DNA from: Acidobacteriota bacterium | GTDB lineage: Bacteria; Acidobacteriota; Terriglobia; Terriglobales; Acidobacteriaceae | Reading direction: 5' to 3' | Assembly: GCA_013289795.1 (NCBI GenBank) | Contig: JABCZH010000001.1 | Location: 465,768-529,767 of the forward strand | Length of the DNA: 64,000 bases | In this document: positions 1 through 64,000 of the stretch, in pieces | Numbering within the stretch: position 1 is the stretch's first letter | Layout of the letters: each line of letters starts with the position of its first letter | The notes under the pieces: generated by a model | Databases searched by the model: none | Told to the model about the DNA's origin: nothing | Seen by the model: only the letters and a program-made list of their open reading frames with translations | Program-made: the position numbers and the translations under genes

Positions 1-2374
1 CGAACGCGAGCGCGGCTTCAGCCTGGACGCCCTGACTCGCCGGAGCAATCTTCAAAGCCGCCGCCGCTGACTTCCGAGCTTCTGCAGCGTGGCCGTAAGC
101 GGCTTCCCGCTGCCCAGCAATCGCCTGCCATATCGCTCCATTTTCCTTATTGTCCGCTTGTATCGCCGAGTTCACAGCCCGCTTGGTCAGTTCCCTCGCT
201 TTGGCCAGATGGCCAACATACGCCTCAGTGTCGGAGGCGAGCGTAGCTCCATAGTTCTCGAAGTCGGACTTATCCGCATACCACTGTTGCTGTTCCGCCA
301 TCGCCGCAGAGTCTGCCCTGAGGAAGGAGAGAGCGTAAAGAGCATTGTGGAGTATGTAATCATCTATCTTTCGTGCCTGCGCCTCGCGGATGATCTGCCG
401 TGCTTCGTCGAAGCGGTGCAAGGCGAGCGTGAGGTTGGCGAGAGTCTCGCTGACGCCTGATTGATCAGGTGCAAGCTGCATGCCACGCTTAGTGACCTCC
501 ACGGCTTTCTCATACTGCCCCTGTGCGGCGTACACTGTGCCCAAATTGACATAGGTAGCAGCTTCCCGCGGGTAGCTCTCGATTTCCTCCTGAAACGCAA
601 GGGCCGATTTATCCAACTCCCCGGTTACTGTCAAGTAGTAGTTGGCGGTGATTGCCAGCTTCTCCCGCTCGCTGGCGTGTTCTCGCAACTGGAATGCCTT
701 GGTGTAGTACTCGCTGGCCCGCCCTAGCTCACCCAGAATGTCGTAGTCGATGCCCACTGCCTCGTATCCCGAGGCAAAATTCGGATCAAGCTCGATGGCA
801 CGCTGATCGTGCGGAATGGCTGGCGCGAGTCCTTTTTCTTTTTCAGATTTTCTGCCCAGGCTATATTCCTTCAGAGCTTCGAGCGAGGACGTGGTGGCCT
901 GCACTAGCGGGACATCAAACCTCTGGACCGTAGCGAGCGATTCGCCCAGCTCGGTGCGCAACTTCGAAGCTGCCTCGCCCAGCGCGTCCAGCACCTTGTC
1001 CTTCGACGGCACCGTCACCTGCTCTTCTGCCAGCGTGTCTCCGCTTTGGCAATTCACCGCTTTCAAGCTCAGCACATATTCGCTGCCCAGGCTGCCAATC
1101 GCCCCGGCCAGGTACACCTTACTACCTGCTCGCTGGCAGAGCTCGCGCACCACCTCGGGCGTGAGTTTCGTGCTCGGTGGACGGGTCATCTGTTGCAAGG
1201 TTTTCGCGACGTCGCTGTCCGAGAGCACATTCAGGAAAGGCGATTGCCGTAGAGAGACGTTGAGCGCCGTCTTCAGCGTGTCGTCGAACACCACGTCGCC
1301 CGTGCTGTTTGCAAAATCGGCGAGCACGATGGTGTCTTTGTCGGTCAGCGGCTTGCTTCTATGCCAACGATAGTAAAGCCCCCCTGCGATGAGCAACACG
1401 ACGGTCAGAACCGAAACCTCAATCTTCCAATCCTTGCGAACCCGAGCCCCAGAAGCTTTTGGCACGGCCACCGTGCCCGAGCTTGCCGTCAAACTGTGTC
1501 CGCTCTCGGAGTCCCGCTTCAGCCGTTGCAAATCCGTTCGCATGTCGGCTGAGTGGTGATAACGCAGGTTGCGGTCCTTCTCCAAAGCCTTGTTGATAAT
1601 TTCTTCGAGCTTCGGCGGCACCTCAGGGTTGATTCGGACTGGCGGCACAGGCGGGCGTTCCAGAATTGCATTGAAAATGACTCCTGTGCTTTCTCCACGG
1701 AAAGGCAACGTCCCGGTCGCCATCTCGTACAGCACCGCGCCAAAAGAAAACAAATCGGTACGGGCATCCAGTTCCTTGGCGCGGACTTGTTCCGGCGACA
1801 TGTAGGCGATTGTCCCAACCGCAGCGCCGGGACTCGTCAGGTGCTCTTCCGAAGTGAGCGTCGATTGCTCTGCCCCTCCCCCTACTGCGGCGCCGCCGAA
1901 GACGGGTATGACCTTGGCTAAGCCGAAGTCGAGAATCTTGGCGTGACCGCGCTTGGTGACGAAAATGTTGGCGGGCTTGATGTCGCGATGGATGATTCCC
2001 TCAGCATGCGCGGCATCGAGGGCGTCGGCAATTTCGATGGCGAGCGAGAGAATCAATTCCGTGTCCAGCGGACGCCCGCCGATGCGGTGCTTCAACGTCA
2101 TGCCGTCGAGATACTCCATGACGATGAAGTGCCGACCCTCGCGCTCGTCAATCTCGAAGACCATGCAAATGTTGGGGTGATTCAGCGCAGACGCCGCTTG
2201 TGCTTCGCGGAGGAAGCGGGCAAGAGCTTGCGGGTCCTTGGCAACTTCATCGGGCAGGAATTTCAGGGCGACGAAGCGATGCAACTTCACGTCCTCGGCT
2301 TTGTAGACGACACCCATCCCGCCGCCGCCCAACTTCTCGACGATGCGGTAGTGCGAAATGGTTTGGCCGATCAT
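1..2374 (-). CDS. Ser/Thr protein kinase with TPR-like C-terminal tail (3' end outside window)
   Basis: Reading frame open from the ATG at 2374 to the window edge (about 791 codons). The N-terminal half is a Hanks-type kinase: glycine loop GGGGMG at residues 17-22, ATP-binding Lys38 in VALKFL, HRD at 129-131 with KPAN, DFG at 149-151 and a SPEQ activation segment. A single membrane helix follows a Ser/Thr-rich linker, after the segment DWKIEV. The extracytoplasmic part has helical repeats of TPR type (for example [20 protein letters not shown]). Family role: transmembrane sensor kinase phosphorylating Ser/Thr of cytoplasmic partners; the ligand is unknown. The stop codon is not in the window, so the gene is partial only because of the edge. 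Confidence 0.93.
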
Positions 2375-2815
2375 TGGGCTGAAATCTTAGGACTACGAGT
2401 GGGGCAAGTCAATGAAGGGCAGCGAATTGGCCCTGTCTCAGCACGGCAAGTCGGCCAATCACAACGCGACGGCGCAGTGGTCCACCACGTTCTACGGCAC
2501 AGAACACGGGAGTCTTGAGGATAGAGCGACCCGGCCCACTAACGCCCTTGTAACGCGGCTTGCGCGGCCTACATTTTTTCAAAACCGGATTCTAGAGCGG
2601 ATCAGTGTGAGCAAATCGGATACATGGAGCGAGCGTACGGAACGCAGTGCTTCGTGGGCCAGTGCCCACGCTAATGGAGGAAGTAGCGTCCATCCGGCCA
2701 GCATCGCTAACACACGCACCCAAAACATCGAGCACCTCCACGACCTTGCGCGCCCAAGAAAAACCACCAGCGGAGGGCCGGTGGTTGCACGGTAAGACGA
2801 ATAATGATGCCACCA
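2375..2815. other. Intergenic stretch without recognisable gene
   Basis: No frame here has a recognisable product; the short open frames look like chance. A 7-bp inverted repeat (AACCACC/GGTGGTT, 2762-2786, 11-nt loop) is the only structure I see. It lacks a T-run and is probably not a terminator. Confidence 0.5.
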
Positions 2816-2965
2816 TCATCGCCCGCGCAGAAAAAGTAGACGCTCCTCGTTGCACACTTTGCGGTACTGCGCTGCGAGTTCGTCTAGCAAGTCTCGCACG
2901 CGGCCCGCGTTATAGTCTGTCCTCGCTTGATCGAGCTTCTCATGCCAGGAGTTTAAATTGAACAT
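2816..2965 (-). CDS. Possible small protein, 49 aa
   Basis: ATG at 2965, stop at 2816-2818. The product is amphipathic and charged (starts MFNLNSWHEKLDQARTDYN, then a Leu/Asp-rich helix). I recognise no family. Two things make it more than a chance frame: a soluble-protein-like composition, and a perfect copy of the Crp-like palindrome 68 nt upstream of the start (3034-3049), a position seen before other genes here. No clear ribosome-binding site is visible. An upstream in-frame ATG at 3040 would run through the palindrome and is less likely. Confidence 0.3.
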   Translation of the reverse strand: MFNLNSWHEKLDQARTDYNAGRVRDLLDELAAQYRKVCNEERLLFLRGR

Positions 2966-3033
2966 TTTGGCTCGCCCGAGTGCACAGACTTTCCTATCGT
3001 CCGAAAAGCGTACATGCGCCGCGCCAGGCAAGC

Positions 3034-3049
3034 TGTGCAATATTGCTCA
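3034..3049. promoter_or_regulatory. Crp-like palindrome, copy 1
   Basis: TGTGCAATATTGCTCA, a full match to the recurring consensus TGNNCAA-N2-TTGNNCA. It lies between the small ORF ending its 5' side at 2965 and the Sel1-repeat gene at 3464. Function as a regulator-binding site is inferred from recurrence and position. Confidence 0.6.
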
Positions 3050-3217
3050 CAAAAGTGTGGAGCCGCTATTGATCCTGTGAGGCACGCTCGGTCCTGCGCG
3101 GCGGCCCTCGCGCCATCTTTCCCAAGCCTGTTTTACGGACGCGACGATCTTATCCTGGCAGGTTTTCATCAACGGAGCTGGTGCCTCAATCGGACCGAGG
3201 CAGCCATGACCCAAAAC

Positions 3218-3233
3218 TGTCCACTTTTGAACA
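3218..3233. promoter_or_regulatory. Crp-like palindrome, copy 2
   Basis: TGTCCACTTTTGAACA, one mismatch to the consensus. It lies 230 nt upstream of the Sel1-repeat gene. Between the site and that gene I see no recognisable coding sequence. Confidence 0.5.
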
Positions 3234-3463
3234 GTATTCCGCCTTGATTTCCCTATAGTGTGATCCTTTCGCGAATCGCGTTAGGATCAGCGATTCAGGG
3301 ACGGTTTGCAGAAGAGTGATCCGGCGGGGAAAGCCTCAACAACAGAGCCCAGACAAGATCGCTTGTCGCGGGTATGAGTTTTTAGCTTGTTCTTTGTCCA
3401 CCACTCTTGTCGTCAAGGCGGTTTTGCAAGAGAGACCGATTCGCCAGTTGACACGAATTCCGC

Positions 3464-4708
3464 ATGAGCCGGGGACCCATCATCGATCCTTCATCGTTCG
3501 AGGGACTATTGGCCGCAGCTTTGGTTCTCCAGCGCTGGCGCGAACAGGAAGCACGCCACCACCGACCTGCCTCTGATGAAACGCGGGCCTGTCCACCCGC
3601 GATTGACGGAGAACCCCACTGCGCCGAGCACGATGAGATCAATGCGCGCCCCGCGGCCGCTTTGTGTGAATTGAGCGAAGCATCCGGGACGAGAGCCGAC
3701 CGAGATATGGCTCTGGAACGTGCAGCTGCGCTCGACCGCGCTGAACGGCTGAATTCCCCTCTGGAGAAGCATGGAGACCAGAAGCGATCTCCACGCGCGT
3801 CATCATTCACATTCCCGAAGACGGAGAAGGTTCTTGGTTGGAGACATGCGCGACTGTCGAGACGAATCGCTTCTGGGTTCCGGTCGGCGCAATCGCACAA
3901 ACTCGCCCTTCCTGGCGAGTACTTGCGTCAGGCGCAATCTACCTGGTTGAGTGCTTTTAGGAGTGCTAGACAAGAACTTCGTGGCGGTACCGATGCGATC
4001 CTCTCTGGACTTCCGAAACGAGCCTTGGGTCGAAGATTGCGACACACACCGCTATCGTTGTTGAAGGTCGCCGATGGCGCCAAGAACATGGCATCTTTCG
4101 TCAGATATGGAGTCAAGGCCTGGGTCACCTACGATTTCAAGTTCACACTAAGATTGCGTCGAGCGGTGACGAAAGCTGCGACGCCGCTCTTGGTGTTGCT
4201 AATCATAGTTGCATTCACGCTTACGCGAGTGTGGCCCCGCGGGCATCTTCTTACCGTGGCTGCAGTATCGAGAATGAACCATCCGTCGGGGAAGGACACA
4301 GTCAGGAAAGCGGTGGAACTCAGGCCGACCCCGCTGGACCAAGTCAGCCATATGCAGGTAACTGACCGGGTGGTTTTATCTGTCGTGGAGTCGTTGAGCC
4401 GATATGAAATCCCTGGGTTGCGCCGCCAGGCCGCCTACGGAGATGAGTCCGCGGCCTTCATTATGGGAATGCTCTATGAAACCGGACACCTTGTTCCTCA
4501 AAGTTGTACAAAAGCGGCCGCGTGGGTTACGGCGTCGGCAAGTGCGGGCAGCGCTGCCGCTCAGTACAACCTCGGACTGCGCTACCGGGACGGAGATGGA
4601 TTGCCTGCCGATGAGGATGAGGCAGAGAAGTGGTTGCGAAAAGCCGCTCACCGGCAGTATTCGAAGGCCACGTCGGCGCTGCAGCGACCACCGGCTATGT
4701 CACCGTGA
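3464..4708 (+). CDS. Membrane-anchored Sel1-like repeat protein
   Basis: 414 aa. Residues about 1-235 are Arg-rich and without recognisable domain. One membrane helix (TPLLVLLIIVAFTLTRVW) sits near residue 245. The C-terminal 100 residues carry Sel1-like repeats, with the typical pattern AAxGDxxAxFxMGxLYExG and AQYNLGLRYRDGDGLPxDxxEAExWLRKAA. Sel1 repeats are protein-interaction solenoids, often in signalling or envelope proteins. The repeats would lie on the side of the membrane after the helix. Start chosen as the first ATG; the Arg-rich N-terminus makes a later start possible. Upstream gap holds two copies of the palindrome. Confidence 0.65.
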   Translation: MSRGPIIDPSSFEGLLAAALVLQRWREQEARHHRPASDETRACPPAIDGEPHCAEHDEINARPAAALCELSEASGTRADRDMALERAAALDRAERLNSPLEKHGDQKRSPRASSFTFPKTEKVLGWRHARLSRRIASGFRSAQSHKLALPGEYLRQAQSTWLSAFRSARQELRGGTDAILSGLPKRALGRRLRHTPLSLLKVADGAKNMASFVRYGVKAWVTYDFKFTLRLRRAVTKAATPLLVLLIIVAFTLTRVWPRGHLLTVAAVSRMNHPSGKDTVRKAVELRPTPLDQVSHMQVTDRVVLSVVESLSRYEIPGLRRQAAYGDESAAFIMGMLYETGHLVPQSCTKAAAWVTASASAGSAAAQYNLGLRYRDGDGLPADEDEAEKWLRKAAHRQYSKATSALQRPPAMSP

Positions 4709-4914
4709 CACAGACCAGTTGCTGATGTTCCAGGGTTCGTTGCAAACTTCGATGACGTGCCCGTCGCTGCGCGAATTGGAAGAACTGCATATCGCCACCG
4801 TCTTGGACCGTTTGCCGTGGGCGTTTGACCTGTACTCCATTGCTCCGTCGAGCACGCGGAACGGGACATTGCTGGTCAGCGTCCCTCTGGGCGTAGTGCG
4901 TCCGAAAGTTGCAG

Positions 4915-5742
4915 CTAGGGAACTACAGCTTGCACCTGATTCGAGTAGGCGCTTTCAGCAAGGTCGGAATTCACCGCCGTGGAAACGTAATAGTAGGTAG
5001 TGCTGCTCAAGACGGTAGCATCGGTGTAGCTCGTGCCCGTCTGCGGAAACGAGGTGAGCCGCTGGTAAGGGCCGCCGGACCGAGTTCCACGATAGATGTT
5101 GTACCCGATCACTGAAGTCGTACTGGCATCCCAGGAAAGCCCAACTGTGTGCGCGCCTGTGTGGCCACCGCTACCGTCAAGAGTCTGAGCTACTGGAGAG
5201 GAGGATCCGTCATTGACGAATGAAACGCTGCCGGGACTGTCGCCCGCGACCTGTGGCGTGAACGTAACCATGTAGGTCACACTCTTTCCTGCCGCCACCA
5301 TAACCGGAAACGTGATTCCGCTGATGTTATAGCCCTGCCCACTCCAGGCTGCTGACGTGACATTGATATCAGAACTGCCGGCGGTCAGCGTGCCAGTCAG
5401 ATTGGCGCTGCCGCCCAAGGCCACAGCCCCAAAGTTCATGGTGCTCGGATCAACTGACAGCTGGCCGACCCTGGGCGACGGGTCCGGATTCTTCGGGTTC
5501 GGATTAGAGTCCGACGACACACCTGCGCATCCCGTCATCGCTATGCAGACGAGAACTGTGAGCAGACCGCACAAACTTCGGGACAGTCCAGACTCTGGGA
5601 ATCCATATCCTCCATCCCGGAAGGTCTGACATTTTAATCCGGGTTGATGGTGAACGTTTCCAGCGGGCCACGAACGGCGATGGCGAACTGAGATCCGAAA
5701 CAACGTGAACCTCTCTGGGTGACTGTGAGTGGGCGCCATCAT
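4915..5742 (-). CDS. Putative secreted lipoprotein with anchor-D-like Ig and fibronectin type III domains
   Basis: The mature part begins after a lipobox-like LVCIAMTGCAG, followed by an Asn/Pro-rich linker. Next comes an immunoglobulin-like domain of the choice-of-anchor-D (ASPM/Hydin-like) type with the hallmark VDPSTMNFGAVALGGS and a VTFTPQVAGDSPG strand, then a fibronectin III domain (VGLSWDASTTSVIGYNIYRG, ending YSNQVQAVVP). Such proteins are common surface proteins of Acidobacteriota. The start is uncertain: ATGs at 5742/5739 or 5799 give a long leader before the signal peptide, and a non-ATG start closer to the signal is possible. The 5799 start would overlap the GIY-YIG remnant. Confidence 0.65.
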   Translation of the reverse strand: MMAPTHSHPERFTLFRISVRHRRSWPAGNVHHQPGLKCQTFRDGGYGFPESGLSRSLCGLLTVLVCIAMTGCAGVSSDSNPNPKNPDPSPRVGQLSVDPSTMNFGAVALGGSANLTGTLTAGSSDINVTSAAWSGQGYNISGITFPVMVAAGKSVTYMVTFTPQVAGDSPGSVSFVNDGSSSPVAQTLDGSGGHTGAHTVGLSWDASTTSVIGYNIYRGTRSGGPYQRLTSFPQTGTSYTDATVLSSTTYYYVSTAVNSDLAESAYSNQVQAVVP

Positions 5743-5758
5743 AAACCTGTTTCCCGAA

Positions 5759-6401
5759 TCACTCAACGAGAATTCTCGGTTGTTTTTTATTTTGGGCACG
5801 TTTCATGAATTTGAGACCGGCTTCGAGAGCCTCAGATATGCAATCCGACATTCCGCGCAAGTAGTTGATTCTGTATACTCCAAATCGGTGAGCTGCAAGG
5901 AAATTGCAAGTAAGCGGCGACCCGAAGGTACGTTCTAACCTTCTTGCGCAATCCGCCCACATTGACTTGGTGGAGCTCACAATGGCGGACCAGGGGCAAC
6001 CCCAAAGTCTTCCAGTACTAAAGTTTTCGCGCTCGTGTGCGATTTTTCTTGGCAGAGTTATGGGCGTTCTCCGGCGCCAAAATAACCGTGGAGTCGCCGC
6101 CCAAATGAACGACGATCGCCCTACGTAGAGCATATTGGCGTCCTTATCGAATATTGTGTAGATACCGACGCGCGTCGAGTTGGGAGGCTCCGCCGGCCAG
6201 CAAATGGTGGACGTTGGCTGCTCCGGAGAATTCGACAGAATATAGACCTTTGGAGATTCGAGCATCAAAAACCACCTCCTCAAGCCACGAAGCGATACGG
6301 AGCTCGAACTCATCAGATGCCGCCCGGGAAGTTGGGTACCGATTGTTGGTACCGGGCGTCGGAAGGTTCGGCGAAACACTGATCTCGTCTGGCTTCCCCA
6401 T
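5759..6401 (-). pseudogene. GIY-YIG nuclease-domain protein, frameshifted remnant
   Basis: Three frames must be joined to read one protein. From ATG 6401 (MGKPDEIS) a plausible frame runs to FELRIASWLEEVVFDARISKG. The next frame gives the GIY-YIG core VGIYTIFDKDANMLYVGRSS, here with YVG in the YIG position. A third frame then gives the expected FGRRLHGYFGAGERP and stops at 6058-6060. A frame continues to 5759 with weaker family resemblance. GIY-YIG domains cut DNA; this copy could not make a whole domain without two frameshifts. It is either decayed or sequencing errors occurred. The palindrome at 6484-6500 lies 82 nt upstream of the ATG. Confidence 0.6.
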
Positions 6402-6483
6402 GGCACCAAGTCTAGGCCGGGGGTCGATCAACGCTGACCACCTTGTGCTGAGAATCTAACAGTACAACCATTGTCACGAAAAG

Positions 6484-6500
6484 TGTGCAACTTTTGACCA
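6484..6500. promoter_or_regulatory. Crp-like palindrome, copy 3 (one base longer)
   Basis: TGTGCAACTTTTGACCA: both half-sites fit (TGTGCAA and TTGACCA) but the spacer is 3 instead of 2 nt, which may weaken dimer binding. It is located upstream of the GIY-YIG remnant, consistent with decay of a once regulated gene. Confidence 0.45.
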
Positions 6501-6773
6501 GCCTTGGCGAAAAGTTCGGTGGGACACTTTCTCCGGTCCGGTTTGAGGGCAAGGATCGCAGAATTGCGGCGTTTTCCAGCGATTTTCAGAGGAATGCGAC
6601 CTGGTTTCTCGGCAACCCAGACTGAATGGCGGAGCGAGATGAATTCGAACTCTCAATACAGCTTCTCGTTGTGCCTAAAAGAGCCCGTGCGTCAGCAAGA
6701 TGCGGGGATCTCATATCAGAAGCAGCCGCGTCGGAGAAACGTGCTGGGGCTGGTTTCCAGCTGCCCGCAAGTC

Positions 6774-6789
6774 TGCTCAAAATTGCTCA
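6774..6789. promoter_or_regulatory. Crp-like palindrome, copy 4
   Basis: TGCTCAAAATTGCTCA, full match to the consensus. It lies just downstream of the response regulator gene stop (6846) on the minus strand, so it may serve an unrecognised transcript or the decayed gene beyond. Confidence 0.55.
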
Positions 6790-6845
6790 CACCCGGGATC
6801 GGCACGCGGAGCAGCTTAGGGCGGCGGTCGGCCCCGGCATATTTC

Positions 6846-7253
6846 TCAGGCGCTGAGTCTGGCTCTTTCGGCAACTTTGGCGAGAACGTCATCGCAGATT
6901 CGGGTGAGCACGGGCACCAAAAGGCTGGGTGTTTCGTGCTTGGGAACGAAGGCATCGACGACATCCAACACGTGACTTGGTATCTCCTCGTCACTGGAGA
7001 CCATGACAATCGGCGTATTTGGCTTAAGGCGCTTTATTTCCAACGCAACTTCATGTCCGTTGAGCTCGGGCATATGGTAGTCGACGATCACGGCGGCAAC
7101 TCCGCGGTCTGCGGCAATCTGTAATCCTTGCCGGGCGGAGGAGGCAGTGAGCACGGCGTATCCGCGTTTTTCGAGCAATGCTTTTTGGTACTCCAGCACG
7201 CCGTCGTTATCGTCGATGCAAAGGATGGTCTTGGGTGTTGGGGGATTGGACAT
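6846..7253 (-). CDS. Single-domain response regulator (CheY-like)
   Basis: 135 aa, only a receiver domain. Acidic pocket ILCIDDNDG (residues 10-18), phospho-acceptor Asp58 in VIVDYHMPELNG, conserved Ser86/87 in MVSSDEE and Lys105 in FVPKHE. No output domain, so it probably acts by protein-protein contact or in a phosphorelay after phosphorylation by an unlinked kinase. It resembles the regulator at 11969-12376 in length, the shared DY-MPE-NG block and C-terminal layout, so the two look paralogous. A full palindrome copy lies 49 nt upstream of the ATG, matching the spacing at the paralog. Confidence 0.9.
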   Translation of the reverse strand: MSNPPTPKTILCIDDNDGVLEYQKALLEKRGYAVLTASSARQGLQIAADRGVAAVIVDYHMPELNGHEVALEIKRLKPNTPIVMVSSDEEIPSHVLDVVDAFVPKHETPSLLVPVLTRICDDVLAKVAERARLSA

Positions 7254-7302
7254 AACACATTACCTCTCTCACGAGATCATCGCCTATGTGCCCGATAGAG
7301 TC

Positions 7303-7318
7303 TGGTCAAAGTTGCACA
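7303..7318. promoter_or_regulatory. Crp-like palindrome, copy 5, before response regulator
   Basis: TGGTCAAAGTTGCACA, full consensus match, 49 nt upstream of the response regulator ATG at 7253. The sortase operon ends at 7361, so the site lies between that 3' end and the regulator start. Confidence 0.65.
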
Positions 7319-7360
7319 CTTCGCAACCCTGATGCTGGTGCAGATGCGGGATCTAGCTGC

Positions 7361-8002
7361 TCAGTTCTGGTGCGCACGCACCACGAACCGCCGGGGAGCC
7401 GGACCCACCAAATAAAATGGGTAACAGGTTACCAGCGTCAGTGCGGATTCGTTGGAGGGCGCCAAAACGCTGAGATCATCGGGGTCGACGATCTTGACCC
7501 AATCCACTTCATAGCGAAGCAGCGTGGTTGCAGTCTGAAGTTCGATTTCGTCCAAGGGGCGGATATCTTTTAAGTCGCGGAAGAAGGTATCGCGGTGGCC
7601 GGCGATGGCACTGTTGCCGGCTTCGCCGGGAAGTGGAGTGCCTTCGATGTGTCCGGCGCCGAGCCGCAGGGTTCGGGAGCTTGTGCCTTGCAGGATTGCA
7701 ACCGTCAAGCCCAAGCGCGGGATGTCCATGAGGCCGAGGACGTCGCCTTTCTTGACCACTGGCTTAGCTTCCGGCAAACACTCGCCGGTTGCACAAGCCG
7801 CAGGCAGCGGGGCGCTCGCGGTTGCCTTGTGCTGTTGGATCTGGGTCTGGAGCGACTGTTCCGCCGACGCCTGGTAGAGTCTGGCTTCGAGCAGCGTGCA
7901 GCCGACGTAAGCGAGCGCGAGGATGCCAATAATGAACAGCAGGCGTCGACTCCAACGAACGAAGCCGTGGGTACGCGCGGGGAGAATCAGCTTGAGCCTC
8001 AT
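7361..8002 (-). CDS. Class D-type sortase
   Basis: 213 aa. N-terminal membrane anchor at about residues 19-38, then a stalk and the sortase beta-barrel. The catalytic triad is present: His136 in AIAGHRDTFF, Cys193 in LVTCYPF and Arg204/205 in APRRFVV. Sortases cleave a sorting motif such as LPXTG/LPXTA on exported proteins and join it to an acceptor. The start ATG overlaps the stop of the VWA gene by 4 nt (7999-8002), so the two are translationally coupled. A candidate substrate with LPKTA is encoded in the same operon. The acceptor in a diderm cell is not evident. Confidence 0.88.
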   Translation of the reverse strand: MRLKLILPARTHGFVRWSRRLLFIIGILALAYVGCTLLEARLYQASAEQSLQTQIQQHKATASAPLPAACATGECLPEAKPVVKKGDVLGLMDIPRLGLTVAILQGTSSRTLRLGAGHIEGTPLPGEAGNSAIAGHRDTFFRDLKDIRPLDEIELQTATTLLRYEVDWVKIVDPDDLSVLAPSNESALTLVTCYPFYLVGPAPRRFVVRAHQN

Positions 8003-8991
8003 GGCCGATTCGCCTTGGCCGCGGGGGATGGAGATGCGGTAGGTGCGTAGTAACCGGTTCGGGTGCGAACCGACAAACGTCCGCGGCCTTGTCCGCTTGC
8101 CTTGACTTGTATGGCGCGATAAGTGCCGTCACGCTTTCGGTTGATGGGAATATACGCCAGGGTGTACTGATTGCGAATATCGTGTGCGATGCGTTCGCAG
8201 ACGGGAGCAAGATCTTTCAACGATTCCGGCAGGAAGGTTTCGCCGCCGGTGTCTTTCGCAAGCTGCTTGAGCACATGCGGATTGCGGTCTTCGTCTTGCT
8301 CGTCAAAAATGCCGATGGTGTAGATGATTGCGTCCGACTGGCGGGCCATGGCCATGATCTGTGGCAGCGTGTGTTTGCTGGTGTTGTCTCCCCCGTCGCT
8401 GATGACGATCAGGACTTTCTTGTCGCGATTGCCTCTCTTCAAATGCTCGAGCGCGGCGGCCACGGCATCGTAGAGTGCGGTCTGGCCATCGGCATTGGTT
8501 CTGGACAATGCAACCTCCAACTGCGCCACCTGGTCGGTGAACGGAATTGTGCCGGGAAGGCCAAACGAAACCCTTTCGTTGAAGTTGACCACGAACATCT
8601 GGTCCTGCGGGTTGCTGGAGCGGGCAAAGGCCAAAGCAGCGGCAATTACGTCGTGACGCTTCGGCCTCATACTTCCGCTGTTGTCGATGACCAGGCCGAC
8701 AGTGACCGGGATGTCGGCATGGCTGAAATGTTTGATGGGCTGAAGCATGCCGTCTTCATAGATCTGAAAGTCATCCTTTTCCAGCCCGGAGACCAGCGCA
8801 CCTTTGTGATCGAGGGCGGTTGCTTGCAGGACCACCATGTCTACATTTACGCCGATGGTGTAGTCGGCCGGTGAGGGATTTTGTGCCACGGAGGACTGGG
8901 CAAGGATCGGTAAAGCGAGGAATGGGAGTGCAAGCAGACATGGGAGCGCGGCTGCGAAAGTCTGCTGGTTTCGGAGCTTGTTCATTTCCAT
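7999..8991 (-). CDS. Secreted VWFA-related domain protein
   Basis: 330 aa from the ATG at 8991, which has GGGAG just upstream; an alternative ATG at 9084 would precede the signal peptide by an odd Arg-rich leader. Signal peptide (PCLLALPFLALPILAQ), an N-terminal beta segment (VNVDMVVLQATALDHKG, DFQIYEDG) and a von Willebrand A domain with MIDAS motif DNSGSM and conserved ISDGGDN. This layout matches the acidobacterial VWFA-related family. VWA domains bind metal and partner proteins outside the cytoplasm. Middle gene of the substrate-VWA-sortase operon; it has no obvious sorting tail itself. Confidence 0.88.
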   Translation of the reverse strand: MEMNKLRNQQTFAAALPCLLALPFLALPILAQSSVAQNPSPADYTIGVNVDMVVLQATALDHKGALVSGLEKDDFQIYEDGMLQPIKHFSHADIPVTVGLVIDNSGSMRPKRHDVIAAALAFARSSNPQDQMFVVNFNERVSFGLPGTIPFTDQVAQLEVALSRTNADGQTALYDAVAAALEHLKRGNRDKKVLIVISDGGDNTSKHTLPQIMAMARQSDAIIYTIGIFDEQDEDRNPHVLKQLAKDTGGETFLPESLKDLAPVCERIAHDIRNQYTLAYIPINRKRDGTYRAIQVKASGQGRGRLSVRTRTGYYAPTASPSPAAKANRP

Positions 8992-9103
8992 TGGCTCCCA
9001 CGGCCTGTGCCCTGAGCTTCGCACGCGGTTTCGCTCTGGGCCTGGTGAACGGAGGCGGCACCTGAGTACCACCTCCGTCGCCATGCGTTACCCGATCAAC
9101 TTA

Positions 9104-9778
9104 CTAGGTACGCTTTGCGGTGATGGAAAGCGCAAAGCCAGCGCCCAAGGCCAGCATCCCGATCAGGCCAATGAGGGGCAATGAGCTGGCGGTTTTCGGC
9201 AAGGGCTCGAGGGCAGCAACCACCGGCGGTGGTTCAACTACCTGCGCCACTTCCACTGGTTCTCCCGAAGGAGCAACCGCCTCGACCGGCGCGGTTTGCA
9301 GAGTTTCAACCGGGGCGGCTGCGATCTCGACTGGAGTTTCCAGAACGGGTTCATTTATTTCTTTGGCCAGTTCGAGGGCCCTGGGCTTGGCATATACAAA
9401 TTCCTCGCCCCAAACACGTCCGGGAGAGAACCATGCTCTCAGAGCTTCGGGCTGCCCTTCGGGACGCTCACTAAAAGTGATGACCGTCTTGTGGGTCGCC
9501 TTTAGACGTAAATTGGGCAGCGCCATGACCGTGGTGAGGACTTTGCTCTTGTCTTGGCTGTAGATGCGAACGATGTGACGGTTGCCCTGGTTCCACATTA
9601 TCTCGAAGATATAGGTACCGGCCGGCAAGACTTGAGGATAGGTGCCCGGAACTTCGACGGGTCCGCTGAAGGTGACAACTGTTTCCCTGTTCAACTCATC
9701 CGCCGTTACTGTCGGCACGACGAGGAGGCAGAGCGCGAAAAGGCAGAATACTGTTGCTAGGATCTTAAACGATTTCAT
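9104..9778 (-). CDS. Exported protein with C-terminal LPKTA sorting signal (sortase substrate)
   Basis: 224 aa. Signal peptide at residues 1-26, a compact beta-rich domain to about residue 140 (PAGTYIFEI, HIVRIYSQD, TVITFSERPEG), then a Val/Pro/Ala/Glu-rich spacer with repeated PVE motifs. The tail is LPKTA (193-197), a hydrophobic stretch (about 199-218) and a basic AKRT end, the three-part layout of a cell-wall sorting signal. It is first gene of the operon with the VWA protein and sortase, 112 nt upstream of the VWA start. LPXTA-type motifs fit class D sortases. RBS AGGAGA stands just before the ATG. Confidence 0.82.
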   Translation of the reverse strand: MKSFKILATVFCLFALCLLVVPTVTADELNRETVVTFSGPVEVPGTYPQVLPAGTYIFEIMWNQGNRHIVRIYSQDKSKVLTTVMALPNLRLKATHKTVITFSERPEGQPEALRAWFSPGRVWGEEFVYAKPRALELAKEINEPVLETPVEIAAAPVETLQTAPVEAVAPSGEPVEVAQVVEPPPVVAALEPLPKTASSLPLIGLIGMLALGAGFALSITAKRT

Positions 9779-9942
9779 GTTCTCTCCTGTAGTTTCTCCG
9801 ACTAGGTCGCACGGCGGTGGTGGTGCTGCAAGAACTCTTTATGTCGTCGGTTCACAAGAGATCTACAGCCGGAAGATCCGGCGATGAATCGGCCGTCGAG
9901 AGTGATTCGATATTCAGTATCGGGCGTTGAGCCGGAGATTAC

Positions 9943-9958
9943 TGGTCAATATTGACCT
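9943..9958. promoter_or_regulatory. Crp-like palindrome, copy 6, divergent promoter region
   Basis: TGGTCAATATTGACCT, one mismatch at the last base, but the inner 14 bases GGTCAATATTGACC are a perfect palindrome. It lies between the divergent sortase-substrate operon (start 9778) and the gene at 10053, so it could serve either. Confidence 0.55.
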
Positions 9959-10052
9959 TTCGTGCGTTTGGCGTGTTGCGGACGGGAGCCCCGGCGGCTG
10001 GAGCGAGCAATTGTAGACAGATGTCTTGATCCACAACGGCTAGGCTGGATAC

Positions 10053-11060
10053 GTGAGACTTACAACCTGGCTCGGAGTGGTCCTCGCGTTCCTGTGGTTG
10101 CCCGGGCATTCGAGCGCTAGTGTTGCCGTTCTGCTCGAGGAACCCTATGGCTATGATGGCGCGTTTGGCGGGGTTGGTCATGCGGCGGTGTATCTGAATC
10201 GTGTGTGCGCGGCTTCACCCACTTCTTTGCGGCGTTGCGTCGAAGGAGAGTATGGAGTGGTGATCAGCCGCTACAACCGGATTGGTGGGTATGATTGGAT
10301 TGCGATTCCGCTCATCCCTTATCTTTACGCCGTCGCCAGGCCAGAAGACATCCCTACTTTCGCTGACAACAAGATTGCCGGCCTGCTGAGAGACCAGTAC
10401 CGGCACGACCACCTGCAAGAGCTTGTGCCTGATGCCCCTGTGGGACAGGCGCCGGGCAATTGGGTGCAATTAGTCGGGTCTTCATACAATCGAACTACGT
10501 TCACTTATGAACTCGAAACCACGGCGCAGCAGGACGACGAGTTGATTGGCTGGCTCAATGGCCGTCCGAACCGTCCTATATACCGAGTGGTGACGCGCAA
10601 TTGCGCGGATTTTGTGCGCGACATCGTCAATTTTTACTATCCGAAAGCAGTGTCGCGAGGGATCGTCGCGGATTTTGGTATGACTACTCCGAAGCGGGTT
10701 GCGCGGTCCATCAGCAAGTACAGCCGGCGGCATTCGGATCTGGAATTCGTGAGTCGCGTGATTCCGCAGGTGCCGGGAACCATCCGGCGCAGCAAACCTG
10801 TCCACGGCATGGCGGAATCGGTGTTCAAAGCCAAGAAATACGTGCTCGCACTAGCGTTCTTTCAACCCTATGTCGCAGGGGGATTCGCGGCAGCCTACCT
10901 GGTGGATGGACGCTTCAAGACCGACAGAAAGGCGACGATCTTCAGCCTGGATGCCGTCGAGTCGTCCGTGGCGGTCAACCAACGCCGCGCATATCAGACG
11001 AATCTGCATGAATTGCCAATTTCTTCTGAGGTATCTGCGACGAAACCGATTGAGAAGTGA
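10053..11060 (+). CDS. Exported NlpC/P60-like (papain-fold) protein of unknown function
   Basis: 335 aa, GTG start, signal peptide about residues 1-23 ending SSAS. Two blocks suggest a circularly permuted papain-like fold (LRAT/YaeF type): GGVGHAAVYL with His43, and VVTRNCADFVRDIV with Cys184, a spacing seen in that superfamily. A hydrophobic stretch (YVLALAFFQPYVAGGFAAAYL) lies near the C-terminus. The assignment rests on these motifs only; substrate (peptidoglycan peptide or lipid) is unknown. It stands alone on the plus strand, with a palindrome copy 94 nt upstream. Confidence 0.6.
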   Translation: MRLTTWLGVVLAFLWLPGHSSASVAVLLEEPYGYDGAFGGVGHAAVYLNRVCAASPTSLRRCVEGEYGVVISRYNRIGGYDWIAIPLIPYLYAVARPEDIPTFADNKIAGLLRDQYRHDHLQELVPDAPVGQAPGNWVQLVGSSYNRTTFTYELETTAQQDDELIGWLNGRPNRPIYRVVTRNCADFVRDIVNFYYPKAVSRGIVADFGMTTPKRVARSISKYSRRHSDLEFVSRVIPQVPGTIRRSKPVHGMAESVFKAKKYVLALAFFQPYVAGGFAAAYLVDGRFKTDRKATIFSLDAVESSVAVNQRRAYQTNLHELPISSEVSATKPIEK

Positions 11061-11076
11061 GGTCTCGATTCGGACC

Positions 11077-11586
11077 CTAACGCCAGGGAATGTCGTAGCC
11101 TAAACCGTACAAAATGTGGTTCTCGAATTCGTACACAATAATGTAGTCCCATTCAGGCTCATGGTGCTCCCAGGAAGCCGCCACATTGGTGCTGTACCGG
11201 GACGGGCTCGAAAACGCCATCCCTACCCGCTGATCACAGGGTTGCGGGCAAACGATCATCCCAGTTGGAGACGGACGATCCACTCCGTAGACAATTAGCT
11301 GATCCGAGGTCAAATCCGGAACTACTCGAACTGTGATCATGCGGGGGTTGAACTTGAGAGCGCGGGCGTCACCGGGAAGCAAGTTCTCAGGAGTACCGTA
11401 AAGGCCATGTTGGACGGGATTGAGGTAGATCTGTTGGGAAAGATTCTGCTGCGCGTGATGCCACAACTGCAGGAGCTGAGCGTCGGAGTGAGTCGCAGTC
11501 TCATTTACAAAGCCAACCGGCCTGGTGGCACCGCAGCTTGTCAGCAAAGCTACGGATAGGAACACCGCCGCGCGGCAGACGACCAT
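11077..11586 (-). CDS. Putative lipoprotein, unknown function
   Basis: 169 aa from ATG 11586; an upstream ATG at 11631 adds a basic 15-residue leader. The chosen start gives a compact lipoprotein signal (MVVCRAAVFLSVALLTSC, lipobox LTSC at Cys18). The mature part is mixed alpha/beta with paired Cys in VCPQPCD and an aromatic C-terminus (EWDYIIVYEFENHILYGLG). I recognise no family. A palindrome copy lies 81 nt upstream of this start (36 nt from the longer start). Confidence 0.6.
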   Translation of the reverse strand: MVVCRAAVFLSVALLTSCGATRPVGFVNETATHSDAQLLQLWHHAQQNLSQQIYLNPVQHGLYGTPENLLPGDARALKFNPRMITVRVVPDLTSDQLIVYGVDRPSPTGMIVCPQPCDQRVGMAFSSPSRYSTNVAASWEHHEPEWDYIIVYEFENHILYGLGYDIPWR

Positions 11587-11667
11587 TTGATGCGTGATCC
11601 GCCGGTCACAGCAGAGTCTGACTCTCTTCATGGGTGGGGATGATATGACGTGGGCCTAGAGCACGGC

Positions 11668-11683
11668 TGGTCAAACTTGCACA
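11668..11683. promoter_or_regulatory. Crp-like palindrome, copy 7
   Basis: TGGTCAAACTTGCACA, full consensus match, upstream of the lipoprotein gene. It differs from the copy at 7303-7318 by a single spacer base. A lone half-site TGAGCAA follows at 11714. Confidence 0.62.
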
Positions 11684-11724
11684 CCCTTGAAAATAAGTGT
11701 GAGCCGTACGAGGTGAGCAACTTT

Positions 11725-11952
11725 TCAGCTTCTCGATCTACCGGTACGGGCGCCGGCAATGGCCAGTGCAATCCCGCCTGCGATCAGCACTGCGCTGACG
11801 ATGGGCGACACCCGCTCATTGTGGCTGGTCTGAACGCCGATGTTAGTGTCGCCGATCTTGATGCCCTCATTCTCACTGTGTGGAATGGGCACGACGAGAG
11901 ATGCGATGCCAAGCGCCATCAAGAGCAGGCCTGCATACAGCAGCATTCTCAT
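11725..11952 (-). CDS. Small two-helix membrane protein (DUF3185-like)
   Basis: 75 aa. ATG at 11952 chosen because GGAGGAA lies 8 nt upstream; a start at 11979 would overlap the response regulator. Two membrane helices (MLLYAGLLLMALGIASLVV and the C-terminal SAVLIAGGIALAIAG) flank a polar loop (IKIGDTNIGVQTSHNERV). Layout resembles DUF3185-type inner-membrane proteins. It follows the response regulator stop by 16 nt, so both are likely one transcript. Confidence 0.7.
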   Translation of the reverse strand: MRMLLYAGLLLMALGIASLVVPIPHSENEGIKIGDTNIGVQTSHNERVSPIVSAVLIAGGIALAIAGARTGRSRS

Positions 11953-11968
11953 AAACGGTTCCTCCGGC

Positions 11969-12376
11969 TCATGCTTCACACGCTGGTTGAGGAACCCATC
12001 CGCCGTGCAATTGAGCGATCGCGGGCAATAACTGGCTGGCCAAACGGTCCTTGGCGATGAAAACGTCCACCAATTTCAAGGCTTGTTCAGGAATATCCAC
12101 GGTTGCGGAAAGCATAATGATGGGCGCTTGTGGATTCAGGCGCCTCATTTCGATGGCGACCTCCTGCCCGTTCATTTCGGGCATGAAGTAGTCAACGATC
12201 ACCACGTCAACTGGATACATCGAGGCCAGTTCGAGTCCCTTGCCGCCGCTGGCAGCGGTGAGAACGGTATAGCCGAAGCTCTCTAGGAAAGCCTTCTCGC
12301 ATTCGAGAACGTCCTTGTCGTCGTCGATGCACAGCAGCACTGCGCTTTGAAGTTCGGGATAAACCGATGATGACAT
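11969..12376 (-). CDS. Single-domain response regulator (CheY-like), second copy
   Basis: 135 aa receiver domain only. Acidic residues in LLCIDDDKD, phospho-acceptor Asp62 in VIVDYFMPEMNG, Ser90/Thr92 region in IIMLSATVD and Lys109 in FIAKD. Same length and strong resemblance to the regulator at 6846-7253. It heads a small unit with the downstream membrane protein. Two palindrome copies lie upstream, one of them 46 nt before the ATG. Confidence 0.9.
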   Translation of the reverse strand: MSSSVYPELQSAVLLCIDDDKDVLECEKAFLESFGYTVLTAASGGKGLELASMYPVDVVIVDYFMPEMNGQEVAIEMRRLNPQAPIIMLSATVDIPEQALKLVDVFIAKDRLASQLLPAIAQLHGGWVPQPACEA

Positions 12377-12422
12377 GGTTCACCTTCAAGAACCATTTTC
12401 AGCACTTAGCCGCGCAGGAAGC

Positions 12423-12438
12423 TGTTCAAAATTGCTCA
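12423..12438. promoter_or_regulatory. Crp-like palindrome, copy 8, before response regulator
   Basis: TGTTCAAAATTGCTCA, full consensus match, 46 nt upstream of the response regulator ATG, nearly the same distance as at the paralog (49 nt). Confidence 0.65.
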
Positions 12439-12494
12439 ACCGTGCTCGCGGCCCCGGTCGTATTGTGACAATGACGCGTTTATTTTTGCGAAAC

Positions 12495-12510
12495 TGTGCA
12501 ATTTTGAACA
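12495..12510. promoter_or_regulatory. Crp-like palindrome, copy 9
   Basis: TGTGCAATTTTGAACA, full consensus match, 72 bp centre to centre from copy 8 (about seven helical turns), so two dimers could bind the same DNA face upstream of the response regulator. The rest of 12511-12749 shows no gene. Confidence 0.6.
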
Positions 12511-12749
12511 GTCGCACCAGGGTGGGGTCGTCGTATCGTCCTAGCAGCAACGCAAGCGCGCTTCGTGGCTTTCCCTACCTTTAAACGGGCGGCCCGGGCG
12601 GGCATGGGTTAGTGTCGGCTAGATCGACGTTCAGACCCTCACGCCCGCCCATTTTTCTGTCCGGGGCGCTGCCTCGAGAATACAGAGGTCTGGCTTTCTT
12701 TCGTTTGTGTTGAACGACTATCGCGGACTGGGATCCGCGACAATTTTGC

Positions 12750-12965
12750 TTAGTCAGTATTCTTGTTCCCCTGTTTTTGGCGGTTGGGGTGATCGGCGCA
12801 AACATGCAAGGTGAATTCCTGGTCGCGCTGCAACTCGAAGTTGCGCATCATTTCGTCGAACGATTTGCCCGAAGGCGCGCTCGAAGAGATGAAGACCCAG
12901 GCACATTCGGAGCAACCGAAACCCCGAAAACGCTGCCGTTCGATCCATATCAACTGTCGAGCCAT
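12750..12965 (-). CDS. Small zinc-ribbon-like protein
   Basis: 71 aa from ATG 12965 (MARQLIWIERQRFRGFGCSE). Cys18 and Cys21 (CSEC) with His54, Cys56 and His59 (HVCADHP) form a probable metal site. The body (GKSFDEMMRNFELQRDQEF) is helical. Similar small CSECxWxF proteins are, to my recollection, widespread in Acidobacteriota with unknown function. A longer frame to 13043 exists but the shorter start gives the conserved core. Confidence 0.65.
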   Translation of the reverse strand: MARQLIWIERQRFRGFGCSECAWVFISSSAPSGKSFDEMMRNFELQRDQEFTLHVCADHPNRQKQGNKNTD

Positions 12966-13145
12966 GGCGCTCCCCGTTGCCGCGTCCGTAGGCGTGCGCG
13001 GGACGCAGTGTACATGCGCCAATTCCGACGGTCTGTCGGGCACCCTACATAGATGGAAAGTTCTCGTTCCTTGCGCGCGCCCGATCCCGGCGCCCTGCTT
13101 TGAGAGTTGGCAGAAACCGCTTAAGGGGTTGATTCAGGCGTCAGG

Positions 13146-13161
13146 CGGTCTGTATTGCTCA
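13146..13161. promoter_or_regulatory. Degenerate Crp-like half-palindrome before crp-type gene
   Basis: CGGTCTGTATTGCTCA: right half-site TTGCTCA is intact, the left half has mismatches. It lies 54 nt upstream of the regulator start at 13216 and could be a weak autoregulatory site. Confidence 0.3.
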
Positions 13162-13215
13162 GTATCCCCGGCGTAACCAGCCTAGGGTTCGATGAGTCTT
13201 CGAGAGGGCTTCAGC

Positions 13216-13989
13216 ATGCCCTCCCCAAGTCCTACCCTTATGGAAAACAAAGGCCTCCAAGTGGTGCAATCTGGCGAGCGGACGAATGCCGAGGGAAAGC
13301 CAGTCAGCAACCTGATCCTTCTCTCCACCTCGGACAGCGACTACAACTCGCTGCGTCCTCACCTCGAATATGTGAGCTTGACAAGCCATTTAATCCTTCA
13401 CGAGGGGGGTGGGAAGCTGGAATTTACCTACTTCCCGAATCAAGGTCTGATCTCTCTTGTGGTCGTCATGAAAGACGGAAAGACCGCCGAAGCCGGCATC
13501 GTCGGCAATGAGGGCTTCACCGGAACTCCGGCGGCGGTTGGCCTGAGCCGGAGCCCGCTGCAAGCCGTGGTACAAATCACGGGGGACGGGTTTCGGGTGG
13601 AGGTCGCAGCATTACAAAACACTTTGGAGTCCACTCCACAACTGCAGTTGATGTTGAGCCGCTACGCCGTAGTTCAGGGAATGCAGGTTGCTCAAACTGC
13701 CGCGTGTAATCGCCTGCACGATATTGCACAACGCCTTGCACGGTGGTTGCTGATGACCCAGGACCGCGTGGATTCGGAGTCGCTACCGATCACCCATGAT
13801 TTTCTCGCGACCATGCTGGGAACAGACCGGCCCAGCGTGAGCGTGGCAGCTGGTGCGCTGCAAAAGAAGAAAGTCATCGAGTACACGCGTGGCGCGGTAA
13901 AGATCGTGAACCGCAAGAAGCTTGAAGACTCCGCCTGTGAGTGCTACGGGATTACCCAGCAGTACAACGGCGAACTGGGATTGAAATAA
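13216..13989 (+). CDS. Crp/Fnr-family transcriptional regulator
   Basis: 257 aa. ATG 13216 is preferred over 13192 because GAGAGGG lies 7 nt before it. N-terminal cupin-like sensor domain (ILHEGGGKLEFTYFPNQG, AGIVGNEGF) without the Arg/Ser phosphate cassette typical of cAMP receptors, a long dimerisation helix (VVQGMQVAQTAACNRLHDIAQRL starts it) and a C-terminal winged HTH with ITHDFLATMLGTDRPSVSVAAG. The regulator probably binds a 16-bp palindrome as a dimer and is a candidate reader of the repeated sites nearby. No FeS Cys cluster is evident in the N-terminus. Single gene with its own terminator. Confidence 0.87.
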   Translation: MPSPSPTLMENKGLQVVQSGERTNAEGKPVSNLILLSTSDSDYNSLRPHLEYVSLTSHLILHEGGGKLEFTYFPNQGLISLVVVMKDGKTAEAGIVGNEGFTGTPAAVGLSRSPLQAVVQITGDGFRVEVAALQNTLESTPQLQLMLSRYAVVQGMQVAQTAACNRLHDIAQRLARWLLMTQDRVDSESLPITHDFLATMLGTDRPSVSVAAGALQKKKVIEYTRGAVKIVNRKKLEDSACECYGITQQYNGELGLK

Positions 13990-14038
13990 GCCGGCCAGAC
14001 TCTTCCCGCTAATTGTCGGGGCGGGCCTAAACGGGTGA

Positions 14039-14078
14039 AGCCGGTCGAGCCATGTGGCTCAACCGGCTACAGTTTTTT
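14039..14078 (+). terminator. Rho-independent terminator after Crp/Fnr gene
   Basis: Stem AGCCGGT/ACCGGCT extended by GAGCC/GGCTC around an ATGT loop, followed after CACAG-like spacing by six T. It ends the regulator gene at 13989 and separates it from the convergent OmpA-like gene. Confidence 0.85.
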
Positions 14079-14101
14079 GTGTTAATGGCGATTGGCGATT
14101 T

Positions 14102-15742
14102 CTAGTGCTTTGCCGCTTTCTTCTTCGCGGCCGCAGGATGATCCGGCACTGCCTTCACCTTGGATTCATCGACAGCTTGCGTGCCTTCACCCGAGTAGGT
14201 TCCACCTGCGGGAACCACCCAGTATTCGGCAGTCTTCGTGCCCGTGTTGCCGGTACGAGTCTCAATGCGGCTGGCGTCAATTCCTAACTGCGCTTCGCCG
14301 CCGGTGAGATAGGCTTTCGAATTGACGGCTCGTTCCGCCGCCAGGTTCGCGCGCCTTTCGGCTGGCTCTGCGTTGCCGACGATGACCAGCTTGCCTTCTG
14401 CGTTCTGTTGCAGGTTTTTGGCCACGTCATCAAGAATCGCCTTGCAAGTATTGTCCACGCGCCACGGCTTCACGGGATTCGGGAAGTCGCACTGGCTGAG
14501 TCTGCTGGCCTGCGGCGCTGGCACCGACGGAGCATTCTCCACCATCACTTGGGTGGTTGCGGGCGCAGACTTCAGACCCCGAGAGTCGGTACAAGTAGCA
14601 CTCACGGTAATTGGGCCTGTAGATGCCCCCATGGTATTCAGAGCGGCCGTGCTGCCGCTGCCGTTGATGCTCCCGGCAGTGGCGCTCCAGTCGCCGACCG
14701 TGACCGGAACGTTGTCCGGGCTAGTACACGCACAAGTTATCGTTGAGCTTCCGCCCGCCTGCAATGTGGAAGGACTGGCTGAGCAGGTCAGGGTCGGGGG
14801 ATTCTTTGGCGGCTCCTTCACGACAAAACTCGCCGAGCAGCTTGCAGTCCCGTTCTTGTTCATCTTGGGATCGGTAATGTTGGCCGTCGCGGTGTAGTTG
14901 CCGCCTGCAACTCCGTTGGTGTCGATGCTGGCGGTACCGTCCTTGCCTGTCACCTTGCCGCCATTGCTATTCCATTGGTAGGTGAGGGTGTGCTTGGGAT
15001 TGAAGCCGTTGGCCGTGGCTGTTGCAGTTACCGGCTCACCCACCATAACTTCACTGGGATTGACGGTGCAATTTGCGGAAGGAGGCGGTGCGGCCTGGCC
15101 TCCGCCAAACATGAACACTACGCCACTCTGCAATCTTGCACCCCTGACGTCGGTGGCGGGAACGGTCGCCGACGGGCCGAACTGATGATTCGAGAACACG
15201 AAATCTGCCCGGAGCAGACGCAGAGCAAAGTGTTTGTTCACGTTTACATCGAGCCCGCCGCCGGCCATGAAACCGAACCGGTCATCGCCCTGAAAAAGAT
15301 CGGGGGTAAGGCGATGCCAGCCGACCAGAGCTTCCACAAACGGCGAGAAATAGCGGGTACGATAGGTGAGTTTGGGCCCCACGGAGAAGTTGTAGAAGGC
15401 AGCATCGTCTATCTGTTTAACGATGGTAGTCTCACCGCTGCCCCAGTGCCCACTGAAATCGCCGGTCAGTCCGAGCCAGCGGTTAAAGTTGTAGGTGAGG
15501 CCCGCGCCGACGCCCCGGGGATTCGATTCCAAACGGCTGCTCACCGGAACCAATCCGCCGGGAAGCAGGCCATGCACATCGGTGGCGGGATAGAAGAAGG
15601 AGTATCCGCCGAAAAGCTCCCATTTGGGCGTGGGTTGATCCTGTGCTCCTGCGAAAGTGCCTGCGCTACACAGGACAGCAACCATTACTGCCGACCACCT
15701 AAGTGCGGCACGACCACGACGGCTCCGAGAGTGCGATGGCAT
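14102..15742 (-). CDS. OmpA-like outer-membrane protein with Ig-like repeats
   Basis: 546 aa. Signal peptide to about residue 33 (ends FAGAQ), an eight-strand-type beta-barrel (WELFGGYSFF, GLTYNFNRWLGLTGDFSGHW, GPKLTYRTRYFSPFVEALVG) to about residue 215, then two Ig-like modules (NCTVNPSEVMVGEPVTATAT; LTCSASPSTLQAGGSSTITC). The C-terminus is OmpA-like (AEPAERRANLAAERAVNSKA, where OmpA families bind peptidoglycan) and ends in a Lys/Ala tail. RBS GGAGG before the ATG. It likely spans the outer membrane and tethers it to the wall. Confidence 0.82.
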   Translation of the reverse strand: MPSHSRSRRGRAALRWSAVMVAVLCSAGTFAGAQDQPTPKWELFGGYSFFYPATDVHGLLPGGLVPVSSRLESNPRGVGAGLTYNFNRWLGLTGDFSGHWGSGETTIVKQIDDAAFYNFSVGPKLTYRTRYFSPFVEALVGWHRLTPDLFQGDDRFGFMAGGGLDVNVNKHFALRLLRADFVFSNHQFGPSATVPATDVRGARLQSGVVFMFGGGQAAPPPSANCTVNPSEVMVGEPVTATATANGFNPKHTLTYQWNSNGGKVTGKDGTASIDTNGVAGGNYTATANITDPKMNKNGTASCSASFVVKEPPKNPPTLTCSASPSTLQAGGSSTITCACTSPDNVPVTVGDWSATAGSINGSGSTAALNTMGASTGPITVSATCTDSRGLKSAPATTQVMVENAPSVPAPQASRLSQCDFPNPVKPWRVDNTCKAILDDVAKNLQQNAEGKLVIVGNAEPAERRANLAAERAVNSKAYLTGGEAQLGIDASRIETRTGNTGTKTAEYWVVPAGGTYSGEGTQAVDESKVKAVPDHPAAAKKKAAKH

Positions 15743-15839
15743 ATGAAGATCCTCCGTACTTCATTACTTGAAATCGTGCTGCCAGCCCGGTAGTGGGCCA
15801 TCAACAACAACTGGTCCCACTACCGGCTGCGATGGTGGT

Positions 15840-17243
15840 CTACGGATCATCGACGGTGTTGGCATCCAGTGTGACCGCACCATTACGGGCCAGCGCTCTG
15901 CCATGCAGCGTCGCGCCGGTATCCAGCGTGATCGATTGCAGAGACATGATGACCCCCTCAAAGATCGAGTTAGTCCCCAGCGTCGCCGAGCTGCCAACCT
16001 GCCAAAAGATGTTCTTGGATTGGGCGCCGCCGGCCAAGACGACCTGTGTACTTCCCAGCGTGGTCAGTGTGGACCCGATCTGGAAGATAAACACAGCATT
16101 GGCGTTGCCCTGGGCATCGAGCGTGACATTGCCGGCGGATAACATGACCGTGCTCGAGGTCTTGTACAGGCCAGGGGTGAACGTCAGCCCGCTCATATCT
16201 CCAGGCAGAACCGCGGCTCCGGGTAATCCGGCAGTGTAGGTATAGGCAGTGGTCAAGTCGAGTTGGGCCTGTGCCGCGGTAGCGTCAGCTACGTGCATGA
16301 CCGCCGGGGCAATGAGCGTTCCCGGAGGGAATCCGGTGACCGCTGTTCCCGGACTCAGTCCCAGGTCACCACCAGCGATGGTAGTCGGGCCGGTGTTTGT
16401 GACGGTGGAGCCGGCCAGGATTTTGAAGTTTCCAGCCGTCCCCAAAGGCACACCCGACGATTTGCAGGCGACCGTGGCAGTGGTGAAGGTCCATACGAAG
16501 TTACTTGCCAGTGGATTGCCCAACAGGTCTTCGGCTCCAGTAGTGATGGTCGCGGTATAGAGGGTGTTCAGCAGCAGATCAGCGGAGGGTGTGAAGGTCG
16601 CGACATGACTTGGCACATCGTAAGTGACTGCACCTGCGACAGGTGTCGTACCCGGACCGGTCAAGGTGAAGGTTGTTCCATTGATGGTGGAAGGAGTCAT
16701 GGCCTCACTGAAGGTGGCTACGACTATGGCGTTGGGGCATATCCCGTTGGAGCCGTTCGTTGGACCCTCGGAAATCACGGTAGGAGGGCCGGGCTGACAG
16801 GTTGAGGTTCCAGTGGTGAAGGTCCAAACAAAGTTACTCGCCAGCGCATTGCCAAATGCATCCTTGGCCCCAGTAGTAATTGTGGCTGTGAAGAGGGTGC
16901 TCACTGCGAGAGTGTTTGACGGCGTAAAGGACGCGGTCTTGCTTGCGGCATCGTAAGTCACTTTTCCGGGGACGGTAGCTGCGCCCGGGCCGGTCAAGGT
17001 AAAGGTTGTGGTATTGATGGTCGAAGGATTCATGGCCTCGCTGAAGGTGGCGGTGACAATGGAATTGGGACATGCACCGGCAGAGCCATTCGGAGGAGCT
17101 ACCGAAACAACCTTAGGCGGGGTCACACCTGGAATCGCGGCGGGGTTCTTGTCTGGATCGCTGCATCCGACGCCGACAATGAGCAACAGGAATAGTGCGG
17201 TGAACCAGATTTTATGAGGGTTGTATGTGCGCATGACCGTCAT
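15840..17243 (-). CDS. Lipoprotein with two Ig-like domains and a DUF3494 ice-binding domain
   Basis: 467 aa. Lipoprotein signal (FTALFLLLIVGVGCSD, Cys27). Two tandem SbsA/Big_5-type Ig domains, each with FSEAMxPSTIN and FVWTFTT hallmarks (residues about 45-150 and 150-260), then a DUF3494 beta-solenoid (FKILAGSTVTNTGPTTIAGG, LDAQGNANAVFIFQIGSTL, IFWQVGSSATLGTNSIFEG, GRALARNGAVTLDANTV). DUF3494 proteins are ice-binding or adhesive surface proteins. Divergent to a second DUF3494 gene at 17566, with two palindrome copies in between. RBS GGAGGAAGAAGG before the start. Confidence 0.9.
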   Translation of the reverse strand: MTVMRTYNPHKIWFTALFLLLIVGVGCSDPDKNPAAIPGVTPPKVVSVAPPNGSAGACPNSIVTATFSEAMNPSTINTTTFTLTGPGAATVPGKVTYDAASKTASFTPSNTLAVSTLFTATITTGAKDAFGNALASNFVWTFTTGTSTCQPGPPTVISEGPTNGSNGICPNAIVVATFSEAMTPSTINGTTFTLTGPGTTPVAGAVTYDVPSHVATFTPSADLLLNTLYTATITTGAEDLLGNPLASNFVWTFTTATVACKSSGVPLGTAGNFKILAGSTVTNTGPTTIAGGDLGLSPGTAVTGFPPGTLIAPAVMHVADATAAQAQLDLTTAYTYTAGLPGAAVLPGDMSGLTFTPGLYKTSSTVMLSAGNVTLDAQGNANAVFIFQIGSTLTTLGSTQVVLAGGAQSKNIFWQVGSSATLGTNSIFEGVIMSLQSITLDTGATLHGRALARNGAVTLDANTVDDP

Positions 17244-17337
17244 CCTTCTTCCTCCCGGCTCAACTGCTGCCGCACCGTGGAATCATAGATTGTGCTGGTT
17301 TCGAAAAATAAATTAACAAACTGGACTTTGACGAATC

Positions 17338-17353
17338 TGTTCACAATTGCTCA
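17338..17353. promoter_or_regulatory. Crp-like palindrome, copy 10
   Basis: TGTTCACAATTGCTCA, one mismatch. It lies 94 nt upstream of the 15840-17243 gene start on the minus strand. Confidence 0.5.
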
Positions 17354-17462
17354 CATTCAAACGGAGTGGTTAGTCCCCGCGAGGGCACTTGCGTAAGTTT
17401 TGCCAGGTTTCGACAGGCGCTGAAATCGATCACAGCTCCCTGGTTCACTCCCAAAATGGGAA

Positions 17463-17478
17463 TGGTCCATATTGAACA
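17463..17478. promoter_or_regulatory. Crp-like palindrome, copy 11
   Basis: TGGTCCATATTGAACA, one mismatch, 87 nt upstream of the ATG of the 17566 ice-binding gene. Confidence 0.52.
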
Positions 17479-17565
17479 GACAGGTGAACAATGCTCTTGA
17501 TAGAGTCCGTCAGGTGATAGGTCAACCTTATTCAAGCTAGAAAACAGAATGGAAGGAAGCAAAAC

Positions 17566-18297
17566 ATGAAAGTACTTCCGATTTCTTTGGTGGTGATGTC
17601 GTTGATGGTAACGGGCGCTTTTGCGCAGACTAATATCAATCTTGGAACGGCGGACCAAGCTGCCCTAATGGGTGGCTCCGGCATAACCAACGTTAATGCA
17701 CAAACTTACATAATCGGAGATGTAGGCAGTTTTCCGACATGCACGGTAACTGGACTTACACAATCCCAAGTGAAGGGCCGCTTGTACACCAGCTGCAGTC
17801 CCGATACGGCTCAGGCGCAGAAGGATTTGACGGTGGCATACAACCAGGCGGCGGGTGCGCCGTGTGAAACCGACCTTACCGGCAAGGATCTTGGCGGAAT
17901 GACGCTCGGACCGGGAGTCTACTGTTTTTCGTCGTCAGCCGGCTTGACCGGCACTTTGACGTTGGACGCCCAGGGGAATCCCAATTCGCAGTGGATTTTC
18001 CAGATCGGCAGTAGTCTGACGACTGCCACCAACTCCGACGTGGCCATGGTCCTTGGGCAACCGCCGCTGCCGTGGAGCAAAGGTTTGAGGGGATGCAACG
18101 TGTACTGGCAGGTCGGTTCCTCAGCTACGATTGGGTCGGGCAGCACTTTTGTCGGAAAGATCCTGGCGCTTACGAGTATCACGCTGAACGGTGGCGTGCT
18201 TCGCGGCAAGGCTCTGGCCAGCAACGGTGCGGTCACGATGTCAGCCCAGGAGACGGTTGACGGTCCGCCTTGCGGTAAACCCCCGGTCGCGGACTGA
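17566..18297 (+). CDS. Secreted DUF3494 ice-binding-like protein
   Basis: 243 aa. Cleavable signal peptide (SLVVMSLMVTGAFAQ), then a single DUF3494 domain filling the protein: INLGTADQAALMGGSGITN, IIGDVGSFPT, GPGVYCFSSSAGLTGTLTLD, WIFQIGSSL, VYWQVGSSATIGSGSTFVG and KALASNGAVTMSAQETVD. Length is normal for the family. Unlike the neighbour at 15840 it has no lipid anchor or Ig modules, so it is probably released. RBS GGAAGGAAG before the ATG. Confidence 0.9.
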   Translation: MKVLPISLVVMSLMVTGAFAQTNINLGTADQAALMGGSGITNVNAQTYIIGDVGSFPTCTVTGLTQSQVKGRLYTSCSPDTAQAQKDLTVAYNQAAGAPCETDLTGKDLGGMTLGPGVYCFSSSAGLTGTLTLDAQGNPNSQWIFQIGSSLTTATNSDVAMVLGQPPLPWSKGLRGCNVYWQVGSSATIGSGSTFVGKILALTSITLNGGVLRGKALASNGAVTMSAQETVDGPPCGKPPVAD

Positions 18298-18598
18298 GGA
18301 AGGGCTTTTCTATAAGAGCCAGGGGTGACGGATTCCGCTTTCGTCCTAACGACACGGAATGACGCGTTCCTGTGGCACAATTCCGGGAAGATGAACGAAG
18401 GCAGTTCAGAGATCACATGCATCTGAAACTATTGTGCGAAGTTGCGGCGGATGTACGCATGGTCTCCTGTTTCCTGACGATGCGGGGAGTGATCGCTTGG
18501 TAGGTCGGACCGGATGCGTGACGCAGTTTCTGCAAAACCCCGTTTATGGTGCGGGATAATCTGACTGAGCAAAGGAGCACCGCGGCCTCACCGGCTGT
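18298..18598. other. Intergenic region, no gene seen
   Basis: 301 bp between the ice-binding gene and the convergent small Cys protein. No supportable frame and no palindrome copy seen here. Confidence 0.45.
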
Positions 18599-18784
18599 TT
18601 ATCGTTTCCTGGGTTTCGTTTCTGAGGCGTCGGCTGCGGAAAGCCTCCGATCTCGGTGCGGCTCGGTGCGAAGTTGACCCGTATTCAGTTCACACGCCTC
18701 CCCGATAGCCGCAGCACAGGTAGTACACGGAACGGATAATATCTGTTTCGGGGTCAGATCCCTGGTTTTCACGAACTGTACCAT
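18599..18784 (-). CDS. Small Cys-rich putative metal-binding protein
   Basis: 61 aa. Cys20, Cys23 and Cys31 with His43 (VPCTTCAAAIGEAC, then RTEPHRDRRLSA) make a probable zinc site. The pattern C-T-C-x5-GEAC-x-L-x-TGQ-RTEPHRDRR resembles a recurrent small bacterial protein family known to me only as hypothetical. Divergent from the KaiC operon; a palindrome copy lies 23 nt upstream of its start. Confidence 0.6.
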   Translation of the reverse strand: MVQFVKTRDLTPKQILSVPCTTCAAAIGEACELNTGQLRTEPHRDRRLSAADASETKPRKR

Positions 18785-18807
18785 ACAACGCTTCCGAAGC
18801 TGGGAGA

Positions 18808-18823
18808 TGGTCGATATTGCTCA
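18808..18823. promoter_or_regulatory. Crp-like palindrome, copy 12, before KaiC operon
   Basis: TGGTCGATATTGCTCA, one mismatch. Located in the divergent gap between the small Cys protein (start 18784) and the KaiC-type gene (start 18925, 101 nt away). Confidence 0.52.
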
Positions 18824-18924
18824 TTGTCAAGACATTGGCGTAGGTCAGCAGCAGAATCCCTCATGTTAAGATACGATGTCCGTTTGACTCTCAAGCCAAA
18901 GGGACTTGATTCAGGAGTCTCGCT

Positions 18925-20412
18925 ATGAGCCCTGCCAGGCCAAAAGTTGCCCACCGCTCGCTGGCCAAATCCCCCACAGGAATCCAAGGGCTGGATGAAG
19001 TCACGGGCGGAGGCTTGCCCAAAGGTCGGGTCACGCTGCTCTGTGGCAGTGCGGGGTGCGGCAAGAGCTTACTGGCGATGGAGTTCCTAGTGCACGGCGC
19101 GGTACGCTACGGCGAGCCTGGCGTGTGCATGGACTTCGAAGAGACCGAGGAGAAGCTGAGGGCCAACGTCGCATCGCTGGGGTTTGATTTGCGTGATCTC
19201 GCCAAACGCAAGAAACTGTTGGTGGATTACGTGGCCGTTGACCGACACAAGATTGCCGAGACGGGAGAATACAACCTTGAGGGTTTGTTCATTCGTTTGG
19301 GCCACGCCGTCAAAGCGATCAAAGCAAAGCGGGTTGTCCTGGACAGCATCGAAGCACTTTTTACAGGATTAACGGATTCAACGACACTGCGAGCGGAACT
19401 CCGCCGGCTGTTTCAGTGGCTGGAAGAACGCAGGCTTACCGCCGTCGTTACCGGCGAAGCGGGAGAGCACACGCTGACGCGCCACGGGTTGGAGGAATAT
19501 ATTGCCGATTGCGTGATCGCGCTGGACCACCGGGTAACGGAACAGATTTCCACGCGCCGTCTGCGAATCGTCAAGTACCGGGGTACTTCCCACGGCACCG
19601 ATGAGTATCCGTTCCTGATCGATCGTGAGGGCGTCTCGGTGGTGCCGCTCAGTTCCCTGGCACTTGCCCACAAAGCACTGACCGACCGCGTGTCAACCGG
19701 GATTCCGGCTTTGGACGGGATGATGGAAGGGAAGGGGTTCTTCCGTGGAAGCAGTGTGCTGGTGTCGGGGACGGCGGGAACTGGGAAGTCCAGCCTGGCG
19801 GCGAACTTCGCCAGCGCCGCCTGCGCTCGCGGCGAAGAGTGCCTGTATTTCGCTTTTGAAGAGTCTCCCAGCCAGATTCTCCGTAACATGCGCTCGGTTG
19901 GCCTCAATCTGGAGCGGTGGGTAAGGCAGCGCTTATTGCACTTCCACGCGATGCGGCCAACCAGTTCGGGCCTGGAAGGGCACTTAGCTACGATTCACAA
20001 AATGATCGCCAAGGTTCGACCAAGGGTAGTGGTCATCGACCCGATCACGAACCTGATATCGGCCTCGGGAACCTATGACGTTAAATCGATGCTCATGCGT
20101 CTGGTCGATTTTCTGAAGGTGGAACAGATCACGTCGATGTTCACGAATCTGACATTTGCAGGAGATCCTCATGAGGGAACGGCGGCGGGCGTCTCCTCCC
20201 TCATGGACGCCTGGATTGTATTGCGGGACAGTAAACCCAACGGAAGACCGAGACGCGAGCTTTACGTTCTGAAATCCCGCGGCATGGCGCATTCGCGCGA
20301 ACCTCGTGAGCTAATCGTGAGTCAGAGAGGCATCGAATTGGGTATCGTGCTGACGGACCACACGCTGGGCACGGCCGTCGCAGGTTCAAGCGTCGTCAGG
20401 TCCGCCAAGTAA
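18925..20412 (+). CDS. kaiC: KaiC-family double-domain ATPase
   Basis: 495 aa with two RecA-like domains. CI: Walker A GSAGCGKS (41-48), catalytic Glu72-Glu73 in DFEETEE. CII: Walker A GTAGTGKS (282-289), Glu312-Glu313 in FEESPSQ. By my alignment to cyanobacterial KaiC, the CII phosphosites T426/S431/T432 correspond to Thr419, Ser424 and Ser425 in GTAAGVSSLMDA, so autophosphorylation looks possible. Outside cyanobacteria such proteins act in stress or redox signalling rather than proven clocks. First gene of an operon with a KaiB-like protein, a histidine kinase and a LuxR-type regulator. Confidence 0.92.
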   Translation: MSPARPKVAHRSLAKSPTGIQGLDEVTGGGLPKGRVTLLCGSAGCGKSLLAMEFLVHGAVRYGEPGVCMDFEETEEKLRANVASLGFDLRDLAKRKKLLVDYVAVDRHKIAETGEYNLEGLFIRLGHAVKAIKAKRVVLDSIEALFTGLTDSTTLRAELRRLFQWLEERRLTAVVTGEAGEHTLTRHGLEEYIADCVIALDHRVTEQISTRRLRIVKYRGTSHGTDEYPFLIDREGVSVVPLSSLALAHKALTDRVSTGIPALDGMMEGKGFFRGSSVLVSGTAGTGKSSLAANFASAACARGEECLYFAFEESPSQILRNMRSVGLNLERWVRQRLLHFHAMRPTSSGLEGHLATIHKMIAKVRPRVVVIDPITNLISASGTYDVKSMLMRLVDFLKVEQITSMFTNLTFAGDPHEGTAAGVSSLMDAWIVLRDSKPNGRPRRELYVLKSRGMAHSREPRELIVSQRGIELGIVLTDHTLGTAVAGSSVVRSAK

Positions 20413-20448
20413 GAGGTCGGCCTATCTGGCCAGATACCGTATACCGAC

Positions 20449-20775
20449 ATGAAGAAGCGTTCACCACAGAAACGTCGCCCTGCCAAGACCCTCCGGAAGG
20501 ACTTTTACCGGTTGCGGCTGTACATCGCAGGCCAAACCCCTAATTCGATCGCTGCGATCGCGAACCTAAAGAACATCTGTGAGGACAAACTGCGGGGCAA
20601 ATATCGTATCGAAGTGGTCGACTTGCTGGAGAAGCCGCAACTGGCCAAGGGCGATCAGATCATCGCCATTCCGACGCTGGTGAGAAGGCTTCCGCCGCCG
20701 GTCAAGAAAATCATTGGGAACCTCTCCAAGACCGAGAGTGTTATCGTGGGGTTGGATCTTCAGCCGGTACGCTGA
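20449..20775 (+). CDS. kaiB: KaiB-like thioredoxin-fold protein
   Basis: 108 aa, 36 nt after the KaiC stop. A basic N-terminal tail precedes the KaiB core: YRLRLYIAGQTPNSIAAIAN, then YRIEVVDLLEKPQLAKGDQI, IAIPTLVRRLPPPVKKIIG and VIVGLDLQP. These are the family's beta1-alpha1, LLE-P-LA and PTLVR-PPP signatures. KaiB binds KaiC CI and recruits partners. Linkage to KaiC and a kinase supports a working KaiBC-type module. Confidence 0.9.
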   Translation: MKKRSPQKRRPAKTLRKDFYRLRLYIAGQTPNSIAAIANLKNICEDKLRGKYRIEVVDLLEKPQLAKGDQIIAIPTLVRRLPPPVKKIIGNLSKTESVIVGLDLQPVR

Positions 20776-20795
20776 AGAAAGGGCTCAAATAGCAG

Positions 20796-22115
20796 ATGTC
20801 TAACAGGCGAGCCCGTTCCGATGGCCGAGCGATCCAGGGACATTTAGCCGGCAAAGTCGGTGCGTCGAAAGCAACTCGCAAAAGCCTCGGTCGTTCTCCA
20901 CGCAAACTCCCTTCATCCACGCCCCCGGATCAGCAAACAAAGCTCCTCGCTCGGCTGGAGACTGCGGAGGAAACTCTGCGTGCCATCCAGTCCGGCGAAG
21001 TGGATGCTCTGATGGTCTCCGGTCGTCGCGGAGAGCAGGTTGTTTCTCTGAGAGGTGGCGAACCGGCCTATCGCATGCTGGTGGAGGCCATGAGCGAAGG
21101 TGCGGCAACTCTGTCCCGGAATGGCTCTGTACTCTACTGCAATCGCAGGTTTGCAGAGCTGATTCGGAGGCCCGCTGGCAAACTTGTCGGAATGGCGGCT
21201 CAGTCGCTGCTTGTAGAAGCAGAACGAGGCCGATTTGAAACTCTGCTGGCCGAGGCTCAGAAGGCGGCGGCGAAAGACGAATTCAACCTGCGTTGCCCAG
21301 ACGGGACTCTGGTTCCGGTCTATTTGTCTCTGAGCCAGTTTCGTGGCTACAAGGGTCAGGCGCTAGGGATGGTGATAACCGATCTGAGCGAGCAAAAACG
21401 CAAGCAGGCTGCGGAAATCAAGCAGGCCGAAGCGATGCACCGGCTCCTTCTGGAACACGAGCTTTCGGCGCAAGAGGAGGAACGGCGCCGCATTGCGCGC
21501 GAATTGCATGACGAAGCCGGCCAATTGCTGACCGCTCTTTTGGTCGGCCTGCGTAACCTGGAAGACGCTCGGAAACTAGCAGATGTTAAGGTACAGGGAC
21601 ATCGGCTGCGGGAAATCACTGCCCAGGCCATCGACGAGGTCGGTCGGATCGCCCGCGGGCTTCACCCGACGGTTCTGGACGACCACGGCCTGGGGGTTGC
21701 ACTCAGCCGATACGTTGCCGAGTACACAAAGACCCACAAGATAGCTGTGGATCTCAGACTGAATGAAATTGACTCCAGCAACCTGCCGCCAGCAATCCAG
21801 ATCGCGTTGTATCGCATTCTCCAGGAAGCCCTGACCAACGTTGCCCGGCATTCGGGAGCCAAGACCGTCCGGATTCGGTTCGCCCGCTTGGCCACGGCTT
21901 TGGAGGTAGCAGTAAGCGATGACGGATGTGGCTTTGACGCGAAAGCCGTGGCCGTTTCCTCGCACCGCCTGGGGATTCAGAGTATGCGAGAGAGAGCGGC
22001 AATGTTGGGCGGGAGCGTCAGTTTCACATCCCAGCGCAAGGGGATCAAGATTCTGGTGACGGTCCCACTTGCCAACCAGGATTTCCAGCCCTCGGTGGGG
22101 CCGAGGAGCACCTAA
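20796..22115 (+). CDS. PAS-domain histidine kinase, NarX/DegS type
   Basis: 439 aa, no membrane segments, so cytoplasmic. A basic tail, then a short coil (LETAEETLRAIQSGEVDAL), a PAS domain (about 93-200, GSVLYCNRRFAELIRRP) and a HisKA_3 dimerisation domain with His238 in RRIARELHDEAGQLL. The HATPase has the N box region (LYRILQEALTNVARHSGA) and GCGFD, followed by LGIQSMRERAAMLGG. Follows the KaiB-like gene by 20 nt; likely reads KaiC/KaiB state (inference) and phosphorylates the adjacent regulator. Confidence 0.9.
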   Translation: MSNRRARSDGRAIQGHLAGKVGASKATRKSLGRSPRKLPSSTPPDQQTKLLARLETAEETLRAIQSGEVDALMVSGRRGEQVVSLRGGEPAYRMLVEAMSEGAATLSRNGSVLYCNRRFAELIRRPAGKLVGMAAQSLLVEAERGRFETLLAEAQKAAAKDEFNLRCPDGTLVPVYLSLSQFRGYKGQALGMVITDLSEQKRKQAAEIKQAEAMHRLLLEHELSAQEEERRRIARELHDEAGQLLTALLVGLRNLEDARKLADVKVQGHRLREITAQAIDEVGRIARGLHPTVLDDHGLGVALSRYVAEYTKTHKIAVDLRLNEIDSSNLPPAIQIALYRILQEALTNVARHSGAKTVRIRFARLATALEVAVSDDGCGFDAKAVAVSSHRLGIQSMRERAAMLGGSVSFTSQRKGIKILVTVPLANQDFQPSVGPRST

Positions 22116-22116
22116 A

Positions 22117-22821
22117 ATGCCGGCGCGAAGGGACAAGATCAGAGTCATGATTGTGGATGATCACGCAATCCTCCGCGCAGGACTGAAAATGCTTGTCAAT
22201 GCCCAGCCCGATATGGAAGTTGTCTCGGAAGCTCCTGATGGGGAGAAGGCGGTTCAAGCAGCACGGGAAACGAGACCGGACGTGGCCTTGCTGGACCTCA
22301 CCATGCCTCGGGTTGGGGGCATGCAGGCACTGCAGCAGATGGCACGGAACTGTTGCGAAACCCGGGTGCTCGTCCTCACGATGCACGATGACCCTGCATA
22401 CTTGCGATCGGCACTGGCTGCCGGGGCCTCTGGCTACTTGTTGAAGAGGGCGGTGGATGCTGAACTGCTCGCCGCCATACGAGCGGTCCATCGCGGAGGG
22501 ACCTACGTGGACCCGCGTTTGGCCAACGTTCTCGTCCAGGACGTGCTGGCGAAGAGGGGTACAAGAGCTGCGCCCAAACGGCCCGTAAACATCCTTAGCG
22601 ACCGAGAGTTGCAGGTGCTTAGCCTCGTGGCGCGGGGTTACACCAGTGCACAAATAGCCCAACAGATTTTTGTGGGTGTGAAAACTGTCGAGACTTATCG
22701 TTCACGCTTTGCTGAGAAGCTCGGACTTCGGACGCGCAGCGACGTGATTCATTTCGCGGTGCGAATAGGTCTATTGACCCCAGAAACGCTTGAGAGTGAG
22801 CCGGGCCGCTCGGCTAGGTAA
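22117..22821 (+). CDS. NarL/FixJ-type response regulator with LuxR HTH
   Basis: 234 aa from ATG 22117, one base after the kinase stop; a longer frame from 22069 overlaps the kinase. Receiver domain with IVDDH (12-16), phospho-acceptor Asp60 in ALLDLTMP and Lys in GYLLKRAVD. The C-terminal LuxR HTH carries LSDRELQVLSLVARGYTSAQ and VKTVETYRSRFAEKLGL. It is the output of the KaiC-KaiB-kinase operon; targets are not visible. Confidence 0.92.
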   Translation: MPARRDKIRVMIVDDHAILRAGLKMLVNAQPDMEVVSEAPDGEKAVQAARETRPDVALLDLTMPRVGGMQALQQMARNCCETRVLVLTMHDDPAYLRSALAAGASGYLLKRAVDAELLAAIRAVHRGGTYVDPRLANVLVQDVLAKRGTRAAPKRPVNILSDRELQVLSLVARGYTSAQIAQQIFVGVKTVETYRSRFAEKLGLRTRSDVIHFAVRIGLLTPETLESEPGRSAR

Positions 22822-23034
22822 GAATTGTGTTTCACGCAGCATTTCTGCCCCGATAGGTAGTGCCCCTGCCCGCTCGTGTCAGGGTTTTCCCGGACAAAGC
22901 CCCTCATTATTAGGAGCATCCCCGATACCCCGCTTATTTCATCTGCAGCACACTACGTGCAGGCTGCAAAAGTGTAGCTTCCCCGCGAACCCAGGTCACA
23001 AGCTGGCAGACGGCGATCGGAGAACAAAACAATA

Positions 23035-23754
23035 GTGATGAAAACGACATTGAATGCCTCCTCCGCGACGCCAAATGCTGGAATTTCTGTGATTGGTATC
23101 AAGAAGTCGCGCATCGGCTTTGATGGTGAGGCTTTTCTCGCAAAAGCCGGGGTTGGCAAAACAGTGGTCAGTCTGAAAAAGAAGGAAGCCGCCTTTTCAC
23201 AAGGCGCCCCAGCTGACGCTGTCTTCTACATTCAGAAAGGCAAGGTTCAACTCACGGTCGTGTCCAAGATTGGCAAGGAAGCAACCTTGGGCATATTGAG
23301 CGAGGGAGAATTTTTCGGGGAAGGTGGCTTGGCTGGACAGCCTCTACGCATGGGGTCTGCTACTGCAATGACGGACTGCGAACTTCTACGGATTGACAAG
23401 AAGGAAATGATGCTAGCACTTCACCGGGAACACACGTTCTCGGATATGTTCGTAGCTTATTTGCTGGCACGGAACATTCGATACGAAGAGGATTTGGTTG
23501 ACCAACTCTTCAACTCCAGCGAAAAGAGGCTTGCTCGAATTCTGCTCTTGCTTGCCCATTTCGGCAAGGAGGGCGTGCCCGAAACTGTGATCCCCAAGAT
23601 CACTCAGGAGACCTTAGCAGACATGATAGGCACGACCCGGTCACGGGTCAGTTTTTTCATGAATAGGTTCAGAAAGTTGGGCTTCGTTCACTATGATGGC
23701 GGGAGCGGTCTGCAAGTTCATACCTCGCTTCTCAGTGTCATTCTCCACGACTAG
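23035..23754 (+). CDS. Crp/Fnr-family transcriptional regulator, second
   Basis: 239 aa; GTG at 23035 (ATG at 23038 in frame) with GGAG 12 nt upstream. Cyclic-nucleotide-binding fold (SQGAPADAVFYIQKGKVQL, GILSEGEFFGEGGLAGQ), dimer helix, and winged HTH with TQETLADMIGTTRSRVSFF as helix-turn-helix. The E-GE-GL block resembles the nucleotide pocket but the cAMP Arg cassette is replaced by LAGQPLRMG, so ligand is uncertain. A perfect palindrome copy lies 8 nt after its stop. It is a second candidate reader of the repeated sites. Confidence 0.88.
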   Translation: MMKTTLNASSATPNAGISVIGIKKSRIGFDGEAFLAKAGVGKTVVSLKKKEAAFSQGAPADAVFYIQKGKVQLTVVSKIGKEATLGILSEGEFFGEGGLAGQPLRMGSATAMTDCELLRIDKKEMMLALHREHTFSDMFVAYLLARNIRYEEDLVDQLFNSSEKRLARILLLLAHFGKEGVPETVIPKITQETLADMIGTTRSRVSFFMNRFRKLGFVHYDGGSGLQVHTSLLSVILHD

Positions 23755-23762
23755 GCGGTTTA

Positions 23763-23778
23763 TGAACAATATTGAACA
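23763..23778. promoter_or_regulatory. Crp-like palindrome, copy 13 (perfect)
   Basis: TGAACAATATTGAACA fits the consensus fully; all bases pair with their symmetric partner except the outer TGAA/GAACA positions 3-4. It lies between convergent genes, just after the second Crp/Fnr gene, so a promoter role is less clear than for other copies. Confidence 0.5.
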
Positions 23779-23940
23779 GACCCACTCTAAGCAGGGGAAT
23801 AGGCCCTCGCAAACGTGAGCCGCGGGTTAGTGCAACCTCGAGTACTCGAACCATAGAAGAATCAAAACTGTCGTTGCAAACTGCGGAGCACCCGCTTGAC
23901 CTCCGCATCGATTCGTACGGCAGGTCAGCGCCGATTCATC

Positions 23941-24420
23941 CTAACGGCTGTCTGTCAAGAGGTCAGGCGTTGTTCCGCGTCTCTCTAACCGCGCTGACTC
24001 GCGGGAAATCGTAAGATTGTGTGGCTTGCCCTCTAAAGCGACTACTTCCATGATCCGTTGTTGCTTATCCCCAGTGACGGGCATGGCTGTTCCTCCATTG
24101 GTCGGAGTCTGAGCCACTCTCTTCGCCAAGGCCAGCTGCTGCCGAGCCAGTTTTCGCAGTTGTTCAACGTGTTCATGCAAGGCCGACCGGAGTTCCGCGA
24201 GGGTATCTGTGAAGTTGGTAGTGTTCGGTGCTATGGCCGGAGCGCACAATTCGCGGATCCGGTCTTCGAGGCGACGAGATGTATGGACGACAGGCTGCCA
24301 CAATGAAAGGTGGGATTCTAAGAAGCGTTTCTGGTAGGCCACCCGGGGATTTTCCAGAACTTCTTGTAGGCGACCAACATCCTTACACTCCGCAGACATT
24401 GCCATCGGATCACGGGCCAC
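23941..24420 (-). CDS. Hypothetical helical protein
   Basis: 159 aa (start may be Met8 instead). No known domain. The middle is predicted helical and charged (LAELRSALHEHVEQLRKLAR, then QQLALAKRV), suggesting a coiled coil; the C-terminus is polar. No signal peptide or membrane segment. Located just left of the integrase fragment, so it may be part of the integrated-element scar. Confidence 0.45.
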   Translation of the reverse strand: MARDPMAMSAECKDVGRLQEVLENPRVAYQKRFLESHLSLWQPVVHTSRRLEDRIRELCAPAIAPNTTNFTDTLAELRSALHEHVEQLRKLARQQLALAKRVAQTPTNGGTAMPVTGDKQQRIMEVVALEGKPHNLTISRESARLERRGTTPDLLTDSR

Positions 24421-24627
24421 GCATCAATTAAGAGAGGCGAGCAAAACACTTCGTAGCATTTTTCTAGTTCCTACCCACGAGACATAGAGCACGATGCCAA
24501 AAGGATGCAATCACGATCAACAATACCTTCCCGATGGCCCAGGCAAAAACGACTTCATCCGGCGCAGCCATCCCGCGCCTCCCGTCAAACAGATGCTAAA
24601 ACGGCCTCGCATTGGTAGCCATGTCTC

Positions 24628-25143
24628 GTGCTAATACCGGCGACCGCATGCGGTGAAGTGCAAACCAAACAAAAAGAGGGCGTGCGTGAGGGTCCACTCG
24701 CAATCGAAACAGCGGTGGGAAAGTCGGGGGAACTGATGAGGACAAGTAATATACCGCAACTCGCCAAAAGGCTGGACCTGCACCGCAAGAACTGCGGTGG
24801 CACATCGACCGGACCGATCTTCGCGAATTCAGCCGGCCATCCCCTGGACTTGAACGCTTGCTATCAGCGGTCAATGAAGTACGTGCTGAAGCGTGCGGGC
24901 ATTATTTGGCACGGGTGGCACGGTTTCCGAAGAGGATTGGCTTCGAATCTGAACCGCCTGGGCGTGGACGATTCAGTGATCCAGCGTATTCTGCGCCACA
25001 GCAACGTAGCTACTACACAGAACCACTACATCAAGACCGCATCGCCGGATGCGATCGCAGCGATGAAGCAGTTCTCCGAAGCCTTAATGTGCTCCGCTTG
25101 TGCTCCAGATGGAGACCTCAAGGCTGATGGCAGCGTGCGGTAG
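24628..25143 (+). pseudogene. Tyrosine recombinase, C-terminal fragment
   Basis: About 171 codons. Only the C-terminal catalytic part is recognisable: GPIFANSAGHPLDLN, WHGWHGFRRGLASNL (His-x-x-Arg box), ILRHSNVATTQNHY (Arg/His and nucleophile Tyr). The DNA-binding domain and the first catalytic Arg, normally 150-250 residues upstream, are absent, and nothing in 24421-24627 supplies them. The fragment ends 29 nt from the 3' end of tRNA-Ser, the classic site for integrase-mediated insertion. I take it as the remnant of an integrated element. Confidence 0.8.
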
Positions 25144-25172
25144 TTGAAGGTAAGTCCCACTCTATGAGTGAT

Positions 25173-25266
<94 letters not shown>

Positions 25267-25352
25267 GTCGTGCGGAAGTTCAGTTTACCATGGTGGGAAT
25301 GTCTGCGTTACAGGCCCTTCGCTTCGGCGCGTCCGGTCACTTGCTCCAGCTC

Positions 25353-25832
25353 TTATGGATTGCCGTGAGCCTTCGGATGATTGATACTAACCCCGCGGGG
25401 ACTAGCGATGCCCCTGTTTTCCTGCCCCAGGCTCGCCCTCTCCACCAGCATTCTCTGGACGGCGGTGTGGATCTTTTGATATGCGGGAATGCGGTAGTTC
25501 CAGCGCTCATCCGGCTCCGGTGGATTCACGACCATCGTGGCATTGGCTTCGAACAGCAAAACCTCCTTGGCGTTCAAGCCGAAATCGATCCCGGCGTAGT
25601 CCAAAGCGAGCGTAGCCTGGATTCGTTGCAGCGCATTCATCGCGAGCGGACCGATCACCGCTGGCATGTTTTCCAGAAACGCGGCGTCTTCTGCGCGGTG
25701 CTCCGGATTGTCCGCCATCTCCGCCGTAAAATAGTGAATTTTCCAATGACTCGAAATCGCAACGTGGAGCGGATAGATCTGGCCATCAATCATCATCGCC
25801 CGGTGCCGTAGACCTTCAGCGTGAACCATGTC
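25353..25832 (-). pseudogene. ATP-grasp-type protein, 3' fragment
   Basis: The frame continues upstream but resemblance starts near 25832. Recognisable blocks: HRAMMIDGQIYPLHVAISSH, WKIHYFTAEMADNPEHRAED, LDYAGIDFGLNAKEVLLFEA and NATMVVNPP. These match the C-terminal metal- and ATP-binding half of an ATP-grasp domain (E-N type FEANATM). The N-terminal half is missing; the sequence beyond belongs to a GGDEF gene on the other strand. It therefore cannot encode an intact enzyme. Confidence 0.65.
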
Positions 25833-26034
25833 TTCAGCGCGCGGAAACCGCGGGAAAGATCCGGACCGTAATCGCACGGCCATCGAGATCCAGGAGCCAG
25901 GCCACGGGTTTCCCGTCGCAAATATGCGGACGAAGCCGCGAACGCATCTCGTTGCCGGAGCAACCTGCCAGGTCGACCCCATGCGGAAATGGGTCTTAGG
26001 CGAATACACCGTGCAGCGGGCTGCTGGCGCAGGC

Positions 26035-26181
26035 GAGGTAAAGGTACCCGTGGATGCCTCCATCGGCTTGGCGCAATGGCAGAAAGGCGAAAGCATGCTG
26101 AAGTTAATCGAACGCGCTGACACCGCCATGTACGAGGAAAAGCGGCAATCGCAGAAAAGCAAGGCGGCGAAGGCTTGGTGA
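26035..26181 (+). pseudogene. GGDEF domain, C-terminal fragment
   Basis: The frame shows only the end of a diguanylate cyclase domain: VDASIGLAQWQKGESMLKLI followed by ERADTAMYEEKRQSQ, then stop. The upstream active-site GG(D/E)EF motif is absent; the preceding bases read in the opposite direction as ATP-grasp fragment. This is a junction of two broken genes. Confidence 0.65.
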
Positions 26182-26559
26182 AGACGTTGCTACCTCTTGC
26201 GCCCATCCCGGCTGGTTACCTAAGGTTACCTTTTTCGTCTTCACTGGCGGCACTAGTTGAAGGTTGCTAAATCGCTGCCGATGTTATCTGCGGGTGGTAA
26301 TGACCACAAACATGCTGCGAACCGAGTCTGTCGCACGAAACGAATGTAGGGACGTATGGATGCCTTTTCCATCACGAGGCCGGAAGCGATCACCCCTGCC
26401 GGCAATGCCGGGGGCCATGGTTCGTCGCGGAACGATGCCCGGCAGCAACGCCGCCCGCGCCCAGCACCCGAGCCAGCCACTCCAGAGCTAGCCGACGCAC
26501 CCACCGAAGAAGACAACACCCATCAAATCGATGAATTAGCCTGATCAGCTCTCGTGGAG
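26182..26559. other. Intergenic region between gene fragments
   Basis: No supportable gene. Short open frames are Ala/Pro/Arg-rich and look like chance. Part of the degenerate zone from 24.4 to 27.0 kb. Confidence 0.45.
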
Positions 26560-26945
26560 TCAAGGCGGGCTATTGACTGCCGTTCCGCCGGTTAGTTCGC
26601 AGGCCCATTGCATGGCCGTCCAGTGACAGTCGGCAACAAAACACTCGGCCAGATGCAACTGAATATTAGCGTTGGCGACGCCTTGCCAGTCCCCGGCTTC
26701 CTGCGCCAGCACGAGTTGGCGCGCTGGAGAAAGCAGGCCAGCCTGCCCCAACAGGACAGCCTTGTTTTCGCTGTCCACGGAAATCCCTTCTAACACCAGC
26801 CCCATGGACAATTTGAGGATTGCATCCATCAGTGAGATATGCCGACCAGAAACAGATCGGATTCTCCATGCCTGACTTGGGGTGCGAGCAACTCGCAGAA
26901 ACGGGCGCGTACCAGAGCTGAAAGCACCAGATCAGATGGCTTGGC
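26560..26945 (-). pseudogene. HDOD/EAL (YuxH-type) C-terminal fragment with frameshift
   Basis: From 26945 down, KPSDLVLSALVRARFCELLA and SDLFLVGIS match the HDOD family; near 26838 the frame ends, and the next frame continues exactly as expected with SLMDAILKLSMGLVLEGIS, LLGQAGLLSPARQLVLAQE and AGDWQG. One missing base restores the frame. Domains of this family sense signals and regulate c-di-GMP or phosphatase networks. The upstream half (EAL part) is missing, so it is a remnant. Confidence 0.6.
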
Positions 26946-27066
26946 CCAAGCCAGCCCGGCTCCTGGACGTTGAGTCGCAATCAATCCTTGAACCGGCAAC
27001 CATCCCGCACTAACATGGGTTATTCGTACTTGAAAGCGCATCCCCGGATCAAAAGGGGCAGAAACC

Positions 27067-27408
27067 ATGACTGACAGAGACCGCCGTCAGGTTCCGCGTC
27101 TCAAAGTCCACGTCCCCATCGAAATCCAAGTCGAGGGAGCCTCCGGTCCCATCCGCGGCGCTACCGCCGATCTGAGCGCGACCGGCTGCTATGTCGAAAC
27201 CATGTTCGCATTCCCGGTGGGCACAGCTCTCGATCTCAAGCTGCAATTAGAAAATACTCTGCTGGTGACCGCAACCGTAGTCACTTCCGACCCCCAGGTA
27301 GGAAACGGGATCCAGTTCGACAGCATGCTGCCGGAAGACTTAGAAGAACTGCAAAACTATTTGAAAGCACTGGAACAGTCCGAGGAATCGAAGCCGCCCG
27401 ACGGTTAG
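27067..27408 (+). CDS. PilZ-domain protein (c-di-GMP receptor)
   Basis: 113 aa, single PilZ domain. The c-di-GMP signature is intact: RRQVPR (residues 6-11, RxxxR) and DLSATG (about 37-42, DxSxxG), followed by GTALDLKLQLE and GNGIQFDSM. Single-domain PilZ proteins act as adaptors binding c-di-GMP. Two other c-di-GMP-type fragments (GGDEF, HDOD) lie just upstream but are broken. A short acidic tail ends the protein. Confidence 0.9.
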   Translation: MTDRDRRQVPRLKVHVPIEIQVEGASGPIRGATADLSATGCYVETMFAFPVGTALDLKLQLENTLLVTATVVTSDPQVGNGIQFDSMLPEDLEELQNYLKALEQSEESKPPDG

Positions 27409-27418
27409 CGGACTAAGT

Positions 27419-28744
27419 TCACTTGCCTGGCAGCGCCGCCGCCGCCACCTTCATCTCTTCCGCTGCTTTCTCCAAATCCGTCATCGCCTGGGCATCCACC
27501 GCATAGAGCGACACCTCGCCTTCCCGTCTCGCGATATAAGCGGTTTCCTTCCGCGAAATCTGCACTCTTTCTATTCGCTTGCCGTCATTGGAGATCGCTG
27601 TCAACTCGATCCTCGGTGCGCTAAATCCAGAATCCACAAACTTGCTGGCCGATAGGTCGCGAATCTTGTCCACCACCGCCTGCGCACCACCAGCGTCCAG
27701 CTTCTTGCCGCTGGCATTCCACCAGTCCTCGCCACCTTTGGTGAGGAAATAACTCTTCGCCCCATCGTGAATCTCAATCTTGTTGGGATCACTGAATCCA
27801 AAATCAAACAGCTTCTTGTTGCGAAAATCCTCCAGACCTTTATCCAGCCCCTTGCCCACGCTGCTCGCAACTTTGTACACGCCTTCCACCGCACTCGACT
27901 TCGCGTAGTAGTCGTCCTTGTTGTTCTTGCGGACTTGCAACTCCTGCGTCCCTGATTCAGCCGTCACCCTAACCGTAGCCACAGGAGTGGCTGACGCAAA
28001 CGCCGACGTTGTTTTCTTGGCGTCATCACCGCCGCTTAAATCCATCCGCGTGTCGGTAAGCGTTCGTACCAATTCCTCCACTTGAGCGTTGTCCGCCCGA
28101 AGCGGTCTCGGTTTCACGATCTGGCACCCATCTTTGTTGCGCCCAAACTCGATGTCTTCTTTCTTAGCAATAAGCTCCACTTTGCTGATCTTGTCCGCAT
28201 CCACCGTCAGCAACCGCTTGTCCCGCAGGTCGTTCACGCCCTTGTCAATGTTGCTCTTGTTATAAGTGGCGATAGTGAAAACCCGCGGATCGCCCTCCAA
28301 CTTCGCATAAATCGCACTCCCCGCCGGCGTCTGATCACCCAGCAGCAACTCGTGCGTCTTATTGTTCTTTTCCGTGACCGTCGCCGTAAGCGGCGGATCG
28401 CTCAGCCCGTACTGTCCCAGATCGCTGGCCTTGTCTTCCACCAGTCGCTCCGAGGTCAGCGTCGACAGGCTCGAAAGCATCGGAGAAACCGCACTCTGCT
28501 CCACGCCCATCGGTTTCGGCGCCGTGATCTGCCATTTCCCCGAGCCGTCCTTCGCCAGCACCAACTCATCTGCGCCCTTTTTCTTGAGATCGATCTTCGA
28601 GATGTCATCCTGTTTGAGCGTCAGGATCTTCGGCGGAGCGTCAGCCGACGCCGTCTCCGCTGGTTTCTGCCGGTTCGACCAGTAAAGCGCCCCGGTCAAT
28701 CCCGCCAGAACTACAATCGCACTGATGAGTCCCCGTATTTTCAT
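27419..28744 (-). CDS. DUF4340 protein
   Basis: 441 aa. N-terminal membrane segment (GLISAIVVLAGLTGALYW), then two DUF4340 repeats: ILTLKQDDISKIDLKKKGAD, WQITAPKPMGVEQSAVSPML, LSSLSTLTSERLVED and later KIEIHDGAKSYFLTKGGEDW. The protein is exported and faces the periplasm. Last gene of the ABC transporter-GldG-DUF4340 operon, 10 nt after the GldG stop. Role in gliding/secretion-type complexes is inferred from this linkage; substrate unknown. Confidence 0.9.
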   Translation of the reverse strand: MKIRGLISAIVVLAGLTGALYWSNRQKPAETASADAPPKILTLKQDDISKIDLKKKGADELVLAKDGSGKWQITAPKPMGVEQSAVSPMLSSLSTLTSERLVEDKASDLGQYGLSDPPLTATVTEKNNKTHELLLGDQTPAGSAIYAKLEGDPRVFTIATYNKSNIDKGVNDLRDKRLLTVDADKISKVELIAKKEDIEFGRNKDGCQIVKPRPLRADNAQVEELVRTLTDTRMDLSGGDDAKKTTSAFASATPVATVRVTAESGTQELQVRKNNKDDYYAKSSAVEGVYKVASSVGKGLDKGLEDFRNKKLFDFGFSDPNKIEIHDGAKSYFLTKGGEDWWNASGKKLDAGGAQAVVDKIRDLSASKFVDSGFSAPRIELTAISNDGKRIERVQISRKETAYIARREGEVSLYAVDAQAMTDLEKAAEEMKVAAAALPGK

Positions 28745-28754
28745 ACTGCGACCG

Positions 28755-30131
28755 CTATCTCCTCTTCCACCAAACCGAAACGCCCATCACCACTACCAGC
28801 AGCGGCAGCAGAAACTGGCTGGTGATCCGCACCCAGTTCACTTGCGACTGCGTCATGGTGACCCGGCGGTCTTCCTGCTGCTTCGGGCGAATCGAAATCA
28901 GGTCTTCATCCGACGAAAGCCAGTCAACCGCATTCAACGCCAGGTCGCTGTTAGCGTTGAAGCTGATAAACGAGTTCGCCGCCCACGACGAACTTCCCAC
29001 CACCACAAATCTCCCCTGCGCATCCTGCTTGCCGGTGTTGTAAGTGGCCGCCGCCGCCATCGTCAGCGGCCCTTTCTTGTTCTTGGGATCGTTGGGATCA
29101 ACCGCCGGTGAATTCAAATTGCTCGTCGCCAGACTCGTATCCGACGAACTAAACAGCTTCTGCACCGAAGTCTTATCGCCGTTCTTGATATCCAGAGACC
29201 GCGTGAGCGGGAACCCAGTCGCCGTCCCCTTCATGCCTTCGACAATCGCGTGCGAGTCGTAATTCCTCACCAACGCCACCTGCGGTCCCACCCCCAGCAA
29301 CTGCCCAATGGGATTCAGATCGAGAATCAGGTCTTTCTCGGCGGTCACGCCCCAACTCCCCAGCAGACCAGTAAGCGCATCGTTGTCGGACGTCATCGCA
29401 CGGCCAATCTTCAACGGCGGATCCAGCATCAACAAAGCCCGCCCGCCGTCCTCTACATATTTCTTCAGCGCATCCACTTCCGGCTGCTGATAATCGTGGG
29501 TCGGCCCACCCACCACCAGCACGGTGCAGTCGCCCGGCACCTCCGCTTTTTGCAGCAGGTCAACCGGCTTCGCCACGTAGTTATCTTTGCTCAACAGATC
29601 TTTGAATTTCGAATAACCGTTGCGGTCGGAATCGTCGATCTGATGCTCGCCGCTGCCCGCCACAAAGCACACCGTCCGGGTCGTATGCTTCAGCGTGCGA
29701 ATAATCGCCCCCGTAACGCCCTCCTCGGTAAAGCTCTTCGCCTCTTCTTTATTACCCCCCACCTGCACAATCGCCGTTCCGTAGTTCGTCACTCCCGCCT
29801 CGCGCGTCACTTGCGGATTCTTGTCCGGATCCACATAATCCACGTGAATCTTGGGCGAGAGATTCGCATACTCGCCCAGCAGATCTTTCGCCCGCGGGAA
29901 GCGCGTCCCTTGATCGAAATAAGTAATGCTCGCGTCCTGCTTCAGCCCCTTCACGATCTTCGCCGTCTGCTCCGACAAGCTGTAGCGCTTATTCGCAGTC
30001 GCGTCGTAGGACTTGTCGTGCCGGTTGGCCAGGAAATTCGCAATCGCCACCGCCGTCAAAACCACCACCACATACACCGCGGCGTAAGCTACATACCGGG
30101 TCTGTCTCGCTCTGAGCAACTCTGTATTCAC
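28755..30131 (-). CDS. GldG-family ABC transporter auxiliary protein
   Basis: 458 aa, GTG start directly after the permease stop (TAAGTG). N-terminal helix (VVVVLTAVAIANFLANR), a large periplasmic domain with ABC_transp_aux features (DKSYDATANKRYSLSEQTAK, DYVDPDKNP, VCFVAGSGEHQIDDS, YVEDGGRALLMLDPP) and a C-terminal helix (FLLPLLVVVMGVSVWW). In Bacteroidota GldG works with GldA/GldF in gliding; in Acidobacteriota this set is common without known motility. Confidence 0.9.
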   Translation of the reverse strand: MNTELLRARQTRYVAYAAVYVVVVLTAVAIANFLANRHDKSYDATANKRYSLSEQTAKIVKGLKQDASITYFDQGTRFPRAKDLLGEYANLSPKIHVDYVDPDKNPQVTREAGVTNYGTAIVQVGGNKEEAKSFTEEGVTGAIIRTLKHTTRTVCFVAGSGEHQIDDSDRNGYSKFKDLLSKDNYVAKPVDLLQKAEVPGDCTVLVVGGPTHDYQQPEVDALKKYVEDGGRALLMLDPPLKIGRAMTSDNDALTGLLGSWGVTAEKDLILDLNPIGQLLGVGPQVALVRNYDSHAIVEGMKGTATGFPLTRSLDIKNGDKTSVQKLFSSSDTSLATSNLNSPAVDPNDPKNKKGPLTMAAAATYNTGKQDAQGRFVVVGSSSWAANSFISFNANSDLALNAVDWLSSDEDLISIRPKQQEDRRVTMTQSQVNWVRITSQFLLPLLVVVMGVSVWWKRR

Positions 30132-30899
30132 TTACGACCTCCAGCGCAGAGATTCCATGGAGCGCGCGGTGAAGAACAGCCCCAGGAAAATCACGGTTAA
30201 GTAATAGATCGCATCCTTCATGTCCAGTACGCCTTTGCCGAATGACTCGAAGTGCGTGATCACCGACATGTACGCCAGCACCTGGGCCCAGGCTGCAGTT
30301 TCGTAACCGCTGACCCACTCCAGTATCCACAGCAGCAGGCAAACTCCGAACGTCGCTGCACCCGCGATGATCTGGTTCTTCGTCAGCGTCGAGATGAACG
30401 TGCCAATCGCCAGCAACCCGCCCGCCTGTAACAGCAATCCCAGGTACCCAATGGCCAACGGCTTCCAGTCAGGATTGCCGTATTTGAATAAGAACGCAAA
30501 GTTCAGTGCCGTAAACAGCAGCATGCAGCCGTACATGGTCAGCGCCGCCAGCCATTTGCCAAGAATGATCTCGATGTCGCGGACCGGCGAAGTCACCAGC
30601 AACTCAATCGTTCCGCTGCGTTTCTCCTCGGCAAATAGCCGCATGGTGATCATGGGAATGAAAAACAACCCAATCACGCTGGCGTTCGACAGCAACGGCC
30701 GTATGACCTCTTCGTTGAGGTTCATCGGCATCGGCTGTCCGCGCATCTGCGATTCCATGCCCATCATGACGAAGTAGCCGAGCGCGTTCCAAAAGAAGAA
30801 CCCGAAAATCAGCGCGAACATGGTCAACAGCAAATACGCGATCGGCGAAACAAAATAACTGCGCAGTTCTTTGCGCCAGATGATCCAGATATTCCGCAC
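30132..30899 (-). CDS. ABC transporter permease (GldF-type)
   Basis: 255 aa, six membrane helices (for example PIAYLLLTMFALIFGFFFW, ALTMYGCMLLFTALNFAFLF, ATFGVCLLLWILEW). Contains MRLFAEEKRSGTIELLVTSP, the coupling motif of ABC-2/GldF permeases. GTG start overlaps the ATPase stop by one base. Membrane part of the complex with the ATPase at 30899 and GldG-like partner. Confidence 0.9.
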   Translation of the reverse strand: MRNIWIIWRKELRSYFVSPIAYLLLTMFALIFGFFFWNALGYFVMMGMESQMRGQPMPMNLNEEVIRPLLSNASVIGLFFIPMITMRLFAEEKRSGTIELLVTSPVRDIEIILGKWLAALTMYGCMLLFTALNFAFLFKYGNPDWKPLAIGYLGLLLQAGGLLAIGTFISTLTKNQIIAGAATFGVCLLLWILEWVSGYETAAWAQVLAYMSVITHFESFGKGVLDMKDAIYYLTVIFLGLFFTARSMESLRWRS

Positions 30900-31864
30900 T
30901 ATGCTGCCCCCTTACCCGCGGCTTCCGCCCCCGTAAGCTGCAGGAATATTTCTTCCAGACTCACTGCCGCGGGCCGCAACTCATTCAAGTCCCACCCCGC
31001 CTGCACCACTGCCCGTGCCAACTCCCCACGCACGAAGCCCTTCTGGCTCTCAACTTCAAAAACGTTGCGGTCTCCGTGTGTGGTTTTGAGCTGGGCACGG
31101 CTCACTCCCGGAATCTGTTGCAGCCGCGTCACCACCACTGCGGAATCCACCGCCCCGTCCCGCGACCCCACTTCCACCAGCAGCGATTCCGCTCCCCGCG
31201 CCCGGTTTTGCAGGTTGGTCACCGAATCCGTCGCCACCAGCTTGCCCTTACTAATAATGACCACCTGTTCGCAAGTCTGTTCAACTTCCGGCAGAATGTG
31301 CGTGCTCAAAATGATGGTGTGATCGCCCGCCAGCCCTTTGATCAGGTCTCGCGTCTCGTTAATTTGTTTGGGATCAAGCCCAGCCGTGGGCTCGTCGAGC
31401 ACCAGCACATCCGGATTGTGAATGATCGCCTGCGCCAGCCCCACCCGCTGCCGATACCCTTTCGAAAGCCGCCCCAGCAGCTTGTTTCTCACATCCTCAA
31501 CCGCGCATCGGTCGCAAACGTAATCGACTCGCTTCTTAAGTTCCGCGCCCGAAAGGCCCTTGAGCCTGCCCACAAACGTCAGGTACTCGCCCGTCTCCAT
31601 CTCCGGATACAGCGGCGGAGACTCAGGCAGATATCCAATGCGCTTCTTGACCTCGAGCGGCTGCTCCAGCACGTCGAATCCGGCAACCGTCGCCCCACCC
31701 GACGTGGGCGGCATAAAACACGTCAGCATCCGCATGGTGGTCGTCTTGCCGGCGCCGTTCGGTCCCAGAAAACCCACGATCTGGCCCTTCTGGACCTCGA
31801 AAGAAATGTGGTCAACCGCAAGGTTACGCGCGTACTTCTTGGTAAGCTGTTTGACTGAGATCAT
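30899..31864 (-). CDS. ABC transporter ATPase (GldA-type)
   Basis: 321 aa from the ATG at 31864 (an upstream ATG at 31900 adds 12 residues). Walker A GPNGAGKTT, Q-loop in RIGYLPESPPLYPEM, signature LSKGYRQRVGLAQ, Walker B VLVLDEPTAGLD and switch His in STHILPEVEQ. First gene of the four-gene export/gliding-type operon, coupled to the permease. Confidence 0.92.
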   Translation of the reverse strand: MISVKQLTKKYARNLAVDHISFEVQKGQIVGFLGPNGAGKTTTMRMLTCFMPPTSGGATVAGFDVLEQPLEVKKRIGYLPESPPLYPEMETGEYLTFVGRLKGLSGAELKKRVDYVCDRCAVEDVRNKLLGRLSKGYRQRVGLAQAIIHNPDVLVLDEPTAGLDPKQINETRDLIKGLAGDHTIILSTHILPEVEQTCEQVVIISKGKLVATDSVTNLQNRARGAESLLVEVGSRDGAVDSAVVVTRLQQIPGVSRAQLKTTHGDRNVFEVESQKGFVRGELARAVVQAGWDLNELRPAAVSLEEIFLQLTGAEAAGKGAA

Positions 31865-32099
31865 AGGATTTGCTTGTAAAAGGTAAGATGCGCAACGCAC
31901 ACATCGTGAAACAGTCCGTCCTAGGGAGCTTCGGAGTGAAGTTCTATGTTAAGAACTACAAGGCAAATCTGTCAATCGGAAGCGGAATGGAGGATCTCAG
32001 ATCCCTCGCCGTCGGGGTTCTCCGCGCACTCCGCGGCCGTTCTCAGCGATCTCTGCGTTTTAAGATTTTCGTGTCTGCGGATTTGCTCATGGAGCACCA

Positions 32100-33071
32100 A
32101 TGAACCACCGCACCCTGGGCCGCACTAACTTCAAAATCAGCGAAATCGCCCACGGCCTATGGGGCATGGGCGATTGGACCGGCTCCGACGACGCCCAATC
32201 CCTCGCTGCCTTGCAACTCTCCGTCGATCTCGGCTGCAACTTCTTCGACACCGCCTGGTCCTACGGCAACGGCCACAGCGACGCCCTGCTCGGCCAACTT
32301 CTCTCCCGCAACCCCACCAAGCGCCTCTATGCCGCTTCCAAAATCCCGCCGCTCAACGACAAGTGGCCAGCCTCCGCCAAGTACAAATACCGCGACGTTT
32401 TCCCCGCCGATCACGTCTTCAAGCACGCCCGCCTGATTCGCGAAAACCTCGGCACCGATTCCATCGATCTGCTCCAATTCCACGTCTGGGACGACAGTTG
32501 GACCAACGAGCCCGACTTCCGCAAGACAGTCGAGAAGCTAAAAGCCGAAGGCTGGATTCGCTTTTTCGGCCTGAGCCTCAACCGCTGGGAGCCGGAGAAC
32601 GGCATTCGCGCGCTGCGTACCGGACTGGTCGACGCCGTACAAGTGATCTACAACATTTTCGACCAGTCCCCCGAAGACCAGCTGTTTCCCGTATGCCACG
32701 AACTGAACATCGGAGTCATCGCCCGCGTCCCACTCGACGAAGGCAGCCTGGCCGGGGAATTGACCGCCGAAACCAGGTTCCCCAAAAACGACTGGCGCTC
32801 CCTCTATTTTGGCCCGGAGAATCTCCCGAACACCGTGACCCGAGTGGAAAAACTCAAGAAAGTTCTGCCGCAAGGCATGAGCCTGCCCCAGATGGCGTTG
32901 CGCTTTATCCTGTCAAATCTGGTCGTGAGCACGACCATCGTGGGCATGAGGCACCCCAATCACGTGCGGGAAAACCTTGCTGTAAGCGACGCCGGCCCGC
33001 TCGATGACACACTCCTACGCAACCTGCGCCAGCACCGCTGGGACCGCCGTCCTCAACCCTGGTCCCATTGA
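32100..33071 (+). CDS. Aldo/keto reductase
   Basis: 323 aa, typical length. Catalytic tetrad: Asp50 and Tyr55 in FFDTAWSYGNG, Lys81 in AASKIPP and His in LLQFHVWDD. Starts MNHRTLGRTNFKISEIAHG, the usual N-terminus. NAD(P)H-dependent reduction of carbonyls; substrate not predictable. Monocistronic, convergent with the small gene at 33078. Confidence 0.92.
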   Translation: MNHRTLGRTNFKISEIAHGLWGMGDWTGSDDAQSLAALQLSVDLGCNFFDTAWSYGNGHSDALLGQLLSRNPTKRLYAASKIPPLNDKWPASAKYKYRDVFPADHVFKHARLIRENLGTDSIDLLQFHVWDDSWTNEPDFRKTVEKLKAEGWIRFFGLSLNRWEPENGIRALRTGLVDAVQVIYNIFDQSPEDQLFPVCHELNIGVIARVPLDEGSLAGELTAETRFPKNDWRSLYFGPENLPNTVTRVEKLKKVLPQGMSLPQMALRFILSNLVVSTTIVGMRHPNHVRENLAVSDAGPLDDTLLRNLRQHRWDRRPQPWSH

Positions 33072-33077
33072 AACCGT

Positions 33078-33308
33078 CTATGCAACTCGCTGCCGGGGCT
33101 TTCGCCGGTCATCCTCTTCCGGTGCACCGCTGTTCAGCGCTCCCTCGGTGGTAATCCGGCTGGCCTTGCAAAGTTCGTTCGCGATCTTGACGCCGGCCTC
33201 TTTCGCCCGGACCGGCCCTTCCGCCGACATGGCTGAACTGGCTGCTAGGGCAAACAGCAGGGCATCCTCCTGCTTCTCGAAATATAGAACCACCTGGCTT
33301 GCCGCCAT
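33078..33308 (-). CDS. Small hypothetical protein
   Basis: 76 aa, starting MAASQVVLYFEKQEDALLFA, helical with Ala-rich core and an acidic/basic C-terminus. I recognise no domain. Composition looks genuine, and it ends 6 nt from the convergent reductase stop. Confidence 0.5.
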   Translation of the reverse strand: MAASQVVLYFEKQEDALLFALAASSAMSAEGPVRAKEAGVKIANELCKASRITTEGALNSGAPEEDDRRKPRQRVA

Positions 33309-33413
33309 TCCAGCACCTCCTCGCGCGGGTTACCCAAATCATAGGCTCAACCCCCAGCCGTCCGGCGTTATCTCTCTTGATGCCCCTCACTCGAAAGGGC
33401 AACCGGTGGTCTT

Positions 33414-33515
33414 GTCATCCTGAGGAAGCGGTTCTTGCCGCCGAAGGACCCAGGCGAGCCGCGCGAACGGGTCGCGTTCTGTGCGACCCGATAAATCGCG
33501 CGTTTGGCTCGCTTC
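33414..33515 (+). repeat. Dispersed repeat (CATCCTGAGG ... GCGAGCCGCGCGAA type)
   Basis: Begins CTTGTCATCCTGAGG and has GGCGAGCCGCGCGAA, GGTCGCG and TGCGACCCGA with an internal inverted repeat (GGGTCGCG/TGCGACCC). A second copy lies at 59693-59835. It is the only thing I see in the 280-bp gap before hemE. Confidence 0.7.
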
Positions 33516-33588
33516 CTTATCAAAGCGGTCGATATGGACACAGCCCGCGCCCAATGGATTGCTTGAAAAATGCTAGATTTAAAGCTCC

Positions 33589-34623
33589 ATGTCCGCTCCC
33601 GAATCCCGCTTCGTGAAGGCCTGCCGGGCCCAGCCTGTGGATCGCACTCCCGTATGGTTCATGCGCCAGGCTGGACGCTACATGCCCGAATACCGCGCCG
33701 TCCGCAAGCAGTATTCCCTGATCGAAATCTGCAAGCAGCCCAAAATCGCCGCCGAAGTGACCATCACCGCCGCCGAGATCCTGGGAGTCGACGCCGCCAT
33801 CATCTTCGCCGACTTGCTTCTCCCGCTCGAAGTCATGGGACTGCCATTCCATTTCTCCGCCGGCGAAGGTCCAGTCATCGAGAAACCAATCCGATCCAAC
33901 GAAGAGATCACCCGCCTGCGAACCGATCACGCCGCCGATCTCGGCTACGTCTCTGAAGCCATCCGCCTGGTCTGCCGCCACTTCAGCAACCACCTTCCCG
34001 TGATCGGCTTTTGTGGCGCGCCTTTCACCCTCGCCAGCTACATGATCGAAGGCGGCGGCTCTCGCAATTACCTTCACACCAAGAAAATGATGTATTCGTC
34101 CCCGCAATCCTGGGACGAACTCTTGTGCAAGCTGGTCGCAGTCACCTCCGAATACGCCACCGAGCAGGTGCGTGCTGGTGCCGACGTCATCCAGATTTTC
34201 GACAGTTGGGTCGGCTGTCTCAGCGTCGAAGACTATCGCCGTTATGTGTTGCCAAGAACCACCGAACTGGTGAAGAAGCTCCAAGCCAGCGGTGCGCCCG
34301 TCATTTATTTCGGTACCGACACCGCCATGCTTTTGCCTTCCATGCGGGAAACCGGAGCCGACGTAATCGGCCTCGACTGGCGCATCCCGCTGGACGAAGG
34401 CTGGGCCAGGCTAGGCAACCAGAAGGCCATACAGGGTAACCTCGATCCGGCGCTTCTTTTCGCCAGCTGGCCGGAACTGAAATCTCGCGCCGAAGACATC
34501 CTTCGCCGCGCCGCCAGTCGTCCCGGCCATATCTTTAATCTGGGCCACGGCATCCTGCCCGAAACCCCGGTAGAAAACGTAAGGGCCCTGGCGAACTTTG
34601 TCCAGGAGAGGGGCACTTTGTGA
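33589..34623 (+). CDS. hemE: Uroporphyrinogen decarboxylase
   Basis: 344 aa. Signatures PVWFMRQAGRYMPEYR (residues about 21-36) and GFCGAPFTLASYMIEGGGS, plus DSWVGCLS and the C-terminal GNLDPALLFAS and NLGHGILPETP. It decarboxylates uroporphyrinogen III to coproporphyrinogen III in heme synthesis. First of three linked heme genes; its stop overlaps the GTG start of hemH by 4 nt. Confidence 0.97.
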   Translation: MSAPESRFVKACRAQPVDRTPVWFMRQAGRYMPEYRAVRKQYSLIEICKQPKIAAEVTITAAEILGVDAAIIFADLLLPLEVMGLPFHFSAGEGPVIEKPIRSNEEITRLRTDHAADLGYVSEAIRLVCRHFSNHLPVIGFCGAPFTLASYMIEGGGSRNYLHTKKMMYSSPQSWDELLCKLVAVTSEYATEQVRAGADVIQIFDSWVGCLSVEDYRRYVLPRTTELVKKLQASGAPVIYFGTDTAMLLPSMRETGADVIGLDWRIPLDEGWARLGNQKAIQGNLDPALLFASWPELKSRAEDILRRAASRPGHIFNLGHGILPETPVENVRALANFVQERGTL

Positions 34624-35489
34624 AGAACCTCGCCGTCCTGCTCCTGGCCCACGGCAGCCCCGATTCCGTAGACCAGATCCCGGAATTTCTTTTGCGCGTA
34701 ACCGGAGGACGTCCCCTTCCTCCAGAATCGATTCAGGAAATCCAACATCGTTATGGGCTCATCGGCCGCTCCCCGCTGACCGCGCTCACGTTGGAACAGG
34801 CAGAACTTCTGGCCCAAAAAACCGGCCGCCGCGTGTACGTCGGCATGCGCAACTGGCACCCTTATATCGCGGACACCGTTCGCACCATGATTGCCGATGG
34901 CGTGGACCATGCCGTCGTCATCTGCCTGGCACCGCAGAATTCCCGCACCAGCGTCGGCCTCTACCGTGCCGCTCTCGCTGCAGAACCCCCCCCGTTTAGC
35001 ATCAGGTTCGTCGAATCCTGGCACGATCACCCACTACTGATTAAAGCCTTCGCCGAAAAACTCCGTGCCGGCCGGCCACCTAACGTTCCAACCATCTTCA
35101 CCGCGCACAGTGTCCCCCAGCGCACCATCACCGAAGGCGATCCTTACGACCAACAAGCCAGAGAAACCGCCGCGCTCGTGGCAAAGCAAGCCGTACTCGC
35201 GCCCGCAGCTTGGACTTTCGCATTCCAGAGCCAGGGCATGTCCGGAGGTCCGTGGCTCGGCCCCACGGTAGAAGACACAATTATTGCCCTCAAACAGAGA
35301 GGCCACAAGGCCGTCTTCATTCAGCCCATCGGCTTCCTTTGCGACCACGTCGAGGTGCTCTACGACATTGATATCGGCTTCAAACAATTCGCAAAAAAGA
35401 GGGACATACGCCTAACCCGGGCCGAGTCACTGAACAATTCGCCATCGCTCACCAACGTCCTCGCTGCGCTGGTCGGCAAGTCAATGTAG
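34620..35489 (+). CDS. hemH: Ferrochelatase
   Basis: 289 aa, GTG start coupled to hemE (GTGA overlap). Has LLLAHGSPDSVDQIPEFL, GMRNWHPYIADTV with the metal-binding His region, IFTAHSVPQ signature and HVEVLYDIDIGFK. Inserts iron into porphyrin (Fe2+ plus protoporphyrin IX, or coproporphyrin in the alternate route). Slightly short compared with E. coli HemH, similar to Bacillus type. Confidence 0.94.
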   Translation: MKNLAVLLLAHGSPDSVDQIPEFLLRVTGGRPLPPESIQEIQHRYGLIGRSPLTALTLEQAELLAQKTGRRVYVGMRNWHPYIADTVRTMIADGVDHAVVICLAPQNSRTSVGLYRAALAAEPPPFSIRFVESWHDHPLLIKAFAEKLRAGRPPNVPTIFTAHSVPQRTITEGDPYDQQARETAALVAKQAVLAPAAWTFAFQSQGMSGGPWLGPTVEDTIIALKQRGHKAVFIQPIGFLCDHVEVLYDIDIGFKQFAKKRDIRLTRAESLNNSPSLTNVLAALVGKSM

Positions 35490-35534
35490 TAATGTGGGCG
35501 CGGACCACTCCGCCCTCGCAACTTTGTCGCCAAC

Positions 35535-36932
35535 ATGAAACGCATCGCCATCATCGGCGGAGGCATCTCGGGTCTCTCAGCCGCATTCACCCTCGAAAAA
35601 CATCGCCGCGCCGGCCTCGAGCTCGGGTACAGCCTCTTCGAATCCTCCCCACGCCTCGGCGGTGTGCTGCTGACCGAGCATGTCGACGGATGCCTCGTCG
35701 AAGGCGGCCCCGATTCCTTCCTCACCGAAAAACCCTGGGCCGCCGGCCTCTGCCGCGAAATCGGATTGGCCGACCAACTCATCGACTCCAACGACCACGA
35801 TCGCAAAACCTACATTCTGGTGAAGAACCAGCTCGTGCCCATGCCCGACGGCCTCATGTTTATGGTGCCAACCAAGATGCTGCCCGCCATCTGGTCGCCA
35901 TTGTTTTCCACCCGCACCAAGTTCCGCATCATGCAAGAGTGGTTTCATTCTCCAAGAGAGTCTTCTGCGGACGAGAGCGTAGCTTCCTTCGTCGAACGTC
36001 ACTACGGCGCGGAAGTCGTCGATCGTCTTGCCGATCCTTTGCTCTCCGGCGTCTACGGCGGCCAAGCCAGCAAACTCAGCCTGCGCGCCGTCTTGCCCCG
36101 CTTTGCCGAGATGGAAGCCAGCCACGGAAGTCTGGGCCGCGCTATGATCTCCGCGCGCCGCAAAGCATCCACACCCACCGGCAGACCACTCTTCACATCT
36201 CTGAAAAACGGCATGCAGCAGATGGTCGAAGCGCTCGTAGCCCATCTGCCTGCCTCCACTCTGCACCTCAATACTCCGGTGCTAGCCATCCAACCGCAGG
36301 ACAAGCGCTGGCTAGTTTCCGCGGGTTATTCGTCCGACGAATTTGATGCCGTGATCGTTTCGACTTCCGCCCAAGCCGCCGCCCGCCTGGGATTGCCGGA
36401 AAAACTCGCAAACTCACTCGACGCAATCGAACACACTTCGTCAGTCACCGTCACACTTGCCTACGACGTCTCCGTACGAAAAGCTTTACCGCCAGGCTTC
36501 GGATTTCTAGTCCCTCGCAGCGAAGGCAAGCGTCTGCTGGCAGCGACGTTTGTCCATAACAAATTTCCCCATCGTGCCCCCGAAGACCGCGCCTTGTTCC
36601 GCTGTTTCCTCGGCGGCGCTCGCGACCCCGCGATTCTCAATCAATCGGACGACGAAATCCTCCACATAGTTCGCCAGGAACTTCGTCAAGTCCTCAATCT
36701 CACCGCCGAGCCGCTCTTCACCCGCCTCTATAGATGGAAGGACGCAATGGCGCAATACAACGTCGGCCACATCGAGAGAATTCAGGCGATCGAGAAGATC
36801 TGCCGCGAGTTACCCGCCCTCGCCTTGGCGGGCAACGCCTACCACGGCATCGGCGTACCTGATTGCATCCGCTCCGGTGCCGACGCCGCGAACCATATCC
36901 TGAATACACTGGGCGTGGCACCGCCCGAATAG
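35535..36932 (+). CDS. hemY: Protoporphyrinogen/coproporphyrinogen oxidase, HemY type
   Basis: 465 aa. FAD-binding Rossmann motif GGGISGLSAAFTLEKH at the N-terminus, then SRLGG-type region (SSPRLGGVLLTEHVDG), VEGGPDSFLTEKPW, and a C-terminal GNAYHGIGVPDCIRSG flavin signature. Oxygen-dependent oxidation of the porphyrinogen, peripheral membrane. 45 nt after hemH, completing a late-heme operon. Confidence 0.94.
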   Translation: MKRIAIIGGGISGLSAAFTLEKHRRAGLELGYSLFESSPRLGGVLLTEHVDGCLVEGGPDSFLTEKPWAAGLCREIGLADQLIDSNDHDRKTYILVKNQLVPMPDGLMFMVPTKMLPAIWSPLFSTRTKFRIMQEWFHSPRESSADESVASFVERHYGAEVVDRLADPLLSGVYGGQASKLSLRAVLPRFAEMEASHGSLGRAMISARRKASTPTGRPLFTSLKNGMQQMVEALVAHLPASTLHLNTPVLAIQPQDKRWLVSAGYSSDEFDAVIVSTSAQAAARLGLPEKLANSLDAIEHTSSVTVTLAYDVSVRKALPPGFGFLVPRSEGKRLLAATFVHNKFPHRAPEDRALFRCFLGGARDPAILNQSDDEILHIVRQELRQVLNLTAEPLFTRLYRWKDAMAQYNVGHIERIQAIEKICRELPALALAGNAYHGIGVPDCIRSGADAANHILNTLGVAPPE

Positions 36933-37028
36933 CAGCTCCGGTCCCAGGCTGGAGATTACTCCCGTAACCTCGCTCCGCAGCAACAACCCGCGCCGCTTCG
37001 GGTTAACATTTGTGAAGAGGGAATTCGC

Positions 37029-37793
37029 ATGAAACAGCTCTTGGCCTTCACACTGTTTGCACTCTGTCCCCTCTGGGCGCAGCAACCAACGTCGCCGGAC
37101 ATGAATATGCCAGCCCACACCTCCGACATGCAGGGCATGCCGGGTATGGACAACGAGGACGGCGCTGCCCACGCCATGCATTCCATGGAAAGCCATCACA
37201 TGGACATGGGCCCTCACATGAAGATGACTCCCATGCGCGCCCTTCAGCCCGGCGATCAGCAGAAAGCCGACCAGGTCGTGCAAGCCGCCCGCCGTGCCGC
37301 CGAGAAATATTCCGACTACAAAGTTGCCCTGGCCGATGGCTTCAAAATCTTCATGCCCGACCACCCGCAAAAGCAGTATCACTTCACCAACTACAGATAC
37401 GGCTTCGAGGCCGCATTCAGTTTCAATCCCGACCATCCCACTTCGCTGCTGTATGAGAAGAACGGCGACGGCTACAAACTGATCGGCGTCATGTACACCG
37501 CCCGCAAGACGGCCACGCCGGAAGATCTCGATGCCCGCATTCCACTCAGCATCGCCCAGTGGCACGCCCACGTAAACCTGTGCCTGCCGCCGCCCGACAA
37601 GAAACAGGAAGCGTGGGGCCCGCACTCGCAATTTGGTCTGCACGGTTCAATCACAACCCAGGCCGAATGCGATGCCGCTGGCGGCAGATTTATGCCCCAG
37701 ATCTTCAGCTGGATGGTCCACGTCTATCCCTTCGAGCAGAAGCCAGAAGACATCTGGTCGGTGGAACGCCAAGCTCACGAGCACATGGATTAG
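37029..37793 (+). CDS. Secreted Met/His-rich protein, unknown function
   Basis: 254 aa, signal peptide (LLAFTLFALCPLWAQ). The next 55 residues are Met/His/Asp-rich (PDMNMPAHTSDMQGMPGMDN), a composition of copper-binding regions. The C-terminal domain has repeated His pairs (YHFTNYRYGFEA, AQWHAHVNLCLPPP, SWMVHVYPF) and may be metal-binding. I do not recognise the family. It follows the heme operon by 96 nt, but a functional link is only a possibility. A periplasmic metal-handling role is inference. Confidence 0.7.
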   Translation: MKQLLAFTLFALCPLWAQQPTSPDMNMPAHTSDMQGMPGMDNEDGAAHAMHSMESHHMDMGPHMKMTPMRALQPGDQQKADQVVQAARRAAEKYSDYKVALADGFKIFMPDHPQKQYHFTNYRYGFEAAFSFNPDHPTSLLYEKNGDGYKLIGVMYTARKTATPEDLDARIPLSIAQWHAHVNLCLPPPDKKQEAWGPHSQFGLHGSITTQAECDAAGGRFMPQIFSWMVHVYPFEQKPEDIWSVERQAHEHMD

Positions 37794-37809
37794 ACGGACC
37801 CTAGGGCCG

Positions 37810-39213
37810 CTATGCAATGGACCTGGCCGCCTCCGCAATCGCCTCTCCCAACGTCTCCGCCGCCCACCCAATCTCCTCGCTCGTAATCACCGCCGGAGGC
37901 GCAATCAAAAGATGATCGCCCGCAACTCCATCCACGCACCCTTGCATCGGATAAACCATCAACCCTCGTTTCGCTGCCGCCTGCCCCACGCGTCCGGCAA
38001 AGTTCAGTTCCGGCGGGAACGGTTTCTTGCTGGCCTTGTCGGCCACGAACTCGACTCCCCACAGCAGCCCGATTCCCCGCACATCGCCGACCGCATTCAC
38101 TCCCCGCAGTTTTTCCAGCGCAACCCGCAGCAATGCCGCTGCGGATCCTTCGCGCGATCCGTCCGCTGCCCTCACCAAGTTGTCTCGCTGCAAAACCTTC
38201 AGCACCCCCCGCCCCGCCGCAACCGAAATCGGATGAGAGTTGTAGGTAAACCCATGCATGAACACTCCCGATCCCTCCGCGATGGCATCGACAACTCTCT
38301 TGGTTGCTATCACGGTCCCCAGCGGCGCATATCCGCTCGACAATCCCTTCGCCGCGACCAGAATGTCCGGTGCGATCTCCCCATGCTCGACTGCGAAATT
38401 CCGCCCCGTCCGTCCCATGCCGGTCATGACTTCATCGGCAATCAAGAGCACTCCATGCCGCCGGCAAGTGTCCGCCACGCTCCGCAAATATCCCGGAGGC
38501 GGCACCACCGCACCCAAAGTCGCTCCACTCACCGGCTCGACAATGAACGCCGCCGCCTGGCCCTGAGCCGCTTCAATCGCCTTTTCGAGATCCGCAGCGT
38601 ATTCCTGTCCGCAGTTGCGACAACCATCCGTGCAGTCATACGCACAGCGATAGCAGTAGGGAAACGCCACATGCGCAAACTCGCGCACCATCGGTAAATA
38701 CATTTCCCGCCGCCGCTTGTTCCCCGAAACTGCCAAAGCTCCCAAAGTCGATCCGTGATAACTCTGGCCACGGCTGATCATCTGAAACCGCCTGCCCTGG
38801 CCAATTTCCACCTGATACTGCCGCGCCAGTTTCAGCGCCGCCTCGATCGCCTCCGATCCGCCACTGGTGAAGTACACACCACCACCCGAGAAATTCTTCC
38901 CCGCAAACTCCAGCAACTCCTGCGCGTACTCCTCGGCAACCGGCGTAGTGAACTGGCTGCTGTGAACGAACTCCAATTGTTTTGCCTGCTCCGCCATCAC
39001 CGCACCAATCTCCCGAACTCCATGCCCAATAAAATTCACCGCCGCCGACCCAGCAAAATCCAAATAACGTTTCCCGCCGCCGTCCCACACATACACGCCT
39101 TCCCCGCGCACCGCAGCGGGAAACGTCTTGCGAAACGATCGCCGCAGCAAAGCGGAACGTGTCGGAATGACACTAATGTCGCTCACGCCTCGGATTATCT
39201 GGCTCGGTGCCAA
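37810..39213 (-). CDS. Class III aminotransferase (PLP), with Cys-rich insert
   Basis: 467 aa. PLP-dependent fold type I: substrate/PLP motifs GGVYFTSGGSEAIEAALKLA, GVLLIADEVMTGMGRTG and the Schiff-base Lys in AAKGLSSGYAPLG. An unusual short insert CYRCAYDCTDGCRNCG follows AFPY; its Cys spacing could bind zinc or FeS. Nearest relatives I can name are omega-amino acid/pyruvate or 4-aminobutyrate transaminases; the substrate is not predictable. It ends 16 nt from the Met/His gene on the other strand. Confidence 0.9.
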   Translation of the reverse strand: MAPSQIIRGVSDISVIPTRSALLRRSFRKTFPAAVRGEGVYVWDGGGKRYLDFAGSAAVNFIGHGVREIGAVMAEQAKQLEFVHSSQFTTPVAEEYAQELLEFAGKNFSGGGVYFTSGGSEAIEAALKLARQYQVEIGQGRRFQMISRGQSYHGSTLGALAVSGNKRRREMYLPMVREFAHVAFPYCYRCAYDCTDGCRNCGQEYAADLEKAIEAAQGQAAAFIVEPVSGATLGAVVPPPGYLRSVADTCRRHGVLLIADEVMTGMGRTGRNFAVEHGEIAPDILVAAKGLSSGYAPLGTVIATKRVVDAIAEGSGVFMHGFTYNSHPISVAAGRGVLKVLQRDNLVRAADGSREGSAAALLRVALEKLRGVNAVGDVRGIGLLWGVEFVADKASKKPFPPELNFAGRVGQAAAKRGLMVYPMQGCVDGVAGDHLLIAPPAVITSEEIGWAAETLGEAIAEAARSIA

Positions 39214-39329
39214 CCCCTGTCAAAGCGCTGCTTCGTCGCTGACTCACAGCCATAAACGCTGACGCCTGTTAAGTCTGGTACGCTCTGGATGATGTTTGCC
39301 GAAAAACAGGTCGGCGCAAATCTGCGGCT

Positions 39330-40898
39330 ATGAAGCGTCTCCTCCGCCATCTCCGGCCCTCGCACCAGCACAGCGTCTTCTCGGCTACGCTCCTGCTGAT
39401 GTCGGCGGTCATGGCCTCCCGCGTCATCGGATACGTCCGCGAAGCCTACATCGCCTGGGCCTTCGGCGCTGGTCCCCAAACCGACGCCTACGTCGCCGGT
39501 TTCACCATCCCCGACTGGCTGAACTACCTGGTCGCTGGCGGCACCGCCTCCATCACCTTCGTTTCCATCTACACTCGCTTTCTTGCAGAGAAAAAAGAAG
39601 TAGATGCGCAGAAGACCTTTTCCATCATCATCACCGTGATGACAGTAGTTCTGGGGATCGGCACCGCCCTCGCCGAAATCTTCACTCCTCAGATCGAGCG
39701 CCACCTCTTCAGCGGCTTCGCTCCCGATCAACTCGCCCTCTGCGTTCACCTCACGCGGATTCTGCTGCCCGCTCAGATCTTCTTCTACGTCGGCGGAGTA
39801 GTCTCGGCAGTCCTGCTTTCTCGCCGATTGTTCTTGTTCCCCGCCTTCGGGCCGCTGCTCTACAACGTCGCCATCATCATGGGCGGAGTCCTGTTCTCCC
39901 GCCAACTGGGGATCTCCTCCCTCGCCTACGGAGCCCTCGCCGGCGCCATCCTCGGCCCCTTCCTGGTTAACGCGATTGGAGCCCGGCAGATCGGGACCGG
40001 CTACCGTATCTCTTTCGACATTCGCAACCCCGCATTCCGCGAGTGGGTTCGCATGTCCATTCCTCTGATGATCGGTGTCTCTCTCGTCACCGCCGACGAC
40101 TGGATTCTCCGCTACTTCGCTTCCGGCAGCGTCGGGGACATCACACGCCTGAACTACGCCAAGCGCCTCTTCGCCGTCCCCATCGCCGTCTTGGGCCAGG
40201 CCACCGGTCAAGCCTCGCTACCTTTCTTCGCCCGCCTCTTCGGTGAAAGGCGCATGCCGGAATTCGCCGCCAGCGTGAACGCGTCAATCTCTCGCATCGT
40301 GGCCGCGTCGCTCCTCGCCACTAGTCTGATGACCGCAACTGCACTGCCTCTCATGGATCTGGTCTATCGCCGCGGACATTTCCATTTCTCAGATTCCGAA
40401 ACCACCGCCGTCTATTTCTTCTGGTTCTCGTTGTCGCTGGCGTTATGGGCGGCGCAATCGCTGTATGCTCGAGCTTTCTATGCCGCCGGAAACACCCTCA
40501 CTCCCATGATCGCCAGTACTCTGATCACGCTCGCCTCGCTGCCCATGTACTCCGCGCTCTACCATGCGTTCCACACCCCCGGACTCGCCATCGCCTCCGA
40601 CCTGGGAATCCTCGCCAACACTCTGGCCGTAGCACTGCTGCTGCATCAGCGCAGGTTGGTACCGATTGACGGACTGCAATGGGGGGAATTATGTAAGGCA
40701 GGCATCACCGCCGTAGTTGCGGGATTACTAAGCTATCGGATCGCGAGTGCGGTAGCCATTCAAGGCAGTCGCATGGCTGACTTCAAATCACTCGCGTTGA
40801 CCACACTCACGTGGGCGGGGGCCGTTGCCGCCGGCCTATGGCTCACACAATCGCATCTGCTTCGCGACCTGCTCCGCCGCAACCGCTCCGCAGACTAA
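39330..40898 (+). CDS. murJ: Lipid II flippase MurJ
   Basis: 522 aa, 14 membrane helices of MviN/MOP type. Start MKRLLRHLRPSHQHSVFSAT; SRVIGYVREAYIAWAFG and PQTDAYVAGFTIPDWLNYLVA are the family's conserved helix 1-2 loop. It flips lipid II for peptidoglycan synthesis. It overlaps the bactofilin gene tail-to-tail by 4 nt, a pairing that fits cell-wall functions. Confidence 0.94.
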   Translation: MKRLLRHLRPSHQHSVFSATLLLMSAVMASRVIGYVREAYIAWAFGAGPQTDAYVAGFTIPDWLNYLVAGGTASITFVSIYTRFLAEKKEVDAQKTFSIIITVMTVVLGIGTALAEIFTPQIERHLFSGFAPDQLALCVHLTRILLPAQIFFYVGGVVSAVLLSRRLFLFPAFGPLLYNVAIIMGGVLFSRQLGISSLAYGALAGAILGPFLVNAIGARQIGTGYRISFDIRNPAFREWVRMSIPLMIGVSLVTADDWILRYFASGSVGDITRLNYAKRLFAVPIAVLGQATGQASLPFFARLFGERRMPEFAASVNASISRIVAASLLATSLMTATALPLMDLVYRRGHFHFSDSETTAVYFFWFSLSLALWAAQSLYARAFYAAGNTLTPMIASTLITLASLPMYSALYHAFHTPGLAIASDLGILANTLAVALLLHQRRLVPIDGLQWGELCKAGITAVVAGLLSYRIASAVAIQGSRMADFKSLALTTLTWAGAVAAGLWLTQSHLLRDLLRRNRSAD

Positions 40899-41416
40899 GC
40901 GCGCGCCGCCACAGCTTCCGTCGCGCTTGCGGGCTTCACTTCCTCGCCGTTGGGTTTTTGTCCGGCCTTTCGGATATCGATGCCACCTTTGAAGAACGCG
41001 CCATCCTCAATCGAAATACGTGCCGCGACTACATCGCCAGTCAAAGACCCGTCGCTGCGAATGTCCACCCGGTCGCTTGCGGTCAGGTTGCCGCGTACCT
41101 TCCCCAGCACCACAATCTCACGGGCATTGATGTTGGCCGAAACCACGCCATTGCGCCCCACCGTCACCCGGTTACCCGCCAGGTTGATCGATCCTTCCAC
41201 TCGCCCATCAATGTAGAGCGATTCCGATCCGCTCACCTCTCCTTTTATAACCAGCGACTTGCCAATCGTCGCTTGGTCGGCCGCGGTGGCGGTAACGGGC
41301 CGCCCTGCCGCGGTCTCCGGAGGCGATGTCACAGGCGTAGGCATGGCCGGACGTTCGGGTTCACCGGGCCGCATCGGAGTCGTCGGAGTCTGAGTCTGAG
41401 TCGTGGGCTTCCACAT
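40895..41416 (-). CDS. Bactofilin (polymer-forming cytoskeletal protein)
   Basis: 173 aa. A Pro/Thr-rich N-terminus, then the right-handed beta-helix bactofilin core: IGKSLVIKGEVSGSESLYID, GRVEGSINLAGNRVTVGRNG, VVSANINAREIVVLGKVRGN and GDVVAARISIEDGAFFKGGI. These proteins polymerise into filaments under the membrane. Convergent with murJ, a wall-synthesis gene. Confidence 0.92.
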   Translation of the reverse strand: MWKPTTQTQTPTTPMRPGEPERPAMPTPVTSPPETAAGRPVTATAADQATIGKSLVIKGEVSGSESLYIDGRVEGSINLAGNRVTVGRNGVVSANINAREIVVLGKVRGNLTASDRVDIRSDGSLTGDVVAARISIEDGAFFKGGIDIRKAGQKPNGEEVKPASATEAVAARA

Positions 41417-41649
41417 GGCGCTAGTATTCCTTTCCTGAATATAGATAGAAGGATCTCACTCGCACTTCAATCACCAAACCGCATTTTACTCCGCAAACCC
41501 TGTGCCGTCTTGTGGAAATTGGTTGATTAACCCGCCACCTGCTCCCCTGAACCAGGCAATTTATCCCTACCCAAGGCAGTTCTTGCCCTAGTCCGGTATC
41601 CTAACTGAGAACTGACAACTGAGAACCGAGAACTGGTTTTACCTCCCCA

Positions 41650-44169
41650 ATGCTCTCCGACTCCGCCATTCTCAAGAAGCTCGAACGCCTCCCCAAGAAG
41701 ACCGCCGGCTACAAACAATTAGTCCGCGAGCTGAGCCTCCACGGCGACGCCCGCCGCGACCTCTCCGACCGCCTTGAACGCCTGGTAGCCAGTGGCCAGC
41801 TGGTCGAGATCGATTCCGGTCGCTACGCTCTCCCCCAGCCTGCCACCGGCAAGAATATGGTCGTCGGAAAGCTCAGCATGCACCGCGATGGCTTCGGCTT
41901 CGTCATCCCCGACCCCACTTCTCTGAACGAATCTCTGAAATCCCGCCTTTCCGGCGACATCTTTATCCCCCCGCCAGCCGTCGGAACTGCCATGCACGGC
42001 GACCTCGTCCTGGTCGAAATCGTCAACGTCCGTCCCGACGGCCGCGCCGAAGGCCGCATCATTCGCCCCGTAAACCGCGCCCACGCCACGGTAGTCGGCA
42101 TCTTCCACTACGGCCCCCGCCGCAACTACGTAACCCCTATCGACCAAAAGATCAGCCAAGACATCACGATCCCACCTGGCCTAGAGCGCCCGGAAGCGCC
42201 CTCCTCTGTGCCCCCTGTGCCCTCTGTGGTTAATGCAGTTTCCAAACCCAGACCACAGGCCAAGAGGCAAAACGATCCCCACCGAGTCCTAGGTGAAGAA
42301 GCCGCCGGCCACGCCACCTGGGACGACCTCGAAAACGTAGTGGTCGATGTCGAAATCACCGACTGGCCCAGCGCCACTCAAAACCCGCGCGGCAAAGTCG
42401 TCGAAATCCTCGGCTACCAGGACGACTTCGGCGTCGACGTCGAAGTCATCATTCGAAAATTCCATCTTCCTCACCGTTTCCCCGCCGAGGTGCTGGCGGC
42501 AGCGCAGGCGGTTGAACCCATCATCCACGCTTCCGAAATCAGCACCCGCAGCGACTTCCGCGATCTCCCCATCGTCACCATCGACGGCGAAACCGCACGC
42601 GACTTCGATGACGCCGTCACCGTCCGCCGTCTCGACAACGGCAACTTCGAACTGCAAGTCCACATCGCCGACGTAGCCCACTACGTCACGCCAGACTCCG
42701 CACTCGACAACGAAGCCCGCCTGCGCGGCACCAGCGTCTATTTCCCCGACCGCGCCGTGCCCATGCTTCCGCTTGAACTCTCCACCGACATTTGCAGCCT
42801 GCGCCCACAAGTCGATCGCCTCGTTCTTTCCTGCGTCATGGAAATCGACCAGCACGGTGAAATCGTCGGCTACGATTTATCCGAAGGCATCATCCGCTCC
42901 GCCGAGCGCATGACCTACACCGACGTAAGCGCTGTCCTCGCCGGCGACCCCGCCCTGCGCCAGCGTTACGCCCCCTTGGTCGACACCTTTGAGATGATGC
43001 GCGACCTCGCACTCATTCTCAATAAGAAGCGCGAACGCCGCGGCTCCATCGACTTCGATCTCCCCGAGCCCATCATCGAATTCGACGAACACGGCCTCAT
43101 GAAAAGCATCACCCGCTCCGAGCGCAACATCGCCCATCGCCTCATCGAGGAATTCATGCTCTCCGCCAATGAATGTGTTGCCGGATACCTCGAGAGCCGC
43201 CGCATCGCTTCTCTCTATCGCATCCACGAAAAGCCCGATGCCAAGCGGGTTTACGATTTCGAAGTCATTGCCGCAACTTTCGGCTACTCACTCGGCGTAG
43301 GCGCGCTGCCCATCCAGCGCATGACTTTCAAATCCGATCGCCGCTCCAGCTACGGCACCGGCAAACGTCCCCGCGAAATCGAAATCCCCAAAGAAGTCCA
43401 CATCACTCCGCGCATGTACCAGAAGCTGACCGAGAAAATCGCCGGCAAGCCCGAAGAACGAATCCTCTCTTTCCTGATGCTGCGCTCTCTAAAGCAAGCC
43501 CGCTATTCAGAAGAAAATTTAGGACACTTCGCCCTCGCCGCGCCCACCTACACCCACTTCACCTCCCCCATCCGCCGCTACCCCGACCTGATAGTTCATC
43601 GGATACTGAAAGACGTTCTGGAAAATCGCCAGGATTCACCTGTGCCCTCTGTGACCCCTGTGGTTAATAGCTCCGGCCATAGCGCTAACGTCTCCCCCTG
43701 GTCCAAACGCCGCGACCACGCCGCTCACCGCAATGCTCTGACTCCCGTCACTGGCCCCATCCCACTCGACGAACTCCACGACATCGCCGAAGAATCCAGC
43801 CGTGCTGAGCGCCGCGCCGACGAAGCCGAGCGCGATCTAATGGAATGGAAAAAAGTGAAATTCATGGAAGACCGCGTCGGCGAAGACTTCGACGGTCTCA
43901 TCATCAGCGTCACCAAGTTCGGTTTCTTCGTCGAACTCACCGATCTCTTCGTCGAAGGCCTGGTCCCGCTGGCGTCACTCACCGACGACCGCTACACCTA
44001 CCACGAAAACACGCGCGAAATCATCGGCCAGCACAGCCGACGCATTTTCAGTCTCGGAGAAAAGATCCGCGTGCTCGTAGATCGCATCGATCCCGTAGAA
44101 AAGAAAATCCAGTTCGCCCTTGTCGAGGAGAGAAAGGAGACCCGCAAGAGCAAACACCAACGCCGCTAA
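41650..44169 (+). CDS. rnr: Ribonuclease R
   Basis: 839 aa. N-terminal winged-helix (ILKKLERLPKKTAGYKQLVR), cold-shock-type OB folds, RNB catalytic domain with the Asp cluster DGETARDFDDAV (about 310-325), HRLIEEFMLSANECVA and SPIRRYPDLIVHR, and a C-terminal S1 domain ending in a basic tail (HQRR). It degrades structured RNA 3' to 5'. Two in-frame insertions of a dispersed repeat (residues about 184-212 and 663-700) lengthen linker regions, where homologs have none; the frame is kept. Confidence 0.93.
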   Translation: MLSDSAILKKLERLPKKTAGYKQLVRELSLHGDARRDLSDRLERLVASGQLVEIDSGRYALPQPATGKNMVVGKLSMHRDGFGFVIPDPTSLNESLKSRLSGDIFIPPPAVGTAMHGDLVLVEIVNVRPDGRAEGRIIRPVNRAHATVVGIFHYGPRRNYVTPIDQKISQDITIPPGLERPEAPSSVPPVPSVVNAVSKPRPQAKRQNDPHRVLGEEAAGHATWDDLENVVVDVEITDWPSATQNPRGKVVEILGYQDDFGVDVEVIIRKFHLPHRFPAEVLAAAQAVEPIIHASEISTRSDFRDLPIVTIDGETARDFDDAVTVRRLDNGNFELQVHIADVAHYVTPDSALDNEARLRGTSVYFPDRAVPMLPLELSTDICSLRPQVDRLVLSCVMEIDQHGEIVGYDLSEGIIRSAERMTYTDVSAVLAGDPALRQRYAPLVDTFEMMRDLALILNKKRERRGSIDFDLPEPIIEFDEHGLMKSITRSERNIAHRLIEEFMLSANECVAGYLESRRIASLYRIHEKPDAKRVYDFEVIAATFGYSLGVGALPIQRMTFKSDRRSSYGTGKRPREIEIPKEVHITPRMYQKLTEKIAGKPEERILSFLMLRSLKQARYSEENLGHFALAAPTYTHFTSPIRRYPDLIVHRILKDVLENRQDSPVPSVTPVVNSSGHSANVSPWSKRRDHAAHRNALTPVTGPIPLDELHDIAEESSRAERRADEAERDLMEWKKVKFMEDRVGEDFDGLIISVTKFGFFVELTDLFVEGLVPLASLTDDRYTYHENTREIIGQHSRRIFSLGEKIRVLVDRIDPVEKKIQFALVEERKETRKSKHQRR
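42199..42234 (+). repeat. CTGTGCCCTCTGTGGTTAA repeat inserted in rnr, site 1
   Basis: CCTCTGTGCCCCCTGTGCCCTCTGTGGTTAA-type unit within the coding sequence, translated as SSVPPVPSVVN in the linker between OB folds. Sister copies are intergenic at 50687-50778 and 55165-55198. Confidence 0.75.
43638..43670 (+). repeat. CTGTGCCCTCTGTGGTTAA repeat inserted in rnr, site 2
   Basis: Same family, reading SPVPSVTPVVNSS, followed by about 30 further codons of non-homologous sequence (GHSANVSPWSKRRDHA) before the rnr sequence resumes at PLDELHDIAEESS. Reading frame and direction are the same as in site 1. Confidence 0.75.
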
Positions 44170-44212
44170 CGTAGAAAGCGGACGGGTTCTAAATCGCCCT
44201 TGTTGGCGCGCA

Positions 44213-45445
44213 TCACGGGTTGACTGTTCCTTGATACTCGTAGGCTCCCATATCCACCGTGCCCCCAACAATGCGGGGGTGGTCGGCCAAATCCATAGCA
44301 GGAAGGTCAGGAGCGGAGTTGTCTCCCGCGTTGATTACAGGAGAGGTTTTCCGGAGTTGGAAGTTGCCTTTGCGTGGATTTACCCATTGCGGATTGCTTG
44401 AAACATTACCGTTTTGCCCGCCTTCACCGACGCACGTGCCTTGAAATCCCGTGCCGCTCACGGTCCACGCATCATTGTTGTTGAGAATCGGGGGTTGCTG
44501 GCTGTAGGTATTGTCGCACCAAATTCCGTCTTGCCCGTCGACTCCCACAACGATGTTATTAAAGAATTGCGCCTGGCTGTCAAATCCGCTCGCCCACACT
44601 ACCTGACCCTGCGTGAAGCCAGTGACGCCTGCGAGGGTATTGTTCACTAACGTCGGACCCTGACTGCCTGAAGGCACCAGAAAATAGATCGCACTCCCCT
44701 GCGAAGCACTGTTGTCCGCTATCAAGTTTTGTATTATCAGCGCATCCGAATCGTTGACAATCCACATCCCCCCACCTTGAGCGCCTCCGGCGGAATTGAG
44801 ATATATGAAGTTGTCCTCGATCGTAGGAGTTCCGGCGCCGAAAAGGTTCATGCCGCCGCCAGCGGATATTGCGGAATTACCGTAAATCTTGTTAGAGATG
44901 ATCTGCGCCGTGCACGTTCCGTATACTGAGATGCCACCCCCAAAACTTGCCGAGTTGTTCCGAATCAAGTTCCCTTGTATGACGGGTGAAGCAGAATCGA
45001 TCCCAATTCCTCCCCCAAAAGCTCCCGCTACACTGTCTTGAATTACATTTCCTGTGACGGTCGGAGACGCGCCAAAAATGTAGACTCCACCACCTTCGCC
45101 AGATGAAGTTGCGCTCCCGTTTTGCAAAGTGAAACCACTGAGGACAGAATTCGTGAGCTCGTTCGTCGTGAACGATGCCACCGGTGCCAGGCCGCCACCA
45201 TCGATTATCGTCGCCTTCGGCCCGGCGCTTGTCGTCACCGTAATTGCCTTACCTTGGGAATCTATGTTTTCATTGTAAGTTCCGGGGGCTACCAGCACCG
45301 TATCCCCATTGTTCGCGGCGTTGATTCCAGCTTCTATGGTCGGCTGGTCCTGAGGTACGTGAATGGTCGAGCCGAAAGACTTGGGGCCAATACACAAGGG
45401 CAGCACTAAGATTCCTGCAACCCATCCTGGCGCAAGTGTTTTCAT
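44213..45445 (-). CDS. Secreted right-handed beta-helix protein
   Basis: 410 aa from ATG 45445 (longer frame to 45610 would overlap the tRNA). Signal peptide (MKTLAPGWVAGILVLPL), then a DUF1565-type entry (IHVPQDQPTIEAGINAANNG) and parallel beta-helix repeats (NVIQDSVAGAFGGGIGIDSA, NLIRNNSASFGGGISVYGT). The C-terminus has GDNSAPDLPAMDLADHPRIV and GAYEYQG, typical of surface polysaccharide-acting or adhesive proteins. Enzyme activity is not evident. Confidence 0.85.
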   Translation of the reverse strand: MKTLAPGWVAGILVLPLCIGPKSFGSTIHVPQDQPTIEAGINAANNGDTVLVAPGTYNENIDSQGKAITVTTSAGPKATIIDGGGLAPVASFTTNELTNSVLSGFTLQNGSATSSGEGGGVYIFGASPTVTGNVIQDSVAGAFGGGIGIDSASPVIQGNLIRNNSASFGGGISVYGTCTAQIISNKIYGNSAISAGGGMNLFGAGTPTIEDNFIYLNSAGGAQGGGMWIVNDSDALIIQNLIADNSASQGSAIYFLVPSGSQGPTLVNNTLAGVTGFTQGQVVWASGFDSQAQFFNNIVVGVDGQDGIWCDNTYSQQPPILNNNDAWTVSGTGFQGTCVGEGGQNGNVSSNPQWVNPRKGNFQLRKTSPVINAGDNSAPDLPAMDLADHPRIVGGTVDMGAYEYQGTVNP

Positions 45446-45582
45446 GAATTTCTCATCGCAACCGGCAGAGATTCTCCTCCACCAGATGAAGGGAGTCAAG
45501 GGGTAAATCGCCCTCGCAGCTTGCCAAAGCAACGCACACGCCTCTATGATTGAAGAGACCAAAGCAATACCCCTTTTTTGTT

Positions 45583-45659
45583 CGGGACGTGGCTCAGCCT
45601 GGTAGAGCACTCGCTTGGGGTGCGAGGGGTCGGCAGTTCAAATCTGCCCGTCCCGACCA
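45583..45659 (+). tRNA. tRNA-Pro (anticodon GGG)
   Basis: 77 nt cloverleaf. Acceptor CGGGACG/CGTCCCG, discriminator A, encoded CCA, D loop GCTCAGCCTGGTAGAGC, anticodon stem CTCGC/GCGAG with loop TTGGGGT (GGG), T arm GGCAGTTCAAATCTGCC. Confidence 0.97.
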
Positions 45660-46056
45660 TTTCTTTCTCCATGAGCGGGGCCGCTAAACAGGTCTGCGCG
45701 TCTCATCGCCTTTTCTTGGTCCAAAGAAAAGGCTAAACAGCCACATAACAATAATCGCCTCAACAATTTCTTCAATCGGGCGTGTCCAGTTCATATGTCT
45801 CAGTTAGGCTGCAAGCGCTTTGCCAAAAAGTTAATCGGCTTTGTTTTGCACTTGATACGCAACCGGGGGGACTGAACCCGCGGAATTTCTTGGAGCGCAA
45901 TCGGGAAAATCTGCGCTACTGAAATCTTGCATTTTCTCACCCCTGTTCACCCGAACTTCGCCCCTGTCCGCCACCTCCGGACGCGCCAGAATTAGCCAAC
46001 CCCCGGAGCCTCCTGTTAATCTTACTCATTACATTTAAATCATACCGGGAGAAAGA
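45660..46056. other. Intergenic region with one hairpin
   Basis: 397 bp without supportable gene. A 10-bp perfect inverted repeat (GCCTTTTCTT/AAGAAAAGGC, 45708-45733) lies near its start, about 50 nt after the tRNA; no T-run follows, so a terminator is uncertain. Confidence 0.5.
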
Positions 46057-46926
46057 ATGAACCAAACACTCGGGGTCGCAGGTTCGTCGCCTGCGCCTCG
46101 GCCAAGATCTCGATCTGTAAGCTGTCCGCCACTGGCTACGGTTCTTCTTCTGGCCATCCTGACTCTGAGCATCCCAACTGCCGCCCAGCAATCCGCGCCT
46201 TCTGCGCAGCAGAAACCTGATGCGGGCCAGCAAACCCAGCCTGCCAATCCTTCTTCGTCGCCCCAATCTTCGTCCCAGGATAAACCCGCCGAGAATCCCA
46301 ACATCAAGCAGCAGGAAAAAACCGGCACCTCGAACGACCGGCTGTTCTTCGCCTTGCCCAACTTTCTGACTGTCGAGTCCAAGGATGTGCCACCGCTTAC
46401 AGCTGGGCAAAAATTCAAAGTGGTCGCTCGCGGCGCGTTCGACCCCATTCAGATCCCCTGGTACGCAATCCAAGCCGGCATCAGTCAGGCGTCAAACAGC
46501 GAACCCGGCTTCGGACAGGGAGCCGAAGGTTACGGCAAGCGCTACGGCGCCTACGCCGCCGATGGCGTCATTGAGAACTTCATGGTCGGTGCCATCTTTC
46601 CTTCCGTGCTCCGCCAGGATCCACGCTATTTCGAGATGGGCACAGGGAGATTTTGGCATCGCGCCGGTTACGCCATGACCAGGATCTTTATCACCCGCTC
46701 CGATTCCGGGCACAAACAGTTCAATTTTTCTGAGATTCTCGGCAGTGCGGCCGGGGCTGCGATTTCCACTTATAGCTACCACCCCCGGGACGATCGCAAC
46801 CTGCCAAATACCGTCAGCGTGTGGGGAACCCAGGTTGGCTATGACTCCCTCACCGCGGTGATAAAGGAATTCTGGCCTGACCTCCGCCGCAAGTTCGCCA
46901 AAAAGAAAAAAACTGCCGCGCCCTGA
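46057..46926 (+). CDS. Exported conserved hypothetical protein
   Basis: 289 aa. Signal peptide (LATVLLLAILTLSIPTAAQ), a Gln/Pro/Ser-rich low-complexity linker to about residue 85, then a conserved domain (FFALPNFLTVES, FKVVARGAFDPIQIPWYAIQ, YGAYAADGVIENFMVGAIFP, VLRQDPRYFEMGTGRFWHRA) and a basic tail. The domain recurs in Acidobacteriota, to my memory, without known function. RBS GGGAGAAAG before ATG. Confidence 0.75.
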   Translation: MNQTLGVAGSSPAPRPRSRSVSCPPLATVLLLAILTLSIPTAAQQSAPSAQQKPDAGQQTQPANPSSSPQSSSQDKPAENPNIKQQEKTGTSNDRLFFALPNFLTVESKDVPPLTAGQKFKVVARGAFDPIQIPWYAIQAGISQASNSEPGFGQGAEGYGKRYGAYAADGVIENFMVGAIFPSVLRQDPRYFEMGTGRFWHRAGYAMTRIFITRSDSGHKQFNFSEILGSAAGAAISTYSYHPRDDRNLPNTVSVWGTQVGYDSLTAVIKEFWPDLRRKFAKKKKTAAP

Positions 46927-46964
46927 GGCTATCCAGCTCTTTTCAGCCGCCACCGAGGCTCCCA

Positions 46965-47810
46965 ATGTTTCAACCAGACCTGCTTCGCGATAAGCGCATT
47001 CTCATCACCGGCGGCGGCACCGGCCTGGGCAAAGCTATGGCCCAGCGCTTCCTCGAACTCGGCGCCACGCTCTACATCTGCGGCCGTCGCCAGGAAGTCC
47101 TCGCCGCCACCGTCGCCGAACTCAACCCCATCGCTCCCGGCCGCATCCGCTCCATTCCCTGTGACGTCCGCGACCTTCCACGCGTAGAAGAAATGATTTC
47201 CACCATCTGGAAAGGCGGTCCGCTCGACATTGTGGTGAACAACGCCGCCGGAAACTTCATGGCCCGCACCGAAGAACTCACTCCCGGTGCTTTCGAAGCC
47301 GTCCTCGGCATCGTGCTGATGGGCACCATCAACATCACCATGGCGTGCGGCCGCAAGTGGCTTTCCGCCAAACATCCCGGCGTCATCCTGAACATTGCCG
47401 CTACCTATGCCGACACCGGTTCCGCCTACGTGGTTCCGTCCGCCATGGCCAAAGCTGGAGTCGTTGCCCTCACCCGCAGTCTGGCCGTCGAATGGGGCAA
47501 TCGTGGCGTCCGCATGAACGCCATCGCTCCCGGCCCCATTCCGACTGAAGGCGCATTCTCCCGCCTGCTGCCCCGGCCTGAACTCGAAAAATTCGCACTC
47601 GCACGCAATCCTCTCGGCCGCTTCGGCACCGCCGGGGAACTCGCGAACCTCGCCACTTTTCTTGTAAGCGACGCTTCCGGATACATTAACGGCGAAGTCG
47701 TGGTGATGGACGGCGGCGAATGGCTGCAAGGCGCCGGCGAATTCAGCGCCATCGGCAGGGAACTGACCGATAAAGATTGGGAACTCTTCAAACCCCGCAA
47801 AGCCAGGTAA
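46965..47810 (+). CDS. SDR reductase of 2,4-dienoyl-CoA reductase type
   Basis: 281 aa. NADPH motif TGGGTGLGK (about 16-24), NNAAGN. Active site differs from YxxxK: it has TYADTGSAYVVPSAMAKAG, where Tyr is followed 11 residues later by Ser-x3-Lys, as in mammalian DECR. So it most likely reduces 2,4-dienoyl-CoA in degradation of unsaturated fatty acids. C-terminal VVMDGGEWLQGAG is also family-like. Short spacing (38 nt) to the upstream gene. Confidence 0.88.
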   Translation: MFQPDLLRDKRILITGGGTGLGKAMAQRFLELGATLYICGRRQEVLAATVAELNPIAPGRIRSIPCDVRDLPRVEEMISTIWKGGPLDIVVNNAAGNFMARTEELTPGAFEAVLGIVLMGTINITMACGRKWLSAKHPGVILNIAATYADTGSAYVVPSAMAKAGVVALTRSLAVEWGNRGVRMNAIAPGPIPTEGAFSRLLPRPELEKFALARNPLGRFGTAGELANLATFLVSDASGYINGEVVVMDGGEWLQGAGEFSAIGRELTDKDWELFKPRKAR

Positions 47811-47814
47811 GACC

Positions 47815-47957
47815 GTGCGGGGCGGACACTCTTGTCCGCCGCCTTTGACGTTGAATTGAAGCAGCAGCCGCGGAGCGGCGCAAGAATAAAGCCCACGGCG
47901 CAAGCCGTGGGTGGACAGCCGGGAACGATCAAGCTCCGGAGGAGCGAAAGAAAAGCT
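47815..47957 (+). repeat. Dispersed repeat cluster between SDR and holin-like gene
   Basis: Two repeat families back to back: a GGCGGACACTCTTGTCCGCC hairpin unit followed by TTTGACGTTGAATTGAA (related copies at 58192 and 58663), and a GGAGCGGCGCAAGAAT...CCCACGGCGCAAGCCGTGGG unit (copy at 52576-52675). Confidence 0.7.
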
Positions 47958-48311
47958 CTACTCCACCCGCCGCGGCGGCATCACCAACCACTTCAACAAC
48001 ATGTTCACCACTGTCAACACAATCCCGCCCACAAACGCCGCCCCAAAACTTCGAATGTGGAAGCCCGGCACGAACGCAGAAGCCAGCTCCAACATCACTC
48101 CGTTGATCACGAACCAGAACACGCCCAAAGTAAGAATCGTCAGCGGAAAAGTGATGACCTTCAGAAACAAACCCAGGGTCGCGTTCACCAGACCGATCAC
48201 CACGGCCGCAATCAACGCCGCCCCCGGCCCGTCCACGTAGAATCCCGGCACGAGCCGGGAAGTAATCCACACCGCCAGCGCGGTAACGATCCAGTGCACA
48301 AGCATTCGCAT
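47958..48311 (-). CDS. Phage holin 4-2-like membrane protein
   Basis: 117 aa from ATG 48311 (GGGAGG 7 nt upstream). Four membrane helices: MLVHWIVTALAVWITSRLVPG, ALIAAVVIGLVNATLGLFL, FPLTILTLGVFWFVINGVML and FVGGIVLTVVNMLLKWLV. Family members are small membrane proteins named for holin resemblance; no phage context is present here, so lysis is not implied. Confidence 0.85.
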   Translation of the reverse strand: MRMLVHWIVTALAVWITSRLVPGFYVDGPGAALIAAVVIGLVNATLGLFLKVITFPLTILTLGVFWFVINGVMLELASAFVPGFHIRSFGAAFVGGIVLTVVNMLLKWLVMPPRRVE

Positions 48312-48387
48312 CGCGGAGCCTCCCAATCCAACCAGAGTCAACCAAGACTATACGGTGTGAGAACCAATGGAGCAACTTGCCCAGCCT

Positions 48388-50040
48388 CTACTTCGCTCTC
48401 GCCACCTTGCTTTCCAGCTTTTCAAAGACTTCCTCCGCCCGCTTCAAAGCTTCCTGCACGTTGTCGCAGATGTTTTCCCGGCCAATGACTTCCTCAAAGT
48501 CGGCTTTCCGTATGAGTTGCGCGGGCTGTTCCCGTGCTCCGCACAGAATCAGCACCCGCTTGCTGGCGTGCAGTTGGCGCGCAATCTCCTCCAGAGCAAA
48601 AAGCCCGGTTGCATCCAGCGCCGTCATGTTGCGCAAACGCAGAATCACCACCGGAGGAAGCGCGTGGATGTCTTCCGTGACCACCGCCAGCTTGTCCGTC
48701 GCTCCAAACAAAAACGGCCCGTGAATCCGAAAGATGGTCGCATAGTAGGGAATATCTTTGTCCTGCAGAATGTGGACCCGCCCGTCCTCAACATAATCAT
48801 CCGTCACCTGCGACACCGTGGTGGTATCGGCGACCCTGCCGATAAACAACAGCGCCGCGAGAATCATCCCCGCTTCCACCGCTACCGTAAGATCGGCAAA
48901 CACCGTGAGCGCAAACGTCACCAGCCAGATGCTGATATCGGTCTTGGTCAACTTCAGCAGTTGCGGGATCTCGCGCCACTCGCCCATGTTGTAAGCCACC
49001 ACCATCAAAATGCCCGCCAGCGCCGCCATCGGAATGTAGCTGGCCAGCGGCGCTGCAAACAGCAGCACACACAACAACGTCAACGCATGGATCATTCCCG
49101 CCACCGGCGACTTGGCGCCCGCACGGATATTGGTCGCCGTGCGCGCAATCGCCCCAGTCGCCGGCAATCCTCCGAACATCGGCGAAACGATGTTAGCCAC
49201 CCCCTGCGCCATCAATTCCACATTCGGATTGTGATGGTCATTGCTCATCCGGTCGGCCACTACCGCCGACATCAGCGACTCAATCGCTCCCAGCATCGCC
49301 ACCGTGAACGCCGGGCCCAGCAAGCCGTGGATCAGGTCGGTGCGAAAATGCGGAATCGCCAGATGCGGCAGCCCGCTGGGGATTCCGCCGAAGCGAGTCC
49401 CAATCGTGGCTACGGGCAGCTTCAGCACCACCGCCGCCACCGTGGCGCCGAGCATCGCCACAATCGGCCCAGGAATGCGATTCGAAACCGCGCGGCATAC
49501 CAGCATGGTCACCACCGTTCCCACCGCCAGCGCGGTTGCAGCGTACGAAAGAGTATGGAAATTCTCCGCGATGGCCTCCATCCGCAACCAGAACTCCCCC
49601 GGCACTTTCTCCAGACTCAATCCGAAAAAATCTTTGATCTGGGTGCTGGCAATCAACACCGTAATCCCGTTGGTAAAACCAATCACGATCGGCCGCGGAA
49701 TATACTTCACCGCCGTTCCCATCCCCGTCACTCCAAGAATGACCAGGATGACGCCCGCCATCACGGTGCACATGAACAGGCCATCCACTCCGTGCAGTGC
49801 AACAATGCCCGCGATCACCACCACGAACGCGCCCGTCGGCCCGCCGATCTGCGTCTTCGATCCGCCCAGCGCCGAGATCAGGAACCCAGTCACCACCGCG
49901 CAATAAATTCCCGCCTGTGGCGTCAATCCGGACGCAATCGCAAACGCCATCGCCAGCGGCAACGCCACCAAACCGACAGTCACCCCTGCGACCACATCAT
50001 GCTGAAACTTATTTAGGTTGTAATCGCGCAGGCACACCAC
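48388..50040 (-). CDS. SulP-family anion transporter with STAS domain
   Basis: 550 aa. Starts with DVVAGVTVGLVALPLAMAFA and AVVTGFLISALGGSKTQIGG, PTGAFVVVIAGIVAL, the SulP core, and ends with a cytoplasmic STAS domain (about 430-545, YATIFRIHGPFLFGATDKL, VVILRLRNMTALDATGLFAL). It moves sulfate, bicarbonate or other anions with Na+ or H+; which one is not predictable. Monocistronic. Confidence 0.94.
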   Translation of the reverse strand: MVCLRDYNLNKFQHDVVAGVTVGLVALPLAMAFAIASGLTPQAGIYCAVVTGFLISALGGSKTQIGGPTGAFVVVIAGIVALHGVDGLFMCTVMAGVILVILGVTGMGTAVKYIPRPIVIGFTNGITVLIASTQIKDFFGLSLEKVPGEFWLRMEAIAENFHTLSYAATALAVGTVVTMLVCRAVSNRIPGPIVAMLGATVAAVVLKLPVATIGTRFGGIPSGLPHLAIPHFRTDLIHGLLGPAFTVAMLGAIESLMSAVVADRMSNDHHNPNVELMAQGVANIVSPMFGGLPATGAIARTATNIRAGAKSPVAGMIHALTLLCVLLFAAPLASYIPMAALAGILMVVAYNMGEWREIPQLLKLTKTDISIWLVTFALTVFADLTVAVEAGMILAALLFIGRVADTTTVSQVTDDYVEDGRVHILQDKDIPYYATIFRIHGPFLFGATDKLAVVTEDIHALPPVVILRLRNMTALDATGLFALEEIARQLHASKRVLILCGAREQPAQLIRKADFEEVIGRENICDNVQEALKRAEEVFEKLESKVARAK

Positions 50041-50176
50041 CGACTTGGGCAGCCACCGCTCGCGCAGATTGGTTGTTAGGGAAGCCGTAGCCAGAAAGCA
50101 CGCTCCGTCGGATAACTAATTATGACAGCACGCCCGTCAGATTTCCCGCGAGTTTTGGTTACCCTAGTGACGAGCT

Positions 50177-50656
50177 TTACTCCCATCCCGCCGCATCGAT
50201 CAACCTCCCCGTCCGCAAATAGTGATTGATCGCCGCCTCCCAGCCTTGCATCTTGTGCCTGAACCAACTCTCATCGAACCGTTCCACTTCGCGGTTCCCC
50301 TTGGACGACAGGCCGGTGTACGTGTATTGAATGTGCGCTGTCGTAGCGTCGCCGCTCGGCTCCAGGCGGATCCTTATCTGCGTAGCCACCATCCTCGCAT
50401 CCACCCAGGCAAACCCAATCCGGAATCTCGCCGCATCATATTCCGTCACCACCCACGTGATCTCGCGCCCATCCTCTTCAGTGATGAACACACACCCAGC
50501 CTCCGCAACACCCGAGTTCGAGTAGATCAGCCGATATTTCCAACCCGGCACCCATTCCGCCTCCCGCACCGGACACAAAAGAGGGAACACCGTTTCCGGC
50601 GAAGCAAAGTTAGTCTGTGTGTATTCATGCGTAACCCGTCTCCCCTGAAAGTCCGT
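50177..50656 (-). CDS. SRPBCC/START-like protein
   Basis: 159 aa from ATG 50656 with GGAGAAG upstream. TQTNFASPETVFPLLCPVRE, AEWVPGWKYRLIYSNSGVAE, GCVFITEEDGREITWVVTEY and HIQYTYTGLSSKGN show a helix-grip fold of the Bet v 1 superfamily. Such folds bind hydrophobic ligands; the ligand is unknown. Confidence 0.7.
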   Translation of the reverse strand, partial: TDFQGRRVTHEYTQTNFASPETVFPLLCPVREAEWVPGWKYRLIYSNSGVAEAGCVFITEEDGREITWVVTEYDAARFRIGFAWVDARMVATQIRIRLEPSGDATTAHIQYTYTGLSSKGNREVERFDESWFRHKMQGWEAAINHYLRTGRLIDAAGWE

Positions 50657-50686
50657 CATAGTCTTCTCCGTAAACAATTGGGATTC

Positions 50687-50778
50687 CCTTTGTGTTCCGT
50701 CGTGTCCTTTGTGGTCAAACCGTTATCCCTCCCCATGATGGCTTTCCTCTGTGTTCCCCTGTGCCCCCTGTGGTTAAT
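50687..50778 (+). repeat. CTGTGCCCTCTGTGGTTAA repeats, two intergenic units
   Basis: TTTGTGTTCCGTCGTGTCCTTT then GTGGTCAAAC, and CCTCTGTGTTCCCCTGTGCC then CCCTGTGGTTAAT, the same family as the insertions in rnr. Confidence 0.65.
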
Positions 50779-50851
50779 CTTTTGGTTTTGTGCATGTTCG
50801 TGCCCAAGAAAATGGCCCGCGCCAAAGGCACGAGCCTGATTTCAACACCAA

Positions 50852-50883
50852 AGAAAAAGGCCGGATCAATTGCAGATCCGGCC
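50852..50883 (-). terminator. Rho-independent terminator of glutamine synthetase gene
   Basis: On the minus strand, GGCCGGATC/GATCCGGCC around a 7-nt loop, then TTTTTC: a 9-bp GC-rich stem with T-run. It lies 69 nt after the glnA-type stop. Confidence 0.88.
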
Positions 50884-50952
50884 TCGCTTAAAGAATTATC
50901 TCACAACCCGGCCCAACTGCTCAATCTGCGCCTTTCTGCGCAAATCTGCGGC

Positions 50953-52383
50953 TTAAAACAGATTCCACAAGAACTGGTTGTAAACATCGTGGTGGTACTG
51001 CACTTCCGGAGCCTTCACAAACGTCCCCAGCAAGCGCGGACACCGGTCCGCCGACGCCTGCTTCAAATCCGCATAGCGCGCCTTCACATCTTCGCCCAGC
51101 AGTTTCGTCGTCCAATCCGCTTTACGGAAGTTGCCCAGCGCATCATAAATATTGTCCGGCAAATAACGCTGCGCCTGCCGCAGGTTCTTGATCTTCGACG
51201 TCTCTCCATCCAACCCAGTCTTGAAGATCGACAGCATCACCAGGTACGGGTTCGCATCCGGAGAAACCGAGCGCACTTCCACCCGCATGCTGCGCTCGTT
51301 GCCAATCGGAATCCGGATCATCGATCCACGATCCGTAGCCGACGCCTTAATCTGGTTCGGCGCCTCAAAGTGCGGATCCAGTCGCCGGTACGCATTCACG
51401 CTGGCATTGAGCAATAAACAAAGATCGTTGCCATGCGTCAGTATCCGGTCCACAAACTCCCATCCCAGCTTGCTCAACATCTCTTCGCCCTTGGGGTCCC
51501 AGAACAAATTCTTCCCGCCCTTGCTGATGGAGACGTTGGTATGCATGCCGCTGCCATTCACCCCCACCACCGGCTTCGGCAGGAACGAAACCGTGCAGCC
51601 CATCCGCGTAGCCACCTGCCGGCAGATCAATTTATAAAGCTGAATCTGATCCGCGGCTTGCACCACTTCTCCATAGCTGTAATTGATTTCGAACTGCGAC
51701 GGCGCCACTTCCGGATGGTCCTTTTCATTCTGGAATCCCATCGCTCGCTGCACTTCCGCGGTCGTATCGATAAACGTCCGCAGCACGTCTCCCGGCAGCG
51801 AGTGATAATACCCGCCCGTGTTCACGTAATCGAACTTGTGGGTCTCGTGATAACGCCGCTCGGCATCCGCTCCCTGAAACAGAAAGCCTTCAATTTCGTT
51901 GGCCGCGTTCAGCGTGTAGCCTTTTTTCTTGTAGAGCCCCTCGGCGTACCCTTTTAAAATGCCGCGAATGTCAGCGGCATAAGGCGTACCGTTCTTGTCG
52001 ATCACATCCCCAAACACCAGCACTTTCCCCGGCCCAAACACATCCGCCGGCCCCCAATAAAATGCCGGCCAGTCGATGCCCAGCCGCAGATCGCTCTCTC
52101 GCTGTGCCGTAAACCCGCGAATCGACGATCCGTCAAACGTCAGGTTGTCCCAACTATTGAGCAGAAACTTCTTGTCGTAATCGAGCATGTGCAGGCGGCC
52201 TTCCAGGTCGCTGAACAAAACCGTCACCGCCTTGATCCGCTTCTCGCGCTCCAGATAATCGAGCCGCTCGTCTCGCACCTTGGCCGCCGAGGCGCGATTC
52301 TTGCGCTGCTCTTTCGCGCCCAGATTCATCTCTTCCAACTCGTCGTAGGGGATTGCCAGGAAGTTTCTCAATTCGCTTGACAT
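50953..52383 (-). CDS. Type I glutamine synthetase family protein
   Basis: 476 aa. Has GS features: LFSDLEGRLHMLDYDKKFLL, FDGSSIRGF, NEIEGFLF, GVNGSGMHTNVSISKGGKN, NASVNAYRRLDPHFEAPNQI and RGSMIRIPIGNERSMRVEVR (catalytic Arg region). The adenylylated-Tyr loop (NLYDLPPE) is absent. Family reaction: glutamate, ammonia and ATP to glutamine. Upstream 52384 is repeat-rich; no regulatory site recognised. Confidence 0.9.
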   Translation of the reverse strand: MSSELRNFLAIPYDELEEMNLGAKEQRKNRASAAKVRDERLDYLEREKRIKAVTVLFSDLEGRLHMLDYDKKFLLNSWDNLTFDGSSIRGFTAQRESDLRLGIDWPAFYWGPADVFGPGKVLVFGDVIDKNGTPYAADIRGILKGYAEGLYKKKGYTLNAANEIEGFLFQGADAERRYHETHKFDYVNTGGYYHSLPGDVLRTFIDTTAEVQRAMGFQNEKDHPEVAPSQFEINYSYGEVVQAADQIQLYKLICRQVATRMGCTVSFLPKPVVGVNGSGMHTNVSISKGGKNLFWDPKGEEMLSKLGWEFVDRILTHGNDLCLLLNASVNAYRRLDPHFEAPNQIKASATDRGSMIRIPIGNERSMRVEVRSVSPDANPYLVMLSIFKTGLDGETSKIKNLRQAQRYLPDNIYDALGNFRKADWTTKLLGEDVKARYADLKQASADRCPRLLGTFVKAPEVQYHHDVYNQFLWNLF

Positions 52384-52684
52384 GGATCTCCTTAAATTTG
52401 CCTGACGTTACGCACTTTACTTTGGGGGACTAAAAAGGAACACCAAGAGTATCGTGGAGCGCTTCGCTCTGCCAATCAAAAAAGATGATGGAGCATATTC
52501 ACGGAATTTATGAGCCGATAGCGCATGTATTGAGAACTCGAACCGTCAGGTTGTGGAGACCGGAGAGGGTTGGTTTCGAGCCGCGGAGCGGCAGAAGAAT
52601 GCAGCCCACGGCGTAAGCCGTGGGAAAACTGTGGAGATGAAGTCCAGCCGCAGAGCGGCGAAAGAAGAGTCTACCGGCACGCGC
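52384..52684. repeat. Intergenic repeat region
   Basis: No gene. Bases 52576-52675 carry the GGAGCGGCAGAAGAAT...CCCACGGCGTAAGCCGTGGG repeat with a copy at 47870-47957, followed by a second shorter GCAGAGCGGCGAAAGAAG unit. Confidence 0.6.
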
Positions 52685-52999
52685 TCACCGCCCCCCGTGC
52701 AGCGGACCGAACGCAAGCGCCAGCATGACCGCCTGGATCAACACCCCCGCCCCCAGCACCAGCACATGCGGCGTCTTCCTCAGATTGAAGCTGCCCACCC
52801 GGCAAACCAGCAGATAGCCCACTGCAAGGTTGAACAGCCCCCACAGCACATTCACCATCGCGGACGACAATCCCTCCCCAGGCGGGTGTGCGAAAGGACT
52901 CTGAAACGCATGTCCCGAGATCCCATTGCCCAGATGGGGCAACGCGTTCGCAAGAAATGCACCCCCGAAGAAGTACGCCACATAGTGGTACCAGCGCAT
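52685..52999 (-). CDS. Small membrane protein
   Basis: 104 aa, RBS GGAGGGAG before ATG. Three hydrophobic stretches: HYVAYFFGGAFLANALPH, MVNVLWGLFNLAVGYLLV and VLVLGAGVLIQAVMLALAFG. It contains His pairs (ALPHLGNGISGHAF) but no recognised family. Function unknown. Confidence 0.65.
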   Translation of the reverse strand: MRWYHYVAYFFGGAFLANALPHLGNGISGHAFQSPFAHPPGEGLSSAMVNVLWGLFNLAVGYLLVCRVGSFNLRKTPHVLVLGAGVLIQAVMLALAFGPLHGGR

Positions 53000-53314
53000 G
53001 GTCGCTCCCTCCTGGCTGCCAAACCAACGGCAGCAGGTCTGGCAAAACAGCGATTATAGGTGATGAAGGATGAGTCCCTGGTCCTGTCTGCGAGGCCATA
53101 TTCCCCTCGCCGTATGTCCTTCATTTGCAACCGTCCGCTCTCGGCTGAATTTGCCAATTGACACGCCGCGGGGAGAGGGCCAAAATTACTGCGCTAGACC
53201 GGCTGGGTGTTCGCGCAGTCCAAAGTGCTGGTCGATCTCCCAATTCTCTCCACCCATAGACGACGTTCTTACGCTAGCCGTTTATCTCTGGACCGACCGC
53301 AGGAGTAGAAAGCC
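53000..53314. other. Intergenic region, no gene seen
   Basis: 315 bp without a frame I can support. A promoter for the beta-propeller gene presumably lies here, but I cannot point to a clear one. Confidence 0.4.
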
Positions 53315-54325
53315 ATGAAGACTCGAATCGTGATTGGCGTGTCTCTGATTGTAGTAGTTCTGGCGATGGTGACCTTGTTTGCCGGACAAGCGCAGAAAGC
53401 GGTCAACCAACCGGCGCAGCCTGGGCAGGAATTGCAGGTGCAGCCCCCAATCTTGGATGCGGGGGCGCGGCTGAATCCGCTGAAGATTGCGCTGCTGCAC
53501 TGGTACTTGGCCGACACTACAACTTTCATTGCTGTGGGCAGCCAGCCCTACGGCGTGTGCTTTGATGGGGCCAACATTTGGACTGCGAACTATGGAGATG
53601 ACACCGTCACCAAGGTGCAGGCCTACACTGGCCAGATTTTGGGCACGTTCACCGTAGGATTTCAACCGTATGGCGTGACCTTCGACGGGGCTAACGTTTG
53701 GGTAACCACCGACGCCGATAACATGGTCACCAAGCTGCGAGCTAGTGACGGTAAGACATTAGGTACATTTCCGGTGGGCAATGGACCGGGCTGGATGGCG
53801 TTCGACGGAGCCCATCTCTGGGTGCCCAGCGGTGACGGTACGGTGAGAAAGTTCCGGGCCATCGACGGCAAGAACCTGGGAACATTTCCTGTGGGTATCG
53901 GGGCCATTGCTGCGGCCTTTGACGGTTCCAGTGTTTGGGTGACCAACTACGGCACCAATACCGTGACTAAACTGCGAGCTTCTGACGGCACAGTTCTGGG
54001 CACATTCACGGTAGGCCACGGACCATTGGGCATCGCCTTTGACGGAGCCAACATGTGGATCGCGAACCGGAACGATGCGACAGTAAGCAAACTGCTGGCC
54101 AGCGATGGCACCGTACTTGGCACGTTTCCAGCTCCGGGCGGACCGTATGGAATCGCATTCGACGGGACGTACATGTGGGTGTCCGGCGATCTCTACTTGC
54201 GCATATTGCGAGCCAGCGATGGGGTTCAAATTGCGTCGCACCAGATCCAGACCGAAGGCATTGCTTTTGACGGCGCCTATATATGGACGGCGCTTCAGAG
54301 CGGCAATCGCCTGTACAAGTACTAG
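53315..54325 (+). CDS. Secreted YncE/NHL-like beta-propeller protein
   Basis: 336 aa. Signal peptide or anchor (IVIGVSLIVVVLAMVTLFAG), then about six tandem units of roughly 40-43 residues such as GTFTVGHGPLGIAFDGANMW and KLRASDGTVLGTFTVG. Aromatic-Asp motifs (AFDGAxxW) mark the outer strand of each blade. The units are similar also at DNA level, consistent with recent internal duplication. Probably an extracellular binding protein. Confidence 0.82.
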   Translation: MKTRIVIGVSLIVVVLAMVTLFAGQAQKAVNQPAQPGQELQVQPPILDAGARLNPLKIALLHWYLADTTTFIAVGSQPYGVCFDGANIWTANYGDDTVTKVQAYTGQILGTFTVGFQPYGVTFDGANVWVTTDADNMVTKLRASDGKTLGTFPVGNGPGWMAFDGAHLWVPSGDGTVRKFRAIDGKNLGTFPVGIGAIAAAFDGSSVWVTNYGTNTVTKLRASDGTVLGTFTVGHGPLGIAFDGANMWIANRNDATVSKLLASDGTVLGTFPAPGGPYGIAFDGTYMWVSGDLYLRILRASDGVQIASHQIQTEGIAFDGAYIWTALQSGNRLYKY

Positions 54326-54448
54326 GGCGCTATCCCTCAGGCGGCGAAAAATCGAAAACGGAGAGATTTTATGACTCTCCGCGCCACGGTATTTCTAAGT
54401 GCTCTCCTCCTGACCTCGCCTCTGCTACCCTAGACATCGCTGCTAGCG

Positions 54449-55162
54449 ATGAAACTTTCCCCATCAATCCTCTTGCGAGCCTTGAGCACGCTCCTCTTCG
54501 TCTACATCGCCTTCGTCGGCCTCATCTGGTGGGCCATGCACCAACCCCCCGAAACCTTCGGCCGCGTTATGTCCCGCATGCCCGCGCCCGCGGCCTTTCT
54601 GCTGGCACCTTTTGAAACCATGTGGACCCACGCCCGCGCCGGCACTCTGCAACCCGGCGACCCCGCTCCCGACTTCTCCCTGATGAAACTCGACAAGACC
54701 GAGCGCATCCAGCTATCGTCCCTGACCGCGGAACAGCCAGTCGTCCTGGTCTTCGGCAGCTACACCTGACCACCCTTCCGGCGGGAGGTTCCCGCCCTCA
54801 ATCGCCTCTACGATCAATATCAGGGCCGGGTAGCTTTCTTAGTTGTCTATATCCTCGAAGCCCATCCCAGCGACGTCTGGCAAATGGAATCCAACGTCCG
54901 CGATCAGGTCGTCCTGGCCAGTCCGAAAGATGAAACCGAGCGCGCGACGGTTGCCGGGGCTTGCGTCCGCAAACTGGGCATCAAGTTTCCTGCCGTGCTC
55001 GACGAATTCGGCAACACCACCGAACGTGCCTATACCGGCTGGCCCGACCGCATCTACTTAATCGACTCTCGCAACCACGTTGTCTTCAAAAGCCGCCCCG
55101 GCCCCTTCGGCTTCAACCCGCCCGAACTGCAATCCGCGCTAGCCCAATTGGTCGGCAATTAG
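54449..55162 (+). CDS. Deiodinase-like selenoprotein (TGA at 54767-54769 read as selenocysteine)
   Basis: 237 aa if TGA is Sec107. The frame before and after the TGA (same phase) forms one thioredoxin-fold protein: membrane helix (TLLFVYIAFVGLIWW), GDPAPDFSLMKLDKTERIQL, then VLVFGSYT-Sec-PPFRREVPALNRLYDQ, and AFLVVYILEAHPSDVWQMES, TGWPDRIYLID and VVFKSRPGPFGFNP. The active-site block matches the deiodinase motif FGSCT-Sec-PPF. A bSECIS-like hairpin with GGU loop follows 18 nt after the TGA. It probably reduces a peroxide- or halide-type substrate; a thyroid role is not implied. An unaware annotation would split it into two ORFs. Confidence 0.85.
54780..54796 (+). promoter_or_regulatory. Bacterial SECIS-like hairpin
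   Basis: In the mRNA a perfect 7-bp stem GGCGGGA/TCCCGCC closes a GGT loop (54787-54789). The loop GGU occurs also in the E. coli fdhF SECIS, and its distance (loop starts 18 nt after the UGA) is within the range of known bSECIS elements. It lies in the coding sequence. Confidence 0.75.
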
Positions 55163-55164
55163 CT

Positions 55165-55198
55165 TGCCCCTGTGATCCCCTGTGCCCTCTGTGGTTAA
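55165..55198 (+). repeat. CTGTGCCCTCTGTGGTTAA repeat
   Basis: CCCCTGTGATCCCCTGTGCC followed by CTCTGTGGTTAAG, just after the selenoprotein stop; same family as those inside rnr. It is followed by the TTCTCAGCG...TCTCTGCG type short repeat to about 55250. Confidence 0.7.
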
Positions 55199-55437
55199 GC
55201 CCTTCTCAGCGAACTCCAAGCCGTTCTCAGCGTTCTCTGCGATTAAGAGCTCTTGAAGTTGTATTTGGGTTTATCCGCGTGAATCCGTGGCCAAGCTTTC
55301 TGTGTCCCACCCCCCACACCGTGTACCCCGGACCGCAACCCGCCTAGCCCTAACCCATGCAGAATCAATCTTCTTACCCTTGGCCACCACCGTGCTTTTC
55401 TTCCCACCGACTGGAATACCAGCACAGGAGAAAACAT

Positions 55438-56376
55438 ATGCCGCAGTTCACTCAACTCAACTTGCAAAACAAATCAGACTCGAAATCACAGCCAAGCACC
55501 ACCAGCTCCGAACTCGTCGGAAAACAGACCATCGCACTATTCGCGTGCGCCGCCCTCGGCACAGCGCTAATCGGAGGTCTCTTGCTCGAGACCAGCGGCT
55601 GCTCGCGGGAGAACGACAACGCCGCCGCCATTCAACACCCCATCACTCAACCCACCACCAATTCTCCAGCCCCGATTCAAGAAGCCACCGCCGTTCCAGC
55701 GCCCGTAGCCAAAAAGATCGTGAAGAAGCGCCCCACCGCAGCGCTCTACGCCGACAAAAACTACGGCGTCTCTTTCCGATATCCCAAACGCTACACCCTG
55801 AAGTCCGCCGACACCACGAAACCTGACGCCACTCAACAGTCCGCGATGAACTTCGTCGAGCCCGGCGGCGTAAACGTAGTCACCGTCGAGCTGCCGAAGA
55901 ATTCCTATCCCCACACCGATCTCGCGTCCGCCTCATTCAACGTCAGCGTGAACCCAACTCTGACCGCCGAACAATGCAGCCAGTTCGCGCTGCTGCACCC
56001 CGATTCAGTCGGCAACGCCTACATCCTGCCCGCCAAAGTGAAACTCGCCGGTTTGGATCTCGCGGCCGTCGAAGCCATCAGCGGCCCCGAAACCAGCCAG
56101 TCCGACGCCAAGTACTACCACGCCTTCGTCAACGGCGCCTGCTACGAGTTCGCCCTCGGCCTCTCCACCCAGGCCCAAGCGATGGACAAAGACGCCGAGC
56201 CGCACGAGAACGAAGACCCAGCCCCCGCCGTCGATCGCACCGCCGTCTTCCGCCGCCTACAGAACATTCTGGCCACGGTGAAAATCGAGTCCGTAGCCGC
56301 TCCCGAAGTCGCCGCGACATCACCCGCCACTCCCGTCGCTCCGGCAACTCCAGGCGCAGACGTCGCCACCAAGTAA
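55438..56376 (+). CDS. Putative lipoprotein/anchored protein, unknown function
   Basis: 312 aa from ATG 55438 (AGGAGAAAACAT upstream); a longer frame from 55357 lacks an RBS. Hydrophobic segment (LFACAALGTALIGGLLLETSGC), Pro/Thr linker, then a PsbP-like domain: YGVSFRYPKRYTLKSAD, NVVTVELPKNSYPHTDLASA, FNVSVNPTLTAEQCSQF. Such folds occur in surface lipoproteins. The C-terminus is Ala/Pro/Thr-rich. Confidence 0.7.
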   Translation: MPQFTQLNLQNKSDSKSQPSTTSSELVGKQTIALFACAALGTALIGGLLLETSGCSRENDNAAAIQHPITQPTTNSPAPIQEATAVPAPVAKKIVKKRPTAALYADKNYGVSFRYPKRYTLKSADTTKPDATQQSAMNFVEPGGVNVVTVELPKNSYPHTDLASASFNVSVNPTLTAEQCSQFALLHPDSVGNAYILPAKVKLAGLDLAAVEAISGPETSQSDAKYYHAFVNGACYEFALGLSTQAQAMDKDAEPHENEDPAPAVDRTAVFRRLQNILATVKIESVAAPEVAATSPATPVAPATPGADVATK

Positions 56377-56672
56377 CATCTGGGTGCCCCGTTCCTAGCG
56401 CGTTCTTCGCGCTAGGGGCGGGGATCCCGCAACTAACCATTGGCCTCTCTTCGCGATCTTGGCGAAACCTTTGCGCCCTTTGCGGTAAAGCTGTTGATCG
56501 CAAAATGCACCGAGGAATCCCAAGCGCGCAAGCAGCGTGTCTCGGAGGCTAGAACGCCCCCTTTTCACATGGACACCCTCCACGATTCAAGGTAATATTC
56601 CCATGCCGCGAGTCGGCCCGCCCCGCGCCTCTCCCAGCGCACGCGGACGAAATCCCAGGTCGAGGTCATCTC
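56377..56672. repeat. Intergenic repeats
   Basis: No gene. Contains GTTCCTAGCGCGTTCTTCGC then GCTAGGGGCGGGGAT (copy at 59868-59906) and a TTCGCGATCTTGGCGAAACC then TTTGCGCCCTTTGCGG unit common in related genomes. Confidence 0.6.
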
Positions 56673-58169
56673 ATGCTTTCTGCCTTCATCGCTTCCCGTC
56701 GCAGTCTTTGTGCGCTGGTTGTCTTCACCGCCGTGACGCTTTCCGCCCACGCCCAATTCACGCTGGTACAGATCAGTGTCGACAAATTCAAGAACTCCGA
56801 CAGTGATCACCGCACCGAGGTCGAGCCCGACATTTTTGCCTGGGGCAACACCATCGTCGCCACTTATCACGTAGCCCGCCGCCCCGGAACCATCGGATGG
56901 GGCAGCGCCGCCATCGGCTTCTCCACCTCCACCGACGGCGGCAAGACCGGAACCTACGGCTATCTCCCCGACCTGACCGTCAACTATAAAGGTGGAAGCT
57001 ATTACGGCGCAGCCGACCCCTCCGTTGCTTATGACGCCAAACACGGTGTCTGGCTGATTTCCAGCCTAGCCCTGATCAATCCCATCGGCGACGTCGTCGT
57101 CAGCCGCTCCACCGACGGCATTCACTGGGGCAATCCCGTCCTCGTCGACGGAACTCATAACGACGACAAGAATTGGACCGTCTGCGACAACACTTCCACC
57201 AGTCCTTTCTACGGAAACTGCTACACCGAATGGGACGCCGCCACCAGCACCGGCGACGTCGAGATGAGCACTTCCAGCGACGGCGGACTCACCTGGGGTC
57301 CGGCCAAGACTACCGCCGATTTTGCCGGCGGCCTGGGAGGCCAGCCCGTCGTCCAGCCCAACGGGACCGTCATAGTTCCGTTCTCCGAGAGCTACGCGGG
57401 TGTGGGCGCTTTCCGCTCCACCAACGGCGGAGCCAGTTGGAGCTCTTCCGTTACCGTCGCCCTGGTCGACAACCACTCCGAAGGCGGCGGCTTGCGCAGT
57501 CTGCCTCTGCCCTCTGCTGAAATCGACGGCGCTGGCAAAGTTTACGTCGTCTGGCAGGATTGCCGTTTTCGCACCGGCTGCGCCGAGAACGACATCGTAA
57601 TGAGCACTTCCACCGACGGCAACACGTGGAGCTCACCCGCCCGCATTCCCATCGATCCCAAGAACAGCACCGTCGATCACTTCATTCCCGGCATCGGCGT
57701 CGACCCCAAAACTTCCGGCGCTACCGCCCACCTCACTCTGATCTATTACTACTATCCGATTTCAAACTGTAACTCGAATTGTCAGTTAGACGTCGGCTTC
57801 ACCACTTCGCAGGATGGCGGCAACACCTGGACCGCCGGCGTGCAACTCGCTGGCCCCATGCAACTCAGCTGGCTACCCATCTCCGACCTCGGCCCCATGG
57901 TCGCCGATTACATCGCCGTCTCTTACTCCAACAGCAATCCCTTCGGCGTGTTCGCTGCGGCCAAGGCGCCCTCCGGCAGCCTGCTCAACGAAGCCATGTA
58001 CACCACCAAGCAGCCGCTGCTGGCCGCCGACAACGCTCCCCGCTTCAGTTCCAAGGGTGAGCTCCCAGTACCCAACGCCAAGTCGGACCATCCCCTGAAA
58101 GCCTTCTACGACGACGAAGGCCGTTTCCCGACTCCCGAGTCGAAACTCCCTCCCCGCGACCAAAAGTAG
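56673..58169 (+). CDS. Secreted BNR-repeat/sialidase-like protein
   Basis: 498 aa. Signal peptide (LCALVVFTAVTLSAHAQ). Repeated Asp-box type motifs (SRSTDGIHWGN, SSSDGGLTWGP, RSTNGGASWSS, STSTDGNTWSS, SQDGGNTWTAG) define a sialidase-fold beta-propeller. Catalytic residues of true sialidases (Arg triad, Tyr/Glu) are not evident by eye, so binding or another hydrolase activity is as likely. Confidence 0.85.
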   Translation: MLSAFIASRRSLCALVVFTAVTLSAHAQFTLVQISVDKFKNSDSDHRTEVEPDIFAWGNTIVATYHVARRPGTIGWGSAAIGFSTSTDGGKTGTYGYLPDLTVNYKGGSYYGAADPSVAYDAKHGVWLISSLALINPIGDVVVSRSTDGIHWGNPVLVDGTHNDDKNWTVCDNTSTSPFYGNCYTEWDAATSTGDVEMSTSSDGGLTWGPAKTTADFAGGLGGQPVVQPNGTVIVPFSESYAGVGAFRSTNGGASWSSSVTVALVDNHSEGGGLRSLPLPSAEIDGAGKVYVVWQDCRFRTGCAENDIVMSTSTDGNTWSSPARIPIDPKNSTVDHFIPGIGVDPKTSGATAHLTLIYYYYPISNCNSNCQLDVGFTTSQDGGNTWTAGVQLAGPMQLSWLPISDLGPMVADYIAVSYSNSNPFGVFAAAKAPSGSLLNEAMYTTKQPLLAADNAPRFSSKGELPVPNAKSDHPLKAFYDDEGRFPTPESKLPPRDQK

Positions 58170-58191
58170 CCCCGGGGCGAAACTGCTAGCC

Positions 58192-58260
58192 TGCGGCGGA
58201 CACTCTGTGTGTCCGCCGCCTTTGATTTTCAGCTGAAACCGCTTCGACTCGTATCAGGGC
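58192..58260 (+). repeat. GGCGGACACTC hairpin repeat
   Basis: GGCGGACACTCTGTGTGTCC GCC forms a stem-loop followed by GCCTTTGATTTTCAGCTGAA; copies at 47815 and 58663-58707 match this plan. It overlaps the downstream region of the BNR gene; a terminator function is possible. Confidence 0.6.
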
Positions 58261-58364
58261 ATGCCTTCAGGCATGCCGCACCCTAGCGGCCCGCCTTTAG
58301 GCGCCGCAGCCCCAAATTAAAGTCTCCCACCCCTTGTACCGATAGAGAAGCAGGAGACCCAACC

Positions 58365-58607
58365 ATGCTCAGTCCGATTACCCAAGCAACGCCTGCTCAA
58401 CCTGCGGCCAAGCCGGCGGAAGCTCCTAAAGCGACATCACCAGCGAAACCGCAGCCCGCTCCAACCGATACCGTCACCCTAAGCGCTGCCGCTTCCGCTC
58501 GGCAGGAAATAACCGAAACCTCGGCCCAAACCACCCGAGAAGCCAGCCACGGCGATAACCAGGCAAAGCGCCTGCTCGCCAAAGAGGCTGCCGATAGCAA
58601 ACTCTAA
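58365..58607 (+). CDS. Small Ala/Pro/Thr-rich protein, 80 aa
   Basis: RBS AGGAGA before ATG. Low-complexity (AQPAAKPAEAPKATSPAKPQ), followed by VTLSAAASARQEITETSAQ, resembling the N-terminus of FlgM- or flagellin-related leader proteins only superficially. No transmembrane segment. Own terminator follows at once, which supports a real gene. Function unknown. Confidence 0.6.
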   Translation: MLSPITQATPAQPAAKPAEAPKATSPAKPQPAPTDTVTLSAAASARQEITETSAQTTREASHGDNQAKRLLAKEAADSKL

Positions 58608-58620
58608 AACCAGACCAAAC

Positions 58621-58656
58621 CAAAAAGCCACGCTCATTTCCGAACGTGGCCTTTTT
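58621..58656 (+). terminator. Rho-independent terminator
   Basis: Stem GCCACG/CGTGGC with AAAAA before and six T after. The same stem sequence, in longer form, starts each copy of the 61.9-63.8 kb repeat, so terminator and repeat are related. Confidence 0.8.
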
Positions 58657-58662
58657 TCTCGT

Positions 58663-58707
58663 GCGGGACGGACACTCCTGTCCGTCGCCTTTGACTTTGC
58701 ATTGAAA
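58663..58707 (+). repeat. GGGACGGACACTC hairpin repeat
   Basis: GTGCGGGACGGACACTCCTG TCCGTCGCC, then TTTGACTTTGCATTGAA; third copy of this family. Confidence 0.65.
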
Positions 58708-58854
58708 GGGAAGGGCACCGCCTCAGCCGCGCCCATGCCAACCGCAGATGCAATTCCTTGCATCTTGACAGCCCTCCAATCGAGCAAGACAATAGGCCGC
58801 TTCAGCCAAGTTCGGCTGCAACCAGCAATGGAATACAAAGTAAGGAGAGACCTC

Positions 58855-59658
58855 ATGCCCAAGACTCTGAACCCACCTGCCGCCGCTGCCTTTAGCCTCC
58901 TGTTGCTGCTTTGCGCGTCGTTGCCGCTCCCCGCGCAAGCTACGGCTCTGCCTCCAACCGCGCCCGATTCAACTCTCTTCACCAGCTACTTTTTCGGTTC
59001 CAACTTTCAAGACGTTACCTGGATCGTCTGCGGTTCCACGCAACAGAGCTCCGGCTGTTTTGGCGCGGGAGGGTTAGGTCCATTCGGCAAGGTTGGCGCC
59101 ATGATTGAAGGCAATCCACTGGTCAGCGGTAACACCGTCACCCGCGCCATATTCGTCGTGGATTGCAACAGCGCCAATAACGGCGTCGAACTCTACGGCT
59201 ACAAAAAGGTGGACGTCGTCACCGCTACCACCGACACCATCACCGTCACGCTAATCAAACAAATCGCTCTGCCGCTCACTGGAGGCAGCACCGCCGCCTG
59301 TTCCATGGTCGCCAACAATCAGCTTCTTTTTATCGCGTCCGATCAAGGAGGCGGAGGTGTGGTCGAACTAAAGAAGAGCAATTTCAATGTCACCCAGTTA
59401 GGCGCATTCGCACCCCCCATTACCCTGACCGTAGACCAATACGGCTACGTGACCGTGACCTCCGGAAGTTTTGGCAACGACAACGGATCCTTCGAGCAAT
59501 TTAACCCGCAAGGTCAGGGAGTGCAGGACGGTGGCGGCACTTGGTTCATGCTGGGCACACAAACCGGCGTTTCCATCGCCAACCTGCCACCCGCAGCCAC
59601 CCAGGGTCCCCCGAATCTTAGTGATCGACTGAAGGTATCTCCGATCAAGAAACAGTGA
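58855..59658 (+). CDS. Secreted protein, unknown function
   Basis: 267 aa from ATG 58855 (AAGGAGAG upstream; upstream ATG 58702 lacks an RBS). Signal peptide (FSLLLLLCASLPLPAQ), beta-rich mature part: FGSNFQDVTWIVCGSTQQSS, NNGVELYGYKKVDVVTATT, NGSFEQFNPQGQGVQDGGGT. Four Cys in the first half may form disulfides. I recognise no family. Confidence 0.65.
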   Translation: MPKTLNPPAAAAFSLLLLLCASLPLPAQATALPPTAPDSTLFTSYFFGSNFQDVTWIVCGSTQQSSGCFGAGGLGPFGKVGAMIEGNPLVSGNTVTRAIFVVDCNSANNGVELYGYKKVDVVTATTDTITVTLIKQIALPLTGGSTAACSMVANNQLLFIASDQGGGGVVELKKSNFNVTQLGAFAPPITLTVDQYGYVTVTSGSFGNDNGSFEQFNPQGQGVQDGGGTWFMLGTQTGVSIANLPPAATQGPPNLSDRLKVSPIKKQ

Positions 59659-60006
59659 CAGCAACGAAGGTTTTCGGCGGGCCTTTTGGATTGTCATCCT
59701 GAGGCGACAGCCTTTCGTCGCCGAAGAGCCTGCCCTGAGCGAACTCCGAGTGTCAACGAGGGGGAGTCGAACGGGACCCGGGCGAGCCGCGCGAAGGGTC
59801 GCGCTTTTTGCGACCCGACAAACGCGCGTCTGGCTCACATCCTTGATTGTCTGTCCGCTCGGGTGACCCGTTCCTAGCGTGTCCTTTGCGCTAGGGGCGG
59901 GGATTTGCCTCGCAACAACATCCTACAACCTTGTCATTCCGGGGGCCGTCAGACTTGAGGAATCTGTTTTCCTTCGCGATACCCATAAATATGGTAATAT
60001 GGGTCT
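59659..60006. repeat. Intergenic repeat region
   Basis: 348 bp. 59693-59835 is the second copy of the repeat at 33414-33515, carrying an internal 60-bp extension. 59868-59906 is the GTTCCTAGCG unit. 59934 begins TTGTCATTCCGGGGGCC. No gene seen. Confidence 0.6.
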
Positions 60007-60252
60007 GTGAAGACGACCCTCGAAATTCCCGATTTCCTGTTCCGCCGCGCCAAGTCAGCCGCCGCTCAACGCGGTATTCCCCTGCGCCAGCTAGTCACCG
60101 AGGCGGTCCAGGAAAAACTAAAAATGGCACCCCAGGAAAAGCCGTGGATGAAACATCTCGGCAAGCTAAAGCACTTACATAAAGAGAGAAAGCAAATCGA
60201 AAAGCGAGTGGAAGAAGCCTTCGAACAGATCGATCAGGAAGTCTGGCACTGA
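60007..60252 (+). CDS. vapB: Antitoxin, VapB-like ribbon-helix-helix
   Basis: 81 aa, GTG start. N-terminal RHH (MKTTLEIPDFLFRRAKSAAA, QRGIPLRQLVTEAVQEKL) binds DNA; the C-terminal half is charged and would wrap the toxin. 11 nt before the VapC-type gene, the usual antitoxin-first order. It likely represses its own operon. Confidence 0.8.
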   Translation: MKTTLEIPDFLFRRAKSAAAQRGIPLRQLVTEAVQEKLKMAPQEKPWMKHLGKLKHLHKERKQIEKRVEEAFEQIDQEVWH

Positions 60253-60263
60253 TTTTCTAATAA

Positions 60264-60641
60264 ATGATTCTCGACACCAACGCCTTGTCCGCCGCAGCCG
60301 ACGATGATCCCGGCATAGCAGCTCTTCTCGCGCACGTCGAACAGATGGTGCTCCCCGTCATTGTGCTAGGCGAGTATCGCCACGGTATCGCCCTGTCGCG
60401 CCACCGCGCGAGCTACGAAAACTGGCTGGCGGGACTGCTCAATGACTGCTTGGTGTTGGACATTCAGGAACCGACCACGCAATACTACGCAGACATCAGC
60501 CTCGAACTAAAGCGCCAGGGCAAGCCCATTCCAACCAACGACCTTTGGATCGCCGCACTCTGCCGCCAACATTCTCTCCCCCTCTTAAGCCGCGATCGCC
60601 ATTTCGATCTGGTGGCCGGAACCAAACGCATCGATTGGTGA
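60264..60641 (+). CDS. vapC: VapC-type PIN-domain toxin
   Basis: 125 aa PIN domain. Acidic Mg2+ site: Asp4 (MILDTNALSAA), Glu37 (VLGEYRHG), Asp93 (TNDLWIAALC) and Asp111 (LLSRDRHFD). Family members cleave RNA, often tRNA. All four acidic residues are present, so it appears active. Confidence 0.87.
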   Translation: MILDTNALSAAADDDPGIAALLAHVEQMVLPVIVLGEYRHGIALSRHRASYENWLAGLLNDCLVLDIQEPTTQYYADISLELKRQGKPIPTNDLWIAALCRQHSLPLLSRDRHFDLVAGTKRIDW

Positions 60642-60657
60642 TCAGCGGCTTCTGCCT

Positions 60658-60903
60658 CTAGAACGGTACCACCATCTTGTCTGGACCTTCGATCTCGTCC
60701 TTGGCCTCCAGGAATTCCTCACTCCATGGCTTGCCCTCGCACTCGGGGCACTCGTCGGTCGTGTTGCCAACGGCGTAACAGTGATAGCAGGTTCCTTCGG
60801 TACTCGCGCCAGGAAACTTCTTGCAGATTTTGCAGGGTTTGAAGAACTCGCGTTCGAGCGCTCGGTGCTCGCCCCATAGTTCACGCTCACAGATAATGCA
60901 CAT
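60658..60903 (-). CDS. Small Cys-rich zinc-finger-like protein
   Basis: 81 aa from ATG 60903 (AGGAGG 5 nt upstream; the ATG at 60924 abuts its RBS). Four C-x2-C pairs: MCIICERE, FKPCKICKKFP, TCYHCYAVG and DECPECEGKP. It probably binds two zinc ions like a treble-clef/rubredoxin-type pair. It is next to the toxin-antitoxin pair but in opposite direction. Function unknown. Confidence 0.7.
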   Translation of the reverse strand: MCIICERELWGEHRALEREFFKPCKICKKFPGASTEGTCYHCYAVGNTTDECPECEGKPWSEEFLEAKDEIEGPDKMVVPF

Positions 60904-61225
60904 AATCTCCTCCTGACTATCCATCTCCTGCACCCCGACAGATTCCTTCGCAGAGTATTTTTCCCCAATGTACCTCCATCGCCTTCTTCCACACCCCCTA
61001 AATGAGAGTCGATAGCGTTTTATTGCCGACATCCATCCCAAAACGGAAAAGGCCCGCGCCAGGTCCTTCTCATTCCGACGCGCGAGCGAAGCGAGACAGG
61101 AGGAATCTGCTGTCCTCGGTGTAAGAAATAACTCCAAAGAAAAAAACCGGGAGCCCGCAGCCGAAATCCTGAGCGGAGCGCAGCGGAGTCGAAGGATCTG
61201 TTACCCTGAACGCCGACGGTTAGTC
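60904..61225. repeat. Intergenic repeat region
   Basis: About 320 bp. Has a GCAGCCGAAATCCTGAGCGG...AGCGGAGTCGAAGGATCT unit (61158-61203), also found at 63806-63848, and a CATTCCGACGCGCGAGCGAA unit. No gene is supported. Confidence 0.55.
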
Positions 61226-61882
61226 ATGAAGGAAAGGATAGAATGTGATCTTATCGGTGTCTCCTTCGATGAATACGTTGCCTTTCTCTTTGACAAGCCT
61301 GTTCCCCAAGCACACGAAAAGGAAAAGTGGTACTGGAACGTAGACGTGGCTTTCTCTCCCGACGAGATTGCCAGTCACTACATCCAGTTGTTTACCGAAC
61401 CTGCATTTCTACTGTCAAGGTTCCTAAAGCCAGAACTGGAAGAGGGATTCTGGGCCATCCAGAGCGGCAACCTTGGCTGCGACGTTCCGCACATTATCTG
61501 GCATCGGTCCCTGCCATTCGCAACCCGAGAAAACTGCGTGCGTTCGATGTTCTACTTGTTCGAGCGATTATTTTCGATTGAACCGCTGGAAACCGCCGCC
61601 AACATGTGGTGGCACTCCCTGTGTTACGACTGGCACTGCGGCGTCCGCTCGCGCTCCAACGGCGGGGACGATGAACGCATGCAGGACGTAATGTTCGAGA
61701 CCCTCTCGCAAATCCTCCACCTGCAATCGCTGAGCTGCCAAGTCGACGCCCTTCACGGTCTGGGCCACCTACACCACCCCGACACCAGGGAAGTAATCCA
61801 GCAGTATCTCGATCGATATCCCAATCTCGATGCAGAGACGAAAGCATACGCCCTGGCGGCGTCCGAATTCCGGGTGCTCTAA
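61226..61882 (+). CDS. Orphan hypothetical protein
   Basis: 218 aa, soluble. Start MKERIECDLIGVSFDEYVAF. Trp-, His- and Cys-rich centre (WHRSLPFATRENC, NMWWHSLCYDWHCG) and helical C-terminus (DALHGLGHLHHPDTREVIQQ). It may be alpha-helical, HEAT-like in its last 60 residues, but I do not recognise a family. First of three gene-plus-repeat units. Confidence 0.65.
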   Translation: MKERIECDLIGVSFDEYVAFLFDKPVPQAHEKEKWYWNVDVAFSPDEIASHYIQLFTEPAFLLSRFLKPELEEGFWAIQSGNLGCDVPHIIWHRSLPFATRENCVRSMFYLFERLFSIEPLETAANMWWHSLCYDWHCGVRSRSNGGDDERMQDVMFETLSQILHLQSLSCQVDALHGLGHLHHPDTREVIQQYLDRYPNLDAETKAYALAASEFRVL

Positions 61883-61896
61883 TCCGAGGTTCCGTT

Positions 61897-62032
61897 CCCA
61901 ACGGAAAAGGCCACATTCATTTCTGAATGTGGCCTTTATTTAATGCCGGCAACGACCGCAGTTTACCCTGAGCGAAGCCGAAGGGCTCCCACACACTTTC
62001 GCGTGCAGTACAATCGGCCCTGCGGGGCTTAG
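61897..62032 (+). repeat. Gene-following repeat, copy 1
   Basis: Starts with a terminator hairpin (AAAAGGCCACATTC/GAATGTGGCC TTTATT, 61905-61940), followed by AATGCCGGCAACGACCGCAG, TTTACCCTGAGCGAAGCCGA, AGGGCTCCCACACACTTTCG and CGTGCAGTACAATCGGCCCT. Copies 2 and 3 match nearly throughout. Confidence 0.9.
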
Positions 62033-62061
62033 ACGATGATAATAGGAGCAGCGTTCACAAT

Positions 62062-62721
62062 ATGAAGTGGGCAAGAAGAGTGGGATTCTTTCTCATTGCC
62101 CTTGGACTTGTGCCGTGGGGCCTGTGGACGCGCTTCGACTCCACGCGCAGCTGGTCGTTTGCAAACGATGTTCCGATAACCCTCTCGAAGGGAAGCCACT
62201 ACACCACCAGCATGGTCAAAGCGAATATGAGCGCGCTCTATTCCATCTACATCGATGCTGATGTCCCGAAAGGAATCGACGACTTCCAACCGACCCAGGC
62301 CGAGAAAGAGTTAGCCTGCCAAGTCGGCGTAAACGACCCCGAGAAGGAGCCATGCCCCAACCTTCCTGTATGGAAGTTCCGCTGGACGTTAACCAGCGAG
62401 GGCGGCACGCTTCAAGGAGCTTCCGACGAGACAATTAGGCAAGGCCGGATTAACTCCGTTACAGGCATCTCCCGTGAGATAGGGGAATTTCAAACCGTGG
62501 CAGGGCGCCGTTACAAGTTTGATCTCGACGTATTGTTCGATAATCGCGACCCAAGAATTACGAATCCGCGTTTGATGGTCGCGGTGTCCGACTTTCATGG
62601 CGAGTCCTCAATGTTCATTTCTGGTCTGCTCAGGTTTGGCTGCCTATTGACTGCAGCTGTTGGATCGCTTTTAGTTCTTGGGCCGTTTTTGCTGGAGAGG
62701 CACAAGCGAAGGCGAGCATGA
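62062..62721 (+). CDS. Orphan membrane protein
   Basis: 219 aa. Helices at the two ends (RVGFFLIALGLVPWGLWT; LLRFGCLLTAAVGSLLVLGP), a periplasmic beta domain between (DVPITLSKGSHYTTSMVKA, FRWTLTSEGGTLQGASDE, VAGRRYKFDLDVLFD) and a basic cytosolic tail. Family unknown to me. Preceded and followed by copies of the gene-following repeat. Confidence 0.65.
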   Translation: MKWARRVGFFLIALGLVPWGLWTRFDSTRSWSFANDVPITLSKGSHYTTSMVKANMSALYSIYIDADVPKGIDDFQPTQAEKELACQVGVNDPEKEPCPNLPVWKFRWTLTSEGGTLQGASDETIRQGRINSVTGISREIGEFQTVAGRRYKFDLDVLFDNRDPRITNPRLMVAVSDFHGESSMFISGLLRFGCLLTAAVGSLLVLGPFLLERHKRRRA

Positions 62722-62840
62722 ATGAGGCTTGGCGGTCCGGGCAGCTGCTGATTGGAAGCAACCTCGATCGCCAGGCGTTGGCACTTCAATCACTGCCCCT
62801 CTAACACCCACCCACCTTCCAGCTAAGAATTACAGACCAA

Positions 62841-62972
62841 GCGGAAAAGGCCACGCTCATTTCTGAACGTGGCCTTTATTTAATGCCGGCAACGACCGCA
62901 GTTTATCCTGAGCGAAGTCGAAGGGCTCCCACACACTTTCGCGTGCAGTACCATCGGCCTGCAAGGCTCAAC
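62841..62972 (+). repeat. Gene-following repeat, copy 2
   Basis: Same 130-bp element as copy 1, with a compensated base change in the hairpin (CACGCTC/GAACGTG). Terminator part 62845-62880. Confidence 0.9.
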
Positions 62973-63069
62973 TTCCGTGTTCGGCGAAGCCGAAAGGAAC
63001 TGAATCCGCCCATTACTTCCGTGACGTTGTCCCCCCATCCCGTCCACCAGACAATTCTGTAAGTCTGGG

Positions 63070-63615
63070 ATGGCAATGTCAAAACGACTGCTTCTAGTAA
63101 TCGGCGCAATCCTCCTGCTCGCATCCACCTGGGCAGTGGTACGCCGCATCCTGCCCAGCTCCATCGACTATCGCGGCCAGAAAATCAAGCTCACCAAGTT
63201 CTATCTCGATTACGACGACTACAAGAACGACCCTGACAACATCGCTCCCTCCGAAACCGAACGCGTCCAGCGCCTGGTCTCCGAAGCTCCCATCGCGCAC
63301 TCCTTCGCCAGCCGGAAAGATGCCGCTAGCGCCGTTTTCGAAGTGAAATTCCCCGGCTATGGCGCAGGAGGCTTTGGCGGACCCATACAAGATGCCGACG
63401 GATCGCTCAACGGATTCACCGTCGAAATCCCCCGAGCCAACAAGAACCGCTATTTCATTTTCCGCAACCACCACGGAACCTACACCCTCGTCGACGACTT
63501 CACCATGGCCGACCCCTGGGGAATCGAGACTGTGCGGGAAGAGAACGGCAGGCTCTTCTATTCGACCGCCTCCGGCGAACCCAAGTTGGTCCACCCCATC
63601 ATGCAAGAGAAATAA
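63070..63615 (+). CDS. Orphan hypothetical protein, membrane-anchored
   Basis: 181 aa. One N-terminal membrane helix (LLLVIGAILLLASTWAVV), then a soluble domain: KIKLTKFYLDYDDYKNDPDN, AVFEVKFPGYGAGGFGG and RYFIFRNHHGTYTLVDDFTM. I see no family. Flanked on both sides by repeat copies 2 and 3. Confidence 0.65.
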   Translation: MAMSKRLLLVIGAILLLASTWAVVRRILPSSIDYRGQKIKLTKFYLDYDDYKNDPDNIAPSETERVQRLVSEAPIAHSFASRKDAASAVFEVKFPGYGAGGFGGPIQDADGSLNGFTVEIPRANKNRYFIFRNHHGTYTLVDDFTMADPWGIETVREENGRLFYSTASGEPKLVHPIMQEK

Positions 63616-63628
63616 ACACCCGCTCCGA

Positions 63629-63768
63629 GTCCCAACGGAAAAGGCCACATTCATTTCTGAATGTGGCCTTTATTTAATGCCGGCAACGACCGCAGTTTAT
63701 CCTGAGCGAAGTCGAAGGGCTCCCACACACTTTCGCGTGCAGTACCATCGGCCCTGCGGGGCTTAACT
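63629..63768 (+). repeat. Gene-following repeat, copy 3
   Basis: As copy 1 (terminator at 63639-63675, ATGCCGGCAACGACCGCAGT, then CCATCGGCCCTGCGGGGCTT). It is followed by a GCAGCCGAAATCCTGAGCGA unit at 63806-63848. Confidence 0.9.
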
Positions 63769-63847
63769 TGAAACGCTTTGCGGGCGTGAGTGAAGCGGGA
63801 GCCCGCAGCCGAAATCCTGAGCGAAGCGAAGCGGAGTCGAAGGAATC

Positions 63848-64000
63848 TCAGCCGACTAGAACGTCATCGTGCGGCCCTTTCCTCTCGGCTTCGAGGCTGC
63901 GGCCCAGGATTCTGCGAGAAAGGTACACTTGGGCCGTCTCGGCCAGGAGAAAGATCAGCATCAATCCAGCTACGAACCAGGAGGGATCTCTTCCACGATC
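63848..64000 (-). CDS. C-terminus of a membrane protein (5' part outside window)
   Basis: Open to the right edge; 49 codons and stop 63848-63850. Sequence SWFVAGLMLIFLLAETAQVY is a single membrane helix, followed by LSRRILGRSLEAERKG and a polar end. A C-terminal helix of this type fits BatA/aerotolerance-like proteins, but too little is present to name it. Confidence 0.6.
   Translation of the reverse strand, partial: DRGRDPSWFVAGLMLIFLLAETAQVYLSRRILGRSLEAERKGPHDDVLVG

Follow-up and report, generated by a model that had tools for sequence, protein, structure and literature searches.

The 16-bp palindrome that recurs in the intergenic gaps of this DNA is very probably the operator of one clade of Crp/Fnr regulators, here called family A and represented by the gene at 23035-23754, which would activate its own gene as well as stress and surface genes in a class II-like manner and travel together with its targets. 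Sequence statistics establish the motif itself, its association with family A, its preference for intergenic positions, its spacing to -10-like sequences and the recurrence of its target groups. The window, i.e. the whole stretch of 64,000 nucleotides that was analysed, corresponds to C1:465768-529767 of the host genome. What emerges is a regulator whose operator can be read, together with a prediction for the geometry of activation and a list of targets, and the regulon may be a natural example of one that moves as a unit. To our knowledge, gene regulation has been little mapped in Terriglobia, which are abundant soil bacteria.

The palindrome in the window and in the host genome

The original prediction listed 12 copies of TGNNCAA-N2-TTGNNCA with no or one mismatch, seven of them exact, and one further copy with a 3-nt spacer, and all of these were recovered (Table 1). 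At up to one mismatch the window has 18 matches, as compared to a mean of 1.71 in 100 shuffles (maximum 6). Six one-mismatch matches had not been listed, four in the first 24 kb (4495, 13715, 21832 and 23261) and two past it (34589 and 38672). That all copies lie outside genes and that none occur from 24 to 64 kb is true of the 12 listed sites and of all seven exact ones, but not of every one-mismatch match: five of the six additional matches (13715, 21832, 23261, 34589 and 38672) are inside genes of our stricter gene set, and in the laxer set 4495, too, is inside a gene, though a weakly called one. Genes were called with our own codon-score script and not with a standard annotator.

The host genome (4.67 Mb) contains 16 exact copies, as compared to one for the reversed pattern, and 255 copies at up to one mismatch, as compared to 76. 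Ten of the 16 exact copies are found in a cluster of 46.5 kb (C1:443045-489545), whose left end is about 23 kb outside the window and whose right half is inside it; a second, small site cluster is on contig C21. Scoring the host cluster with a matrix built from other genomes gave 34 matches, with none for the reversed matrix and a mean of 2.44 in Markov samples. Controls with shuffled or Markov-sampled sequence, with the pattern reversed or with a different spacer all failed to reproduce the signal. We regard the palindrome as confirmed and far above chance. The idea of a local regulon gains support from other genomes, but the sites are not confined to the window, given the 46.5-kb span and the small cluster on C21.

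The site-bearing stretch is gene-sparse, and its end is marked by an integrase remnant beside a tRNA-Ser gene. No exact match of more than 12 bases to the tRNA end, as a copy of an attachment site, was found elsewhere in C1:385001-529767, and integration is therefore not proven.

The regulator that accompanies the motif

Two Crp/Fnr regulators encoded in the window had been proposed as binders, and only one of them, 23035-23754, tracks the motif; the other, 13216-13989 (family C), does not. We also followed an FNR-like regulator encoded left of the window (family B). Around 78 family-A loci from 52 assemblies of Terriglobia, the motif word ranked first of 1024 palindromic words, with 67 copies as compared to 11 for the next word and a mean of 0.77. 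In 29 family-A neighbourhoods, one per genome and with the host excluded, 15 exact copies were found and none of the reversed pattern (42 and 2 at up to one mismatch). These two sets were both chosen by family A and partly overlap, as judged by contigs of identical length (e.g. L156 and G009:C52). The corresponding counts for 29 family-B neighbourhoods were no exact copy and, at up to one mismatch, 3 copies as compared to 2 reversed, and for 16 family-C neighbourhoods no exact copy and 2 as compared to 2, again without the host. The host loci left out were L029 (one exact site) and L059 (two) from these counts and L089 from the family-C count, from which L106-L117 were also dropped because they were weak matches, mostly to family-A genes. 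By these neighbourhood counts, families B and C are unsupported as binders outside the host genome.

For genome-wide counts a strict pattern, derived from family-A loci, was adopted because the loose pattern is noisy: relatives that lack close family A can have it frequently as well, e.g. G014 (13, control 4) and G017 (10, control 1). Among 60 relatives the strict pattern, with this origin in family-A loci, had a mean of 3.29 sites per genome in the 21 with close family A and of 0.47 in the 30 without it (Mann-Whitney p = 7e-8). Some genomes with close family A had no or one strict site, and G014 without it had three. In the reciprocal direction, based on 75 listed of 99 strict sites and with the host excluded, 17 of the 58 sites in family-A genomes were within 5 kb of family A, where about 0.3 were expected. 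The association has exceptions, as 33 of the 78 family-A loci were without an exact copy and 11 without a copy at up to one mismatch, and of the 81 family-A genes whose upstream stretch was complete, only 33 had a site at up to one mismatch within 300 bp upstream. The gene 23035-23754 itself has no matrix site upstream.

Families B and C and the LuxR-type response regulator 22117-22821 are all encoded in the host cluster, and an exact site with TACTAT at +30 precedes the host family-B gene by 147 bp, which would fit binding by one of these other regulators. We consider this very unlikely, not only from the neighbourhood counts above. In 48 motif-bearing loci, which had been picked by family A, homologs of the LuxR-type regulator were found in three, of family C in one and of family B in none, and the family-B genes entered had none of the 66 strict sites from other genomes (among the 75 listed of 99) at a distance of up to 10 kb. 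In addition, family B has an R-E-x-x-x-R helix, which we take to be the type that reads TGTGA-like sites.

The operator as refined from the copies is aaacTGNKCAWWWWTGMNCAgttt. A spacer of 2 accounted for 67 copies in the 78 family-A loci, and every other spacer from 0 to 8 for at most five. The half-site TGNNCAA had been drawn too rigidly at its end, as 140 of 160 single mismatches fall on half-site positions 6 and 7. That a repeated mobile element with the palindrome in it might have left these copies behind, as the integrase remnant and the repetition itself could hint, is negligible in probability and was rejected: the 67 distinct copies have only the operator in common, and their flanks are near background beyond roughly 4-6 bases per side. 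We propose that a family-A dimer would read TGNKCA in two successive major grooves, and the predicted target DNA of the 23035-23754 protein is TGTTCAAAATTGCTCA.

Promoter geometry and proposed targets

Of 271 sites in all, 252 were intergenic, although 64.5% of the sequence was called coding. Sites facing two genes were dropped for the test of -10 spacing, leaving 148 of 252 site-gene pairs. A -10-like TANNNT was found at +29 or +30 from the site centre in 30 of these 148 one-direction promoters, as compared to a background of 0.86 per offset (offsets 28-31 left out), and in the remaining 118 it was not. The enrichment persisted after removal of similar promoters (23 of 117) and without the host genome (26 of 135). 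By offset, there were 16 at +29 and 14 at +30; offset +31 had 5, and no other offset from 10 to 149 had more than 4. In class II activation by Crp, the site is centred at -41.5. One class of sites here would be placed likewise, as judged by the -10 spacing, and where the promoter-like sequence falls suggests activation from about -41.5. In such promoters the site centre would precede the start point by about 41.5 bases, with the site covering the -35 position, and family A would recruit RNA polymerase as Crp does at class II promoters.

The same overlap with the -35 hexamer would allow family A to bind the palindrome and mainly repress by covering this region, or to play both roles depending on position, and other sites lie upstream of genes by 100-300 bp, or 3' of them. 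Repression would be expected to scatter sites over the -35, the -10 and the start, whereas a single spacing stands out, and we regard it as improbable. A structural or partition-like role of the repeats (parS-like, or for a nucleoid protein) has in its favour that 16-bp palindromes are clustered in one 46 kb stretch and occur on islands and plasmids. It is nevertheless extremely unlikely, considering the preferred spacing to the -10-like sequence, the placement before recurring gene groups and the small site groups that adjoin family A on many contigs.

As an activator, family A would act on its own gene in many genomes, and also on a group of stress-type genes and genes of the cell surface. 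The target groups that recur across genomes are family A itself, response regulators (the second largest group), Ysc84 and small membrane proteins. Some target types here, CsbD among them, resemble those of the general stress regulons of sigma-B and EcfG/PhyR. The control that we propose differs from those regulons in that a DNA-binding activator would act through an operator specific to it.

Table 1. Candidate operators, proposed target genes and other features of the window. For operators, the number of mismatches, the matrix score, the position of the site centre relative to genes and any -10-like hexamer (offset from the site centre) are given.
Feature	Positions	Strand	Details
Operator	3034-3049	.	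Exact; 25.5; no called gene start within 400 bp, forward or reverse
Operator	3218-3233	.	1 mismatch; 24.9; no called gene start within 400 bp, forward or reverse
Doubtful site, 3-nt spacer	6484-6500	.	TGTGCAA-CTT-TTGACCA; spacer 3 has 0 exact copies in 78 relatives' loci
Operator	6774-6789	.	Exact; 25.1; 3' of 6846-7253; no called start within 400 bp, forward or reverse; no -10-like hexamer with at least 4 matches at +28 to +31, either direction
Receiver-only response regulator, proposed target	6846-7253	-	PF00072
Operator	7303-7318	.	Exact; 23.4; centre 58 bp before 6846-7253; GATGAT at +29 towards it
Sortase, proposed target run	7361-8002	-	PF04203; syntenic homolog within G015 site cluster
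VWA-domain protein, proposed target run	7999-9084	-	PF13519; syntenic homolog in G015
Surface-protein candidate, first of surface-protein/VWA/sortase run after site 9943	9104-9778	-	Syntenic homolog in G015; no Pfam match; weak NF053819 match, below cut-off
Operator	9943-9958	.	1 mismatch; 16.7; centre 173 bp before 9104-9778; GATACT at +29
Lipoprotein-like gene (by eye), proposed target	11077-11631	-	-10-like sequence at +30 of site 11668; no Pfam match
Operator	11668-11683	.	Exact; 17.8; TATCAT at +30 towards minus-strand lipoprotein-like gene
Receiver-only response regulator, proposed target	11969-12376	-	PF00072
Operator	12423-12438	.	Exact; 23.5; before 11969-12376; GAAAAT at +30 towards it
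Operator	12495-12510	.	Exact; 29.0; second site before 11969-12376
Family-C Crp-like regulator	13216-13989	+	0 exact copies around 16 homologs elsewhere
Ice-binding-like protein with Big_5 domains, proposed target	15840-17243	-	PF11999, PF13205; homolog in G015 cluster
Operator	17338-17353	.	1 mismatch; 28.5; centre 103 bp before 15840-17243
Operator	17463-17478	.	1 mismatch; 18.2; centre 95 bp before 17566-18297; TAGAGT at +30
Ice-binding-like protein, proposed target	17566-18297	+	PF11999
Operator	18808-18823	.	1 mismatch; 17.5; centre 109 bp before KaiC-like gene; TATGGT at +30 on other strand, but nothing -10-like at +28 to +31 in the direction of the gene
KaiC-like ATPase, possible target	18925-20412	+	PF06745
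Family-A Crp/Fnr regulator, proposed palindrome binder	23035-23754	+	PF00027, HTH_Crp_2; motif enriched around homologs elsewhere
Operator	23763-23778	.	Exact; 20.4; begins 9 bp after family-A stop, nearest site to this gene; no called start within 400 bp, forward or reverse
Tyrosine integrase, C-terminal remnant, right edge	24628-25143	+	PF00589, profile positions 91-168 of 172
tRNA-Ser (gct), beside integrase remnant	25173-25266	-

Relation to known regulators and possible spread

The 23035-23754 protein belongs to the Crp/Fnr superfamily, with matches to PF00027 (4.3e-19) and HTH_Crp_2 (8e-11), and thus has its fold family in common with E. coli-type Crp and its superfamily and HTH in common with the Fnr/FixK/Dnr group. 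It scores far below the NCBIfam cut-offs for the Crp equivalog (50.4 bits, cut-off 266) and the Fnr subfamily (18.4 bits, cut-off 228), and differs from Fnr also in the N-terminal cysteines that serve the Fe-S cluster, having no cysteine before residue 115. The Crp consensus is TGTGA-N6-TCACA and that of Fnr is TTGAT-N4-ATCAA. The reading of the palindrome as a Crp-type operator is supported by other genomes, and it shares with the E. coli Crp operator the half-site spacing and the outermost TG, but its core is TGNKCA-N4-TGMNCA; the Fnr operator is unlike it. A literature search by titles and the beginnings of abstracts, in a collection lacking most subscription papers and queried without the operator letters, gave no description of this operator among the matches listed.

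The predicted structure is fair for the HTH (blocks 64-88) and poor for the sensor (mean pLDDT 56), and places the recognition helix at residues 202-215. The best solved relatives by sequence (E ~1e-15) are PDB 3d0s, 3i54 and 3h3u, presumably M. tuberculosis CRP, whose recognition helix reads SRETVNKA as compared to TRSRVSFF here. Crp/Fnr proteins have a glutamate and an arginine in the phosphate cassette. The pocket residues E96 and R105 of 23035-23754, which are aligned with the pocket glutamate and arginine of solved CRP, were invariant in 23 sequences and at least 90% conserved in 35, and the conserved pocket may hold a nucleotide or a similar effector. The base-contact residues of Crp are given as R180, E181 and R185 in PMC12531629. 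In our alignment, with the E. coli numbering assigned by eye, the first is kept and the other two are replaced by S and F, respectively, which is in line with an operator in which only the TG of TGTGA is kept. R202 was invariant and S203 at least 90% conserved in 35 sequences, and F207 was variable in the wider set. Family A is a naturally occurring case in which a Crp-family recognition helix is without two of the three classic base contacts and seems to read a different core.

Elsewhere, alternative sigma factors do such stress work. Tentatively, and at somewhat less than even probability, we suggest that the family-A clade with its own operator code may run a portable regulon for stress survival and the cell surface, which would be passed between Acidobacteriota and Alphaproteobacteria in the form of islands and plasmids, with the targets accompanying their regulator, and would do sigma-factor-like work in Terriglobia. 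The host genome encodes three more family-A paralogs without internal stops (C1:444816, C1:446299 and C21:40919). On some methanotroph (Methylocapsa) and rhizobial (Bradyrhizobium) plasmids a site also lies near family A, although some of the loci tested had none: the matrix scan of eight plasmid loci gave no match in L196 (Granulicella) and L200 (Methylocystis) and one weak match in L203. The unbiased word count in three acidobacterial plasmid loci was a tie of 2, and the motif was present near family A at high score in three of five alphaproteobacterial plasmid loci.

Palindrome copies in the genome

All twelve listed copies of the Crp-type palindrome TGNNCAA-N2-TTGNNCA were found at their predicted positions, seven of them matching every one of the ten fixed bases. 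The 3-nt spacer of the site at 6484 was verified. With at most one mismatch the window holds 18 matches against a shuffle average of 1.71. The original prediction had placed the sites outside genes, with none from 24 to 64 kb, which does not hold for six unlisted matches (4495, 13715, 21832, 23261, 34589 and 38672): five are within genes of the stricter gene set, the one at 4495 falls in a weakly called gene of the laxer set, and the last two lie beyond 24 kb.

In the whole genome 16 exact copies were detected compared to 1 of the reversed pattern (255 and 76 with one mismatch allowed), and 10 of the 16 lie in C1:443045-489545. The local cluster is real, but as the window starts at C1:465768 only the right half of its 46.5 kb had been visible. 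The proposed regulon is also not confined to the window in that a small second cluster on C21 carries the same sites together with family-A (see below), Ysc84-like and lmo0937-like genes (names by eye), with a one-mismatch site near the latter two, 2.3 kb from the exact copy. A matrix scan of cluster and flank, with a matrix built on 148 sites of other genomes, showed the sites to be concentrated: 34 places in the 48 kb cluster scored at least 6, compared to 5 in the 96 kb of flanking sequence. The reversed cluster had none, and 50 Markov samples gave a mean of 2.44. The palindrome finding is sound and larger than first described. In one relative (G040), 9 of the 10 exact loose-pattern matches, on nine contigs, are TGGCCAAGCTTGGCCA, a repeat that is probably unrelated to the operator and inflates the loose counts.

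Features of the cluster and of the other contigs (bare coordinates are window positions)
Feature	Position	Remark
Family A regulator	23035-23754	
Family A regulator	C1:444816	
Family A regulator	C1:446299	
Family A regulator	C21:40919	other contig
Family B regulator	C1:463508	N-terminal cysteines by eye
Family C regulator	13216-13989	
Family C regulator	C1:447182	
Exact copy	C21:41813	upstream of another family-A gene
Exact copy	C3:195997	intergenic
Exact copy	C7:181450	intergenic
Exact copy	C1:389705	within gene
Exact copy	C8:77867	within gene
Exact copy	C25:21479	within gene
Second small cluster (L022)	C21:39542-41828	
-10-like GATGAT		faces response regulator at 7253
-10-like GATACT		faces 9778 gene
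-10-like TATCAT		faces lipoprotein-like gene
-10-like GAAAAT		faces response regulator at 12376
-10-like TAGAGT		faces ice-binding gene at 17566
Tyrosine integrase, C-terminal part only	24628-25143	right edge of candidate island
tRNA-Ser	25173-25266	right edge of candidate island
Broken family-A copy	C1:442852-443079	one TAG inside match; near cluster's left edge
GroEL-fragment protein, 218 aa	C1:460704-461360 (L020:4704-5360)	match to GroEL models limited to roughly positions 190-337

The proposed regulator of the palindrome

The Crp/Fnr proteins of the cluster are of three kinds, families A, B (FNR-like) and C (Crp-like). Sites were counted up to 1.5 kb away from a single homolog in each genome, with the genome under study excluded. 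Family A (29 loci) had 15 exact copies and 42 with at most one mismatch (reversed 0 and 2), family B (29 loci) 0 and 3 (0 and 2) and family C (16 loci) 0 and 2 (0 and 2). The excluded family-B locus has two exact sites. In a partly overlapping set of 78 family-A loci from named Terriglobia and Acidobacteriaceae (52 assemblies by accession prefix), 45 carried an exact copy, with 67 exact copies and 227 with at most one mismatch in total (reversed 1 and 20). TG..CAA ranked first (67) among 1024 palindromic words of the same form (next 11, mean 0.77), and spacers of 0, 1 and 3-8 gave at most 5 exact copies in these loci. The proposal of a Crp-type operator with a local regulon gains support from other genomes; the motif tracks family A there (67 of the 78 loci at up to one mismatch).

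The strict pattern TGNKCAWWWWTGMNCA, derived from family-A loci, occurred 99 times (reversed 7) in 61 genomes including the one studied, 90 of these in the 60 relatives. Relatives with a close family A (E ≤ 1e-75; n = 21) averaged 3.29 strict sites per genome, intermediate ones 0.78 (n = 9) and those without 0.47 (n = 30); at least two sites were found in 17/21 with versus 2/30 without. A reciprocal test, begun from the sites and covering 75 listed of the 99, placed 17 of 58 sites in other genomes with family A within 5 kb of a family-A gene compared to about 0.3 expected. None of 66 sites listed in other genomes was within 10 kb of an entered family-B gene. Among 81 loci, the 48 with an exact copy contained homologs of a LuxR-type regulator in 3 cases, of family C in 1 and of family B in 0.

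These partly overlapping comparisons point to family A as the palindrome's regulator. Two Crp/Fnr regulators had been named as candidates; 23035-23754 is favored by the motif around its homologs, and 13216-13989, of family C, found no support, exact copies being absent around the 16 homologs outside the genome. Family B found no support in its 29 outside loci or in the reciprocal result. Family A would form a clade of Crp/Fnr proteins whose operator is distinct and whose regulon is possibly portable.

Proposed operator, promoter geometry and target genes

The 67 distinct exact copies gave the symmetric consensus aaacTGNKCAWWWWTGMNCAgttt. In one-mismatch copies 140 of 160 changes were at positions 6 and 7. 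Each half-site is therefore firm in TG..C and looser at these two positions, which had first been taken as fixed. In an HMMER alignment family-A GTTRSRVSFF lies over GASRETVNKA of a solved CRP, which we take to be that of M. tuberculosis. A structure model put the recognition helix at residues 202-215, the confidence being fair for this part. Base contacts in E. coli are R180, E181 and R185, and such residues are largely conserved across the family, according to PMC12531629. With numbering transferred by eye, family A shares the arginine equivalent to R180 but has S and F at E181 and R185, and therefore looks like an exception to the conservation described in that paper.

Promoters were compared in 148 site-gene pairs whose site faces a single gene; our cluster and a relative, G015, contributed 17 of these pairs. 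Counted from the site centre, TANNNT started at +29 in 16 pairs, +30 in 14 and +31 in 5, compared to a mean of 0.86 and a maximum of 4 at other offsets from 10 to 149 (28-31 left out). The +29/+30 positions accounted for 23/117 pairs after removal of similar promoters and 26/135 without our genome. In class II activation the activator site is centred near -41.5. With a -10 at +29/+30, the centre of the palindrome would fall at about -41.5 or -42.5, which agrees with that position. We infer from this geometry that family A may activate. Window hexamers at +29/+30 that match TATAAT at 4/6 positions or more face the genes given in the Table, but they also occurred where that side lacks a called gene, at 12423 (forward) and 18808 (reverse). 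No such hexamer faces the KaiC gene.

For targets we used the 78 loci, our cluster and G015. The predicted position bias was borne out, with 252 of 271 sites intergenic versus 64.5% of sequence called coding. Genes with a site at most 350 bp upstream (n = 204) were grouped by similarity, each group name resting on one representative: the family-A regulators (50 genes from 44 loci, median 109 bp), response regulators (33 genes, 25 loci), Ysc84 (15), glycosyltransferase-like by eye (10), THIVI_2564 (10), lmo0937/DUF5670 (6), two further groups without clear name (6 each), CsbD, PRC-barrel, GroEL-fragment protein and zinc phospholipase C (2-3 each) and 33 singletons. A stress role of the regulon may be supposed. 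With a stricter limit of 300 bp, sites preceded 33/81 family-A and 138/567 other genes of the 78 loci. In G015, sortase, VWA and surface-protein genes syntenic with the window lie inside its own site cluster, and two family-A genes are preceded by sites. The exact site 23763-23778 starts 9 bp past the family-A stop, with no clear promoter there; a site within 150 bp 3' of the stop was found in 9/85 family-A genes.

Probable island and plasmid relatives

Coding fraction and GC were taken per 6 kb block for C1:439001-492999 and both flanks. The called coding fraction was 0.40-0.78, compared to 0.76-0.93 in the left and 0.65-0.99 in the right flank. GC in the left half (0.53-0.55) was clearly under the left flank (0.58-0.59), and in the right half (0.57) near the right flank's lower blocks (0.57-0.60). 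The stretch is likely, though not proven, an integrated and decayed island. The integrase remnant directly adjoins tRNA-Ser (24628-25266), bordering about 50 gene-sparse kb. No second copy of the tRNA region exceeding 12 exact bases was found in C1:385001-529767. The GroEL-fragment protein (Table) is a chaperonin piece standing alone, and a similar one is among the site-bearing genes of another locus, L174 (PF00118 below cut-off).

The best 8 of 56 plasmid records with a family-A relative were scanned for matrix scores of at least 10 within 10 kb of the family-A gene. Matches were obtained in Methylocapsa (3), two B. japonicum loci (4 and 3), Bradyrhizobium CB82 (1, weak) and two Acidisarcina loci (6 and 5), with 0 in Methylocystis and Granulicella; the reversed control gave 0 in 8/8. 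TG..CAA was again the top word in four alphaproteobacterial loci (7; next 3), and the three plasmid loci from acidobacteria gave it only a tie, at 2. Regulator and operator probably cross phyla as a pair, with little or no support for the pairing in 3/8 loci. In Methylocapsa one site, which starts 94 bp ahead of the family-A gene, lies between this gene and CsbD.
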